64,000 nt of DNA from Diplolepis rosae (lineage: Eukaryota > Arthropoda > Insecta > Hymenoptera > Diplolepididae), in assembly GCA_030998225.1 (NCBI GenBank), contig JAPYXD010000686.1, positions 4,030,001 to 4,094,000 on the forward strand. Reading direction: 5' to 3'. Shown piece after piece: positions 1 to 64,000 of this stretch. The notes under the pieces are model-generated. The model was not told where the DNA came from. It was given only the letters and a program-made list of their open reading frames with translations, and made no database searches. The translations under genes were made by a program, and so were the position numbers. Numbering within the stretch: the first letter of the stretch is position 1; each line of letters begins with the position of its first letter.

Positions 1-324
1 TTCCACTGTGCCCCATCGCTTACAACTGCATCAACATACAGTCCTGAAGCATTCAGTAAATTAATACACTCAAGCACTAGATGAGCTAAGACTTGTCCAG
101 TTGCACACCCTTTTGACAGGAAGCAAGCCAAGACTTGGACCCATGGGCCTGCGAACGGTTGATACATTAGCACTAAAGCATGGTCTCCGAGTTCACGTGC
201 TTGATGACCCGGAGTGTACGCACCAAGGTCAGTAAAGCCATGAAATTTAAGGCTTTTTTTATCAAAGGATATCGTTGGGGTCAGTTGCATTTCATCCAAG
301 AGCAGTGCACCTTCAATAGAAAAA
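1..324 (-). pseudogene. Partial P-element/THAP9-type transposase exon
   Basis: The minus strand is open from about 324 to the window edge, roughly 107 codons without a stop. The predicted peptide carries LLLDEM, FHGFTDLG, DHALVLMYQPF, LSKGCATGQVL and VVSDGAQW. This resembles the RNase H-like catalytic region of P-element/THAP9 transposases, which cut and rejoin transposon ends in the nucleus. The upstream edge at 325-327 reads CAG on the minus strand, so it may be an internal exon with a splice acceptor there. The gene continues off the window, so whether the copy is intact cannot be judged. A second, degenerate THAP element lies at 48881-51493. Confidence 0.7.
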
Positions 325-869
325 CTGATGTATGACATAAAAAAGTACAATAGCTCTCTAATAATAAATATATATATAATTATAATACCGCCGACCTCAT
401 TTCATGCTGCAAATTTTGTTTACACACTAAGAGAAAGTATTAGTAAGTGGCTACCCATTTCTTTATGTAAAAAAGGGTCACAAGTATGTTTTTTACTCTG
501 TATCATCTAAAATCCTTAGTTCTCACAGCTAGATTTACTAAGTAGCAATAATTAAAATTTTTATTAAAATTTACTAATTGCTTTAATAGCTATTACTATT
601 TGTCTAGTTTAAAAAAAGTCCAGTTACAAAAAATATATATATTTTCGACATAACGGAGAATAGTTGTATTAAAAACTATTTCAATATCTTAATTAGAAAC
701 TGATGGATTTTTTCATCCGTATACATGATTAAAATAATAATTCCAACTTTGCAAAAAATGTTAAATTCATCATTCAATCCATTTTATTTCGGTTAAAGTC
801 GATAGAAACTTTTTTATGTTAGAATTGTTTAGGATAAAAACTTTTTTAATCGTGGTTTTTCAAAATGTA
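325..869. other. AT-rich non-coding stretch
   Basis: Between the P-type exon and the mariner. If the exon is spliced, the first part could be intron. I see no gene, repeat or RNA here. Confidence 0.5.
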
Positions 870-1041
870 TTGGATCTATAACTTAATTCGTGCAGTTTGC
901 TAAGAGATGGCGTAACTTGATTATTATTCCATCGTTCCAATATTCCGAACATGCGTTGGAAAGCTACTGTCATTGTGCGTCTCTTTCGGTATATGTCATT
1001 CATTTGAAGCGCAAACAAAAATAATTTTTTTTCATTTAAAT

Positions 1042-3530
1042 ATGTCGAACTTTGTGCCTGAAAAAGTGTTTTTGCGGGGAGTTCTTCTTCATTACTTCAA
1101 TATGAAGAAAACTGCTGCCGAAAGTCATCGGATTTTGGTGGAAGTTTATAGTGAACATGCTCTAGCTGAGCGAACATGCCAAAAGTGGTTTGCACGATAT
1201 AAAAGTGGTGATTTTGGCTTGGAAGACGAAGAACGTCTTGGGCAGCCAAAAAAGTTTGAAGATGAAGAACTGGATGCATTACTCGATGAAGATTATTGCC
1301 AAACACAAGAAGAGCTCGCAGAATCTTTGGGAGTCACTCAAGCAGCTATTTCAAAACGTTTAAAAGCAGCCGGATACATTCAAAAGCAAGGGCATCGGGT
1401 TCCACATGAACTCAAGCCGAGAGACGTTGAAAGGCGGTTTTGCATGTCCGAAATGCTGCTGGAACGCCAAAAAAAGGAAGTCATTTTTGCATCAGATTGT
1501 TACTGTTGATGAAAAATTGATCCATTACGACAACCCCAAGTGCAAAAAATCATATGTGAAACCCGGCCAACCAGCCAAATTGACGGCAAAACCGAATATC
1601 CATGGCGCGAAGGTAATGCTCTGTATTTGGTGGGATCAGAATGGTGTGCTGTATTATGATCTGCTAAAACCAGGTGAAACCATCAAAGGAAAACGCTACC
1701 GAACACAATTAATCCGTTTGAAGAGAGCAATAGCCGAAAAACGCCCGGAATATGCGACCAGACACGAGGCAATAATTTTCCATCATGACAACACTCGGCC
1801 CCATATTGCTATTCCAGTTATGAATTATTTGGAAAACAGTGGATGGGAAGTTTTACCCCACTCGACTTATAGCCCGGACCTTGCCCCTTCTGACTACCAT
1901 TTGTTCCGGTCGATGCAGAACGCCCTCACTGGAATACAGTTCACATCAGAACAGGGTACACGGAGATAAAATAGTTGAAGTAATTTTACTCAACTTCCGA
2001 TCAAATTTGGGACATAAGGACCAGTTAGAAGTTATTTAGTATCACTGTATTTATTTGTGATATATTAAATGTTCGAAAATGAATCAAAGTTGAGTAAAAT
2101 TCAGAAGTGTAGGGTGAAGTATGAAAGCGTGCATTAAAAGTTTTTAAATATATATATTATTACTCGTAGTATAACTATAAAAAACCAATCTTTTATTAAA
2201 TCACAAAAATAGTAGAGCTTTCCGTTCATTCTACTCTACGCTTCAATCGAGAGTTGAGTAAACCGTGAATCGCAAGATTTATTCCAACAGCTACATCTAT
2301 TAACGCAGGAACGGATGAAAGTAATCTGCGCCTTGGGCACGCATAACAAATTTTTAATTTCAAAAACTTAAATTCTTAAAATTAAATTGATATTATCAAA
2401 ATTTAAACAAAAAAAAGTCGATAAGTGTATTACATAAAATATGAAATATCACATAAATTACTCAGGCAGAATAATAATTTGGAATTCGCAAATGTAAAAC
2501 CCATATTTTGAAAATATAAAACACAGAAAATAAAAGAACCTTCTTTTAAATGTTTTTATACAAGATGCTTCTTAATAATAATGCAATTTTTTAATGTACA
2601 TTTGAAAAGTTAGTTTTACTAAACTTCATACGTCGTTATAATAAAAATGTGTACTAAATGTAATTTAATAATTATATATATCAATAATCATAGTTATAAT
2701 AATTAATTAATTATATTAATTTTTAAAAATATTTTATTAATCATTTATGAAAAAAGTTGATTTATTTTTACTTGAGTAAGGGTAAAAAATTTTATTGACG
2801 GCATTTACTCTCACAAGCTCCGAATAACCCATGCAGTCACTATATAAGAAAGTTCCAAGTTTTATATCTCAGCATTGTAAGCGAGCGTGTGCGTGATTCG
2901 ACGAAAGCGTATCGTACTATATATAAGTTATTAGGTTTATATATGTAAGGTTATATGTTTAAGTGTATTTGTAATTTGAAATGTGATTAACTACGTCTGA
3001 ATAGTGTGAATGCATTTGTAAGTTGTTTATGTATGTACCGGATGACTATTGGTAGGCTCGAGGTAAGAATTTTTTTTTATTTGAGAGAAGCATACCATTG
3101 CCAGTTCAAATAATACGCCCGTTGCTCATTTTACCCAACTACGGTTTGAAGCACCTCAAGCGTCGGTGATATACTTATACATTTCATGTTAACCCACTGA
3201 CGCATGTTGGTGCCCTGTCCTCGATAACGTTTTACTCAACTCCTTACTATTCCCTATGTAACGCTTATTGTTATTCACTTTGGGTGAATTAGGTATATAT
3301 CAAATTGATTTTACCCTCCTAAGATTTAATAGATGTTCAAATGTCCTTATGTCCCAAGTTTAATCGACAGAGTTGAGTAAAATTACTTCAACTATTTTTC
3401 TCCGTGTATCAAAAATTGGCTTGATTCATTCTTGGCCGCAAAGCCGGCGCAGTTCTTTTGGTATGAAATCCACAAATTGCCAGAAAGATGGAAAAAAGTC
3501 ATAGCTTCAGATAAGCAATACTTTGAATAA
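1042..3530 (+). pseudogene. mariner transposase (D,D34D), frameshifted and interrupted
   Basis: The ATG at 1042 opens the standard mariner N-terminus (SNFVPEKV..., MKKTAAESHRI, ERTCQKWF) with the bipartite helix-turn-helix DNA-binding region. The frame breaks near 1462-1475 in an A-run. The catalytic domain continues in another frame from about 1475 to 1957, with VTVDEKLIHYDN, FHHDNTRPH and YSPDLAPSDYHLF giving the three aspartates. The frame is then split by the element at 1959-3406. The C-terminus (WLDSFLAAKPAQFFW to SDKQYFE) follows at 3409-3530, ending in TAA. The catalytic triad is intact, but the usual Trp after the first Asp (DEKW) is Leu. Because of the frameshift and insertion the gene is not functional as it stands. 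Confidence 0.93.
1959..3406. mobile_element. TA-flanked non-autonomous element inside mariner
   Basis: Inverted ends of about 60 bp (left CACGGAGATAAAATAGTTGA; right is its near-perfect reverse complement) are flanked by TA at 1957-1958 and 3407-3408. Removing the insert rejoins the mariner C-terminus. No transposase frame is visible, so it is a Tc1/mariner-superfamily-type passenger. Confidence 0.85.
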
Positions 3531-3609
3531 TACTATTGTACATGTTTTTCTTAAATAAACGTTCAAATTTTGAAAAAAAAACGGCACTAATTAAGTTATA
3601 GTTCCAATA

Positions 3610-5246
3610 TTATATAACAAAGGATGATAATTGCTGACATATTTTTGATCACAAACTGCACAACAATTGACAATTATACTTTAAACTTACCATGATTTAT
3701 AATTCTTCTCATTCTGATGAAGAAAAAAGGCAAAATTTTAAGTAATCAATGTATGTGACGATTTGAAAACGATTCAAAACAGTTGATAAGCAGGAAAAAT
3801 CTAATTCGTCTGCACAATTATTTCTTGAAGTTTAATATTATCAAAGATTTATAATTACACGAAATATTACATATGAAAATAAAATAATTACTTTTCTCAA
3901 ACTAAATCAATTTGATCAATTTTACATAAAAAAAAACTAGTTGCATACTTCTCAAAAATATTTGAGCCGCAATCTGTAGAATTAGAGATGTTATCGGCCG
4001 CCGAAGAGAGTAAAAAACTTACACAGACCAACTTTCACGCTAATGTGATGATTTTTTCAAAAAATGTCTGCCATTTTGCAGCCGCCATTTTGGTTTTTGG
4101 AAAATTTCATGGATCAACTACCAATTACTTTAATACCTAGAAAAAATGTCAAGTGTTTATCTTTTTAACTTTTCTCCCGAAATATTCGAGAAAATGGCAT
4201 AGCTTTTTGACCCAACAAGGTAGAAACCCCCCTTAACTTGTAACATGAATAAAATGTAGGGCAATGAATGAGCTCGATCAGCCTGAGGATTTAGTTAGAT
4301 AGGAATCCTAAAATATTAAAAAGTGGATAGAAATTATGAAATTTCCATATCTAAAGGAAGTCCCTAAAAATTATACTTTAGCGAGGTACAAGATCTCGAA
4401 TCTGTAAATTACCTATTCATATAATTGAATATGTATGAAATTGCAAAAGATTATTTTTTTTTCAAAATGTGTTTCGGTTCTAATCGGAACCCTCATCATA
4501 GATTTATTTTTCAAATAAAAAATGCATAATAAAAAGTTGTTAACTTAGGATTTCTTTGTTGGAAATTTTTAAAAATGAACAGTTTCAAATGCGAGTCAAT
4601 AAAAAACATGACATTGTTTCAAAAGAAGAGGTTGAAAGAATTCAAGAATCTTTCAAAATATTTCTTTGGTATAAAATGATTGAAAATAATTTTAAATTAA
4701 TAGATTAAGTTCGAAATTTTTCCACTGACACTTGGGCTCAAATCTCAGTGCAGTCGAAAGCATCTTTTTTCCACAGAAAGAATTCAAATTCTATAAATTG
4801 AAAATAATGTTTCAGAATATAATTATTTGGTTTCATATCGATGAAAGGACTTAATGATAATTTTAGGCAGCTTTTTACAAGTTTTTTTTCTCAAATGTTG
4901 ATTTTTAAAAATGAGGGCTTCGATCAGAATCAAAACTTCTATAAACACGTAAATCTAAGTTTTTATTTACTTTGGACCCTAGAGCCAATTATCAACAACA
5001 ACACATATCTTCAATTAAAATACTTTTAAAAATTCACTTTTAAAATATTTTGGATCTTAATTATTAATTTAATATAATTTTAAAGTTCGACTCTTATTCA
5101 AAAAATTATTTTTTATTCGTGATTGTAATTCCTCATTAATCATTATGCCATAAGTTTTGTTTACATTATGTTGTCAAGCTGTCAACTTTGACATTCCTAA
5201 TCATAAAAATCTTTGAAAAGAAATTTTGGCTCTGCTTTACCCCAGT
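3610..5246. other. Non-coding AT-rich region
   Basis: No convincing gene. A 62-codon frame at 4841-5029 has low-complexity composition and no neighbours. Confidence 0.5.
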
Positions 5247-5374
5247 GATGCAATATCGGAAGGAAAATATCGATATATCTGGAAAGTAAATGTCGATATC
5301 ATTGATATATTGGCGACAGTTTTCGATATATCGATATAAAAGTTTCTTAAAAATTTTAAATAGTAATTCAGGTA
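5247..5374. mobile_element. Left end of a truncated hAT-like element with ATATCGAT repeats
   Basis: The stretch from about 5247 (AGTGATGCAATATCGG...) to 5374 matches the left end of the complete element at 39472-41552, including clustered ATATCGAT motifs and the following TAATTCAGGTA. The match appears to resume briefly after 6522, so the TA element at 5375-6520 inserted into it. No right terminus was found. Confidence 0.65.
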
Positions 5375-6520
5375 GGGTAAGTGTGCCAATTACTGCGGAT
5401 CGAAAATCAACACGGCTTTTAAAGTTAAAAAAAGAGATTTTGAGATAAAAAAGTCGTCACGAATTAATTTTTAAAGCAGTATTTGGTATTAAGTAAGTAG
5501 CATGCAGTCCTTAAACCCTGAAAAGAAACCAGATTTACTTAGAAAATGCGAATCTAAAAAAAATGTTCCATGTAGGTATTACTGCGGGTTTACATGAATT
5601 ACTGCGCACCAATTACTGCGGAAACCCCAATTTCTGTGCACGTAATACTGCGATATTATTTTGAGTGAACTTACAATTAATTCAGGAGTGTTGAAAATTT
5701 TATTTAATCTCAATTATAAAAAGTAAACACGACGAAGCATTCGTAACAAATTAAGATTAATAATTTTATTAATTTTATTTAATTTAACTTAAAATTATAT
5801 CACTTGAGTTCCTCTTGCATCTTTAGCAACGATTAAGGAGTGTTGAACATTTTATTTAAGCTAAATTATAAAAAGTGAACGTGAAGTATTTTTAACAAAT
5901 TAAGATTAAATAATATTATAACTCTTATTTAATTTAACTTAAAATTATATTACTTGACTTCCTCTTGCCTCATTAGCAACGATTTTGGAGTTTTCAACAT
6001 TTTGTTTAATCTCAATTATAAGAAGTAAGCATAACGAAGCATTTGTAATAAATTGAAAGGTTATTCAGTGCCGCCTGACAGATCGTAGTAATTCATACAC
6101 CTATGAAAATCATGAACCAAATACTGTTTTGGTAAAAAAATGATTAAAAAACGTATTTTTTGTTATTTTGCATAAATATTTAGAAAAATAAAATATTTAC
6201 TTTGCAGAAAGTAATATCACAATAAATATTTTATTTTCAGAAACGGAATTATAACAAGTTTTTCAGAACGTGTTCATGACCTTTCAACAAATCTAAGCAT
6301 TAAAACTATGGGAATCGGGAACATGAGAGTTTTAAATTGCAATCAATTAGCTACAAATATCGTAACTATTGATAATTCGTTGATACTTATTATGCTTGGA
6401 TTAAAAATTGATTGTTTTTAATTGTTCTGTAGCGTTATATATCTTTAAAACATTGTATATCATTAGTTTTATTTGAAAGCGCAGTAACTGGGGCATCCAC
6501 AGTAATACCCACACTTACCC
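5375..6520. mobile_element. TA-flanked MITE-like element with GGGTAAGTGTG ends
   Basis: Ends GGGTAAGTGTG...CACACTTACCC are flanked by TA at 5373-5374 and 6521-6522. Both subterminal parts carry variants of ATTACTGCGG. About 380 bp inside (5683-6060) is a 150-bp tandem array. No protein is encoded. It interrupts the hAT fragment beginning at 5247. Confidence 0.8.
5683..6060. repeat. Tandem repeat, about 150-bp unit, about 2.5 copies
   Basis: Successive units begin near 5683, 5836 and 5986 with (A/T)GGAGTGTTGAA-like sequence and share an AATTAAGATTAA core and CTTCCTCTTGC...AGCAACGATT. It lies within the TA-flanked element. Confidence 0.8.
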
Positions 6521-6522
6521 TA

Positions 6523-7069
6523 TTTCATTCAATAAAAAAGTGAAAGCAGCCCCCTGAATCTTGCCACAAAATGCATAAGAAAAAAATTACTTGAAAGTTG
6601 ATTATAGATACATAGATTCAAAAAAATGCATGGTAAAAAGCATAAATATTTAATTTTCTCCTAATAAAAACTATTTTATCGCATTTTCTTATACATGAAA
6701 ATAATCTAATAAGATATTCTTATTTTTTACAAAAATTTATTCTCTTCGAAAAGGTTAAGAAATTTACTTTAGACAAAAATCTAATTTCCAAATTCTGGCG
6801 GGAATTGCATTATTTGTGTCATGGTGAAAGAGTTCGATAAGTATATTTTTATAAAATATTAAAGTTATGACCTGAAGGGTGCGTGAAATAATCCATACAC
6901 ATAATTTATAACCAAATCAGATATATTTATTCAATGTTTTCATTAATACAGTTTCGGTAATAGATTCGCTGATTGACTAATCGTCGTATATAGTACCTCT
7001 TGGGTTTAACACTATAATTATTTATTACCCTACTCTATTATTAAGTCTTTCTCTCGCAGGTACATTAGA
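6523..7069. other. Non-coding, remnant hAT sequence and AT-rich DNA
   Basis: The first bases (TTCATTCAATAAAAAAGTG) resemble the sequence that follows TTCAGGTA in the element at 39472-41552. Beyond that I recognise nothing. Confidence 0.4.
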
Positions 7070-7700
7070 AACCAATATGGCGTATCTGCCACTATCTTGC
7101 AGTTTCTCTACGAACTATATGTAAAGCTTCGTTAATCAGTCTCTTGGACCTATTTCCATGGTGGGCCAGTGATTGCTAAATAAAAGAACAAGCTAAATTT
7201 ACTTGGACGTCTAGACGACGTTCATAAGCATTAAACAAAATTTAAATCCAATCACTGGTATCGTAATTAGTTATTCAAATAACTGGAGCCAAGATGGCGT
7301 CGTAGTTATCGCAAATCCCCTAGAAGCCTATATCGCGCATACTCCACTCTTTGGTGGTTTAATAATACTTTATTATGTTTGATTTGAGTATTTATTCAAT
7401 ATATTTGCGCGCTGAATCAGTGATGGTTAAATATAACAATAAGCTAAATTTACTTGGATGTCTCGACGACATTCGCATGCATAAACAAATTAAAAGTCCA
7501 ATCACTAATGTCGCGATCAGTCTTTCACACCTTTGGAGCCAATATGGCGTCGGTCTAAGCGTAACTATTATAAATTCACTAGGAGCCAATATGGCGTCAG
7601 CAGACTCCTAATTATCACAAATTGTATAGGAACCAGCCCTCGGTAACTACTACCACCTGTCGTATACAAGAAGATATCCTAGGAGCCAATATGGCGGCCA
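7070..7700. repeat. Diverged tandem repeats carrying GGAGCCAANATGGCG
   Basis: Two diverged units of about 245 bp (around 7170-7330 and 7422-7600) share AAGCTAAATTTACTTGGA, a GACGAC(G/A)TTC block, TCCAATCACT and the motif GGAGCCAA(G/T)ATGGCGTCG. Further motif copies lie near 7074, 7581 and 7682. The same motif recurs near 39211 and, altered, at 47560-47650. Unknown repeat family; a 78-codon frame across it (7375-7611) is judged spurious. Confidence 0.7.
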
Positions 7701-9649
7701 TTAATGATTCTACCTTACCACTCTATCACCGATACAGTGTGGCGACAACTCTGTCTTGACAGTTTCGCGTTACAACAATTTCACTGACACGTCAGTAATC
7801 AGTATCAGAGATGAGTTGGGAGATTGCTAAAGTAATGGAATAAGAGAATTTCACAAAAGTTGGCTGATAAACGCGCCCTCTGAACGCGTTGCGCAAAAGG
7901 TGTACTTTGCGCGTCGGTAAATAATGAAAGTTTGAAAATCCAGAATTGATTTACCATCAGAATTTCTATGGAGGGGCAGCGGCGCGCGCTGCCCTTGTTT
8001 CTTCCTCGTCGCTCTTGCACGCGAGAACGACACGTCCCACTTCTCCTTTTTCTCCTCGTTTCCTTCATGCAATGCTATTTTTAGATTTCACGCTTTCGGT
8101 TTTTTTCCGATATTTTGGAAAAAATCTGCCTAAAATACAAATCTGAAATATCGTGTAAAATTTTAAAGGCATTTAAACACTTCAAAAATAAACTTTCAGT
8201 AAAATTTGATGCCAATAAATGTTCCAAATTTGAATCAATATATATTTTCCTATTCAAATTTCCATACTTCTTATCAATTTTGTGCATTTGAAAACTTTTT
8301 AGTTAGAGAGATATTTTCTATTAAGAAGAGATAAACATAAAATTCAGGTTTAAAATTTACATTCTCAGTTTTATGTTAGCAATATTTTTATCTCACATTT
8401 TTCTAGCCTAAGTACAGACTTTTCATTAAAAAAATGAAATGGTCTATGGAAAGGAAAAATTTTCTAACAGATGTGGATAAATTAAGAAGCTAAAATATGT
8501 GTTCATTAATATCTTCATATGAACATGTAAATATTTATCGATATTAAATTTTACATAAAAATTTTTCTCTGAAGTGTTCAAATCTTGTTACAACATGACA
8601 AGATCATATGGACGAGTTCAATTTTTTTAATGAAATATTTTGTAATTTTTAATTTGTCTGTTCTTCTGAAATTGGAGGAAGATTTGAACAGTAAACAACA
8701 AATTTTGCAATGGAATTCAAGGTCAATAATTGCTTAAAGTTTTATATTAAAATTTTAATTACAAAATTTTGAAGCTTTGTAGTTATAACATTTTTTGGAA
8801 TTTACATCTTCTACATGACAATTTGTATATATATAAACTACCATCGGAAATTACAGAGGTTGACCTGGAGTTTCAACTTTCGTCAAAGTGATTTATTTTA
8901 TAGAAAGATATTACAAAAGAAATTTTAATTTAGATCTCTTTGAAGGAAATTAATAAGTATGTAAGAAAATTAAAATTTTAAAAGATGTTTTAGTATGTCT
9001 TCATAGGGATTTGTTAACCCAATTAAAATATTTTTAGAAAGTCTTTTCTGGATTCTATATGCTGGGGTTGAACATGTTACAAAAAGTCGTGTAATTTTAA
9101 AAATGTGTATCCCCATACCAATGAAATCTTAAAGTGTGCTGTTCGATAAAATATTAGATATAATATATTTTACTTTTGAATAATCAAACCTTTTATTTAT
9201 ACTTATATATTGAAACTTTCATTTATAATATGTTATGTATTCTGAAAGTTTTTTCAAAATGTTTTATTCTAAAGGATTTATTTTCAATTTTACTTCATAC
9301 CAAATTAAAGTTAGTGTACGATTTCGTCTGCTAATTTTGATATTATTTATGTATTTTTCAAATATTTAAACCTTTTATACTCAAACATTCAGAATTATTT
9401 TGAATTCAAAATGTTTTAATACATTGCATTGGCTTTAGGGTCCATAAATGAAGAAGTCTATTATAAATTAAATCAAGGGTCATTACAATCTACTATTTTA
9501 ATTGTTTTAATAAAACATTGAATAATTTAAAAACATTAAACATATTAATACGTTCATAGTTACATACTTAAGTTTAAAGAATTTGAAAATCTTTCTGTGG
9601 AAAAAAGACGTTTTCGAATGCACCGGGATTCGAGACCGGGTATTTCGAT

Positions 9650-10891
9650 AGTAGTTATACAATGCCGGTTCTAGATACAGATTCCTGTAACCGACATTTA
9701 CCGACATCGAGAAGCTTCGATTGGTTCTGTTCCAAGCTAAGTCTGGAAGTTTCAAGAAGGAGTTCGAAGCATTTGACGTCACACTATACCCTTGATAAAT
9801 TGTTTATTAATGAAAGGGGGGGGGGGTCATCTCTTTCTGGAAACGTTTATTTCAAAGACTTGAGGAGTTGGTTTAACCTCTGTACGTATGGAATGTAAAG
9901 GACAAATGTTAAAAAATATTTCCTAGAAAAATAAAGGCATGTGACGGACAAATATTGAAAAATATTTCTCAGAAAAATAAAGGCATATGGTTAATTTAAA
10001 CGCTCTCAGGATGTTTAATGCAATAAGTTTGATAACATTTTTTCTGATTAATTTAGACGTGGGGTATGTGTGAAATGATTTCGTTTTTAGAGCTTGGATT
10101 GTTTATGCTAATAAAATTGATATGACATCTCCCAGTTAGACTGCAGTAATCTGATATCTTACGTTTATGACATTAAATCACATTCGGGATATGTGAACGA
10201 TAATACAGTAGGAGGGTGGGTGGTGGGGGGTGGTGGAGTCATCTCTTTCGGGAAACGTTTATTTCAAAGATTTTAGATGGGTCTTGAAAATATGACCTCA
10301 AAATCATGTGTTGGTTCTTTTTTAAGGCTTTTATGTTAAAAAATATATAAAGATAAAATGATAAAAAATAATTCTCGGAAAAACAAAGGTATATGTTTGA
10401 GATTTGATTGGTTAAACGCTTGCAGGATGTTTAAAGTAATAAATTTGATAAAATTTTTTTGGTTTAACCTCTGCACGTATGAAATATAAAGGACAAATAT
10501 TAAAAAATATTTCTCAGAGAAATTAAGGCATATGGTTAATTTAAACGCTCTCGTTTAATGTAATAAATTTGATAAATTTTTTTCCGATTAATTTAGACGT
10601 GTGTGTCGGTGGTTCCCTTTGATGGGCGGTAGAATTACCTTCTAGACACACTACTGTCGCCATGTGAATAATGATAAAAATTGTTTTAAAACAAATATTT
10701 CTCAGAGACCGCTTCTGGAGTCAAAGATTCCTTGAAGGGTAAGTAATTAATTAAGATATCAAAAGAATGTTATCGTCTTGAAAAATTAGCATTATTCCTC
10801 AATGATGATAAAAAAATAATAACAAAAAGACACTGTGTAAATAATAATGAACTTTCATTTATTGATTACAAAAGGAGTCTTTCCATACAGT
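9650..10891 (+). repeat. Left inverted arm of the Polinton-like element, outer part
   Basis: Inverted copy of 33480-34621. It contains direct subrepeats (about 9825-10070, 10240-10455, 10460-10620) marked by GGTTTAACCTCTG, CTCAGAAAAATAAAGGCATATGG and GGAAACGTTTATTTCAAAGA. About 100 bp at 10784-10887 are absent from the right arm, so one arm gained or lost sequence. The arm is cut by the retroelement and resumes at 28540. Confidence 0.85.
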
Positions 10892-11039
10892 TGTCACGTC
10901 CCGCGACGCATTAGAATGTACTATAGGCATAGGCTAGGTCTAGAGAGAAATCTGGGGAAATTACTAAAAGAGAGAGAAAACCACCTATTGAAAAGAGAGG
11001 TATAACTACGTCACACGCAGCGGGAGACTGCGCAACGCG

Positions 11040-11067
11040 TGACGTCACCAAAAAATATAATATAAAA
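11040..11067 (+). promoter_or_regulatory. Likely LTR core promoter (CRE-like site and TATA box)
   Basis: TGACGTCA, a perfect CREB/ATF-type palindrome, is followed 8 bp later by TATAATATAAAA. The 3' LTR has CGACCTCA at the matching place (27926-27933), so the palindrome is broken there. Promoter function is inferred from position. Confidence 0.6.
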
Positions 11068-11257
11068 AGGACACGCCGCCAAGGGAAAACTAGTCTTGTG
11101 AGCAAAATTAAGTGCGGGAAATTTCTAAAATCTTAAAAGGATTCACAGCGTGAGATACGTGTTTAGTTCAGTTTTCCGAAGAAACGTGTCGTAAATTCTC
11201 TGATTGTACTTTCAATCTTTGAAAGGATATTAGAGTCAGTGTAGAGTGAAATAACTA

Positions 11258-11376
11258 TTCTTGTCCTCCTCACACCAGTGGGATATTTGTTTCTGTCTTC
11301 CTCACACCAGTGGGATACCTATTGCTGTCTTCGTCGCACCAGTGGAAGAATCTTTCTCTCTCCCTCACACCTGTGA
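11258..11376 (+). repeat. Short tandem array in the LTR, about 31-bp unit
   Basis: Four imperfect units centred on CCTCACACCAGTGGGAT occur in the R/U5-proximal LTR. The solo LTR at 53904-54755 has a looser version (CACACACTTGG, CACCTGTGGGGATCC). Function unknown. Confidence 0.75.
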
Positions 11377-11510
11377 GGATCATTCATAAAAAAGGGACTA
11401 TTCACAACTCAACAAAGGTACCGAAAATTCTCTCTATTCTTTACCTATTCCCTGTGCCATTGTTTGAATCATTGTAAAATTTTAACCTTGTTTATATCAG
11501 TGTTAATTTA

Positions 11511-11516
11511 AATAAA
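11511..11516 (+). terminator. Candidate polyadenylation signal AATAAA
   Basis: The same hexamer occurs in the 3' LTR at 28397-28402, where it could direct 3'-end formation of genomic RNA. Confidence 0.5.
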
Positions 11517-11580
11517 TTCAATTTGTATTACTTTACTAATCATTGTGTACTTTTCATTGACTTATCCTCATCCCTAAGAG

Positions 11581-11633
11581 AGGATCATTCGATCCTAACT
11601 TAAAACGAGGAATCTTCGATCAAAGTAAGTATT
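11581..11633 (+). promoter_or_regulatory. Conserved U5 hairpin and candidate 5' splice donor
   Basis: The perfect stem AGGATC-ATTC-GATCCT (11581-11596) is followed by CAAA|GTAAGT (donor 11624/11625), a near-consensus metazoan 5' splice site. This block is almost identical in the otherwise diverged solo LTR (54677-54730), implying constraint. It precedes gag and every downstream acceptor, so it could be the common donor for subgenomic mRNAs. Splicing is inferred. Confidence 0.6.
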
Positions 11634-11667
11634 TACGTACTTGTGACGTAACATACTTCCTTTTTTC

Positions 11668-11685
11668 TGGTGCATCGGCCGGGAA
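11668..11685 (+). other. Primer binding site for tRNA-Gly(GCC)
   Basis: TGGTGCATCGGCCGGGAA starts 14 nt after the LTR. It is complementary to the 3' end of insect tRNA-Gly(GCC), including the CCA tail, as I remember that tRNA. It would prime minus-strand DNA synthesis. A 14-nt gap is longer than the few bases common in this group. Confidence 0.85.
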
Positions 11686-12563
11686 ACACAAGTCAATTGA
11701 AATTGAACACATTGGTTCTTAATAATAAATAAATAAATAAATAAATGATTATGAAATATTATTTCAACTTTAAAACTTAAAATTTCAATAAAATAGATTT
11801 GTTAGATCACAAAGGGATTTGACCTTGAGGCTAACCTTAATGATTTAATAATCAGATCATTTCTTTGAAATTTTATAATTTATATAAATTGTTTAAAAAT
11901 AAAATAAGTTTGAAAAATCACGCAGGGATCTGACCTTGAGGCTAACCTAAGTGATTAAGTAACTTATCTTATTTAAAAAGATATTCTAATTTGTTAACCA
12001 AGTTTTGATTTAAGTTAAAACAAACATAAAAAACAGAATATTTTTATTTGCAAAAAAAAAAATTTTTGTCCAAAGATTTGCACTTAAGTTAACTTTTCCA
12101 ATATAATAAAAATAATTTATGAATATTTCGAATGATCATTATTATAAACAAATTTGTTTAATTGTTATAAACAATTTATAAATAAATAAAATAAATTATT
12201 TTAATTTTACATAAAGGGCACATGCAGTTGGTAAAGAAAAATATTTTATTATTTTAAGAAATTTATTATTAAAAATTATAAATTTACAAACAATTGAGCG
12301 ATTATTTATTTAATTTGAATATTTGAAATAATTATATTTTTATATCATTATTTTATTTTCAAATGACGAAATACAAATTTCATTTCAAATTATATTGTTA
12401 TTAAAAATAAATAAACAAATTACAAATAAATTTTACTAATCTCATTTTATTTTTCTTAAAAAACAAATTTTATATATAGTTCTTTTTATTGTTATAAACA
12501 AATTTAAAATAACAATAAACAATCAACGCTCAATACAAAATATTGTAAATTTATAATGACTCA
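11686..12563 (+). other. 5' leader of the retroelement
   Basis: About 880 nt of AT-rich untranslated sequence between the primer site and the gag ATG. It holds a pair of direct repeats (11807-11846, 11918-11956) and an AATA microsatellite near 11720. RNA packaging signals normally lie in such a region; none can be assigned here. Confidence 0.6.
11807..11956 (+). repeat. Direct repeat pair in the leader
   Basis: Two roughly 40-nt copies, about 110 nt apart, share GACCTTGAGGCTAACCT preceded by TCAC..AGGGAT and followed by GTGATT/ATGATT. They are the only GC-richer islands in this leader, which makes them candidates for conserved RNA elements. Confidence 0.7.
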
Positions 12564-14429
12564 ATGTCAAAACCAAATATCCCTTTAGAATCTACCCCGA
12601 AAGTTATAACACGTAGTCAAGCTAAACACGATAGTCAGCTTGCAAAAATAGTAGATTTGAATCAAAAGGGTAATTTAAAAATAAAACCAATTAGAAATAG
12701 AGAATATTCAACTGATAATAAATGCCAAAATATCCCTGATCCAATCCCTACAGAACAAGAATTAGATAACACTCTTAAGTTAGATGATTCAAGTTTAGAC
12801 AAGACTCTAATTAATAATCAAAATATATCACGTGAAAATTCAGAAAAAACTAGCGGGTTTCATTCAAGTTTCTGTCCAGATTTAAGCATTGTAACAGGAT
12901 CCAGTAATCAAGATCAAACTCTAACGAATGAATTATCTTATTTTGACGAATTCAATTTGCTAAGCTCAACAGTAATAACAGTAGATAATAAAACTTTGAA
13001 AGAAAGATTGGAAACCTCATTGGCACGCGAATCTATAATTAGTAACAACGATAGCGACGACGACAAAAGCGACACAGAAGCCATAAATCAGGATAATCCC
13101 GTAAGAGTAAATAACGAAGAGATGGCCGTGGTCATACCCAACAGCCAGCAGGTATCCTTACGCGACGCGCTAGAGGTGGTCCCATTGTTTGACGGAAGTA
13201 ACCTCCCATTGTCACATTTTATTGAGGGTTGCATGGAGGCAAAGGCAATGCTACCGACACCTGCAGCTCAAGAAAACCTCGCAAGGCTATTAAGAGGTAA
13301 ATTAACTGGAGAAGCCAGAAAATGCATTTTTGGTTCTACTTATACAACAATAGAAGAATTGATAGAAAAATTGAAAAGAGTATATGCCCCTGCGAAAAGC
13401 GTGTACCAGTTACAGGGAGAATTAGGTAATACATTTATGTGGGAAAGAGAAAATGTACTTTCCTATGCTGCTAGGATAAAAGAAATTGCCGACAAAATCG
13501 AAGATGCTCACAGGCTCAATAATAATGGTCAGGTAGATAATAATTTTAAAGTAAACCTTGAAAAAGACGTAATTCAATGTTTTATACGCGGTTTGCGTCC
13601 TGAGTTAGAAATTCGTGTTGAAGAAAAGGATACTTTTAAAGAAGTTATTAGCGACAGTATTGATATAGAACGAAGATTAGCTGCAAATTCCGCACTACGA
13701 AGAAATAAAAATATGGATTATTCAAAAAGTGACGAATCATCTAATAATAAAAATAACAAAACAACCCGATTTAACGTAGCACTTGAAAACAAAACTATTT
13801 GTTTAATTTGTAAAAAACCAGGTCACATAACTGAAAAATGTTTTCATTTAAGTAAAGCTCAAGATGCAGTTTTTAATAATAAACAAAAAAATTTTTTGTT
13901 GCGTCCTAACCAACAAGGATATAGTAATTTCAATGGTCAAAGAAGTAATAATAATAATAATTTTGCAAGAAACAATTACAATAATTTTTCGAATAACAAT
14001 TTTTTAAGAAATAAAAATCATAATTTTAATAACAATAACAATAATAATTTGCAAAATAGAAATAATAATTATAAAAACAATAATAATAATGTTTTACAAC
14101 AAAGACACAACAATAATAACAATTTTCCTAGAAATTTTTACAATAATAACAATAATGTTAATAATAATAATAGACAATGGAATCCAGGACAGTATCAAAA
14201 CTTTAACTTAGGACAGTCTCAAAATCGAAATAAACCATATGAATATAGGTTTTTACAAAATAATAATAATCAACAAAATTCAAATTATACTGAAGTAGTT
14301 TGCAATTATTGTAAAAAACCCGGTCATTTAGTACGAGACTGCAAGATACGACCAAATAGCCAATCACAAACAGCTCATCAGGAAAACTCCAAAGCTCTCC
14401 CCAGCACGGGTGCACTGAGGAAAGCATAA
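12564..14429 (+). CDS. gag: Gag polyprotein
   Basis: 621 residues. Residues about 195-375 look like a Ty3/gypsy capsid (VPLFDGS.LPLSHFIEGC, LARLLRGKLTGEARKCI, LQGELGNTFMWERENVLSYAARI). Two CCHC zinc knuckles for RNA binding lie at Cys413-Cys416-His421-Cys426 and Cys580-Cys583-His588-Cys593. Between them, about 445-575, is a strongly Asn-rich linker. Gag would form the particle shell and bind genomic RNA. The first 190 residues are polar and acidic with no recognised domain. The ATG at 12564 is the first one giving the full frame. The frame ends 70 nt inside the open pol frame, fitting -1 frameshift expression of pol. Confidence 0.95.
   Translation: MSKPNIPLESTPKVITRSQAKHDSQLAKIVDLNQKGNLKIKPIRNREYSTDNKCQNIPDPIPTEQELDNTLKLDDSSLDKTLINNQNISRENSEKTSGFHSSFCPDLSIVTGSSNQDQTLTNELSYFDEFNLLSSTVITVDNKTLKERLETSLARESIISNNDSDDDKSDTEAINQDNPVRVNNEEMAVVIPNSQQVSLRDALEVVPLFDGSNLPLSHFIEGCMEAKAMLPTPAAQENLARLLRGKLTGEARKCIFGSTYTTIEELIEKLKRVYAPAKSVYQLQGELGNTFMWERENVLSYAARIKEIADKIEDAHRLNNNGQVDNNFKVNLEKDVIQCFIRGLRPELEIRVEEKDTFKEVISDSIDIERRLAANSALRRNKNMDYSKSDESSNNKNNKTTRFNVALENKTICLICKKPGHITEKCFHLSKAQDAVFNNKQKNFLLRPNQQGYSNFNGQRSNNNNNFARNNYNNFSNNNFLRNKNHNFNNNNNNNLQNRNNNYKNNNNNVLQQRHNNNNNFPRNFYNNNNNVNNNNRQWNPGQYQNFNLGQSQNRNKPYEYRFLQNNNNQQNSNYTEVVCNYCKKPGHLVRDCKIRPNSQSQTAHQENSKALPSTGALRKA
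14360..14429 (+). promoter_or_regulatory. gag/pol overlap with candidate -1 frameshift site
   Basis: The pol frame is open from 14360, after a TAG at 14357-14359, so gag and pol overlap by 70 nt in the -1 relation. In gag phase, G GAA AAC at 14381-14387 is the most plausible slippery heptamer, but it is not canonical because its first three bases differ. No downstream stem-loop was verified. Confidence 0.5.
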
Positions 14430-17400
14430 ATCGAGAACCACTGGCATCCAATTCTAACGATCATACAACAACAACAATAAATATTTCAAAGTCCACTTCA
14501 ATTCCATCAATTATAATATCAACGGAAGGTTTAAAAAACCCAACACACATGATGATTGATACTGGTGCTGCTCGAAATTTAATTAAACAAAAGGTTCTCA
14601 ACCCTGAAGTACCAATAAATAGCCAAAACGTATTAAAACTTACAGGAATTAATGATTTACCACTTTACACATTAGGACAAGTAAAAATAAACATTTTTGG
14701 TTACCCAACAATATTTAACATTATTCCGAATGAAGTCCCAGTAGAAGAAGATGGAGTATTGGGATCAGAATTTTTTCAAGATAATAGAGTGAATATAAAC
14801 TATACTTCAAAATGCTTAGAAATTGAGAACCACTGTTACCCTTTTAAATCTACCAATACATTTACTATTCCAGCTCGAACAGTTACAACATTTTATGTTA
14901 ATATAAAAAATACAGAAAAGAGTGAAGGGTATGTACCTCGATTACATATCCAAGATGGCGTCTACGTAGGTGACGCAGTTGTAAAAAATCACAGAGGAAA
15001 AGCTTATTTAAAATTTGCAAACACAAATGAAATCCCAATTACATTATCCGTCCCATTAGTTAATTTAGAAGACTTTGAAGAACAAGAATGCTATAAACAA
15101 ATTGAAAATTTAATTAATTTCAAACAAACAAATAACGAAGATTTATCAAGTAAAATATTAAATAACTTTTTAAAAACTGACAATTCTCTAATTAACTCAT
15201 GCAAATTTTATAATGTAACAGACGAAGACAGAGTAGAATGTATTAAAAAACTTCTTCGATTAGACCATTTAAATCAAGATGAATATGAACATGTAGAAAA
15301 ATTAATTAAAAATAATGCAGACAGATTTCAAATCCCAGGAGAACCACTTGAAGCTACTAATGTATTACAACATTCAATTCCAACTGTAGATGACGCTCCT
15401 AATTTTTCAAGACAATATAGATTTCCCCCAGTTCACAAGGAAGAAATTACAAGACAAGTCGATGAATTATTAAAAAATAAAATAATCAAGCCCTCACAAT
15501 CACCATATAACACTCCAGTGTGGATAGTTCCTAAAAAACCTGATTCTCAAGGAAAAATAAAATGGAGAATGGTTCTTGATTTTCGTAAATTAAATGAAAA
15601 AACAATTGGCGATTCGTATCCTTTACCTAATATAAACGATATACTTGATTCTCTAGGATCAGCAAAATATTTTTCAGTGTTTGATTTAGCTACCGGTTTT
15701 CACCATATAAAAATGGATCCAAAAGACTCGCATAAAACCGCGTTTTCTACACCTCACGGTCATTACGAATTCGATAGAATGCCTTTCGGTTTAAAAACTG
15801 CACCTGCCACATTTCAAAGATTAATGGATTTAACATTAACTGGATTAATAGGAACGGAACTTTTTGTATATCTCGATGACATAGTTATATATGCAAATAC
15901 TCTAGAAGAGCACGAAATTAAATTTAACAATTTAGCAGAAAGACTTAGAAAAGCAAATCTTCACTTACAACCAGACAAATGCGAATTTTTACGACCTGAA
16001 GTAGGATATTTAGGTCATATAATTGATAAAAATGGAGTACGTCCAGATCCAAAAAAGATAATAGCTGTAAAAAACTTTCCAGTCCCAAAAACACAGAAAA
16101 ATGTTAAACAATTTTTAGGCTTAGCAGGATATTATAGACGATTTATTGATGGATTTTCAAAAATTGCAAGTCCTTTAAATCAACTTCTGAAAAAAGATAC
16201 ACCTTTTAATTGGACAGAAAAACAACAAGCAGCTTTCGAAATTTTAAAAGCAAAATTATGTGAAGAACCACTTTTACAACGACCTGATTTTTCTCAACCT
16301 TTTATACTCACAACAGATGCCTCAGGATTTGCAATAGGAGGTATTTTATCACAAGGTAAAATAGGTAAAGATAAGCCAATAGCATATGCTTCACGTAGTC
16401 TAAGTGATACTGAGAAAAAATATGATACATATGAGAAAGAAGCTCTTGCTATAATATTTTGTGTAACTCATTTTCGTCCTTATTTGTATGGGAGAAAATT
16501 TACTTTAGTGACTGATCACAAACCTCTAGTTTGGTTTCAAAATTCTAAAGACCCTTGTTCACGAGTTTCACGTTGGAGACTGAAACTCGCAGAATATGAT
16601 TTTGATGTAATTTACAAAGCAGGAAAAATGAATGTAAATGCAGACGCTCTCTCAAGAAACCCTATTGATGATAACAAAGAGAAATCAAGATATTTACAAG
16701 TTGACGCCAATGATACTTTTATGACTTCCCAAGAAAAAATGTTTTCAAAGAAAACTTTTACAAGAAAAAAACAAGAAAACTCTAAAAATGAGGTAAGACC
16801 TTCAAAACGAAGAAACTTGAATCCAGAAATCGTACCAGACGACGTAGATCGTTTTAGCGAAATTTCGGAAGCCCAAATATTAAATATCGACTCAAAAATC
16901 CCAGAATATTTCCAGGAATTTCTTAGTGAAGAATTATTTAGTGAGATTGGTAAGAATATTTTAAACTACACAAATTTATTCAAAAATATGGCTTCAAGAC
17001 TTAGTTTTATGACAATATTTTTATTAAGTCCAGTGTTTTCCAAAAAATACGAAAATTTATCATGGAAAACTATTACTACGAGAGCTCAAAAGAGAATAGA
17101 GCAAGAAAAAGCAAAAAATTTGAATCGAAACGAAACTCAAGAAAAATTAGACGACAATTTTTCTTCTAAACCTCTTATGAAAAAACCACGAGGTAGGCCA
17201 AGAAAAAATCTACTTACAAATTTGAAAAATATTCCCTCTCAAACAAAAAGAAAGAGAGGTAGGCCAAGAAAACAAATGTTTGAAAACGAATTACCAGAAA
17301 TAAATGTGCAAAAGGGAAGCCGAACAAAAGTAGAATCAGATTCCGACTCTGATCCTGATTATTTAGATTATTTGAAACAAACTCAAGCCAAAAATAAAAA

Positions 17401-19318
17401 GAAGAAGAATGCCAAGAAGCCAAAAAATATTAATGAATTTGAAAGTGAAGAAAGTGAGAATTATTTTTCAACCTCAGAAGATGAAATCAACGACATTGAA
17501 ACCTCACACGAAGGAAATGATGGAGAAAATTATGAAGAAAATTGGGAAGAGAATTTTGAAGATGATCTTGAAGACGATTTTGAAAAGAATTTCGAACAGA
17601 ATTTTGAAGAAAATTTTGAAGACAATCTTGAGGAAAATTTTGATGAGAAGTTTGAAGAAAACCAAGAAGAAAAATTGGAAGAAGAATTTGAAGAGCCTTA
17701 TTTTGAAGAAAATTTGAGATTAAACCGAAGATCTCAAATAAATTGTGAAAAAATCGATAAAGATCATGATAATTATAATCGTCCACCCCCAGAACCTCCT
17801 CCTATAAACTCTCAAACAGAAAAAATTATAACAAAGAAAAATTTAGTTGAATGTCGCGATCAATTAACTATGCGAAAAGATAATTATGCATATTTTGTTA
17901 CAACAAATGGAACTCCTCGCGACAACGGATCAAAAATTTTAGAAAAACGTGAAACTTTACCAAAATTTAAAAATTTACAAAAGGGGATAGCAAAAGAGAT
18001 TAAAAAAGGAAACTACTACCATTTTGCACTTCCAATTGAAGAAGAAACTAAAGATAATTTATCTGAAACTTTAAATAATATAAAATTATCAATTCATTCA
18101 TTACATGAATTATCTCAAAAATTTAAATTACGATCTATTAGTATATCAAAAACTTCCAGAATTAATCATATACCTTGGGAAGAAGTGAAATCAATTTTCG
18201 ATTCAATTTTTTCAAATTCAACTACAAAAATTATAGTTTGCAATGGAATAACGCAATATCCAACAAAGGAACAACGAACTCATTTAATTGAAGAAGCTCA
18301 CTCCTCAGCATTAGGAGGCCATAAAGGCGTTACAAAAACTTATAGCCGAATTCGCCAAAAATTTTTTTGGGAAAATATGAAAGTAGACATTCAAAAATAT
18401 ATTCAAGGCTGTTTACAATGTCAACTGAAAAAATTAATCAGAGTCAAAACAAAAAACCCTATGGTAATCACTGACACACCCACTACTGCTTTTGAAAAAA
18501 TATCAATGGACATTGTTGGTCCACTACCTGAAACAAAATCTGGTAACTTATATATTCTAACGATACAAGACAATTTTACCAAATATTCTTTAGCAATACC
18601 TCTTCCTAATCACCAAGCTAGTACGATAGCAGATGCTTTCGTGAAAAAATTTATTTGCATATTTGGATCACCGAAAGGAGTACTTACTGACCAAGGCAGA
18701 GATTTTTTAAGTAATTTATTAAAAAGATTGGCAAAACGTTTTAGAATTAAACAATTTCGTACCACAGCATTTCACCCTCAATCAAACGGGTCATTAGAAC
18801 GTTCACATCATGTTTTAGGAGAATATCTCAAACAATTTGTTGCAAAAAATTCAGAATGGGATGATTGGCTTGAACTAGCAATGTTCTCATATAATACTAG
18901 TGTACATGAAGGCACAAAATGCACACCCTATGAATTGGTTTTTGGTAAACTAGCTCGTGAACCTTCCAGTGAACCTTTATCACAACAAGAAAAATTACAA
19001 ACATATGACGATTATTTAATTAATTTCGTAACACAACTACATGAAATGCGAACACAAGCAAGAGAAAATCTTATTTCAGCAAAAGAAAAATCGAAATTAT
19101 ATTATGACAAAAAAATAAGTCCTTTAGAAGTAAAAATTGGAGATTACGTGTTTTTATTAAAAGGAGGAAAAATTAAAAAACTTGACAGCCATTATACAGG
19201 GCCTTATGAAATATTGGAAGTGTTAGGAAAAGGGAATGTCAAAATAAGCTATAAAGGCAAACCTACTGTTGTCCACATTAATAGACTAAAACGCTCACAT
19301 GTGCAAGTACAAAAGTAA
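14360..19318 (+). CDS. pol: Pol polyprotein: protease, reverse transcriptase, RNase H, integrase
   Basis: Open from 14360; the first ATG is 14549, and residues are numbered from it (1589 aa). An aspartic protease begins MMIDTGAARNLI (Asp4). Reverse transcriptase has DLATGFHHIKM and YLDD at 441-444. RNase H follows (TTDASG with Asp590, YEKEALAI, VTDHKPLVW). The integrase zinc domain uses His1251/His1258 and Cys1288/Cys1291, and its catalytic triad is Asp1321, Asp1381, Glu1417. A chromodomain-free tail ends in a GPYEILEVL-type motif. About 520 residues (712-1235) between RNase H and integrase are unlike normal gypsy pol: two AT-hook-like RGRPRK motifs near 878 and 900, then a Glu/Phe/Asn acidic repeat near 985-1055. 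All catalytic residues look intact. The first Met lies at the protease active site, so frameshift expression from gag is expected. Confidence 0.96.
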   Translation, partial: PITNSSSGKLQSSPQHGCTEESINREPLASNSNDHTTTTINISKSTSIPSIIISTEGLKNPTHMMIDTGAARNLIKQKVLNPEVPINSQNVLKLTGINDLPLYTLGQVKINIFGYPTIFNIIPNEVPVEEDGVLGSEFFQDNRVNINYTSKCLEIENHCYPFKSTNTFTIPARTVTTFYVNIKNTEKSEGYVPRLHIQDGVYVGDAVVKNHRGKAYLKFANTNEIPITLSVPLVNLEDFEEQECYKQIENLINFKQTNNEDLSSKILNNFLKTDNSLINSCKFYNVTDEDRVECIKKLLRLDHLNQDEYEHVEKLIKNNADRFQIPGEPLEATNVLQHSIPTVDDAPNFSRQYRFPPVHKEEITRQVDELLKNKIIKPSQSPYNTPVWIVPKKPDSQGKIKWRMVLDFRKLNEKTIGDSYPLPNINDILDSLGSAKYFSVFDLATGFHHIKMDPKDSHKTAFSTPHGHYEFDRMPFGLKTAPATFQRLMDLTLTGLIGTELFVYLDDIVIYANTLEEHEIKFNNLAERLRKANLHLQPDKCEFLRPEVGYLGHIIDKNGVRPDPKKIIAVKNFPVPKTQKNVKQFLGLAGYYRRFIDGFSKIASPLNQLLKKDTPFNWTEKQQAAFEILKAKLCEEPLLQRPDFSQPFILTTDASGFAIGGILSQGKIGKDKPIAYASRSLSDTEKKYDTYEKEALAIIFCVTHFRPYLYGRKFTLVTDHKPLVWFQNSKDPCSRVSRWRLKLAEYDFDVIYKAGKMNVNADALSRNPIDDNKEKSRYLQVDANDTFMTSQEKMFSKKTFTRKKQENSKNEVRPSKRRNLNPEIVPDDVDRFSEISEAQILNIDSKIPEYFQEFLSEELFSEIGKNILNYTNLFKNMASRLSFMTIFLLSPVFSKKYENLSWKTITTRAQKRIEQEKAKNLNRNETQEKLDDNFSSKPLMKKPRGRPRKNLLTNLKNIPSQTKRKRGRPRKQMFENELPEINVQKGSRTKVESDSDSDPDYLDYLKQTQAKNKKKKNAKKPKNINEFESEESENYFSTSEDEINDIETSHEGNDGENYEENWEENFEDDLEDDFEKNFEQNFEENFEDNLEENFDEKFEENQEEKLEEEFEEPYFEENLRLNRRSQINCEKIDKDHDNYNRPPPEPPPINSQTEKIITKKNLVECRDQLTMRKDNYAYFVTTNGTPRDNGSKILEKRETLPKFKNLQKGIAKEIKKGNYYHFALPIEEETKDNLSETLNNIKLSIHSLHELSQKFKLRSISISKTSRINHIPWEEVKSIFDSIFSNSTTKIIVCNGITQYPTKEQRTHLIEEAHSSALGGHKGVTKTYSRIRQKFFWENMKVDIQKYIQGCLQCQLKKLIRVKTKNPMVITDTPTTAFEKISMDIVGPLPETKSGNLYILTIQDNFTKYSLAIPLPNHQASTIADAFVKKFICIFGSPKGVLTDQGRDFLSNLLKRLAKRFRIKQFRTTAFHPQSNGSLERSHHVLGEYLKQFVAKNSEWDDWLELAMFSYNTSVHEGTKCTPYELVFGKLAREPSSEPLSQQEKLQTYDDYLINFVTQLHEMRTQARENLISAKEKSKLYYDKKISPLEVKIGDYVFLLKGGKIKKLDSHYTGPYEILEVLGKGNVKISYKGKPTVVHINRLKRSHVQVQK

Positions 19319-19567
19319 ATAAATAAAAATAGAAACAAAATATCTGTACCTTAATTATAAAAAAAAATATATATATATATTTATATATATACATATACAA
19401 CTTAAATAAGATATAGAAATTTTATTTTGTCGATAAATAGTAAAAGTATAAAAAATAAAATTTTTTTTTTTTTGGTTGTGAAAATATATGTTTTATATAT
19501 AAAATAAAAATATATATAAAACAAAATAAAAATGAATTTTCAGACATAACACATTATTCCAGATATA
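19319..19567 (+). other. Spacer between pol and the accessory region
   Basis: Very AT-rich, with TA microsatellite and T-runs. It ends in two candidate splice acceptors (TTTTCAG at 19537-19543 and ATTCCAG at 19556-19562), 25 and 5 nt before the CARD-like start codon. Confidence 0.5.
19551..19562 (+). promoter_or_regulatory. Candidate 3' splice site for the CARD-like ORF
   Basis: ACATTATTCCAG ends 5 nt before the ATG at 19568. Confidence 0.45.
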
Positions 19568-19849
19568 ATGGAACAAATTCATCGCAAACGCATAGATGAT
19601 CTCATTGAAATAGTTCCCTGTTTTATCGACATGGTAGCTCTCTGGCCATACTTAATTCAAACTGGAATTTTTAAGAAAGACGACTGCAATATCCCCACAT
19701 GGAACAGAAATCTAAACAATCCAGAAATAATAAAAGACATTTTTTCAACAATCAAAACAAGAGGACCGGACGCATACAAAAATTTAATTCTCAGTTTACG
19801 GCTATCAAATCACATTGTCATAGCCGACATGTTGGATATAATGAACTAG
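19568..19849 (+). CDS. CARD-like death-fold protein (candidate viral CARD-only protein)
   Basis: 93 residues, start to stop, with no other domain. The layout fits a caspase recruitment domain: an N-terminal HRKRIDDLIEIV helix, a hydrophobic ALWPYLIQTGIF segment, a charged middle, then IKTRGPDAYKNLILSLR followed by VIADMLDI. The RGP-x-AY-x-L...LR signature and its spacing match CARDs of insect initiator caspase Dronc as I know them. CARDs bind other CARDs to assemble the apoptosome; a CARD-only viral protein could compete in that step in the cytosol. That role is inference. It lies between pol and the glycoprotein gene with its own splice-acceptor-like site 5 nt upstream. I know of no CARD in a gypsy element. 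A chance helical protein is possible but less likely. Confidence 0.68.
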   Translation: MEQIHRKRIDDLIEIVPCFIDMVALWPYLIQTGIFKKDDCNIPTWNRNLNNPEIIKDIFSTIKTRGPDAYKNLILSLRLSNHIVIADMLDIMN

Positions 19850-19951
19850 GAACGCAAAATACAAAAAGTAAATCAATAACTTCAAAAATATACATATTTA
19901 ATGATAAAACATTTTCCTATTCTTATATTACAAAGCAAGCTGCTAATTGGA

Positions 19952-19966
19952 ACCTCCTTTTTCCAG
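19952..19966 (+). promoter_or_regulatory. Candidate 3' splice site for the glycoprotein
   Basis: A strong polypyrimidine tract, ACCTCCTTTTTCCAG, ends 2 nt before the ATG at 19969. It is the main reason for choosing that start. Confidence 0.6.
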
Positions 19967-19968
19967 AG

Positions 19969-21999
19969 ATGGGATTACGAGGCTTCCTTTTGGCACTGCT
20001 CACTTGCAACTTCAACTATATAACAACAGTCTACGCCATCATAGGATTCGATTGCGGTTCAAATCAATCAAATATTACGACATTATCTTTACTAGAGGTA
20101 GGAGAATGTGATCTACCTCGATCTCAAGTACATGTTGAAAGAACTTATATACAACTTTTACAATTAACTGGATTTTCAAATACAAAAGTAATACAATGCA
20201 AAATAGAAATTCGACGCGCCATCTCTCATTGTGGTATGCATTCTCACAGTTCCATAGTAGCAAATGGCCACAGTGAATATATACATGATGTTACACGAGA
20301 TCAATGTAATCAAATGCACACAATAGGAACATTTTTAGTAACCCCTACTCTTCAGATATCAAAGTTAAAAGTAAATGAAACTTCATTCCACAGTGTTACT
20401 TTAGAAGGTTCTGTAACACCTAATGGAGACTGTACTGGTACACAATTTTCTGACCCATACGGAACATGGAATAATGTCGTAGTCCAAGCAATATTCAAAA
20501 TAACTTTACAAGAACATTACGCGACTATTCATTTAAATTCAAATAAAATTCAATTAGGATCTGGAATAATATGCACACTTTCAGACACATTCTGTACTGA
20601 CGTAGAATATGGACAAACATTCTGGGATACATTACCTAATGACGTATGTAATTTTAACAAATATGAAATTATTTATGAAGGACCAGCAAATAAGACCTAT
20701 GACAACACGACAGACAATTCTGAAACCTTTTATTCTTTAACGACTGAGGATATAACTTTCGTACTAGCTGAAAAAACAAGAAAACCAGTTTGCAGTTACG
20801 TTTTAATACAAACCGAACATCCAAAATTATTAATTTTTGAAACCAGACCTGGGAATTCATTTTTAGAAAATAAACATTTAGAAGTTCAAAATATGGACAT
20901 TTTCACATACGTCAATTCTAAATTTATATATGTAGAACGACACATACGCACTGAAGTAAATAGACTTTATCACGATGTTCTTACTCAACGATGCATACTT
21001 GAACAGCAAGTTTTTAGAAATACATTAACCTTAGCAACCCAATCACCAGACGAATTTGCATATCATTTAATGAAAGGCCCAGGATATATGTCAGTAATTG
21101 CAGGAGAAGTAGTACATATCGTAAAATGTATACCGGTTGAAGTAAAATATCGCAAAACTGAAGAATGTTATCTACAACTACCAATATTTAGAGGAAATCA
21201 ATCCTTTTTCCTTTCTCCACAAACTCATATATTAACAAAATCAGGTATCCAAACAAATTGCAATTCTTTCCTTCCACCAATGTACCTTTTTGGAGAAACC
21301 TGGTACAAATTACTTCCAAATCCTGTCGAATCCATAGCACCAACTATAGTTAAACCTCTCACAAAAGCAACCTGGAAATACACAAATCCTTCATCCTTAG
21401 CAACAAGTGGCATTTATTCTCAATCTGATCTTGATAAACTGCGAGATCATATTATGTTTCCAGCAGAAAAACCAATGATTCTAAATTCTTTAGCTAGAGA
21501 AATAACAGGACATCCAACTATTAATCAAGGAATATCATTAACGAATTTATTTAATGAAGATGTAATTGATAAAATTGCTGAATCCGCATGGGGTAGATTT
21601 TGGACAATTTTTACAAGTTTTGGAACTACTAGTGCAGGCCTAATTGGATTAATAATAATAATTAGAGGGATTAAATTGATAGCTGATACCATTATTCATG
21701 GATATGCGCTACACAGATTATTTGGATGGTCTCTCCATCTACTAGGCGCCTTCTGGGATTCGGTCACTAACCTCTTATTACACTTAGGTACCCATCGACC
21801 TTCTGGACCTCCTGCTGAGAGTCATCAAGAACTGCTAACAGCTTCAGCACCACAAAGCTCGAAAGAGGCACCTAAAAGTCCATCGTATTACGCAAACACT
21901 ACTTCAGGTAAAGATCACAATAATACAAACACAACTCTTTATCCTCACTCTGAATTAAAAGAAGAACTTAGTAGAACCCACTACTCTTTCCAAATCTAA
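19969..21999 (+). CDS. Chuvirus-type surface glycoprotein
   Basis: 676 residues from the ATG at 19969. The frame is open back to an ATG at 19699, but 19969 follows a splice acceptor and starts a clear signal peptide (MGLRGFLLALLTC..., cleavage probably near residue 23). The ectodomain is Cys-rich with several N-glycosylation sequons. It carries ISHCGMHSHSS, SDPYGTWNNVVVQA, TEHPKL, DIFTYVNSKFIYVE, MKGPGYM, VVHIVKCIPVEV and LDKLRDHIMFPAEKP. I recognise these from glycoproteins of Chuviridae (negative-strand RNA viruses) and their endogenous insect copies, some of which travel with BEL/Pao elements. A membrane anchor lies near 553-575, with a second hydrophobic stretch (LFGWSLHLLGAFW) and a polar tail. 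It would sit in the envelope and mediate entry. No stop or frameshift is seen. Confidence 0.8.
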   Translation: MGLRGFLLALLTCNFNYITTVYAIIGFDCGSNQSNITTLSLLEVGECDLPRSQVHVERTYIQLLQLTGFSNTKVIQCKIEIRRAISHCGMHSHSSIVANGHSEYIHDVTRDQCNQMHTIGTFLVTPTLQISKLKVNETSFHSVTLEGSVTPNGDCTGTQFSDPYGTWNNVVVQAIFKITLQEHYATIHLNSNKIQLGSGIICTLSDTFCTDVEYGQTFWDTLPNDVCNFNKYEIIYEGPANKTYDNTTDNSETFYSLTTEDITFVLAEKTRKPVCSYVLIQTEHPKLLIFETRPGNSFLENKHLEVQNMDIFTYVNSKFIYVERHIRTEVNRLYHDVLTQRCILEQQVFRNTLTLATQSPDEFAYHLMKGPGYMSVIAGEVVHIVKCIPVEVKYRKTEECYLQLPIFRGNQSFFLSPQTHILTKSGIQTNCNSFLPPMYLFGETWYKLLPNPVESIAPTIVKPLTKATWKYTNPSSLATSGIYSQSDLDKLRDHIMFPAEKPMILNSLAREITGHPTINQGISLTNLFNEDVIDKIAESAWGRFWTIFTSFGTTSAGLIGLIIIIRGIKLIADTIIHGYALHRLFGWSLHLLGAFWDSVTNLLLHLGTHRPSGPPAESHQELLTASAPQSSKEAPKSPSYYANTTSGKDHNNTNTTLYPHSELKEELSRTHYSFQI

Positions 22000-22008
22000 C
22001 ATCTTCAG
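21983..22008 (+). promoter_or_regulatory. Candidate 3' splice site for dsRBD protein 1
   Basis: A pyrimidine-rich run ending ATCTTCAG at 22008, one base before the ATG at 22010. It overlaps the glycoprotein stop region. Confidence 0.45.
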
Positions 22009-22009
22009 A

Positions 22010-22747
22010 ATGTCGCATGTTCCTTTTACAACCTTACTAAACAAAATTATTCAACAAAGAGGAGATCCACCCCTGATTTATGAGATACTCATTGAACAAA
22101 CCAATAATAATGAATGTCTATTTCACGTTAATTTACAATATAAAAATTATATAATAATGAATAGTGGCAAAGATAAAGAAAATGTAAAGCAAAAGGTAGC
22201 ACAAAATTTATATAATGCCTTAATTAATGAATCAAAGGAAACAAATCAAAACGTCCAACCAAACTCTATTAGTAAAAATTGCATAAAATTAAACGAAATT
22301 TGCACTGAAAATAAATTTGAGTATCCAAAATATACAGTATTACGAATAAAAACCTCATCAAAAGACTCAACATACATAGCAATTTGTTTCATTAATAACA
22401 TTAAACAAATAGGAATAGCAAACTCAATAAAAACAGCTAAGGATTTTGCTGCCATAAAAGTTATTAATTCTCTTTCGCATAAAGACGAGAAATGTGAACT
22501 ACGTTTGATAAACTCACTAGAACATTTGCATGTAACAATTCAAGAATCATCTATAAACGATCCAAAACCTTCAACGAGTAGCCAAATAACAAAACCTATT
22601 ACTTCAAATAACAATCGTGATAAAAATACAAATTCATATAAAATGAAAACAAATAATAATCATACTGCATCATCTTTCTCTACGAAAAGCTTTAAAAAAT
22701 GTTTTAAATGCGGATATAGACCTCCCAACCAGTACAATAAATTCTAA
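22010..22747 (+). CDS. Protein with two dsRNA-binding-domain-like folds
   Basis: 245 residues. Two segments follow the dsRBD order helix, PxY strand, two strands, closing helix. The first (about 5-70) has LLNKIIQQRGDPPLIYEIL and ends KQKVAQNLYNAL. The second (about 90-155) has YPKYTVLRI and ends AKDFAAIKVINSL, matching the AKxxAA...L closing helix. The C-terminus has CFKCG, like the first half of a zinc knuckle, then stops after PPNQYNKF without the His and last Cys, so the knuckle may be truncated. dsRBD proteins bind double-stranded RNA in the cytosol. In viruses they often shield RNA from Dicer, so suppression of RNA interference is a plausible but unproven role. The gene begins 10 nt after the glycoprotein stop. 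Confidence 0.65.
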   Translation: MSHVPFTTLLNKIIQQRGDPPLIYEILIEQTNNNECLFHVNLQYKNYIIMNSGKDKENVKQKVAQNLYNALINESKETNQNVQPNSISKNCIKLNEICTENKFEYPKYTVLRIKTSSKDSTYIAICFINNIKQIGIANSIKTAKDFAAIKVINSLSHKDEKCELRLINSLEHLHVTIQESSINDPKPSTSSQITKPITSNNNRDKNTNSYKMKTNNNHTASSFSTKSFKKCFKCGYRPPNQYNKF

Positions 22748-22753
22748 TATAAA

Positions 22754-22771
22754 CATTCCATACCGATTCAG
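22754..22771 (+). promoter_or_regulatory. Candidate 3' splice site for dsRBD protein 2
   Basis: CATTCCATACCGATTCAG ends 13 nt before the ATG at 22785; the pyrimidine tract is moderate. Confidence 0.4.
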
Positions 22772-22784
22772 GAAATCAACTGCA

Positions 22785-23369
22785 ATGGAGCATTACTACG
22801 ACGAGCCTACACACGTACCAAGTTACCCAAAAAAGAAATACAGAACAGACTCCATGGGATTTTTAAATCATGTAGAAATTTTAAGAAACTTCACGATAAA
22901 ATATGGACTGCCGTTACCGCAATATACAGTCTATCCTGATCCGAATTCGAAAACAAACTCATTTTTTCTCGCACAAATTAATATAAATGAACATTTCGTT
23001 ATACAAGCCGGCCCTACTAGTGAATTAGCAGAAAATAGAGCAGCTTTAAAATTATTATTGCTACTAATAAGATCATACGATCTCTGCGACGAAAAATTTT
23101 ATAATAATGATGATAAAAAAAGGCAAAAAACCAAAAATCAAAGTATTCAAACCGATCCAAGACCAAAATTAATACCTTGGGAAAATTCCTGTAGATTTTG
23201 TAACACTCAAATGCATGCTACAAAAGAGTGCCGTAGACGAAATATTTTTAAAGTAGACAAATCAACCCAATTTCCCCCTCCAGTTCCACCAAGAAACTCC
23301 TCAACATTTAGTAGACTTTTTTCCCCTTTTCTCCAAAAAACTTCTAGACCTAAATCCAACCATATGTAA
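22785..23369 (+). CDS. dsRBD plus CCHC zinc-knuckle protein
   Basis: 194 residues. About 25-105 forms one dsRBD-like unit: VEILRNFTIKYGLPLPQYTV, then strands with FLAQININEHFVIQAG, closing with SELAENRAALKLLLLL. The closing helix keeps the Ala pair but lacks the Lys-Lys usual at its start, so RNA affinity could be weaker. A CCHC knuckle, CRFCNTQMHATKEC, follows near 144-157, spaced Cys-x2-Cys-x4-His-x4-Cys as in retroviral nucleocapsids. A proline-rich tail (FPPPVPPR) follows. The same domain order recurs in the protein at 26894-27343, so the two are probably duplicates. Binding of dsRNA or viral RNA is inferred. Confidence 0.65.
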   Translation: MEHYYDEPTHVPSYPKKKYRTDSMGFLNHVEILRNFTIKYGLPLPQYTVYPDPNSKTNSFFLAQININEHFVIQAGPTSELAENRAALKLLLLLIRSYDLCDEKFYNNDDKKRQKTKNQSIQTDPRPKLIPWENSCRFCNTQMHATKECRRRNIFKVDKSTQFPPPVPPRNSSTFSRLFSPFLQKTSRPKSNHM

Positions 23370-23393
23370 ACATCCTATTTTATCCAATATTAA

Positions 23394-23412
23394 TCCTACT
23401 TTTCTTTTTCAG
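23394..23412 (+). promoter_or_regulatory. Candidate 3' splice site for Env
   Basis: A long pyrimidine tract, TCCTACTTTTCTTTTTCAG, ends 16 nt before the ATG at 23429. It is one of the best acceptors in the element. Confidence 0.6.
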
Positions 23413-23428
23413 CCTTCCGAGAAGCCTA

Positions 23429-25211
23429 ATGAATTTCCTTAATCAACTAGCATCCAGAGTGTATTTAATTTTAATTCCACTCCTTTTCTCCAAAGCAGAA
23501 AAATACTTCATAGACTCACAATTTTCTCATTCTTCAGGGATTTATTTTGAACCAATTTCAAAAGTTCGTCTTTTTTTCTGAAAAATATCATTTTATATCT
23601 TATATCGATATCTTTCAGCCAGACGTACTTAAATACAAAATAATAGATTTCTCACATAAATTATATGAATATTGCATACTCTCAAATATTGCCAATAATT
23701 GTAATTTATACGATCATCAGACACAACTTGATTTTATAGAACAACGCATCAACTATTTTCTTGAAGAAATATCATTTATATCTAGACAAGCTCGTAATAT
23801 CACGAATATTTCTAACACTAATGATCCATTCTTGCAACAGATACAAAAAGTACTTTTAGAATTAAGAATGAGAAATGAAACCTCCCTTTACTGGCCCAAA
23901 GAAAATTTATTTCTACTTCCTAATCCATTTTTCCAAAAAGTTACAAATCTTTCTTCAAAACTTGACAACATTATGACCTACAAAAAATGGCATAATTCTC
24001 AAAAAGATCCAAATATTCACCTATATCGAATATTAGCAGCAAATTGGCTTAAAGACCTGCATGAAATTTCTCAATCTTTTCTTTTACTCCTTGACCAACT
24101 TACAGAAGCTATTACTCATGCCGCAACTAATTTATGGCACCCTATGCTACTTCCTGATACCTTCTTAGACTTCAAATCCAACAAAGAAGACCCACACCTT
24201 TCAACATCCCTTTTTTCTATGGTCCTTCCATTTTCTAAAATACAATACTTCTTATTCGATAAGTACTTGATTTTTATTATGACTATACCAATCCCATCTG
24301 CTGAAGAATTTCAATTATTTAAACCACATCCAATTCCAATACATCTCGATTTTAATACTGACGTAATTTCCTCTATTTACATAAAACCTCAAAATTCTTA
24401 TCTCGCTATTTCTTCAAATAACCAATCATACTTTATAACAAATGAAAATTTCCTCAATGCATGTTATCAAAATGGATTCCAAACATTTTGTCACCCACCA
24501 AGATCTATATCTAACATCGATAACAATCCTATTTGTGAAACATCAATGTTTCTAAATTATCAACCATACAAGTGTAAAATATTCATCAGTTTTAGCGAAT
24601 ATCCCTTTCTAACACCATTGCAATTTCATCATGGATGGCTATACTCAACAATTTTCCCCCGACAAATTTTCTTATCATGTCGAAAAAACTCTAAGACCAT
24701 AATCACACTCCAAGGAATAGGAATTTTGCAAACAAAATCAGGTTGCAATCTAGATTCATCAACTCCATATTACCATCTTCAAAACCATTTGAATATAATG
24801 GATAATTCAATTCCAGTCAGCAAATCAACTACTTCCCTTGCTATAATTTCACCATTTTTATATAATATTTCCATTCAAGAGCCTCACTTACTAAAAAAGG
24901 TATTACTTCTTCTTCAGCAAAAAGAAGACATGCCATTATCAATCTTCGAAAACCATGTCTTTATCCTTACAAAATATGCAAACATTCAAAAAATCATTCC
25001 ATCAATTTTTATTTCTAGTGCACATAAATTAACATTAGCACTAATCTTTATCACTTTACTTATGATTACAATTTTAGGATTATTACTATTGAAAATTCAA
25101 AAAATATCTAAAAAAATAAACAAAACGCCAACACGTATAGAACTTATACAAAAAACTCCTTTAAGCTCAGTGACAAAACCTTTACTGACCGACTTGACGT
25201 TTAACTTTTGA
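23429..25211 (+). pseudogene. env: Errantivirus/baculovirus-F-like envelope protein, frame-broken near its start
   Basis: The ATG at 23429 opens a 50-codon frame with a signal-peptide-like segment (VYLILIPLLFS) and GIYFEPISKVRLF, ending in TGA at 23579-23581. The rest lies in another frame, open with an ATG at 23547 (554 residues) to 25211. The frames meet at a run of seven Ts near 23571-23577, so a one-base length difference or slippage separates them. The long part has the errantivirus Env layout: an IFIMTIPIPSAEEFQLFKPHPIPI block, spaced cysteines, a Cys-rich C-terminal half (LSCRKNSKTIITLQGIGIL) and a membrane segment at about 495-517 of that frame with a short basic tail. This family is related to baculovirus F fusion proteins. 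A RQAR (RxxR) motif near residue 80 is a possible cleavage site. It is the second, unrelated envelope gene of the element. Confidence 0.78.
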
Positions 25212-25547
25212 CCTTTCCTTTATTCCATCTTTCACCCTTTTCTTTAATAGACTTAAAGTCAATTCACAAAATTTTCAGATACAGGTACATTCCGTCCTTA
25301 CCTTTCTCAAAACCACGTGCATGAACGTCCTATACCGTCAGAAGGACAGTTTTTGTACCCACGTCTTTAATGTTTCTTACTAAAGGAAAAACAAACTGTA
25401 ATATAAAAGTTGTTTTTCTGACGGAAAGTAAAATACCTTTAGCAAAATCTTTTACCTTGCATGATTAGAAAATATATTCAAAAAGTTATTTTTCATTCTC
25501 CTTATCAGACCTTAATAAAATAAATCTATTCTAACAATTTGTAGAAA
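25212..25547 (+). other. Spacer after env
   Basis: 336 nt. ACCGTCAGAAGGACAG near 25335 and TTTTTCTGACGGAAAG near 25415 could pair as a stem. No reading frame. Confidence 0.4.
25525..25544 (+). promoter_or_regulatory. Candidate 3' splice site for Cys-rich protein 1
   Basis: TCTATTCTAACAATTTGTAG ends 3 nt before the ATG at 25548. CTAAC within it also fits a branch-point consensus. Confidence 0.4.
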
Positions 25548-25955
25548 ATGATACCAACTCCAAGTGAACCTATTGTTAACCATCTTGGACCAGTAGACGG
25601 TGTATGTCCGCAAGACTATCCGATAGCATACGCGCACTTATTACAGAGTTATTGCTTCGAATTAGAACCCTCAACATTGTTTTTATATTATAATCACCAA
25701 ACCACAAAAAGATATTGCCAATTCTGTTTCGAGAAATTAGATCAGGAAACTCAAAATAACTGTGAATTTTTTACATCATGGCATTCCATTTGTAAATTGG
25801 AATGCATATATATGAATTGTTACGGTTGTCAAGAACTATTAATTACTCCGCGAAAAAGAGCAGCTGATTGTAGAGAATGTATCGAACAATATTTAAATTA
25901 TAAATTCGAAATTAGTCAAGGAAACGAAGTTCTAGTAGAAAATACCCCTGCATGA
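25548..25955 (+). CDS. Cysteine-rich protein 1 (paralogue of 26095-26526)
   Basis: 135 residues, not recognised as a known family. Paired cysteines suggest zinc binding: YCQFC, CKLEC, CYGC and CREC, with HSIC between. The last part reads CIYMNCYGCQELLITPRKRAADCRECIEQYL, compressed here as Cys-x5-Cys-x2-Cys...Arg-x-Arg-Ala-x2-Cys-x2-Cys. The same end pattern occurs in the next gene, so the two arose by duplication. No signal peptide or membrane segment, so nuclear or cytosolic. A treble-clef or RING-like fold or a transcriptional regulator are possibilities, with no direct evidence. Confidence 0.6.
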   Translation: MIPTPSEPIVNHLGPVDGVCPQDYPIAYAHLLQSYCFELEPSTLFLYYNHQTTKRYCQFCFEKLDQETQNNCEFFTSWHSICKLECIYMNCYGCQELLITPRKRAADCRECIEQYLNYKFEISQGNEVLVENTPA

Positions 25956-26094
25956 TTATATATATCTACCTTCCACGCATGTAATCACGCATGAAAAATT
26001 TTGTTAAATTTAATAAAATCCTTAATACTAAAAAATTGTAAATTTTACAAATATTTCAAATTCCTTAAATATTGTAAATTTCCCCAACAGAAAA
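25956..26094 (+). other. Spacer with repeated AAATTTT motifs
   Basis: Short AT-rich gap between the paralogous Cys-rich genes, ending in a splice acceptor. Confidence 0.4.
26079..26090 (+). promoter_or_regulatory. Candidate 3' splice site for Cys-rich protein 2
   Basis: TTTCCCCAACAG ends 4 nt before the ATG at 26095. Confidence 0.5.
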
Positions 26095-26526
26095 ATGCTG
26101 CCCCAAGAAATCGAAACAATCGAAGCAGAAGAAGTTCGAGCAAGCGAGCAGGATGTTCAGCCGTATTTTGAAAATCAATTATGGTCAGAATACTGCTGCA
26201 CAACCCTGGTCGAGAATTTTTACATGAATGTTCTCGAAAAAAAACTTGTTTGCGAGGATTGTTGGATGACAGAACTCAGCTTTTTCGAAACCGAAGTAAC
26301 ATTACCCGTCCGAATAGACCACATAGTTACTAAAGACTTATATTGTACATTAAAACTATCTAGCCTCGACTGCTCCATTTGCAATATACAAATTCTTTAC
26401 ATGCGGCAAAGAGCAGATTTATGTGTAACTTGTGCCGAACGTGTAATTCATTTATACCAACAAGAAGCACTGTATAACGACGTCGATTCCGAAGCATCGA
26501 CTATTATTTATAACAACGACGAATAA
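26095..26526 (+). CDS. Cysteine-rich protein 2
   Basis: 143 residues, acidic at both ends. It shares the cysteine skeleton of the preceding gene: CEDC aligns with CQFC, then LYCTLKL..LDCSICNIQIL..RQRADLCVTCAERVI aligns with its CKLEC...CYGC...RAADCRECIEQ block. An extra CC pair lies near residue 34. The fold is unknown; probable zinc ligands come in two C-x2-C pairs plus flanking cysteines. Divergence from its paralogue, with only the skeleton kept, implies both have been under selection for structure. Confidence 0.6.
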   Translation: MLPQEIETIEAEEVRASEQDVQPYFENQLWSEYCCTTLVENFYMNVLEKKLVCEDCWMTELSFFETEVTLPVRIDHIVTKDLYCTLKLSSLDCSICNIQILYMRQRADLCVTCAERVIHLYQQEALYNDVDSEASTIIYNNDE

Positions 26527-26893
26527 AAATAATAAATCAAAACATATTTTTTATTATTCTTTTTTCTAAATATAAACAATATCTATTAGTAACTTTTGTT
26601 AAAAAATTTTCCCTTTTAATTTTTATTCGTTGTTTAAAATCATATTTCATATACACCACTACTTCTTCCTTAACCGCTATAATGTAACGACAAACCTTAA
26701 TAAATTAAAATATTCTAAAAAACGGACCACTGTTTTCTCTGCATGAAATATCTCTTTGAGTTAGGAAACGCGGAAAGTGAATATATCAACAAACACAAAA
26801 TTATTACAAAAAAAAAAAAAACTAACTAACTTTAGAATTTCAATAAATTCAATCATCAACTCAAACAGGTAATTCTTTTGCAGATCAAAAACA
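26527..26893 (+). other. Spacer before the third dsRBD gene
   Basis: 367 nt, AT-rich, with an A-run near 26808-26820. No gene; ends in a splice acceptor. Confidence 0.4.
26870..26883 (+). promoter_or_regulatory. Candidate 3' splice site for dsRBD protein 3
   Basis: TAATTCTTTTGCAG ends 10 nt before the ATG at 26894. Confidence 0.5.
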
Positions 26894-27343
26894 ATGGCCT
26901 TGCAGACAAGAGACCTATCGAAAGGCACTGCTGTACAAGTTTTAAACGAGATAAGCATTGAGTATGATTTCTCCGAACCTTCGTATATTGTAAAATCGCT
27001 TGGAAAACACCAAGAACTGCCACCATTCCAAGCAACTTGCGAAATCTTTAAAAATAAAATAACTTTCTCTTGTATTGGGGAACCAGCCCCTCAAAAAAAG
27101 TCTGCAAAGCAAAATGCAGCATCTAAACTCTTGGAAATGCTTTCCACAAGATATGTATTTTTAGAAGAAATGAAAGAAAAAAGCTTAATCCCAGAAACGA
27201 GAATTTTCAAAATAACTGATGAAATCAGTAAAGAAACCTTACAAAAATGGACCAACTCTTGTGAAAGGTGTTTTCAAAGAGGGCATTTAGCTCATAACTG
27301 CCGCAATCCTTTACGTAATAGAAAATATAAAAATAATTCTTAA
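26894..27343 (+). CDS. dsRBD plus CCHC zinc-knuckle protein, second copy
   Basis: 149 residues. One dsRBD (about 10-90): VLNEISIEYDFSEPSYIV, FQATCEIFKNKITFSCIGE, then KKSAKQNAASKLLEML. That last helix is a textbook dsRBD end, with the Lys-Lys-x-Ala-Lys-x2-Ala-Ala pattern that contacts the RNA backbone. It is followed near 124-137 by a complete CCHC knuckle, CERCFQRGHLAHNC. Of the three dsRBD genes here this is the most canonical. It is the last gene before the polypurine tract. A role in binding viral dsRNA or countering Dicer-2 is inferred from parallels with insect virus dsRBD proteins; RNA packaging is an alternative because of the knuckle. Confidence 0.75.
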   Translation: MALQTRDLSKGTAVQVLNEISIEYDFSEPSYIVKSLGKHQELPPFQATCEIFKNKITFSCIGEPAPQKKSAKQNAASKLLEMLSTRYVFLEEMKEKSLIPETRIFKITDEISKETLQKWTNSCERCFQRGHLAHNCRNPLRNRKYKNNS

Positions 27344-27766
27344 AAATCTACATTATGAAATTACGTTACAGTTTTATATATTATTATATTACATGATATT
27401 TATAATTTACGAATATGAAATAAAAATTATTGATGTATTTAGTTATATAAGAAAAAATCATATGTAACCTTATGTTAAGTTCATACTATTTCAAAAAAAA
27501 AAAAACTATGTAATTATTTATAGCAAAAAAAATTATAATATTTAGATAATATAAATTTTTATGACATCAAAAAAAAAAAAAAAAAAAAAAAATCGATATT
27601 GGAATCAAATAGTCAAATGCAAAAAATACAAATTGTAAAAGAGACCCCGAAATGAATGGGGGTTATTACGTCAGAAATAGAAATTCAATGTATCTTCAAA
27701 AACATTAACGAATGTATTCTTCTTCCGAAGATTCGATCGCGGATGCTTCACCCCCGCGCTCGAACT
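27344..27766 (+). other. 3' untranslated region of the retroelement
   Basis: AT-rich with A-runs (27496-27506, 27569-27591). No gene. Confidence 0.5.
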
Positions 27767-27777
27767 AGGGGGGGAGG
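27767..27777 (+). other. Polypurine tract
   Basis: AGGGGGGGAGG lies directly against the 3' LTR. This is the expected primer for plus-strand DNA synthesis. Confidence 0.9.
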
Positions 27778-28539
27778 TGTCACGTCCCGCGACGCATTAG
27801 AATGTACTATAGACGTAGGCTAGGTCTAGAGAGAAATCTGGGGAAATTACTAAAAGAGAGAGAGAACCACTTATTGAAAAGAGAGGTACAACTACGTCAC
27901 ACGCAGCGGGAGACTGCGCAACGCGCGACCTCACCAAAAAATATAATATAAAAAGGACACGCCGCCAAGGGAAAACTAGTCTTGTGAGCAAAATTAAGTG
28001 CGGGAAATTTCTAAAATCTTAAAAGGATTCACAGCGTGAGATACGTGTTTAGTTCAGTTTTCCGAAGAAACGTGTCGTAAATTCTCTGATTGTACTTTCA
28101 ATCTTTGAAAGGATCTTAGAGTCAGTGTAGAGTGAAATAACTATTCTTGTCCTCCTCACACCAGTGGGATATTTGTTTCTGTCTTCCTCACACCAGTGGG
28201 ATACCTATTGCTGTCTTCGTCGCACCAGTGGAAGAATCTTTCTCTCTCCCTCACACCTGTGAGGATCATTCATAAAAAAGGGACTATTCACAACTCAACA
28301 AAGGTACCGAAAATTCTCTCTATTCTTTACCTATTCCCTGTGCCATTGTTTGAATCATTGTAAAATTTTAACCTTGTTTATATCAGTGTTAATTTAAATA
28401 AATTCAATTTGTATTACTTTACTAATCATTGTGTACTTTTCATTGACTTATCCTCATCCCTAAGAGAGGATCATTCGATCCTAACTTAAAACGAGGAATC
28501 TTCGATCAAAGTAAGTATTTACGTACTTGTGACGTAACA
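27778..28539 (+). repeat. 3' LTR, 762 bp
   Basis: Same length as the 5' LTR, 8 substitutions in its first 340 bp and none after. Flanked on the right by the CAGT duplication, where the Polinton arm resumes. Confidence 0.97.
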
Positions 28540-29315
28540 CAGTTATACTGACGATAATTTGGAAAAATTAGAATATAATCAATTACCTCCAAAAGAGGCA
28601 TTTTTCTGTAAAATTAAATAATTCAAGTATTTTTAATGAAGATTATCAGCATGCTCGTAGAGTTTAGGAAAACTTTTAACTTGAAAACTGTAGGTGAATA
28701 TTCAGATCTTTACCTCAAAACTGATGTCCTATACTTTTATCTGATATTTTTGAGAATTTTAGACACTATTGTTTAAAAACATATCATTTATATCCACCTG
28801 GACTTGCTTTTGATGCAATGTTAAATTTTACTAAAATAGAACTCGAATTGTTGACAGATCCTGAAATGTTATTGTTCATCAAAAGTGTGGGGATTTTGAA
28901 TGGGTGGAAGATTTTTAAATGATTGATTTTTTGAATATTCCTGATAATCCATCTGCAGGTTTTATACTTAAAGTGGATTTTGAATATGGTTTTGAATATG
29001 GTCTTAATAGAGCTTAATCAATTAAAAGTACATTTAAAAAAACCAGTTTATACAAGTTTCATCATTTTCGATATATCAAAAATAATGATTTATGATTTTC
29101 ATTATAATTATATGAAACATAACTTGGAAATAATGCAAAATTACTTTATACAGATACAGACGGGCTAATATATAATATCACACCCCCCTGATTTTTTTGC
29201 TTACATTCGAGAAGATATTCATAAATTCGATATGTCTCATTATCCTCCAAAAAATGTTTATGATATTCCTCTTGCAAATAAAAAAATTTGAGGTTTAATA
29301 AAAGATGAGAAGAAT
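28540..29315 (+). pseudogene. Family-B DNA polymerase remnant, left arm
   Basis: Several frames are needed, but motifs of the protein-primed Polinton/viral PolB are clear: [35 protein letters not shown] and the palm motif [12 protein letters not shown] (catalytic Asp pair), then a [16 protein letters not shown] tail. The enzyme would replicate the linear Polinton in the nucleus. Many stops and frameshifts rule out function. It is an inverted copy of 32706-33480 and was separated from the outer arm by the retroelement. Confidence 0.85.
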
Positions 29316-30620
29316 GCTGAATTGTATTGTACGATTTCTAAGTAGTAGAATGAAAATTTTATTCAAAATGTAATCTCTATTTTGTGGCAGGCTTCTTGCA
29401 CACAACTTGGTTACTATATTCTGCGATTCAAGTCTGTCAAAATAGTGCTTGGCGATTCTAAAACGTTTTAAGGATCAACTCCGCTGCATTGTGGAGCTTG
29501 TGCGGGTGAAGATTCATAATGTGTGCGCAGATAGAAGTCACCATACCGTACTTTTCTATATACAAATTCTTAAGAAATCACATGATTATTATCATTATGT
29601 GTTTTAGCATCCCATTACTGACTAATAAGACTGGATTCCCATGTTGGTGTTAGAAAATCATAAGAGTGAAAGAGAGCGTATATCTGTGTGTCTCTCTCTC
29701 TCGCTCTCATTATTTTTTCTGTTTTACGTCGAGTAAAAACACCATCATAGGATGGCACCCTAAGATTATAAAGAGTACAATTCAAAGAAAAAAAGAATCT
29801 CGCTACTTACTAATAAAAATGATTAATAATTAGTATTTTTTAAAAGTTAGATTTAAGAAATACTTAAAAATAAAAGTTATATTTTCAAATGTAAAGTACG
29901 TTTGTTGAAAAATTACTGAAATTTAATTTATGTTATCAAGAAAGTTTTACTCAAATAAAATTTTATTAAACTCAGAAATGGAAAAAAATTTGCTAAAACA
30001 GAATTTTTTCAAATAAACATCTTTCAATAAATGATGCATCATAAATAAGGAGGAGGCGGTAAAATGAAACGACACAATTTTATCTTTTATATTACAAAAC
30101 TTTCATTGCATTTTTTTTTTTTATTTTTCATTGCAATTTATCCAGTTACATTTTTTCAATTTTACAAACATTATCTAATTCATATTCTATAATTGAAAAA
30201 ATACTTTTAAAAAATGTTTGTTCTTGCTTTTTATAATTTTTTAAAAATGAGTCCACTTCCATCTTCTTCTTTTTGGAGCATGGCATAAACCCCACAAACT
30301 CCATTACAATTAACGCTTTCGAATCTTCCATAAATTTGGAAATTGCACCACAGCACACGTTCTTTACAATATGATATGGAGTAGATCTGATCCACGCCTC
30401 AGGAATTTGTACTAATGGAAGTATATGAACATAATCCATATTCTGAAACAAATATTTTTGAAAAAAAAATTACTATTTTATAACAAAATTTCTTTTAGTA
30501 ATTTTCAATTTTTCACAAAAGTTGCAGTGAAAATTGATTAATGATTAGTAGAAATTTTCACTAAAGCAAATTAGTGAGCGACTTCTCACTAATTCAGATT
30601 TGGGGGTGGGGGGGGGGGGG
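29316..30620. other. Central region of the Polinton-like element, left part
   Basis: No recognised gene. A 101-codon minus-strand frame (30146-30451) has a few cysteines and KKKK but no familiar motif. A T-run lies at about 30110-30120 and a G-run at 30600-30623. Confidence 0.4.
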
Positions 30621-32160
30621 GGGTAGTTTTCAATGATTTGATACTTATACATATTTTGATTCTAAAAAAACGACTTGAAAGTAAACTAATAATAAGAAAG
30701 TAAAGATATTTCATTGAATTTACATTTGGTTTTTACATCAAATTATAAGAAAAATTTTCGTTTCCTACGTATTTGTTTCATCAGAAACACTTGATTAAAA
30801 ATCAAAATACAGCATACATGAAGTTTAGCCAAAAACCTAAAAAAAATTAAATGCGTGAAAAATTATTTTTAGATTAAATTTATAAACTGTTAATTATCTA
30901 ATGACTTTTTTCAATTATTAATGATTTTATCTTCTAAGTTGAAAAAGATAAAATATTAAAAGATAAAATCATTAATAATTGAGAAAAATCATTAAAGAAT
31001 AAACAGTTTACAAATTTAAATCTAAAAAGTAATTCTTCACGTATTTAATTTTTTTGGTTTGTTTACGGCTAAACCTCATGCATGCTGTAGTTTTTGATTT
31101 TTTCAATCAAGTGTTTCTGGTGAATCAGATATGTATTAGGAAGCGGAAATTTTTTTTCTTATAATTTAGTGTAAAAACCACATGTAAATTCAAATGAAAC
31201 ATCTTTAATTTCATATTTTTAGGTCACTTTCAAGTAATTTTTTTAGAATCAAAATATATACAGTACCGATTAGAATTGTGGGACCACCTGTTTTTCGATA
31301 ATTGCTTAAATTATCCTAATTTGAATTATGTGTGTGAAAAAATTTGTTCTCTTAATTAAATTTAAAGCTATCAAAATTCTTTATAAAATGAGCCAAGCAT
31401 GAATTCGTTTTGTTAATTTTTGAAGAAGTTATTGCAGAAAGAGTCTAAATTTCAATTTTTTCTTAAATTTTAAATAACTTTCGAAATAATAAACATTTTA
31501 AAATGCTTTGGACTAATTTTAAACCTAAATTTCTACAAAATCGAACAAAGTCTTTGGAATTGATGTGCAATTTTTTTCTTATACACTGCTCGAGGTTAAA
31601 GTTCAAATAAAAAAGTTTGAAAAATTCCAATATTGCTTTTGCTGAGAAAAACATTTTTATAAGATATATAAAACATATGATCATGAATTTTGTATCGAAT
31701 TCCCTTAAAATATATATTCATATGATCTTTATTATGATTTACCTACAGATGAAATGTTTTCGAAATTTTTCTACTTTTTTGTTACAATTTCAACTCTTTG
31801 CATTATGCATGAAAAAAATTATAGATTTATAATGACAATTTACTGCGATTCTATAGAATTTTAGCTTTGAAATGAACCTAAGAACATTAAAAAATGTTGA
31901 TTGTTTCGAAATTTATTTAAACTTTAAGAAAACATTGAAATTTGGACTTGTTTTGCAATAATTTCTTCAAAATTTAGCGAAATGACTTCATTCCAGACTA
32001 GTTTTAAAGATAATTTTGATGGCTTTCACATTATTAATAGTACAAATTTCATCACTCACAGAATTGAAATTAAGATAATTTAAGCAATCATCAAAAAAAC
32101 AGGTGGTCCCACAATTCTGACCGGTAGTGTATATATAAGTATTAAATCATTGAAAACTAA
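30621..32160. repeat. Long hairpin element, right arm split by a TA MITE
   Basis: The left arm at about 30624-30940 (TAGTTTTCAATGATTTGATA...) is the inverse of 30955-31257 plus 32132-32160. The MITE at 31261-32129 inserted at a TA in the right arm; the left arm shows the unbroken sequence (TACTTATACATATTTTGATT). Confidence 0.8.
31261..32129. mobile_element. Tc1/mariner-type fold-back MITE
   Basis: Ends CAGTACCGATTAGAATTGTG...ACAATTCTGACCGGTAGTG with inverted repeats over 50 bp, flanked by TA at both sides. The interior is itself diverged inverted sequence. No transposase. Confidence 0.85.
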
Positions 32161-32466
32161 GAACATTCTCGATCCACTTTATTTTTAAAAAATTTCAATT
32201 AAATTATTTAAGCGTTTAGAATTTTAAGCATACTTTCTTTTCATAAAATTGCATTTTATAATTGTGATAATAAAAGATTCCAGATATTTTGATGCTTCAA
32301 TATAGAATAAGAAAATTACTTACAGATATCGGTGGAAATGAAATATCCCAATGTTTGTAAAAACACTTCAAATTCACTTTCACAAAAGATATTGTAGTTT
32401 TTCACTAACCGTTTTTTTTGTTCTTTAATTTCTCTTCAATCTTTAATTTTACAAGAACTTCTTGTA

Positions 32467-32470
32467 ACAC

Positions 32471-32508
<38 letters not shown>
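32467..32508. repeat. GAT microsatellite
   Basis: About 14 tandem GAT units within the degraded polymerase C-terminal region. Confidence 0.95.
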
Positions 32509-32510
<2 letters not shown>

Positions 32511-32569
32511 TTTATTAGTTGTTCCTTCACGTAGTCACCTCCTTATATATTCCAGAGCTTGTTGATAGA

Positions 32570-33478
32570 AATATGATCCACTTTGATAAGTCCAGCTTCA
32601 GAAGAAGAACTTTCATGAGTATAAGCTCTTTCGTTTTTCTTCTCGATCACACTTTAAGTGCATATAATTTGATCGCAATCCAATAAATTCTAACATAATT
32701 TTCCAATTCTTCTCATCTTTTATTAAACCTCAAATTTTTTTATTTGCAAGAGGAATATCATAAACATTTTTTGGAGGATAATGAGACATATCGAATTTAT
32801 GAATATCTTCTCGAATGTAAGCAAAAAAATCAGGGGGGTGTGATATTATATATTAGCCCGTCTGTATCTGTATAAAGTAATTTTGCATTATTTCCAAGTT
32901 ATGTTTCATATAATTATAATGAAAATCATAAATCATTATTTTTGATATATCGAAAATGATGAAACTTGTATAAACTGGTTTTTTTAAATGTACTTTTAAT
33001 TGATTAAGCTCTATTAAGACCATATTCAAAACCATATTCAAAATCCACTTTAAGTATAAAACCTGCAGATGGATTATCAGGAATATTCAAAAAATCAATC
33101 ATTTAAAAATCTTCCACCCATTCAAAATCCCCACACTTTTGATGAACAATAACATTTCAGGATCTGTCAACAATTCGAGTTCTATTTTAGTAAAATTTAA
33201 CATTGCATCAAAAGCAAGTCCAGGTGGATATAAATGATATGTTTTTAAACAATAGTGTCTAAAATTCTCAAAAATATCAGATAAAAGTATAGGACATCAG
33301 TTTTGAGGTAAAGATCTGAATATTCACCTACAGTTTTCAAGTTAAAAGTTTTCCCAAACTCTACGAGCATGCTGATAATCTTCATTAAAAATACTTGAAT
33401 TATTTAATTTTACAGAAAAATGCCTCTTTTGGAGGTAATTGATTATATTCTAATTTTTCCAAATTATCGTCAGTATAA
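32570..33478 (-). pseudogene. Family-B DNA polymerase remnant, right arm
   Basis: Minus-strand copy of the motifs described for 28540-29315. Unlike the left copy it continues beyond the inner end of the inverted repeat (32706) with IMLEFIGLRSNYMHLKC and a basic KRK tail, matching the PolB C-terminal region. The right end is therefore the original order, and the left arm is a duplicated, inverted copy of it. Stops and frameshifts throughout. Confidence 0.83.
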
Positions 33479-34621
33479 CTGTATTTTTCAAGACGATAAC
33501 ATTCTTTTGATATCTTAATTAATTACTTACCCTTCAAGGAATCTTTGACTCCAGAAGCGGTCTTTGAGAAATATTTGTTTTAAAACAATTTTTATCATTA
33601 TTCAGATGGCGACAGTAGTGTGTCTAGAAGGTAATTCTACCTCCCATCAAAGGGAACCACCGACACACACGTCTAAATTAATCGGAAAAAAATTTATCAA
33701 ATTTATTACATTAAACGAGAGCGTTTAAATTAACCATATGCCTTTATTTCTCTGAGAAATATTTTTTAACATTTGTCCTTTATATTTCATACGTGCAGAG
33801 GTTAAACCAAAAAAATTTTATCAAATTTATTACTTTAAACATCCTGCAAGCGTTTAACCAATCAAATCTCAAACATATACCTTTGTTTTTCCGAGAATTA
33901 TTTTTTATCATTTTATCTTTATATATTTTTTAACATAAAAGCCTTAAAAAAGAACCAACACATGATTTTGAGGTCATATTTTCAAGACCCATCTAAAATC
34001 TTTGAAATAAACGTTTCCCGAAAGAGATGACTCCACCACCCCCCACCACCCACCCTCCTACTGTATTATCGTTCACATATCCCGAATGTGATTTAATGTC
34101 ATAAACGTAAGATATCAGATTACTGCAGTCTAACTGGGAGATGTCATATCAATTTTATTAGCATAAACAATCCAAGCTCTAAAAACGAAATCATTTCACA
34201 CATACCCCACGTCTAAATTAATCAGAAAAAATGTTATCAAACTTATTGCATTAAACATCCTGAGAGCGTTTAAATTAACCATATGCCTTTATTTTTCTGA
34301 GAAATATTTTTCAATATTTGTCCGTCACATGCCTTTATTTTTCTAGGAAATATTTTTTAACATTTGTCCTTTACATTCCATACGTACAGAGGTTAAACCA
34401 ACTCCTCAAGTCTTTGAAATAAACGTTTCCAGAAAGAGATGACCCCCCCCCCCCCTTTCATTAATAAACAATTTATCAAGGGTATAGTGTGACGTCAAAT
34501 GCTTCGAACTCCTTCTTGAAACTTCCAGACTTAGCTTGGAACAGAACCAATCGAAGCTTCTCGATGTCGGTAAATGTCGGTTACAGGAATCTGTATCTAG
34601 AACCGGCATTGTATAACTACT
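32706..34621 (-). repeat. Right inverted arm of the Polinton-like element
   Basis: 1916 bp, inverted relative to 9650-10783 plus 28536-29315. A 62-codon frame is identical in both arms, so the duplication is recent or the arms are homogenised. The outer end is CCGGCATTGTATAACTACT. Confidence 0.88.
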
Positions 34622-34627
34622 TTCGAT

Positions 34628-36180
34628 TGCTGGTCGACTGTATGTACATTCGTGTAAAAATATTAAATATTTTGAAAATGTTTTTTCAAGTATTTGACTT
34701 TATAGTAATGATTTGTCGAATTTACTTCACACCGAATAAATCTCAAAGTGCAAGATCGCAGGCGAATTCAAATACAATGTATGCTTTTTTTGTAATATTT
34801 AATACCTTTCTTTACACAGACAATTCCATCGGAAATTAGAGGTTCATATGTTATTTAAGCTATTGTTAAAGTAACTTAATTTTTATAATAAAAGGTTAAC
34901 ATTTTTTCATGATGCTAAAATAAAAGTTAACACAGTTCTGCTTCTAATAAGCCCAAGTTAAGAGCATAATATTAATTTTGTAAAAATATACCACAAAAAA
35001 TCTGCCCGCTTCGTGGGCACATTCTCATGGTGCGCTTCGCTCGCAAGTTTGAGCGCGCCTGGGGCGCGCGATTCGATCGTCACACTCGGTCTTATACACT
35101 CTAAAAACAAGTGTGTTACTTCTACACGTGAAATACGATAGTAACTTTTTAGGCATTTGAAGTGTGTAGTTTTAATACACATTACAAACGTAACGTTTAA
35201 TTTTCAAACACTTTAACGTTTTGTACCCAAAATGTGTGTTAAAAATACACACTTCAAATGCCTAAAAAGTTACTATCGTGATTCACGTGTAAAATTAACA
35301 CACTTGTTTTTAGAGTGTATTCTTCGGACCCTAAAGCCAACTAAAAACATGAACAATATTTGAATATTAATACTAAGGGCCGATATATAAGTCCTGCATG
35401 TTTCATTATTATTTAAATTCATTACTTGTAATTTGATACTTAAGTTCAAGTCAATTTTATAATATTATCGATGTGAATTACATTTTCTCAAAGTTACTAA
35501 ATTTGTTTTTGATTTCAAATGAAAAAATAAATTCAATTTACTTAAAGCTCTATCAGCCTTAAAGAACACATTCTTATCATGAAACTTGCGCTTCGCGCTC
35601 GATTTTCTGTATACTTTTCTGTAACTTTCTAATAATTTACAAGATTACAAAAAATCTATTTTCTTCCAAATATTTAAAAAAGGAGGAGAATTTATAGACT
35701 CTTTTAGTGAAAACGATTTTTTGTATTATCGCTTATTTTGTATCACACATATTTTGGTTCAAAAATGGAATTTTTTATTTTCAATATTGTATTTTTTAAA
35801 CCAAAACATGAAATATATATCTTTTCAAAAAATGTCCTACTGAGAATTTGTAGACCTCATTTAGGCAAATAATTTTCTATCTCAACGTTTTTTTCGTATG
35901 TCACATATTTTGTTCAAATAATGGAATTTTTGAATTTTAATCATATTTTTTTAAATTATAATGAAAAATATACGTTTTATTAGAAACTATATCTGAAAAT
36001 ATTTGTATATATTATTGAAACGAACAATTTTCCATTCTTACGTTTTTTTCGTATTTCACATATTTTAGTTAAAAAATTGAATTTCGGATTTTCAATGGTA
36101 TTTTTTTTTAATTAAAAAGATAAATATACATCTTATGAAAAAATGTTGCAGTTCAAACTTGTAGATCTTTATATCATATA
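34628..36180. other. Interior of the old palindromic element with MITEs
   Basis: No gene. It contains the 221-bp hairpin MITE at 35097-35317 and a small GC-rich patch near 35010-35060. A 116-codon frame at 34489-34839 spans the Polinton end and is spurious. Confidence 0.5.
35097..35317. mobile_element. 221-bp hairpin MITE, copy 1
   Basis: Starts CACTCTAAAAACAAGTGTGT and ends in its reverse complement; arms of about 80 bp, TA on each side. Opposite in orientation to copy 2 at 36661-36881. Confidence 0.85.
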
Positions 36181-37016
36181 GGTTTGGTTTCGTCGGTCTT
36201 GCGGTCAATAAAACAACATTCTATAAAAAACTCCTTCATTATATTTGGTCAAAAATTCTCCTATGTTAATTTCAACCTCACTGCAGGTCTTTTTCAAGGA
36301 ATATATATGTCACTAAAAATTGAACAAATCAATTTACCATAAAATTTCTTTTTCCAAAGAGAACTATTTTATACGCTGTGTTGATATAATAAATAAGTAC
36401 TTACATAAATTACAAAAAAACGAAAGCACACATGAAGATTCAGTCTTATTCTTGAAAATGTTATTAAAATTAAAGCCTCAAAGATTGAGGGCTTCAATAA
36501 TTTAAAATTACATTATAGTACGGTGTGTACAATCCGATGAAGCAACGCAAACTGTAGGATAGAGAGATGAAGATACGATAAATTGAATTAAATTCACCAA
36601 TCAAAAGCGTGCTAAAGCTTGAGAACACAAACTTGAAAATCATATGTTAAATAATGTCATCACTCTAAAAACAAGTGTGTTACTTTTACACATAAATCAC
36701 GATAGTAACTTTTTAGGCATTTGAAGTGTGTATTTTTAACACACAGTTTGGGTACAAAACGTTAAAGTGTTTGAAAATTAAACGTTACGTTTGTAATGTG
36801 TATTAAAAATACACACTTCAAATGCCTAAAAAGTTACTATCGTATTTCACGTGTAGAAGTAACACACTTGTTTTTAGAGTGATGGCAAATTCGATTAATA
36901 TTCATAATTTCAGCCTTACAATTTATTGAAATATTAATATTTTTATTGATATAAATTGATTCAATAATTTTTCTTTAATGTTGTTTTATTGACCCTAAGA
37001 CCGACGAAACCAAACC
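36181..37016. mobile_element. TA-flanked element with GGTTTGGTTTCGTCGGTC ends
   Basis: Inverted ends of about 40 bp (GGTTTGGTTTCGTCGGTCTT...AGACCGACGAAACCAAACC), TA at 36179-36180 and 37017-37018. No transposase. Hosts hairpin MITE copy 2. Confidence 0.85.
36661..36881. mobile_element. 221-bp hairpin MITE, copy 2
   Basis: Same length and sequence family as 35097-35317, inverted. Its flanks (CAT/ATG) do not show a TA duplication, so the target rule is unsettled. Confidence 0.85.
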
Positions 37017-37362
37017 TATATATGATATAATAATATAATTTAACTGGAAAATGGATATTGACTTTTTTCAAGTTTTAATATACTGTAACTTTCTTAAATT
37101 TATTTTAATTGCAAAATATTATCAGGATAATTAGTAGAGATTTACGAAAATTATCAGAAACCAGTCTTAAAAATTTTGATTTTTTCATAAAGTTTTTTTC
37201 AAAAACACAAAAAATGCTCCTATTTTGACAATTTTTGTCGGATGTAGCTGGTTAACGAACTTGCCTTTACTTTTTCAGCTGCGATAATGTATGCATAAGC
37301 TCAATTCAATCCGACAATTTTTTTCTATCCAGAGTTATCGAGTATATGACCTATTACTACTG

Positions 37363-37403
<41 letters not shown>

Positions 37404-37844
37404 TCTTTCGTAAAAACCGTTTTTTCTGACTCAGGGAATCTCAAAACGTAAAGATTTGACGAAAATTCCGAAAATTATTTTTCACATAAAACCAAAACCT
37501 TAATTCTCATATGATGAGAATCTAAAAGACATCAAATTTAGATCTTTCTTAATAATATTAATAACTCTAAAATTAATTAACATTGGCAAAAGTCTGTAGT
37601 CTCATTTCAAAGGTAAGTTTTCATAGTATTTTTCTAACTAATTAAGATGTTTTTGAAATTTTTCTGCTAGATTCTGCTCTAGAATCAAAGATGGTAATGA
37701 AAAATCATCAAATTTCAAATGATGATTGTACTACATTCATTTGAAGAATTCAAAAAATCCGAACTATCAATATTTTGATAAAAATTTCTAAATTTATTAA
37801 AATATGATATACATCGATTTTTAAAAACTTCTTGAAGAAGCTAC
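37017..37844. other. Non-coding, includes GACA microsatellite
   Basis: (GACA)n at about 37368-37403. Sequence from 37540 resembles the interior of the TA MITEs near 49900-50280 and 60210-60380. Confidence 0.5.
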
Positions 37845-39190
37845 ATATTTTAAAAATTGCATGACTTTTTTGAATTCTGTTCAACCCCAAGATAGAATCC
37901 AGAAAAGAATTTCTAAAAATATTTTGAGTAGGTTAAGAAATCACTATGAAGACATACTGAAAAAAACCTTTTGAAATCTAAATCCAAATTAAAGTTTCTT
38001 TTGTAATATCTTTCTATAAAATAAAACACTTTGACGAAAGTTGAAACTCCAGGTCAATCTGTAATTTCCGATGGTAGTTTATATATATATTTCTAAAATG
38101 AATAAGTTTTTACCAAATTCAGTAATTTTTTTACAAGAATTTTGTTTTGGAAATTTTATTTTTAATGCTTCTAGCCATTAAAGAATTTATTATAATTTCC
38201 AAAACATGGAAACGGTTAAGTTGTAGAAAGCCTTTTTCTCAAAAAAATTATCCGTGATTTCACAGAATCACATCATTTTCTAAAATTTGGTATGAAGCGA
38301 TAAGAAAACAAGTCCGGGTAAAAATAAAATTTGTTAAATGCATAATTTTTTTTCTTCGGAAACTAATGTCTTTTCTTCCAAATGATCTCTTCAATAATAA
38401 TATTGCTATTCTTGAAAGAAAATTTATCTATTTTTGCCTGAAGTCTAATTTTTGTGGATGAACTACCTTAAATCTGCAAACTCTTCATTTACATTTATTT
38501 ATCGAAATTTTCATACCAAAGATGTTATCTATTACAAAAATGTTCAAACCCTTCATTTTTGAAACTTGTATTTCATCTTGAATGATATCGTATTATAAAA
38601 TATTCTCTACATAATTTTAAAAAAAATGCTGAAATCGATATTTTGTTCCGAATCTTTAAGCATTTATTGACTTAAAATTTCATTAAAAAATTACTTTTCA
38701 AGTATTTAAATCATCTTAAAATTTCACAAAATCTTTTAGATACTTATTTCAGATCAATATTTTTCAAAGTATATAGAAAAAAAGTGTAATTTTTTTAATG
38801 TTATATTCCGTAATTTTGAATTCTGTGTCTATTTCGCGCCACCTTTGCATGAAGTCGAGAAAAATACAATTTCTGATTTTAACTCGACAACCGACAGCGT
38901 GAAGTCGAAGCGAGTTAGTGGGGATACACTGACATAACGCGCTTCATTGTGTGTGTTCCCACATATTATTATAACAGCGCGGACCTTTAATTTTAGTTCG
39001 AAAAAGATCCGAAAAAGCTGTACGCAATTGGGGGCGCTGCAAAAGTGATAAACAGTAGCTCTGTTTTACCCTTCAAGTAGCAGCATGAACCTTTCATTTT
39101 AGTTCCCAACAGCATTTCGCAATAGGGCGCGTTGCGGAAAATCACTCGAAATTAAATACATTACTTTAACAATCTCCCAACTCATCTCTG

Positions 39191-39471
39191 TCAGTATCTT
39201 AATAATATTCAGGAGCCAAAATGGCGTCCTTTATAGAAATCAGTTCGCGTATTTGGTGGCGGCAAGTGTTAATCATAAAACGGCAGAAGCAATATCAAGC
39301 ATAGACAATAAGTATAGTTGGCAGCCGCGATGGAGTACACCAATCACAGACTAGTACTAATCATCATGGCAGCCTGTGGCAGCGTGCACCATGGACAGGT
39401 AGTGATAGAGATGGCAGCCTAGGCAGCGTACACCATAGAGGTAGGAAAAAGGCAGCTTAGGCAGCGTACAC
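39191..39471. repeat. Degenerate repeats with GGCAGC...GCGTACACCAT
   Basis: Several 45-60-bp imperfect units (GGCAGCCTAGGCAGCGTACACCAT-like) from about 39322. The motif GGAGCCAAAATGGCGTCC lies at 39211. The hAT-like element at 39472 is inserted into this array. Confidence 0.65.
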
Positions 39472-41552
39472 TAGTGATGCAATATCGAAAGGAAAATATC
39501 GATATTTGCAATATCGATATCACTGATATATCGGCGAAAGTTTCCGATATATCGATATAATATCGATATTAAAGTTTTTTTTAAATTTTAAATAATAATT
39601 CAGGTACTTCGTTCAATGTAAAAGTAAAACAAATAATTTTCTTTAATTCAATGTAGGTAAAACGACTGCTGTAACAGTGTTCTTATATCGTGGATCAAAT
39701 TTACCCCCTCCATTTAACAATTTTATCGAAAAAAATAATAATTCGTCGAACATAATTTGGAAAAATTTTGTAATTATATTACTTTTTTAAGTTGTTCTTT
39801 AACTATATTATAAAATTTTCCAAAATTATTCTTGTTCAATAATATGGTAAAGTGGAGGAGGTAATTTTCATCCACGATTTGTAAGCACTGTGCGGTAATC
39901 TTTTTATTTATTCATAAAGATACAAAAAATTAAGAAGTTAACTTAATTAACTATTTTACATGTTCAATATTTTTATTGACAAAATTTATGAGAACTGATA
40001 CAAAAAATTTTAAAAACGCATGGAACAAAAATAGAATACAGTATTTTTAATGTCCTGGAAGTTAGAACCGCAAACATAATATTTTCAGAAAATAAACTAT
40101 GTGCTCAGTTGTGCTGATTTGTGCCGCAAACGAGTTTTTGAAAAATCAAAAATTACGGCCGTAAATTTTGAAGAACTTTTTTTTTGCTAGAACTTTGCCG
40201 TAACATAAAACTGACAGTTGTGCTAGGTACTCTCACGTGCACCCAATTTTGTGCTGCTAGCAGAAATTTCGCAACTTTGCGTGCTTTTCGAAAAAAACAA
40301 AAAAAATTTGAATTTACAAAAATAAATGTTTTTCTACATTTTTACAGGTCAATAGAATGTTTATTGAGTAACAGATACAAATTTCATTGCTTTGCTGTAA
40401 TTCCGAACCCCTAATTTTGAAAATATTTTTAAAAAATTCGGAATCAAAAAATCAGAATTTTATAAAAAAATAATTTCAGGAATTGGAAACTTGTGCCGAG
40501 TTGTGCGATTTTTCAGAAGATGTTAACAACAGTTCTTACTTTTACTAACAATCAAAAGAACATTTTCGAGCAAGCAACCGGCTCGGGCGACCGCGTGACG
40601 TGTGTACATGTAAATTTTATTAGGCTTTGTTCTGTCACTGATTTCTTCGATAAAGTGTGCTGCAATGTGAAAACAATTTTTTTTTATTTCCTGTCGGCAA
40701 CCGATTCCACTCACTGATCTCTACAATACACTGGATGCACAATGTCAATGGGAAAGTCCGCAAAGTCGTGTGCCCAATTGAAGGCTGAGCCGCCATATTT
40801 ACTTAGGTTGATTACAAAGAATGTTGCGGTAAATTCAAATTTAGTAAAAAGGGAAAAGTGTAAATATTAAAGAAACAATATGAAATCCATGCTTTTTTAC
40901 CGGTATTAGTATTGTTAGTATACATAATTGAAGTAATGAAATTAAATTTATTGAATAATACTAAAATATAACTCGGTAATATTTATTATTATGGTATATA
41001 ATGTTGTATATATTTAAAAAGGCATGTGTATTTATTTCTTAACTATAATTAAATATAAATTTATTATAAATTTATCAAAAATAGATTACAGAATTCAACA
41101 AGTAAACGTACCTTGGGGTAGTGTAAAAATTATCTCACGTTCTGAACATGCACTATTAATAATAGTCACATATAATAACTATTTTTAGCATTAATTAATT
41201 CGCGTTTCATAATTCAACCGTTATGTACCTGTACAAAAACGGTTTTAAAAACTGAAAAAAAGCTCCATCCCCTTCTGTTTTAAAAAATGTTGAATTACTC
41301 GGGCTTGTTGGCGTATTTCATCATACATTTGAATTTCTCAGGAGTAATAAGTTGCTCCAACTGAAAGAAGTGATAGAAATAATTTTAAATATATACAAAA
41401 ATTATAAACTATTGTATTTTGGTCGTTTACGAACATTTTAATTTATCAGAAAATAATACATATCGGTATGGAAAATATCGATATGAAATATCGATATATA
41501 AAGAGGAAAATATCGATATGTTCGATATTTCGATATCGATATTGCATCACTA
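39472..41552. mobile_element. hAT-like non-autonomous element with ATATCGAT-rich ends
   Basis: Ends TAGTGATGCAATATCG...CGATATTGCATCACTA with a perfect 8-bp duplication GCGTACAC (39464-39471, 41553-41560), the hAT rule. Both subterminal regions (39480-39570, 41455-41545) are dense in ATATCGAT. No transposase. Small frames inside (40184-40414, 40493-40717) are not convincing. Confidence 0.87.
40515..40720. repeat. Dispersed repeat, copy A (intact)
   Basis: Matches 48725-48880 plus 51494-51565. It shows the uninterrupted sequence ATTTCTTCGATAAAGTG and therefore the empty site of the insertion at 48881. Confidence 0.85.
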
Positions 41553-41606
41553 GCGTACACCTTTATTAAGGATGGATGTACCGCGTCTACGCCTGGGGCA
41601 GCGGAC

Positions 41607-44600
41607 CAGTGTCTCCAGAACGTGGGATTTTTCGGCCCCCACCACGTTCCCATCTGGGAGAAACACATGCAAACGTGGCGTGTCAGTGTGTCGGCTCTGC
41701 TACACGCTGCGGTCACCAGCTTCGTGTAAAGCCGCAGGTGCACGAAGACGGACTTCGTTACAATGCTTGAGTTTTCAAGTTATTTTTAGATTTCACGCTT
41801 TCGTTTATCGAGTCGAAATTAAGAATTGTATTTTTCTCGAGTACCTGCAAAAGAGGCGCGAAGCAGACGACGAATTTGAATTTACGAAGTATATAGTTCA
41901 AGAAATAACACTTTTCTTCAATTTCTTGAAGAAAGTCTGCATGAAATAAACATCAGTATGATCTTGGAAAATTTCATGAGGATTTCAACACTTCAAAAAT
42001 AAACTTTCAGTGAAATTTAGTGACAATAAATGTATAAAATTTGAATCAATATATAATTTTACATTCAAATTTATATACTTCTTACTAATTTTGTACATTT
42101 AACAATTTTTCAATTAGAACAATATTTTCTATCAAGATAAAATGAACATAAAATTCAAGTTCATAATTTATATTTTCAGCTATATGTTAGAATTATTTTC
42201 ATCTCACATTTTTGTAGCCTAAGCACAAACTTTTCATTCCAAAACTTAAAATCTCTACGGAAATGGAAAATTGTCTAATAGCAGTAGATAAATTAAAAAA
42301 CTAAAATATGTGTTTATTGGTATTTCCATATTAACATATAAATATCAATCAACTTTAAATTTTACATAAAAATGTTCGTTCGAAGTGTTCAAATCTTGTT
42401 ACAATTTGACAAGATTTTATGGAGGAGTGCAATCTTTTGGATGAAATATTTTGTAGTTCTTAATTTGTCTGTCCGTCTGAAATCGTAGTAAGATTTGAAC
42501 AGTAAACAACAAATTTTCCAATAGAATTCAGGATCAATAATAATTGATTCAGGAAATACTTCAACTCTGTAGAGCATTTTTGTATTTCGAATTCAAAATG
42601 TGTGCTTAAGCCACAAAAAAGTAAGCTGAAAATGTAGATATAAAACTAATTATGTCATGTTTATGTCTTCTTAATGGAAAATACTTTGCATATAATTCTC
42701 TAATTCGATATTTTTTTAATGTATGAACATTCAAGAAATTGATAAATATTCCATCTTTTTATAGGAACTAAAAATTTCCGGATAATGCTTTCATTGAGAA
42801 AGCTAAACATTGTCAAATATTGATATAAATTGCAATTTTACAATTGCATTATTTTTCAAATATTTTAACATCTCTTCAATCTTGATAATTCTTACAGAAG
42901 TTTATTTCATGTGAGTGACTTTTTCTTTTTCTAATGAAAGATTTCGTAATTCTAAATTCGGCCCAATTCGTAACATTGTAAAAAGATTTTAAAACTTCAT
43001 AAAATTTTTTTTTCTGTTTTATTCAAAGTCAATAAATATTCAATGTTTGGAATCGAAATATTAAGTAAATGATTTTTAATTCCTGGGATTAAACTGCTTT
43101 AATAAGACAATCTTTCTTCTTTGTGAGAAATCTCAATTTTAAAATTAAAATTCTACGCATAGGATACAAAAACATAATATGAAAATACTTTTATTACAGA
43201 ATTTTGAAATATACAAGTTGACCAATTTTTAATCGAGTAAATCGGCTACTTTAAGCAAAAAATTATGTTAAAAATATTTTATCAAAAAAAAATAAGACAC
43301 ATTAAATTACGGTTTAAAATCCACATTCATAGATTGATGGTAAAAGCAGTTTAAAGTTTTTTAATCTTACGTTTTAGTGACGTATGCACAGACTTTTGAT
43401 CAGATAAATGAAATGCTTTATAGAAAGTCAAAATTTTCTTATTACTGCACTTAATCAAATTTATAAAGTAAAAATATTTTTTAATTGATGCTTTCACTCA
43501 ATTCTTTAAACATTCATTAATTGAAAATTGTACTCAAAATTTAATCTTGCAGCGTTCCAATATTCCCACAATGTTACAAAATCTTATTAATCATTATTTT
43601 AGTCGATTTATTTTCAAAATATTTAAAAAATAAATGTAAATATTTTGATTAAATACTCTGTCAAATTTTGCATTTGACTGATCTTGCAAATTTGTTAAGC
43701 TAGCGCGAGTGGAAGTATAGAAAACAATTTTTTTTTTAAATGTACTTCTCCCAATTACTTGAAAAATTAGAAGTTTTAAAAATTTTTGCAAAAGGAAAAA
43801 CGATGTGCCTTGAAAGTGTACATAAAATTTTTTGAACTATTACTAGTAAACTCTACCTCCGTGGTGGTGTGGAAAGGAGTTTTATTTCAGAATATTTGGG
43901 ATTCTCTAAGAATGAACCAGCTTTTTTATTTTAATATTTCAAATGTGTTTTCTTTCTTTTATGTTTAAGGCAAAATCTAGATCTAAAAAAAGCAAAAAAA
44001 CCTATTTCTCTAATTGCGTCCAAGATTAGAGCCGAATCTATGCAACCGATTGTTAATTTTTTAAAAGTTTTCGCTTTAATTTATAAAGCAAGTCTTCATA
44101 GTATTTTACTAAGTAATGAAAGTATGTCTACAATTGTTTTCTTGAGTCCTACCCAAAGGTCAAACATGGTGCAAAAATGTCGTAAAATAAGAAAAATGTC
44201 TGAGTACTTTGAAGAAGTTTTTCTAAATCGATATGTATCATATTCCAATAATATTTAGGAATATTTATTAAAATATTCATCTTCTAAATTTGTTTGATTA
44301 ATGTACAGAGTACACTTTATATTTGAAATTTGTATACACTCTAAATCTGAATCAGTCAAATTTTCACTGATTGAATCAGTGATTTGCCTTTTCACTGAAT
44401 CATCAGTGGAAACAATATTTTTCACTGTTAAATAAGTTACTTTGCACTGAAGTAATCAGTGAAATTTGACTGATTCACAGTAACCTGTTTTTAGTGATTT
44501 AAATCAGTCAAATTTCACTGATAATCAGTAGATTTTGACTGATTCATATTTGAAATTTGTACAGTTTTTAAAAAATTCCGAAACTTTTTGAATTTAATAG

Positions 44601-46800
44601 TTTATTTATAAAATTTGAGAATGTTGTAGTTGATATTTCTATATAGAACTTTAAGCATTTATGGACATAAAATTTCATTTAAAGTTTCTTCTATCGGTAT
44701 TCAAAACTTTCAACAAATTTGCAAGATCAGTCAAATGCAAAATTTGACAGAGTATTTAATCAAAATATTTACATTTATTTTTTAAATATTTTGAAAATAA
44801 ATCGACTAAAATAATGATTAATAAGATTTTGTAACATTGTGGGAATATTGGAACGCTGCAAGATTAAATTTTGAGTACAATTTTCAATTAATGAATGTTT
44901 AAAGAATTGAGTGAAAGCATCAATTAAAAAATATTTTTACTTTATAAATTTGATTAAGTGCAGTAATAAGAAAATTTTGACTTTCTATAAAGCATTTCAT
45001 TTATCTGATCAAAAGTCTGTGCATACGTCACTAAAACGTAAGATTAAAAAACTTTAAACTGCTTTTACCATCAATCTATGAATGTGGATTTTAAACCGTA
45101 ATTTAATGTGTCTTATTTTTTTTTGATAAAATATTTTTAACATAATTTTTTGCTTAAAGTAGCCGATTTACTCGATTAAAAATTGGTCAACTTGTATATT
45201 TCAAAATTCTGTAATAAAAGTATTTTCATATTATGTTTTTGTATCCTATGCGTAGAATTTTAATTTTAAAATTGAGATTTCTCACAAAGAAGAAAGATTG
45301 TCTTATTAAAGCAGTTTAATCCCAGGAATTAAAAATCATTTACTTAATATTTCGATTCCAAACATTGAATATTTATTGACTTTGAATAAAACAGAAAAAA
45401 AATTTTATGAAGTTTTAAAATCTTTTTACAATGTTACGAATTGGGCCGAATTTAGAATTACGAAATCTTTCATTAGAAAAAGAAAAAGTCACTCACATGA
45501 AATAAACTTCTGTAAGAATTATCAAGATTGAAGAGATGTTAAAATATTTGAAAAATAATGCAATTGTAAAATTGCAATTTATATCAATATTTGACAATGT
45601 TTAGCTTTCTCAATGAAAGCATTATCCGGAAATTTTTAGTTCCTATAAAAAGATGGAATATTTATCAATTTCTTGAATGTTCATACATTAAAAAAATATC
45701 GAATTAGAGAATTATATGCAAAGTATTTTCCATTAAGAAGACATAAACATGACATAATTAGTTTTATATCTACATTTTCAGCTTACTTTTTTGTGGCTTA
45801 AGCACACATTTTGAATTCGAAATACAAAAATGCTCTGCAGAGTTGAAGTATTTCCTGAATCAATTATTATTGATCCTGAATTCTATTGGAAAATTTGTTG
45901 TTTACTGTTCAAATCTTACTACGATTTCAGACGGACAGACAAATTAAGAACTACAAAATATTTCATCCAAAAGATTGCACTCCTCCATAAAATCTTGTCA
46001 AATTGTAACAAGATTTGAACACTTCGAACGAACATTTTTATGTAAAATTTAAAGTTGATTGATATTTATATGTTAATATGGAAATACCAATAAACACATA
46101 TTTTAGTTTTTTAATTTATCTACTGCTATTAGACAATTTTCCATTTCCGTAGAGATTTTAAGTTTTGGAATGAAAAGTTTGTGCTTAGGCTACAAAAATG
46201 TGAGATGAAAATAATTCTAACATATAGCTGAAAATATAAATTATGAACTTGAATTTTATGTTCATTTTATCTTGATAGAAAATATTGTTCTAATTGAAAA
46301 ATTGTTAAATGTACAAAATTAGTAAGAAGTATATAAATTTGAATGTAAAATTATATATTGATTCAAATTTTATACATTTATTGTCACTAAATTTCACTGA
46401 AAGTTTATTTTTGAAGTGTTGAAATCCTCATGAAATTTTCCAAGATCATACTGATGTTTATTTCATGCAGACTTTCTTCAAGAAATTGAAGAAACGTGTT
46501 ATTTCTTGAACTATATACTTCGTAAATTCAAATTCGTCGTCTGCTTCGCGCCTCTTTTGCAGGTACTCGAGAAAAATACAATTCTTAATTTCGACTCGAT
46601 TAACGAAAGCGTGAAATCTAAAAATAACTTGAAAACTCAAGCATTGTAACGAAGTCCGTCTTCGTGCACCTGCGGCTTTACACGAAGCTGGTGACCGCAG
46701 CGTGTAGCAGAGCCGACACACTGACACGCCACGTTTGCATGTGTTTCTCCCAGATGGGAACGTGGTGGGGGCCGAAAAATCCCACGATCTGGAGACACTG
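41607..46800. mobile_element. Palindromic hAT-like element, 5.2 kb
   Basis: Ends CAGTGTCTCCAG...CTGGAGACACTG with a perfect 8-bp duplication CAGCGGAC (41599-41606, 46801-46808). Arms 41607-43697 and 44711-46800 are nearly perfect 2.1-kb inverted copies around a 1-kb spacer. No transposase. Paired frames such as 42389-42577 and 45830-46018 are mirror copies and not genes. Inner sequence is shared with the older element at 7806-39190, but the termini differ. Confidence 0.9.
43698..44710. other. Spacer of the palindromic element
   Basis: Contains 44338-44545, rich in ATCAGT/ACTGAT motifs and starting CACTCTAAATCTGAATCAG, possibly a partial MITE related in its end to the hairpin MITEs. No gene. 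Confidence 0.5.
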
Positions 46801-46808
46801 CAGCGGAC

Positions 46809-48880
46809 TAGAGCACGGGCAGGCCGTGTTCGCGAGCATAGGCGATAGCGGCCACTGTACTTTGATCCTGTTCTGAGCTTACGCCAGATGGCGCCGAAGT
46901 ATAATTTCTTAAACCTCACCCCGCTGACCGCCGCACCAGAGTTGCATCACTAATGGCTGCTAGTGGTCACTAAAATGTGCCAAGATGCTAACGAATAGGA
47001 ATAAACTTGGAGGTTTAATAAAACTATTCAAGTAATTATTATTGAGTAAGTATTCGAATTGCATTGATAAACTTGCTTTTTGTGATTGCAGTTTTCTGAT
47101 AAGTGCATCCTTACATACATGGAGTATTATTATTTCAATGTATATATTTGTAATTTGGGACGCTTGGGTGATCATCTCTATTTGTGTTTAGCCTGACAGT
47201 ACTCTGCGATACACAATTAAAACTCCATGTATGGGAGGATGCACTCTTGAGGAAACTGCAATCACAAAAAGCAAGATTATCAATACGATTCGAATAATTA
47301 CTCGATAATAATTACTTAAATAATTTTATTTAACTTCAAAGTTTATGCCGATTTCATTATTTCCTGAATTATCTGAACATGATCTGAACCGTCATCTATT
47401 ATCTTCTTCTAGGGTTTTGAGCTTACGCCAGATGGCTCTGACGAAATCTATGTTGGGCCGCCACTAAAGCATTACGCAGGCATGGCCTGAGCACGGGAGA
47501 GGCACAGAGGAAGATGGCGGAGCCTGAGGCAGCGTTCCCACCGAAAAAATGGACCTACTCTTGGAGCCGAGGTGGCGTACCCAGCGAGTTGATCGCTAAA
47601 AGATTTTTAAATGGTAAGTGGGAATTCTTCCAGAGCCGAGATGGCGTACATGGAAGATTCTCCGAAAAAAATTGTTACCCTTGGTGTCTAGTAGGGTTGT
47701 GACGCCCTGGCTGGAGACTGGAGATCCTGAGAACCCGGCTGGTGGTACCGCTGAGAATTGAGTGCGCTCGGTTATAGACACGCGGTTTCGGGTCTACAGC
47801 GGGTAAGCTTACGCTGCGAGCCTAGCGGAGACTGTCGGTACCGCTACCCCTGAGTTCCTACTGCGCCTCGTGTACTATACCTTTAGTATGTCGTGGGCGC
47901 AATCAGCTGACGTGAATTGTGACCGTTTCAATGTTCTTTATTTTATAATTGTTTTGAGTTAATGTGAATATGAAAACTAATAATTAACATCGTTTTTATA
48001 AAATTACAATAAATATAATATTGTATATATACTATATATTACTAGTGTAATTAAATGAAACTTTTTTTAAATATAAACATTTCAAAAATACTGTTTGGAA
48101 TTTGAACTGACAATTTGTTAATATTATACTTTAAAGTAAATTATTAATTAATGAAATATATTAGTAATATATTATTATTATATATTATAGTTCAAAGCAG
48201 TGAAATAGTTGAGGTTTCTCATAAGTGCTCTGGAAAGATTTCTTTATCTAAAAATATACTTTACTTATTTTCCTATTTATGCATTTATAACGTATTTAAT
48301 CAATTTTTTGTCATTTATTAATTTTTTATTTATCTGCGATGTATTATTTTATTTTGAAATTCATGTATCGTAAAATTATGAACTTAAGTTTTCAATTTCT
48401 ATTACTTTAGGAACTCCATGTAATTCAGTGAAACTATAAGCATTAAAAAGTAAGGAATCTAAACTAACAAAAAATATGAACTTATATTCTTTTTTAATGT
48501 CCAAAACTTTATTCTAATATCAAAATTGTTAGAAATCAGAAATTTTTTTCCACTTCAACACAATCCAATCTTAACAAGCTCACATTAACTTCAATTCAGG
48601 ATTTAAAAAAATATTCTTTCTCATCTCTTTTTTATTACAGTCACTTTCATTTAGCTATTTTTTAACTTCTATCACACAAAATGTTTGCAACTGAATATGC
48701 GTATTACATTATCATTTAATATTTAAGAAGATGTTAATAACAATTCTTACTTTTGCTAACAATCAAAAGAAAAATCGCGAGCAAGCAATCGGCTCGGGCA
48801 TGTTACCAAAAACGTGGAAAAAAATGCTTACCTTCAAGATAATATTTTTTTAGTCTTTGTTCTGTCACTGATTTCTTCGA
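46809..48880. other. Non-coding region with hairpin repeat and GC-richer segment
   Basis: Includes an inverted repeat at 47001-47346, a GC-richer part (47400-47900) with GAGCCGAGATGGCGTAC motifs, and copy B of the dispersed repeat from 48725. The 62-codon frame at 47514-47702 is made of these motifs and looks spurious. Confidence 0.5.
47001..47346. repeat. Hairpin repeat
   Basis: ATAAACTTGG...ACATGGAGT (47001-47125) is inverted at ACTCCATGT...AAAGTTTAT (47222-47346), with a loop of about 100 bp. Confidence 0.75.
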
Positions 48881-49065
48881 CAGGGCAGGTCGACCTCTAA
48901 TGTATTGGGTGTCCCCGTAGGATAGTTCATGTGCGGTGGTGTACGCGGCGCTAGTTGTCGGAAGCGGGCGGAGTGCGGCAAAGGGAACGGCTTCGTATGA
49001 GTTCCGCCATTGTTGTATACATGTATCAACAATTCGTACGCGATCGCGCTTTATAATCATTTAAA

Positions 49066-51170
49066 ATGAATTCGAAGTACGAAATTCAGTGTGCTGTGAG
49101 TGGGTGTACCTCCAAAAGGGGTCGGAAGAACAATGTGTCAATTCATCGGTTTCCGAAGAAAGAAAATGCCGGACAATGATGGATAGAAGCATGCTCAAAT
49201 CCCTACTTGTCGAGGTTAGGATACCTCGAAGTACTAGAAAGACAATTTTTTATTTGTCATCGACATTTTTCCGACGTTAAATTTACCGTCGTGTAGTGAT
49301 GTGTCGAGTGGAAGTGATGTGAACATTAAACCGGCGAGTGTTTCTTCCCCATCAGACTTCGAAATTTTTATTCCCGAAGTAGAAAAACCTGCAGAAGGCA
49401 CACGAGACTTTGAAGAAAGTAGCGTGCAGTTTGCACACGTAAGTAACAATATTTTTAATTTCATACGATATTGTATATAATTTCAAACTTTTCGACTCTG
49501 ATCAGAGTCCTCATTAGTGATCTTTATTTCTAAAATTTTAAGTGCAATAAATAAAATATTACATATATGAGCCCTATTTCGAAGTAAACTTTGAAAATGT
49601 GAAAAAATGTAAAAATCGTAAGAAAATTTACATAAAATAGTACAAGGAACTTCGATGAAGTATCTAAAACTTCCTTAGGAATGACAATAAAATTCTAGCA
49701 CGTAATTTTGAGATAGCAAACTAAAAAAATAGTATATACATTACCGGTCAAAATTATTTATTCACCTGCTGTGTTAGCTATTCTCAAAGTGTCTTAATTT
49801 TTATAATTATTTAAATTTTGCATCTACTGAGCCCAAGTTAAAGGCAAAATGATAATTTTATAAGAATATATTGCAAAAAACGTCAAATTTCGATCTTTTT
49901 AAATAAATATTAATAACACTGAAATTAATTAAGACCTTTAAACGTTTCTGGTCTCATTTTGAAGGTTACTCTTCATAGTATTTTGTTAACTTATCAAGAT
50001 ATTTTTAGAATTTTTCTTTTGGATTCTACCCTGGGGTCAAACATGGTACAAACATGTCAAAAATTTTCAAATGAAGAAAGTAATCTATAAATTTTATTAA
50101 AATATGATACACATTGGTTTTTAAAAATTTCTTGTAAGTAGCTACACATTTTTAAAATTTTATGACCTTTTTGTATCATTTTTGACGCCGGGTGGAATCC
50201 AGGAAAAAAAATCTGAAAATATCTTGATTAGTTAGCAAAATACTATGAAAACCTACCATTTAAATGAGACAAAAAACTTTTAAAAATCTTAATTAATTTC
50301 AGAGTTGTTAATATTTTTCAGAATGATTGAAATTTCAAGTTTTTTGAAATATTTTTTTATAAAATTAACATTTTGTTATTTTTTCTGATTTTTCTAAATC
50401 ATTTCAGTCGATTATGTCGATCATTAGAACAGTGTATCACTGTACGTGACAACGGAACTCTACTGTATCGACCTTATTAACCTCTGATTTAGAATTAATC
50501 CAACGTTATTTAAAACTAGATGGTATTTTCCAATATAAATTGAAGAAATTTTTCTGTGAAGAAAAAAATTTCTTCAATTTTGTTATTTAGTTTATTTTAT
50601 TATTTTTTATTTTGTTTTATTTGTTATTTGCAAAATTTTATTAACTTTTATTTTATGATAGGGAAAAAAATTTCAACTTGTTATTATAAAAATTAAGACA
50701 TTTTAGGAATAGCTGAAACAAGTGAACAAATAATTTCGACCGGCAGTGTACTTCTGTCTAAATGTTACTGAAGATATAGATGCAAGTACATATATAGTAT
50801 AAAATTACAAAGGATTATTTATGAAAAAATAGCTGAGAATTGCCAATACAAATTCCACAATGTCAGAAATTCCCACCACAATTTCGCGAAACATGTGACT
50901 GGAGTTTTATTTTATAAAATTTATTTTTATTTATTTTATAAAATACCTACGAAATAAATTTCAAATATTCATATAAATTAAATGCTTTTAATCTATATTC
51001 CAGAAAAAATAATCAGAAGATATCCCAGAAGCAGGAAGGAGCAAGGATGTATTTGGAGAAGACTTTCACAAAACACCGAAAAGAGCTATCTCGACCCCAA
51101 AAAGTGTTCGATTATCTTGTAGTACAAAAATCAACGCAAAATGTGCTAAGCAACTATATTTTCTGAAAAT
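49066..51170 (+). pseudogene. THAP-domain protein, P-transposase-like, degenerate
   Basis: The ATG at 49066 starts YEIQCAVSGCTSKRG with the first two zinc cysteines of a THAP DNA-binding domain. HRFPKK follows, then a TGA in frame at the AGQ codon region, WIEAC, and the last ligands in FFICHRHFSDVKF (Cys-x2-His). After a second break the frame continues to a good donor, CAC|GTAAGT, near 49440. A second exon could start after TATATTCCAG at 51003 (FHKTPKRAISTPKS), resembling the stretch after the THAP domain in P transposases. A TA MITE lies in the presumed intron. One stop and one frameshift make it a pseudogene; the catalytic domain was not found. Confidence 0.75.
49739..50748. mobile_element. 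Tc1/mariner-type fold-back MITE
   Basis: Ends CATTACCGGTCAAAATTATT...AATTTCGACCGGCAGTG, TA on both sides. Interior halves are inverted copies (e.g. 49900-50040 against 50190-50330). Related to 31261-32129 and 60015-60477. Confidence 0.82.
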
Positions 51171-51502
51171 AAAAATACAAATTACAGATATTTTTGATTT
51201 TTATTTATGACGTGAAAACCATGATTTAAGGCAAAATTGTGTAAATGTAATTAAAGAGTGAGTTGATATCAACATAACTTCTCACTCTTGAATTAAATTT
51301 TCACAATTTTGCGCTGAATCTTCAATTTCCTTTTAATTTTATTTGAATATATTCTTTGTAACTCATTTAAAGAACCTACGTATGCATGTATATGCACTAA
51401 CACGTGCACACATAATGGTAGTTCATGCGCAGTGCTGTACGCGGCGCTAGTTGCTAACGGTCCACCACCTTTCCATTAGGTTTGCACGGCCTGTTTCTTC
51501 GA

Positions 51503-52171
51503 TAAAGTGTGCTGCAATGTGAATACAATTTTCTTTTTCATTTCCTGTCTGCAACGGATTCCACTATCATGGCTTCTTCTTTGCTCGACTGCCATAGGTT
51601 GGTTGAATGAGGAAGACACAATGAGCCCGAAGCATCTATGATGGGGGCCGCCAGCTCCCACGTTCTCGGATCACTGATTTCCACTTAAATGTTAAATATC
51701 GATCAGGAAAAATATCGATATTCACGATCAAATATTAGCAGGGTTGTGCAGTGACGCGTCACTCGAGGTTTTTTACGTCAATTACCTAAGTGAGGTATTT
51801 TACGTAGAAAACCGGTAAAATAACTAATAAATTACGTGCCAAGATGACGGCCTTATCGAACTGTATGTAACCTCACTTTTTCAAAGTTCCGTTCCCGGAA
51901 AGTTTGTTTTAAACGTGAACATTGTTAATTGAACAATATCATCAATGTCATCTAAAAATAAACGGGGAAAATAAAATCCCGCTTCGGGCTTCCATATATT
52001 CCATGGAATAAATTGAACTTTCTGCGCCTGCAAGAGAAAAATAAAAATGTTGCAAAATATTTTTTATTGATATAAGTTTAAACCTATTTTTAAAAAACTG
52101 AACAGAAACAATGATTTTTTTTTAAATTTTATATTTCTTAATTTTAATAATATTTATTGATTCTAACTTGA
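51503..52171. other. Non-coding, hAT remnant
   Basis: Finishes copy B of the dispersed repeat (to about 51565), then ATATCGAT motifs near 51690-51735 resembling the hAT-like ends. No gene. Confidence 0.45.
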
Positions 52172-52619
52172 CCCCGTTAGTGTCCTAAGTTGAATTCCTA
52201 AGTTAGTTTGTCGAATCGTTACACGCGGCGCTAACTGCACCATCACCCCCTAACAATTCACAGTAACATACGAAGAATTTAATATAAAAAATTTTTTAAA
52301 TATATTATTCAATGCCATAAAGGAATAAAAGAGATATTATTTGAATATTAATATCAGCTGAAGGTTTCAAAATAGTTTTTGTACGAGATTAATATGTATA
52401 AAAAGGGGAAAATTTAATTTAAAATATTCAAATCATATTAATATTTAAAGTCCGACCTCTTTTATTTGTTTATGGAATTAAATAAAATATTTTTGAAAAT
52501 TTTTTATATTCTATTCCTCGTGTGTTACTGTCAATTTTCAGGGAGTGATGGTACAGTTAGCGCAGCGTGTAACGATTCGACAAACTAACTTAGGAACCAA
52601 ACTTAGGACACTAACGGGG
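52172..52619. mobile_element. 448-bp MITE with CCCCGTTAGTGTCCTAAGTT ends
   Basis: Long inverted ends (about 75 bp) including GTTACACGCGGCGCTAACTG, similar to the subterminal block of the THAP element at 48881-51493, so it may be mobilised by the same transposase. No clear target duplication. Confidence 0.75.
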
Positions 52620-52819
52620 CGCCATTTTCATTTTTGAAGCATACGGCTGGCTTTATATATCGTCCCCCCACTCTGACGCCCTGCACCCCATCTAGATTTA
52701 TAATAGCTTTGTAGCAGCCCTATCCGACGACGACCTTTTTCAACATTGAAAAAGTCGTCCGTTAGTAATGCCACTTCGAACTAATCCGTAAGGCGGCGCC
52801 ACCTCTATCCTCTCCGATT

Positions 52820-53903
52820 GACTAGTATTATTTTATATGGAGAAAATTGATAAGCAATTAAAGTTTTATGATTTTTGAAGAACTAAGTTTATCAATTTTA
52901 TTCAAATAACATTTTTAAATACTAATCAGAACTAGAAACATAAAATAGTAATAACACTCTAGAAAATTAATCGCAAAAGTACAAGAAATAAATTGTCTTG
53001 CATATAGGATCCTTATATCACGAATAATTAGAGTAAAATTATTTCATAATTAATATTTCAGACCAATATCGATAATAATGGAAACATTAGCAATATATTT
53101 ATTTACTCATTTTCTTCATTAATTGCCTAATTTTATGTTGATAATACAAAACATTATGCATTGAATTATGAGTAACAAGACCTTATCATTTAATCTAATA
53201 TAGTTGCTTCAATAAAGTATTAGTATTAATTAATGGATTGAATTAATATATATAATCAATTCACGCAATCAATTATTAACGATCTAATAAAAAACTCAAT
53301 TAATAAATTAATCGAAAAAATAAAAATTGTCTATTATTAATATTATGAAACAATAATCATATTTAAATTATCTTCATGAACTAATATGAAACATTATTGA
53401 ACGTTAAATTGAGAAAAAATTAAAATATTTAGTCAGTTGAAATCCATAAGAAATCTTGCACTGAAATAATTGCGTCATGGAGAGAAAAAGTCGACAAATA
53501 CATTTTTGCAAAAAATTGTTATAGCACTTATTAAAAGGGTGTTCCATTAAATCAAAGAAATTTTAATATTTCATGCGGAAATTGTCAATATTCTGATCCA
53601 TTTTTTGAATTACAGTATGCATGAAAAATATACAATCAAACTAATAAAGAAATCACTCAATAGCATTTTTCAAAAACTTTAAATGTATTTATTATCAACG
53701 TCTATTTTTATCTATTCTACCATTTCCTAAATTATAATTTTTTAAAAATATATTTTGGAAACAAACATGTAGTAACTGGACCACATTCATTATTACATGA
53801 ACTTGCTACTTCTCTCAAGTATAACATGCACTTAATATTATTTTCTGAGAAAATGAATTGATAATAATGTCTTATTTTCACAAATAAAAAAATTCAAAAT
53901 AAT
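52820..53903. other. AT-rich non-coding
   Basis: No gene or repeat recognised. Confidence 0.4.
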
Positions 53904-54755
53904 TGTCACGTCCCGCGACGTATTTGAATGTATATAATACACACAGGCTGGATTGAGTTAGAAATCTATGAGAAAATCGATAAAGGGTATAGGGAGTAGG
54001 GGAAGTAGGGAGCAGTATAGGGCCCCTTCTCCTCTAAGAAGATATGACTACGTCACGATTTTCGCTGACCGTCAATTTGTATAAAAAAATATAAAAGAGG
54101 CCCACGCCAAGAGCAAGCAGTCAGTAAATTCTTCGTCTAGTTCGATACTTAAATTTTCCTTCGGATTTATAACCGGTCTCGCGACAATAGTCCAGTGCGG
54201 CATTTCAATTTAACTTCGAAAATCTCTGAGTTTGAGATCAATAAAATTCGACCGAGACAATTTAAAATCCAAGTTCGGGAGTCGTAAAAGTCATCGTGGA
54301 CTTGTATAGATCTTTGTAAAGATCTTCGAACAGTGTCATAAATTTGGATCACCGCCCTTTACGGAATATAAGTGTGCGGCCTCTAACTCCGTCTCTCTCA
54401 CACACTTGGACTACACCTGTGGGGATCCAGTACTTACAACTCACCGCCGTGTGGATTAAACCTCAACACAACTTACGAATCATAAAGGTACCGAACCTCT
54501 CTCTCTCTATCTTTATTCTTTGTCTCTTTCTCACCTACGTACAAACCAGCCTGTGCCTACATTATATAAGAATTGTCTTAACGAATGTATATCCGGAAAT
54601 TTTAACCAGTAAAATAAATTCAATTTGTATTATTTTCATAATCATTGTGTCTTTCATTGACTTATCCTCATCCCTAAGCGAGGATCATTCGATCCTAACT
54701 TAAAACGAGGAATCTTCGATCAAAGTAAGTATATTTGCGTACTTGTGACGTAACA
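53904..54755 (+). repeat. Solo LTR of a sister retroelement family
   Basis: 852 bp, TGTCACGTCCCGCGACG...GTGACGTAACA, flanked by TAAT on both sides (53900-53903, 54756-54759). It shares its first 20 bp, a TATA-region pattern and the last 95 bp (U5 hairpin plus GTAAGT) with the LTRs at 10892 and 27778; the middle is diverged. It probably arose by recombination between two LTRs. A 119-codon frame inside (54344-54703) is judged non-coding. Confidence 0.92.
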
Positions 54756-54759
54756 TAAT

Positions 54760-55025
54760 GATAGAATCAGTCACACGCAGTATAAATATATGCTTGTATT
54801 TTGTTATGAATATGTTCACTAATTTCTTTTTCACGTGGCGAAAAGATATGAATAATTGAAAATGATATTATGTATACACTCATGTTTATGATTGAATAAA
54901 TATGCACTAAAAACACTAAATATCAATAATAATAAAAACAATGACTTGAAATTACGAAATATTTCCCATTTTCCGATACTTGTTTAAATTTGTTTATGAA
55001 CACCATGTAAAACAATACTTTCATA
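54760..55025. other. Non-coding
   Basis: AT-rich; nothing recognised. Confidence 0.4.
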
Positions 55026-55087
55026 GGAGAGGACAGAGGTGGCGCCGCCTTACGGATTAGTTTCCATCTAGGATCACTAATGGTGAA

Positions 55088-55237
55088 TTTATACCTCTGT
55101 CTGCCTGACCGGTGCGGACAGAGAATACATAAGAGCAAATAAGACAGACGTTTTCTTTTTGTCTAATTTTACACTGTCTGTCTCCTTTACTCTCATGTAT
55201 TTGGTGTCCGCACCTGTCAGGCCGACAGAGGTATAAA
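55088..55237. mobile_element. 150-bp MITE
   Basis: TTTATACCTCTGTCTGCCTG and GGCCGACAGAGGTATAAA form the ends, with inner GGTGCGGAC/GTCCGCACC also inverted. Confidence 0.7.
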
Positions 55238-55294
55238 TGCACCATAAGGGACAAAAATTTACCTCGTCGTCGGATAGGGATAGGGCTGCTTTGT

Positions 55295-58200
55295 ACGCAC
55301 TCTTGATCGTCTAAAACAACAACAAAAGGCGCACGTTTTGAGGTTACTTTTAGGATCGAATACACATTCCCGTATATAATATGCATCACAATGTATCAGT
55401 TATGATGCATATATCATAATTAGATACTTATTGAACGAATCTACTCACATTCGTTATAAATTACTAAACGAAAACATAACCGTTCAACACTTAACCAGAA
55501 CTCACCAAGAAACTCCGCTCGACCAATCCGTATTAGGCACGGGGTTTGTCCCATCCTTCCCTAGAGGATCCTTATATCATATGCGACAATAACGCCACTG
55601 CTTGTTGATAGCAAACACTATAATTCGTTCCCGTTTGCTCCTATAGGAGTGAACTTACTGCAGATTTAGTATATTATTCATGAATTTATCCAAGATTATA
55701 AGTAAAAATAACGATTTTCTAGTTATACACGGGAAATTAAATATTTTCCAAAATTACAGATTATCACTAATAATTAAGCAGTGATTTTATGAAACTGTAA
55801 TGGACTCTAACACAAATGTTATAGTCCTACTGCCAAATGGACGTCGTCAAACTGTCAAAGTCACAATGAACACTACTCTTTTGCAAGTAATTATAATAAT
55901 ATGATTGAATTTAACTTTTATATTGTTTAATTTTTCATTTATACTGCAGTACAGCATAAGTGAATTGTCATAAGCTAAGATCTCTCGTGGATAAAAAATA
56001 CATAAAACCCAAAATATATATTTTAATGAGATCTACAATTTTTGTCTAGGACATTTTCTTAAGTTCACAATATCTATTGAGATAAATGCGAAAATTCATG
56101 ATTTATAAGAGTTTTACCATGAAAATCAAAGGGCATAGCCGGGTTTCCATGTTGAAAGTGCTCCCAAACCAAAGAAGCTTTGCATTAACCATATCAAATT
56201 ACTTGACAAGAAATGAGTTTTCAGAAATTTGCAGGTCCGCAGCCGCCTTATTTAATGAGGAATGATAGATATTGCAATTTTTGATTCTTGACTTTCACAG
56301 CCAAACTATTTATTCTAAAATTGTGAAAAAATTGACACTGCTACTTGACGTAATTTTTTCAAATTTTCGTGGGGGGTGGACGGGGGTTAAAAAAATTAAA
56401 AACATGAAATCAGCCTTTTGCGTTCAAATTTCCAATCTATAATAATTCAAGGCACACAAAATAAAATAAATAATAGTGATAATGATTGATTCATGTATGA
56501 AACTAATTGAACAGAGTGTCGAATAGAAAAATTATACAGTAAACATAACATGAAGAATAGTAGAAAGTGAAAAAAATACATTTTGTAATGAAATACTGTA
56601 AACTTGATAATGTAATAAATTAATTTTTTAGCAGAAATCCGTTTTTTTTTATTTCAAAGATCACTTTGGCTCTTTATCATTTATTAAGTAATAATCACAT
56701 CAAATTACATTACACTTACATATTGTATAATTAAAGAATGAGCAAACAACACTTAAAAAATATATTGACTAGCAAATATCTTCGATCTCATCAACTTGTT
56801 TTACAGTCTATTAGCAGAATATAAAAAAAATATGACTCAATTATTTAATTTATAAAAAGTAAAACAATATTTTAGTTGATGCAGAAATAGTAGGCGAGAA
56901 ATGTTGTTATTAAAAAGTGTGATACGATATGATATACATATATACATATATATGATATGATACGAAATGATCATTGCAAAAATTTTCTGCGAACCTAATT
57001 AAGAATAAAATGTGTATACAAATAGAACATTTACCATTTTATGTGCCTTGAATTATTGTAGATTGGAAATTTGAACGCAAAAGGCTGATTTTATATGTTT
57101 TTAATTTTTTTAACTTCCGTTCACCCCCCGCAAAAATTTGAAAAAATTACGTTAAAGACCTTTGCTAATGACTAATATTTAGAAAAAAAATCAGAACTGT
57201 ACCGTGAATTTTAATGCAAAGCTTCATTTGGTTTGGGGGCACTTTCAACATGGATACCCGGCTATGCCCTTTGAGTCATTTTTGATGAGCGCGTCAAAAT
57301 ACGTAAGCATACCGACTTTGAACGTAAACGTGGGTATGGGCTTTTCGAAACCTCATTTCGACTCTCAAACTTCATCGTTTTTCTCGATAATTACTACTCG
57401 CACAGAGGAGATGGAACAAACATAAAATGTGTATCCCAATGAGATCGCCAACTTTTGTTTGAAACATTTTTCATGATTTTTAATTCTTACTGAAATAAAC
57501 GTAAAAAAACCAGAATGTTTATGGGTTTTTTACGGTTTTCACCATGAAAATCGAGTAGTAGTTGCCAATTTTCACCAAGTTTTGTAACGAGCACCTCAAC
57601 ATGTGTATGTAGGAATACGAATTTGTAACAAAATCGGGGGTGTGTATTATAACCGAATAAAAATATCCTTATTTGGAGTTTTTCTCAATACTGAATTAAA
57701 ATCGTCAATATCAACCGGACCATGTTACTGAAATAGGTAAAACTAAATTTCAGGTGAAGTTAAACAAATGATATTAATTTTTAATGAATATTTTTTTACA
57801 TAAAAGTAAATGTTTGTTTAATTAAAACAAAGTATTATCTCAGTGTGTAATAAATTGCATGGCTCTAATGAGAGCCGATTCATGTACCATATATGGGTGG
57901 TTCGCCACAAATAAGGCACTTTTGTGTCTGAAGTTTTTTGAGAATATAAACAAATATATCCAATGAACCTTCTTGTAATTCATTATTTCAGAATTAAATC
58001 AAACTTATTCATATGATCGAAAATCGATTTTTTTGTATATCCATTTTTACGAAGCATCGACTTTGAACTCGTGCTGTATTATAATTATCTATTTAATATT
58101 TTATAAATATTTTATAATCAATCATGAAATATCATCGAAAATCAAATATCCTATTGTTAAGGAGGATCGACCCATACATCCTGATCCAGAAGTATGTGAC

Positions 58201-58937
58201 TCTCACATACTTTGTAATTTTTTTGAAAAATCCTTCACTGTCTCAATACGATATATAGATCAGTGGAAGGGGATATATAGAATACACAAAAGCAATTTTT
58301 TGTTTCAGAATACCATCATTTAATTAATAAAAATAAATTATCCCGGAGATAAACTTTTTGCAGGTTAAAATTGAATAAATTTCTAATCATCTGCAACGAG
58401 GATATAAGCAACAACGCCGCATTTTCGTGCACTTGTATTTTCGTATCCCTAGCTCTTAAGAATCAATCATTGATTTCTTATCATTTGAAGTATTTGAATT
58501 AAATATAAAATTATTAGTGACATGTCGGATTAACTCAATCTCCATAAGATTAGATATTAATTTACATCTTCTTTTCTTGTAAACTACACTTCTAAATGCT
58601 AAAAAATTTTGACAGCACATTTTTTTGGTACCATCTCCTAATTTTTAAAGTTTAAAGAAAATCTGATCATTGGAAGTTTAGGCTCAATTCTCCTTAAGCT
58701 AATTTTCCCTTAAATCGCGAGTTTTAGATCCTCCTTTTCTATTGTAAATATCGAACGTGAAGCGTGAATGTCATGATTTTTTAAAGTCGAAGTAACTTTG
58801 ATCAGAGTAAAATAGTGAAAAGTAAATTTCTAAAGAACGCCATCTGTTAATAGACTGCTGTCAAATTCTCTGCCAAATCCGTCGCGTAGTTCAATTTTTA
58901 TATTCGCTCAAAGCAAACAAGTCCTGAATCCAATAAA
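55295..58937. other. Non-coding region with an inverted repeat
   Basis: 56127-56457 is inverted at 57042-57274 (CAAAGGGCATAGCCGGG..., GGCTGATTT...TTTGCGTTC). The rest is AT-rich. Frames at 57204-57425 and 58033-58323 are not convincing. Confidence 0.5.
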
Positions 58938-59501
58938 ATGGGGAAAAAACGAATTTAGTGCAGTAATTAAACACTTCTATATAAAAGGCAATACACCGAA
59001 AGAAATAAAGGCCTAGTAAGATGAAGTTCATGGCACATCTGCACCATCGTTCAAAACTGTGTACAATTGTGCGAATGAGTTTAAATATGAGAATTGGTTG
59101 AAACTATAGGCATATATTATATTATGCATCATTATCGGTCCAGATGCGCAAAAAAATCAAAAAGAACGCCCCCATTTGGCAAAAAAGAAAGTGATCTTTC
59201 ATCAAGACAATGCACGCATGCACACCTGTGCTGTTGCAATGGCAATATTGCAGGAATTGAAGTTTGAATTGTTGCCACATCCACCGTATTTGTTGAATTT
59301 AGCCCCCAGTGACTTTTTCCCGTTTTCAAACATATAAATCGCTTGCCTGGAAGAGGTTCGAATCAAACAAGGACGTCATCGCCGAAATAGAGGCCTATTT
59401 TAATGAAATTCAAAACTCTTACTTTTTTGGACAGCTTGAAAAAATTAGAAAATTGCTGGGCGAAGACTATCGAGCTACAAGGAGACTATGTGGAAGAATA
59501 A
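58938..59501 (+). pseudogene. mariner transposase remnant, internally deleted
   Basis: The ATG at 58938 begins an N-terminal piece recognisable across stops (FRAVIKHFYIKGNTPKEIK, EVHGTSAPSFKTVYN). A deletion then jumps to the catalytic region: HLAKKKVIFHQDNARMH and LLPHPPYLLNLAPSDFF, where the third catalytic Asp is Asn. The C-terminus (KRFESNKDVIAEIEAYF, GDYVEE) ends in TAA at 59499-59501. Distinct from the mariner at 870-3607. Non-functional. Confidence 0.88.
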
Positions 59502-60014
59502 AAGTAAGTCAACCCGAGATAATGTGATTTTTTGTAAGAACTTATTGACCTGCCCTCGTAATTCGTGGGAGACTGAGGATAAACTAGGAGTTTGCTCAAT
59601 ATGAAATTGATATTACATTAAAATATTTTAAAAATAGCATTAAGAAAAAGTTAATGTTCTTTCGCGAAAAATTCACCAAAATAAGACAACCTTAAACGCA
59701 GGAGCTATATGTTTCACCAGCGTGCCTAGGCAAAATTACTTTAAAATTTTTATTACACCTGCGTAAGGACAATACTTAGTACAGCAATGCGACCGAACAA
59801 TTTATAATTTCTTATAAATATACAATAGTAGCAATCCTATGATAATTATCGTGTGAATTAATCAGACGATAATACTTAGTGCCTTATGTCGGTAATGTAG
59901 CTATACGTCGGTAACAAGCAATTGATTTGGTCAATGATTATCGACATTGGTCCTTAAAAACATGTTTTTACCATAATTGCTTATCCATAATTTGTTATTG
60001 ATCATAGATAATTA
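59502..60014. other. Non-coding
   Basis: Probably the 3' flank of the mariner remnant; no clear terminal repeat was found. Confidence 0.4.
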
Positions 60015-60477
60015 CACTATCGGTCAAAAGTTTAAGTTCACCTGTTTGAGCCATTATCGAAGTGTCCTAATTTTTATAAAAACTAGTTAAAATTTTTTTT
60101 TCTATAATAACATGAATGTTAATAAAACTTCGCATCTAATGATCCCAAGCTGAAGGCAAAATGTTAGTTTTATAACAATATATATATATATATTTTATTT
60201 GAAGTATTACGACGTTTTTTTACCATGTTTGACCCCATGGTAGAATTCAGGAAAAAATTCTAAGAATATCTTGATTAGTTAACAAATTACGATGAAGACT
60301 TATATTTAAAGCAAGACAAAGAACTTTTAAAAATGTTAGTTATTTTTAAAGTTATTAATGTTTCCCAAAAAGATCAAAATTTGACGTATTTTCTAATATC
60401 TTTTTATAAAATTAACATTAAGACACTTCGACAATGGCTCAAACAACAGGTGAACTTAAACCTCTGACCGGTAGTGT
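60015..60477. mobile_element. Tc1/mariner-type MITE, 463 bp
   Basis: CACTATCGGTCAAAAGTTTA...AACCTCTGACCGGTAGTG with TA at both sides; same family as 49739-50748. Confidence 0.85.
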
Positions 60478-60479
60478 AA

Positions 60480-62063
60480 TTGGGGATTTGCAAGCAAAAA
60501 AATTATACCATTTTATATAGGCAATCCAAAGTTTATGTTACATAGAAAATAATTACAATGGCGTTTTCATTTTATTCATTAATTGTTGATTTGCGATCGA
60601 TTCAAAGATAATGAGCGTTTGAATCGGATCGCTTCGGCGGTCAAGCGTCTCTGGTTCTTAAAACTGTGACATCATATCGTTGTATTTCCGTATCGGCAAC
60701 ATACAAACCTAACTTCCAGTATTGAAAGAACCAATAGTATAGGTACCCCAAAATGACCCCTGTTGGATTGTCATTCAGTTCCAAGCAGTTACACGGTCAC
60801 TTTGATTCATTTCGGACTTTAATAGTTAACGCCGTGAACCCTTCGATACTATGAAATATCTCAAGACAAGACGTAGCACTTAGAACAGGCTTCCTTACAT
60901 TCCTTTTTTCTAAACTTGTACCTATTAGTTTTAAAAGAAGAAATTTGTAGGTGTCTCAACCGGAAGGAAGGCAGTACTTTCAAATTCGTATGTCCTTCTT
61001 TACTCTTTCTTACTAATAACCCTATTTACGGTTTTAGAAAATAAACTCCTCGTCCTTTTGAAATTAGACAAGATGTTTTCAGTGCCATAATCCCGCACGA
61101 TAAAGGAAACTCTATTTCCTTGCTACTTTAAGGTTTGACCGGTGTCAACACACTTGATGGACTGCGATTTTAATTTGGATTAAATTCACCTCGAAGCCTC
61201 GTATCGATGGTGCTTGGGTGAGGAATTTTGGTGATTTTGAATTTTCTAGATGGCGTGTTGTTGGGAAAGAATTTTTATTATTTTATTTTATGATACCAAA
61301 AGTTAAATAAATCAGGTATCAATATTGATTAATTAAATCGATTCCTCTGATTATTATTTATGATACCTTAGCTATTTTTTATAGTTAGAAAAAAATGGTT
61401 CAAATTATTATTCAGAATTATCATATACACTGGCCATGGTAACTTGTAGCTATCCAAGTTTTTGTTTATTTTATTAATGTAGATTTGTGCTTTTATCCAT
61501 GATAAGGAAAAATAGGAAAGTAGAAAAGGACCATGGAGAAACAGCACCATTAATATCAGTATTTGCGGGAATTATCAAGGGGTAAATCTAATTATTATTA
61601 CATTTTTCGTGACGTAACCAAACAGAGAAAAAAAATGAATGTGTACGGCAGTGTACACTTTTCTTGTTTGAAATAGCCAGTTCATTCCTTTTAGAAACTG
61701 CTGTTCTCCTTCTTGCTTTTGCTTCCTTGTAATCATCCTTACAACCCCTTTCTTTCATCCTAATCCTGCCGTAATTTATTATACATTTTTGTAGTTTATA
61801 TGTGTTTATCTCAAAACATTACGAGTTGAAATTTTGACACTTTGACATTATCTTGTAATTTTAAAGTATTTCCACCTCTCTCATCCCTTCATTTTGTTTC
61901 TGCAATAATTTATATTATACAATAACTATTTTTCAGAAAGTGATTTCGAACAACTGAGTACCCCATTAGTGAATTTGTGTTTGCATCATAAATTTATTCT
62001 CGATCGAATATGTCAATTTTCGAGCCAAATTCTCGTCATTTGTGGGAAGTTTTTATTTCCTGC
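60480..62063. other. Non-coding
   Basis: No gene recognised; a 60-codon minus frame (61368-61550) is low-complexity. Confidence 0.4.
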
Positions 62064-62240
62064 TTTCCATTTGAAGAAAACTGCGTCTGAGGCTCATCGA
62101 ATGTTCTCAAGTACTTACGGTGAGGCTGCTCTTAGTGTAAGGACGTGTTGTGAGTGGTTTCAACTCTTCAAGAGCGGTGATTTTGATGTCGAGAACCGTC
62201 ATGACGCACAGTGGAGTGAAATAGAAAAACGAGGTTCAAA
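62064..62240 (+). pseudogene. mariner transposase N-terminal fragment
   Basis: FHLKKTASEAHRMFSSTYGE, RTCCEWFQLFKSGDFDVENRH is the mariner helix-turn-helix region of a subfamily different from the other two copies. It then degenerates. The catalytic domain is absent. Confidence 0.8.
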
Positions 62241-62625
62241 ATCATTTTCTGAGCTAAATTCTTGACCGATTTGAGATTTTTTTTTGTTGAAAAATCCAAC
62301 ATTAAATTTTGAAGAGATCGTTGCAGGCCGATTTTTTGAATTTGTTGTTGTTACAACTTTTATGTTAATGTAAATAGCGTAAAAAATGTCGATTTTTCGA
62401 ATTTTATTTTATATTTCTTCGAGTAAATTTTTCCTAGGCCTGTCACACCCCAGCTTCGATGCGTAGGAGTATATAGAATGGAATAATTTGGTTGACATGT
62501 GAATTCATTTGTTATAAACAAATAGATATAACAATTAGTCAACGGAATGGATTGGTCATTTGTGCAATCCAATTAAGCATCGGAATCAATCGTTCCCATC
62601 TCTAAGATGATATCTCATCATGAAA

Positions 62626-62959
62626 ATTCGTCATCCGTTATTATTTGTTAACTTTAACAACAAATAATATAAACAAATGCACAGTATGGGCATTTGTAGG
62701 CAAAAACCAGCCGAATTTCTTACGAATCTTCATCATAATACATTGCTTGTGATGTTGACAGATGTTATCTTGTCATCCGACATTATTTATCAACTTTAGC
62801 AACAAATCATATAAACAAATGAACCATATGGGCATTTGTAGGCAAAAACGAGCCAAATTTCTTCCGAATCTTAATCATAATACATTGCTTGTGATGTTGA
62901 CAGATGTTATCTTGTCATCCGACATTATTTATCAACTTTAGCAACAAATCATATAACTT
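62626..62959. repeat. Tandem repeat, about 139-bp unit, 2.4 copies
   Basis: Units share TCATCCG(T/A)(T/C)ATTATTT, GCAACAAATCATATAA, GGGCATTTGTAGGCAAAAAC and ACATTGCTTGTGATGTTGAC. Confidence 0.9.
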
Positions 62960-63305
62960 ATGAACTTATGGCAGGTCGAGACCCTTCATAGCTCACATCG
63001 GTCAGCAAAGTGAAAACCCTAAGAAGGGTAGAGACAAAACCTTAATAAATTCTGAGTCCCGACTACTAAATCATTTACATTAGCTAAACAGATGTTACAA
63101 AAGTAATAACTGAGTATCGAAGAGAAACATAAGTTCAGCATAGACAAGCTAACCATAAATTTCAGATTTAGGAATTTAGCCTTATAGCCTAAGTTATAAA
63201 ATATTCCGTAGAACTGCAGGTCATTATAGTTTTAAGCAACATTGAAAAACACTTTTTAATTTTGAAGAAAAAGAAATGAGCTCGAGATTAGAAGTTATAA
63301 AGAAG
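62960..63305. other. Non-coding
   Basis: Nothing recognised. Confidence 0.4.
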
Positions 63306-63515
63306 AATAAAATCTGAAGAAGCAATAGTTGAAATTTGTCTTAGTATTTGCAGCCGTAAAATAAAATAAAATTGAAAGCAGTAACAATTGAAATTTGTCT
63401 AAGGATTTGCAGTCGTAAAATAAAATAAAATCTAAAGTGGTAACAATTGAAATTTGTCTAAGGATTTGCACTCGTAAAATAAAATAAAATCTAAAGTAAC
63501 AATAATCGAAATTTC
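63306..63515. repeat. Tandem repeat, about 62-bp unit, 3.5 copies
   Basis: Units share GTAACAATTGAAATTTGTCT, AGGATTTGCA and CGTAAAATAAAATAAAATCT. Confidence 0.9.
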
Positions 63516-63629
63516 CCCAAAGGAACAATGTATTAATCTGTAGTGGCGTACGTGACAAAAAACGCCACAGTGTCTTGAACAATTTTTGATAAGTGCGAGA
63601 AACCTTCTAGGTGCAAATGAAAATGTCTG

Positions 63630-64000
63630 TTACTTTTTTTTTTTTTTTTTTTTTTTTGGTGAGGAGGAAAAATGGCAAAATCTTTTATAGACGTTGTACA
63701 GGACTCTCCTAGGACGGGTCTAGGTATACCTGTTAAAACCAGAAAACCCCCTCTCTCGAACCAATACACCACCCGCGGAACCGCCTTTCGGCTTTAAACT
63801 TCACGGATGGTTGGTTCCATTGAAATCGCGTACGACTCTTCCGTCATCCATTCGCTCGGAACTTCCATTCGCGGCCACACGCCCACTAGGGTAACCGACT
63901 AGCCGCGCCACCCGGGGGAGAAACAAACAGATTCCCCCCCCCCCCCGAACGACGCGGACAGTCAAGTCTACCCGAGGCGCAGGACCGCGCGTGCAGGCCC
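63630..64000 (-). other. GC-rich edge sequence ending in a long poly-A on the minus strand
   Basis: A T-run of about 27 at 63631-63657, read on the minus strand, is a poly-A following a GC-rich, CpG-containing sequence that reaches the window end. This could be the 3' end of a non-LTR retrotransposon or SINE. No coding motif is visible in the part present. Confidence 0.35.

What the first reader, a model, noticed from the sequence alone, without database searches (positions are those of the whole stretch)
10892..28539. A Ty3/gypsy element built like a complex retrovirus, with eight reading frames after pol
Seen: intact LTRs, primer site, gag, pol and polypurine tract, plus about 8 kb holding CARD-like, glycoprotein, dsRBD x3, Env and Cys-rich x2 frames, all on the sense strand. 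Known: ordinary errantiviruses carry gag, pol and one env. Inferred: this is an unusual lineage that gathered accessory genes in the manner of lentiviruses or spumaviruses, in an insect.
Basis: partly seen in the sequence, partly recalled or inferred. Interest (0 to 1): 0.95.

Follow-up and report, generated by a model that had tools for sequence, protein, structure and literature searches.

The report
Gypsy retrovirus with chuvirus-type envelope gene
A 17.6-kb gypsy-type endogenous retrovirus, probably of an insect, carries besides its usual genes an entry protein of the chuvirus kind (an RNA-virus family) and several extra small genes that look made for handling RNA, so it is built like a complex retrovirus and may show how an invertebrate retroelement equips itself against its host.

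Summary
Window 10892-28539 is one Ty3/gypsy provirus: LTRs 98.8% alike, 4-bp target duplication CAGT, primer site, polypurine tract, gag, pol, and eight sense-strand frames behind pol. The "glycoprotein" frame is a chuvirus-type fusion glycoprotein (Pfam Monjiviricetes_fusion, E=5.7e-247). The "Env" frame is the insect-retrovirus/baculovirus F type (E=1.2e-17); its start looks cut off by a frameshift in this copy, and no furin/fusion-peptide block was found. Three frames carry dsRNA-binding domains. Two are related small Cys-rich, zinc-type proteins. The CARD call is weak. The extra frames are not nested insertions: relatives of dsRBD1 (36) and Cys1/Cys2 (69) lie on other, unnamed contigs, and five of these 105 proteins join neighbouring frames in the window's order. 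An inverted, 99% identical copy of both flanks lies nearby without the provirus. Acceptor-like sites precede glycoprotein, dsRBD1, env and Cys1; a GTAAGT donor lies in the LTR behind an ATG-free stretch. Best reading: an infectious-type insect endogenous retrovirus that gained a class III entry protein beside its F-type Env and grew an RNA-binding accessory set, most likely against RNAi. Functions are inferred. The own-genome search did not complete; dN/dS was not possible.

The parts
10888..10891 (.). target-site duplication CAGT, left copy
10892..11653 (+). 5' LTR, TG...CA
11625..11630 (+). GTAAGT donor-like site in the LTR; no ATG on the sense strand in 11030-11624
11668..11685 (+). primer-binding site; fits the 3' end of tRNA-Gly(GCC) (recalled, from no call)
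12564..14429 (+). gag (621 aa), CCHC zinc knuckle
14549..19318 (+). pol (1589 aa): protease motif, RT, RNase H, integrase; frame opens at 14360, overlapping gag; two AT-hook-like motifs in a long RNase H-integrase linker
19568..19849 (+). 93-aa CARD-like frame (weak)
19969..21999 (+). chuvirus-type fusion glycoprotein; open frame listed from 19699, likely start 19969
22010..22747 (+). dsRBD1 (245 aa): two dsRNA-binding domains, truncated zinc-knuckle-like end
22785..23369 (+). dsRBD2 (194 aa): dsRNA-binding domain (below Pfam cut-off) plus a CxxC-x4-H-x4-C pattern
23413..25211 (+). F-type Env region: acceptor-like site with first exon base 23413, signal-peptide-like start 23429 in one frame, main frame 23514-25211 in another (interrupted in this copy)
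25548..25955 (+). Cys1 (135 aa), eight zinc-ligand-like C/H positions
26095..26526 (+). Cys2 (143 aa), related to Cys1
26894..27343 (+). dsRBD3 (149 aa): dsRNA-binding domain plus zinc knuckle
27767..27777 (+). polypurine tract
27778..28539 (+). 3' LTR
28540..28543 (.). target-site duplication CAGT, right copy
32706..34626 (-). inverted copy of both flanks without the provirus (it also lacks about 100 nt of left flank next to the insertion point)

Best explanation
This is a full-length copy of a multi-copy Ty3/gypsy endogenous retrovirus family of the infectious insect type. Shown: LTR anatomy, gag-pol, eight downstream frames, a chuvirus-type glycoprotein and an F-type Env in one element, and relatives on other contigs with the same local gene order. 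Inferred: genomic RNA starts in the 5' LTR; a leader exon without ATG, ending at the LTR donor, is joined to acceptors before gp, dsRBD1, env and Cys1, giving subgenomic mRNAs. The class III glycoprotein is the working entry protein. The F-type Env is older and lost or changed its fusion role, as F did in group I baculoviruses, which use GP64. The dsRBD/zinc-knuckle proteins bind element RNA and shield it from Dicer-2-type RNAi. Cys1 and Cys2 are zinc proteins, perhaps regulators of transcription. The CARD-like protein, if real, would blunt cell-death signalling.
For: LTRs, CAGT duplication, primer site and polypurine tract; flank copy without provirus. pol nearest to Ty3 among 211 matching solved sequences (E=2.4e-126). 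Glycoprotein PF24664 E=5.7e-247; 317 relatives, of the 120 listed 17 carry a name: 15 Hymenoptera, one Hymenopteran chu-related virus, one 'hypothetical protein'. Env Baculo_F E=1.2e-17. dsRBD E=3.8e-10, 6.1e-4, 8.5e-7; weak nearest solved chains are Loquacious/R2D2 for dsRBD1 (E 0.007-0.06) and a Dicer homologue for dsRBD3 (E=0.0014). 36 dsRBD1 and 69 Cys relatives; 5 of these 105 span frames in the window's order: P0165 (gp-dsRBD1), P0162/P0163/P0166 (dsRBD1-dsRBD2), P0142 (dsRBD1-dsRBD2-Env). Cys1 ligands unchanged in 107 of 112 cells against 1376 of 1684 other cells, Fisher p=2.2e-5. Acceptor-like sites: 12 against 5.5 expected; 5 of 12 (four frames) have an accessory start as first ATG, p=0.005, or 4 of 12, p=0.022, before the env start was added post hoc. 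0 ATG in 11030-11624 against 9.9 expected. In env no block fits more than 2 of 6 positions of the published fusion-peptide consensus in any frame.
Against: No expression, splicing or protein data. Absence of internal GTRAGT donors is not significant (0 against 2.7 expected; 16 of 200 shuffles also gave 0). Seven of 12 acceptor-like sites do not precede an accessory start; two of the five that fit serve the same frame; with looser pyrimidine limits the excess is marginal (4 of 15, p=0.048; 6 of 28, p=0.046). dsRBD2 is under Pfam's cut-off and lacks the usual basic patch, so not all three need bind RNA. The dsRBD1 family profile had no solved relative at E 0.1. Cys2 ligands are not more conserved than other sites (88 of 107 against 1383 of 1739, p=0.30). 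The Cys structure model failed (pLDDT 42). CARD support is weak. No canonical slippery heptamer was found in the gag-pol overlap.
Confidence: 0.6

Rival explanations
1. The dsRBD/zinc-knuckle proteins act on the element's own RNA life, in nuclear export or packaging of unspliced genomic RNA (as Rev does, or CERV of the worm element Cer1), not against RNAi.
For: dsRBD2 and dsRBD3 carry a Gag-like zinc-knuckle pattern (for dsRBD3 also Pfam zf-CCHC_3, 23.8 bits, under its cut-off 27); a heavily spliced element must export intron-holding RNA. CERV of Cer1 is reported as required for export (PMC10309623, title and abstract start in the listing).
Against: dsRBD is a dsRNA domain; the nearest solved chains, all weak, are Dicer or Dicer partners.
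Confidence: 0.35
2. Both envelope proteins work, the class III glycoprotein and the F-type Env serving different cells or steps; env is merely broken in this copy.
For: The Env main frame stays open for 554 codons with C-terminal hydrophobic segments, and a strong acceptor-like site (13 of 14 pyrimidines) precedes its signal-peptide-like start. One other copy keeps a 76-residue part of Env at 91% identity (P0142).
Against: No fusion-peptide block (best 2 of 6 positions); the only RxxR is not followed by a hydrophobic stretch; Pfam matches only profile positions 292-587 of 609, and the first 230 residues alone do not match it.
Confidence: 0.3
3. The extra frames are separate insertions or a local chimera and not genes of the element family.
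For: An 8-kb post-pol region is unusual for insect endogenous retroviruses (general knowledge); CARD and dsRBD3 were not seen in other copies.
Against: Same order in other copies; 105 relatives of the dsRBD1 and Cys frames; one LTR pair with one target duplication; the eight frames all on the sense strand; the repeat search (seed 16, minimum 40 nt) found no repeat pair inside 19-27.7 kb.
Confidence: 0.05
4. A decaying element whose extra frames are passengers without function.
For: env interrupted; many relatives are fragments.
Against: Frames far longer than chance; Cys1 ligands all kept in a relative with 64% identity (P0191); LTRs 98.8% alike.
Confidence: 0.1

Closest known systems
Errantiviruses / insect endogenous retroviruses (ZAM, Idefix and others; PMC12992720, passages seen)
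   Same: Ty3/gypsy gag-pol, F-type Env, env from a spliced RNA, 4-bp target duplication (the last recalled)
   Different: They carry env as a third frame; here also a class III glycoprotein, three dsRBD frames, two Cys-rich frames and a CARD-like frame, in 17.6 kb
Anakin, BEL/Pao element with a chuvirus glycoprotein (PMC7642597, passages seen; PMC10084718, Results and Discussion read)
   Same: Chuvirus-type glycoprotein taken up by an LTR retroelement of insects
   Different: Anakin is BEL/Pao. The 2023 paper says it found no clear evidence of such capture by Gypsy; here a gypsy element carries it, next to an F-type Env
Gypsy elements with type III fusion glycoproteins in mosquitoes (PMC13172572, passages seen)
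   Same: Gypsy element with a class III type glycoprotein
   Different: The passages seen name no second Env and no accessory genes; the survey they rest on (doi 10.7554/eLife.108449) was not held
Burro giant gypsy elements of planarians and foamy-like fish retroviruses up to 17 kb (PMC6431247, passages seen)
   Same: Large elements with extra domains or accessory frames; Burro has a BCL2 domain
   Different: Burro holds a giant polyprotein with env between gag and pol; the gene set differs
Group I alphabaculoviruses with GP64 and a fusion-dead F-like protein (PMC4864199, passages seen)
   Same: A second fusion protein beside an F homologue without a working cleavage site
   Different: DNA viruses; GP64 is another protein than the chuvirus glycoprotein

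Membership tests
Ty3/gypsy (Metaviridae) | RT-RNase H-integrase order and RT closest to Ty3 | tested here: met
   RVT_1, RNase H, integrase in order; Ty3 best of 211 matching solved sequences, retroviruses far below
Ty3/gypsy (Metaviridae) | LTRs, primer site, polypurine tract, short target duplication | tested here: met
Errantivirus / insect endogenous retrovirus | F-type env downstream of pol | tested here: met
   Baculo_F E=1.2e-17; several frames lie between pol and env
Errantivirus / insect endogenous retrovirus | pol inside the errantivirus clade of a tree | not tested
Errantivirus / insect endogenous retrovirus | furin site followed by fusion peptide in Env | tested here: not met
   best 2 of 6 consensus positions in any frame; one RxxR without hydrophobic follow-up; no positive-control Env was scanned. 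PMC6085415 (passages) found that fusion peptide in only one of its silkworm Envs, so this does not bar an insect retrovirus
Chuvirus-type fusion glycoprotein (PF24664) | full-length profile match with conserved cysteines | tested here: met
   profile 6-649 of 653, E=5.7e-247; invariant Cys columns in an alignment with 14 of the 317 relatives
dsRNA-binding domain (PF00035) | profile match above curated cut-off | tested here: met
   dsRBD1 40.6 and dsRBD3 29.9 bits against 23; dsRBD2, 20.8, is below it
Viral suppressor of RNAi | lowers RNA silencing | not testable with these tools
   needs an assay
CARD (PF00619) | profile or fold match | tested here: inconclusive
Complex retrovirus (by organisation) | several accessory genes from spliced mRNAs | tested here: inconclusive
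   frames present; splicing only inferred from motifs

The most novel reading that the evidence does not exclude
An insect endogenous retrovirus has independently become a complex retrovirus. It replaced its F-type fusion protein by a chuvirus class III glycoprotein (repeating the GP64/F swap of baculoviruses) and evolved, partly by internal gene duplication, a set of dsRNA-binding suppressors of insect RNAi, zinc-finger regulators and a CARD-only cell-death decoy, all made from LTR-donor spliced mRNAs.
Probability: 0.3. Interest if true: 0.9.

Novelty: new variant of a known kind. Interest (0 to 1): 0.75.

Why it matters
Accessory genes are thought of as a mark of vertebrate complex retroviruses (general knowledge). 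An invertebrate gypsy element with two unrelated entry proteins and its own dsRNA-binding gene set would be an independent case. It would make testable whether retroelements fight small-RNA silencing with encoded suppressors, and whether class III proteins repeatedly displace F-type Env. It also bears on the roughly 225 chuvirus-like glycoprotein relics reported from 19 ant genomes (PMC6540820, passages seen), some of which may be pieces of such elements; that last point is inference.

Tried and rejected
Nested insertion: rejected on gene order in other copies and the repeat search. Extra relatives with DNA context: scans of viral contigs and genome contigs and a tblastn of the glycoprotein against plasmids found none, so dN/dS and full-length comparison could not be done. 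Rfam: 0 matches in the window at gathering scores. tRNA genes: none. NCBIfam: nothing above cut-off. PHROGs: one weak match, E=0.026, to dsRBD1. Cys1 family: only stray weak Pfam hits, each in 1 of 15 members. Cys profile against solved structures: best E=0.54, RPB12 zinc ribbon, not significant. dsRBD1 profile: no solved structure at E 0.1, although the single sequence had five weak hits. Env and glycoprotein against solved structures: none at E 1. Slippery heptamer in the gag-pol overlap: none. P0231 as a Cys1-Cys2 join: second part only E=0.018, not counted. LIM or RING membership of the Cys frames was considered from ligand spacing (recalled patterns) and is not claimed. Printed novelty: in the listings no title or abstract start describes a gypsy element with this gene set; listings are capped and most subscription papers are not in the library. 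The most relevant survey (doi 10.7554/eLife.108449) and a stingless-bee paper (PMC12879412) were not held.
Full report
What is there. Window 10892-28539 is bounded by two LTRs (TG...CA, 10892-11653 and 27778-28539; a 765-nt aligned block with 9 mismatches and no gap) and by CAGT on both sides. Behind the 5' LTR lies an 18-nt primer site (11668-11685), which I recall, from no call, as complementary to the 3' end of tRNA-Gly(GCC); a purine run (27767-27777) precedes the 3' LTR. gag (621 aa, zinc knuckle) and pol (1589 aa; RT, RNase H, integrase) are open. The pol frame opens at 14360 and overlaps the end of gag, so a frame change is needed; no canonical slippery heptamer was seen in the overlap. 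Among 211 matching solved sequences pol is nearest to Ty3 (E=2.4e-126).

The single insertion is supported from outside. The left flank 9645-10786 and the right flank 28540-29315 both reappear, inverted and next to each other, at 34626-33483 (99.3%) and 33481-32706 (99.9%), without a provirus between them. That copy also lacks about 100 nt of left flank directly at the insertion point, so it may be an empty site with a small deletion or a site that lost the provirus. It could also be a second haplotype joined in by the assembler. A solo LTR of a related family, with TAAT on both sides, lies at 53904-54757.

The eight frames. In 19319-27766 the sense-strand stop-to-stop frames are 774, 565, 262, 240, 164, 156, 136 and 99 codons, against a per-shuffle maximum that averages 90 (95th percentile 119, highest 156 in 300 shuffles); the antisense strand reaches 109. 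Seven of the eight are thus longer than 95% of shuffle maxima; the 99-codon CARD frame is not.

The glycoprotein frame is the main surprise. It matches Monjiviricetes_fusion over profile positions 6-649 of 653 (E=5.7e-247). A protein search gave 317 relatives; of the 120 listed, 17 carry a name, of which 15 are from Hymenoptera, one is a Hymenopteran chu-related virus and one says only "hypothetical protein". In a quick maximum-likelihood tree of the window protein and those 120 relatives it groups with two unnamed proteins, P0011 and P0012 (SH-aLRT 100, no bootstrap; stem 0.5 changes per column), apart from the named ones. The real start is probably 19969: a hydrophobic signal-peptide-like stretch begins there, P0011 starts at the same point, and an acceptor-like site ends two bases before it.

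The Env frame is of the baculovirus F / insect endogenous retrovirus type (Baculo_F, E=1.2e-17, only profile positions 292-587 of 609; the first 230 residues alone do not match it). Its main frame opens at 23514 but has no ATG until 23868. A signal-peptide-like start at 23429 lies 16 nt behind a strong acceptor-like site, but in another frame. I read this as a frameshift in this copy and name no mend. None of the three frames holds a block fitting more than 2 of the 6 fixed positions of the fusion-peptide consensus printed in PMC6085415 (passages seen; scan). I had no positive-control Env to scan, and that paper itself found the block in only one of its silkworm Envs.

dsRBD1 holds two dsRNA-binding domains. 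dsRBD2 and dsRBD3 hold one each plus a zinc-knuckle pattern and resemble each other over both parts (BLASTP E=2e-5), so they are probably an in-element duplication. dsRBD2 is under Pfam's dsRBD cut-off, and the knuckle of dsRBD3 under its own. dsRBD1 ends in a truncated knuckle-like stretch that most of the aligned relatives share. Cys1 and Cys2 resemble each other in their C-terminal part (E=0.004 for the single comparison; 24% overall) with a shared order of ligand-like residues. In 14 relatives of Cys1 the eight C/H positions are unchanged in 107 of 112 cells, against 1376 of 1684 cells at the other, non-Cys positions (p=2.2e-5); for 14 relatives of Cys2 it is 88 of 107 against 1383 of 1739 (p=0.30). 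These were 28 of the 69 relatives found, mostly the longer ones. Other cysteines of Cys1 were also well kept (49 of 55), so part of the effect is that of cysteine as such. The structure model of the Cys family failed (pLDDT 42). The CARD-like frame has a sub-threshold Pfam match (15.5 bits against 23.9), a helical model of low confidence, and CARD chains among its best but weak fold matches.

Do the frames belong to the element? dsRBD1 has 36 relatives (68-99% identity) and the Cys pair 69, all from unnamed 'ena' contigs. Five of these 105 proteins run through two or more of the window's frames, always in the window's order: P0165 (glycoprotein then dsRBD1), P0162, P0163 and P0166 (dsRBD1 then dsRBD2), P0142 (dsRBD1, dsRBD2, Env). 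They look like broken copies fused by deletions or frame changes, which is why they show neighbourhood. Equal longest-contig lengths also suggest shared contigs (7,902 for P0131 and P0167; 3,147 for P0212 and P0222; 4,429 for P0210 and P0220); that is inference. No such evidence exists yet for CARD or dsRBD3, which were not used as protein queries. The lists hold predicted proteins only, so broken copies are under-counted and openness of relatives is partly a selection effect.

How it may be expressed. The only sense-strand GTRAGT sites of the element lie in the LTRs (11625 and its 3' copy at 28511); none lies in the 16.1-kb interior, but only 2.7 are expected and 16 of 200 shuffles also had none. 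The stretch 11030-11624 before the donor has no ATG (9.9 expected, none of 2000 single-base shuffles had 0; 8 on the antisense strand); its left limit was my choice. The post-pol region has 12 acceptor-like sites against 5.5 expected, gag-pol 2 against 3.2. For five of the 12 the first ATG downstream starts an accessory frame: 19967 (gp), 21746 and 21788 (both dsRBD1), 23413 (env), 25509 (Cys1); p=0.005, or 4 of 12 and p=0.022 before I added the env start, and about 0.05 with looser limits. Seven of 12 do not fit. Sites before CARD, dsRBD2, Cys2 and dsRBD3 exist only under a limit of 7 to 9 pyrimidines in 14, little more than chance. This suggests, and does not show, splicing from an LTR donor; a donor inside the LTR is known from foamy viruses (recalled).

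Mechanism. The best-supported reading is an infectious-type insect endogenous retrovirus that gained a class III glycoprotein in front of an older F-type Env. The likeliest outcome is that the glycoprotein does the entry, as GP64 does in group I baculoviruses, whose F-like protein lost its fusion role (PMC4864199, passages seen). The dsRNA-binding set most likely shields RNA from Dicer-2-type silencing; the weak nearest solved relatives are Loquacious/R2D2 and a Dicer homologue. RNA export or packaging is the main rival.

Compared with what is known. Chuvirus glycoprotein capture is described for BEL/Pao elements of mosquitoes (Anakin, PMC7642597, passages). PMC10084718 found Gypsy fragments near such glycoproteins in Hymenoptera but states no clear evidence of capture by Gypsy (Results and Discussion read). 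PMC13172572 mentions mosquito gypsy elements with type III fusion glycoproteins (passages). Large gypsy elements with extra domains exist in planarians (PMC6431247, passages), and rotifer elements carry varied third frames (PMC5408684, passages). None of the passages seen describes two unrelated envelopes plus dsRBD and Cys-rich frames in one element; the broadest survey could not be read. I therefore call it a new variant of a known kind.

Noticed in passing
window 9645-10786 / 33483-34626 and 28540-29315 / 32706-33481: Large inverted duplication (99.3-99.9%) of both provirus flanks, without the provirus and without about 100 nt at the insertion point; empty site, allele or assembly join.
   Followed up: partly
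window 53904-54757: Solo LTR of a related family (ends 91-94% alike, middle different), flanked by TAAT.
   Followed up: partly
window 17189-17272: Two AT-hook-like GRPRK motifs in a 495-aa charged linker between RNase H and integrase; might bear on target choice.
   Followed up: no
window 973-1969: Mariner-like transposase remains (Mos1 HTH and Transposase_1 matches).
   Followed up: no
window 11245-11345 and 28131-28231: About 32-nt tandem repeats inside both LTRs.
   Followed up: no
window 11787-11962: Two 65-nt direct repeats, 82% alike, in the leader between primer site and gag.
   Followed up: no
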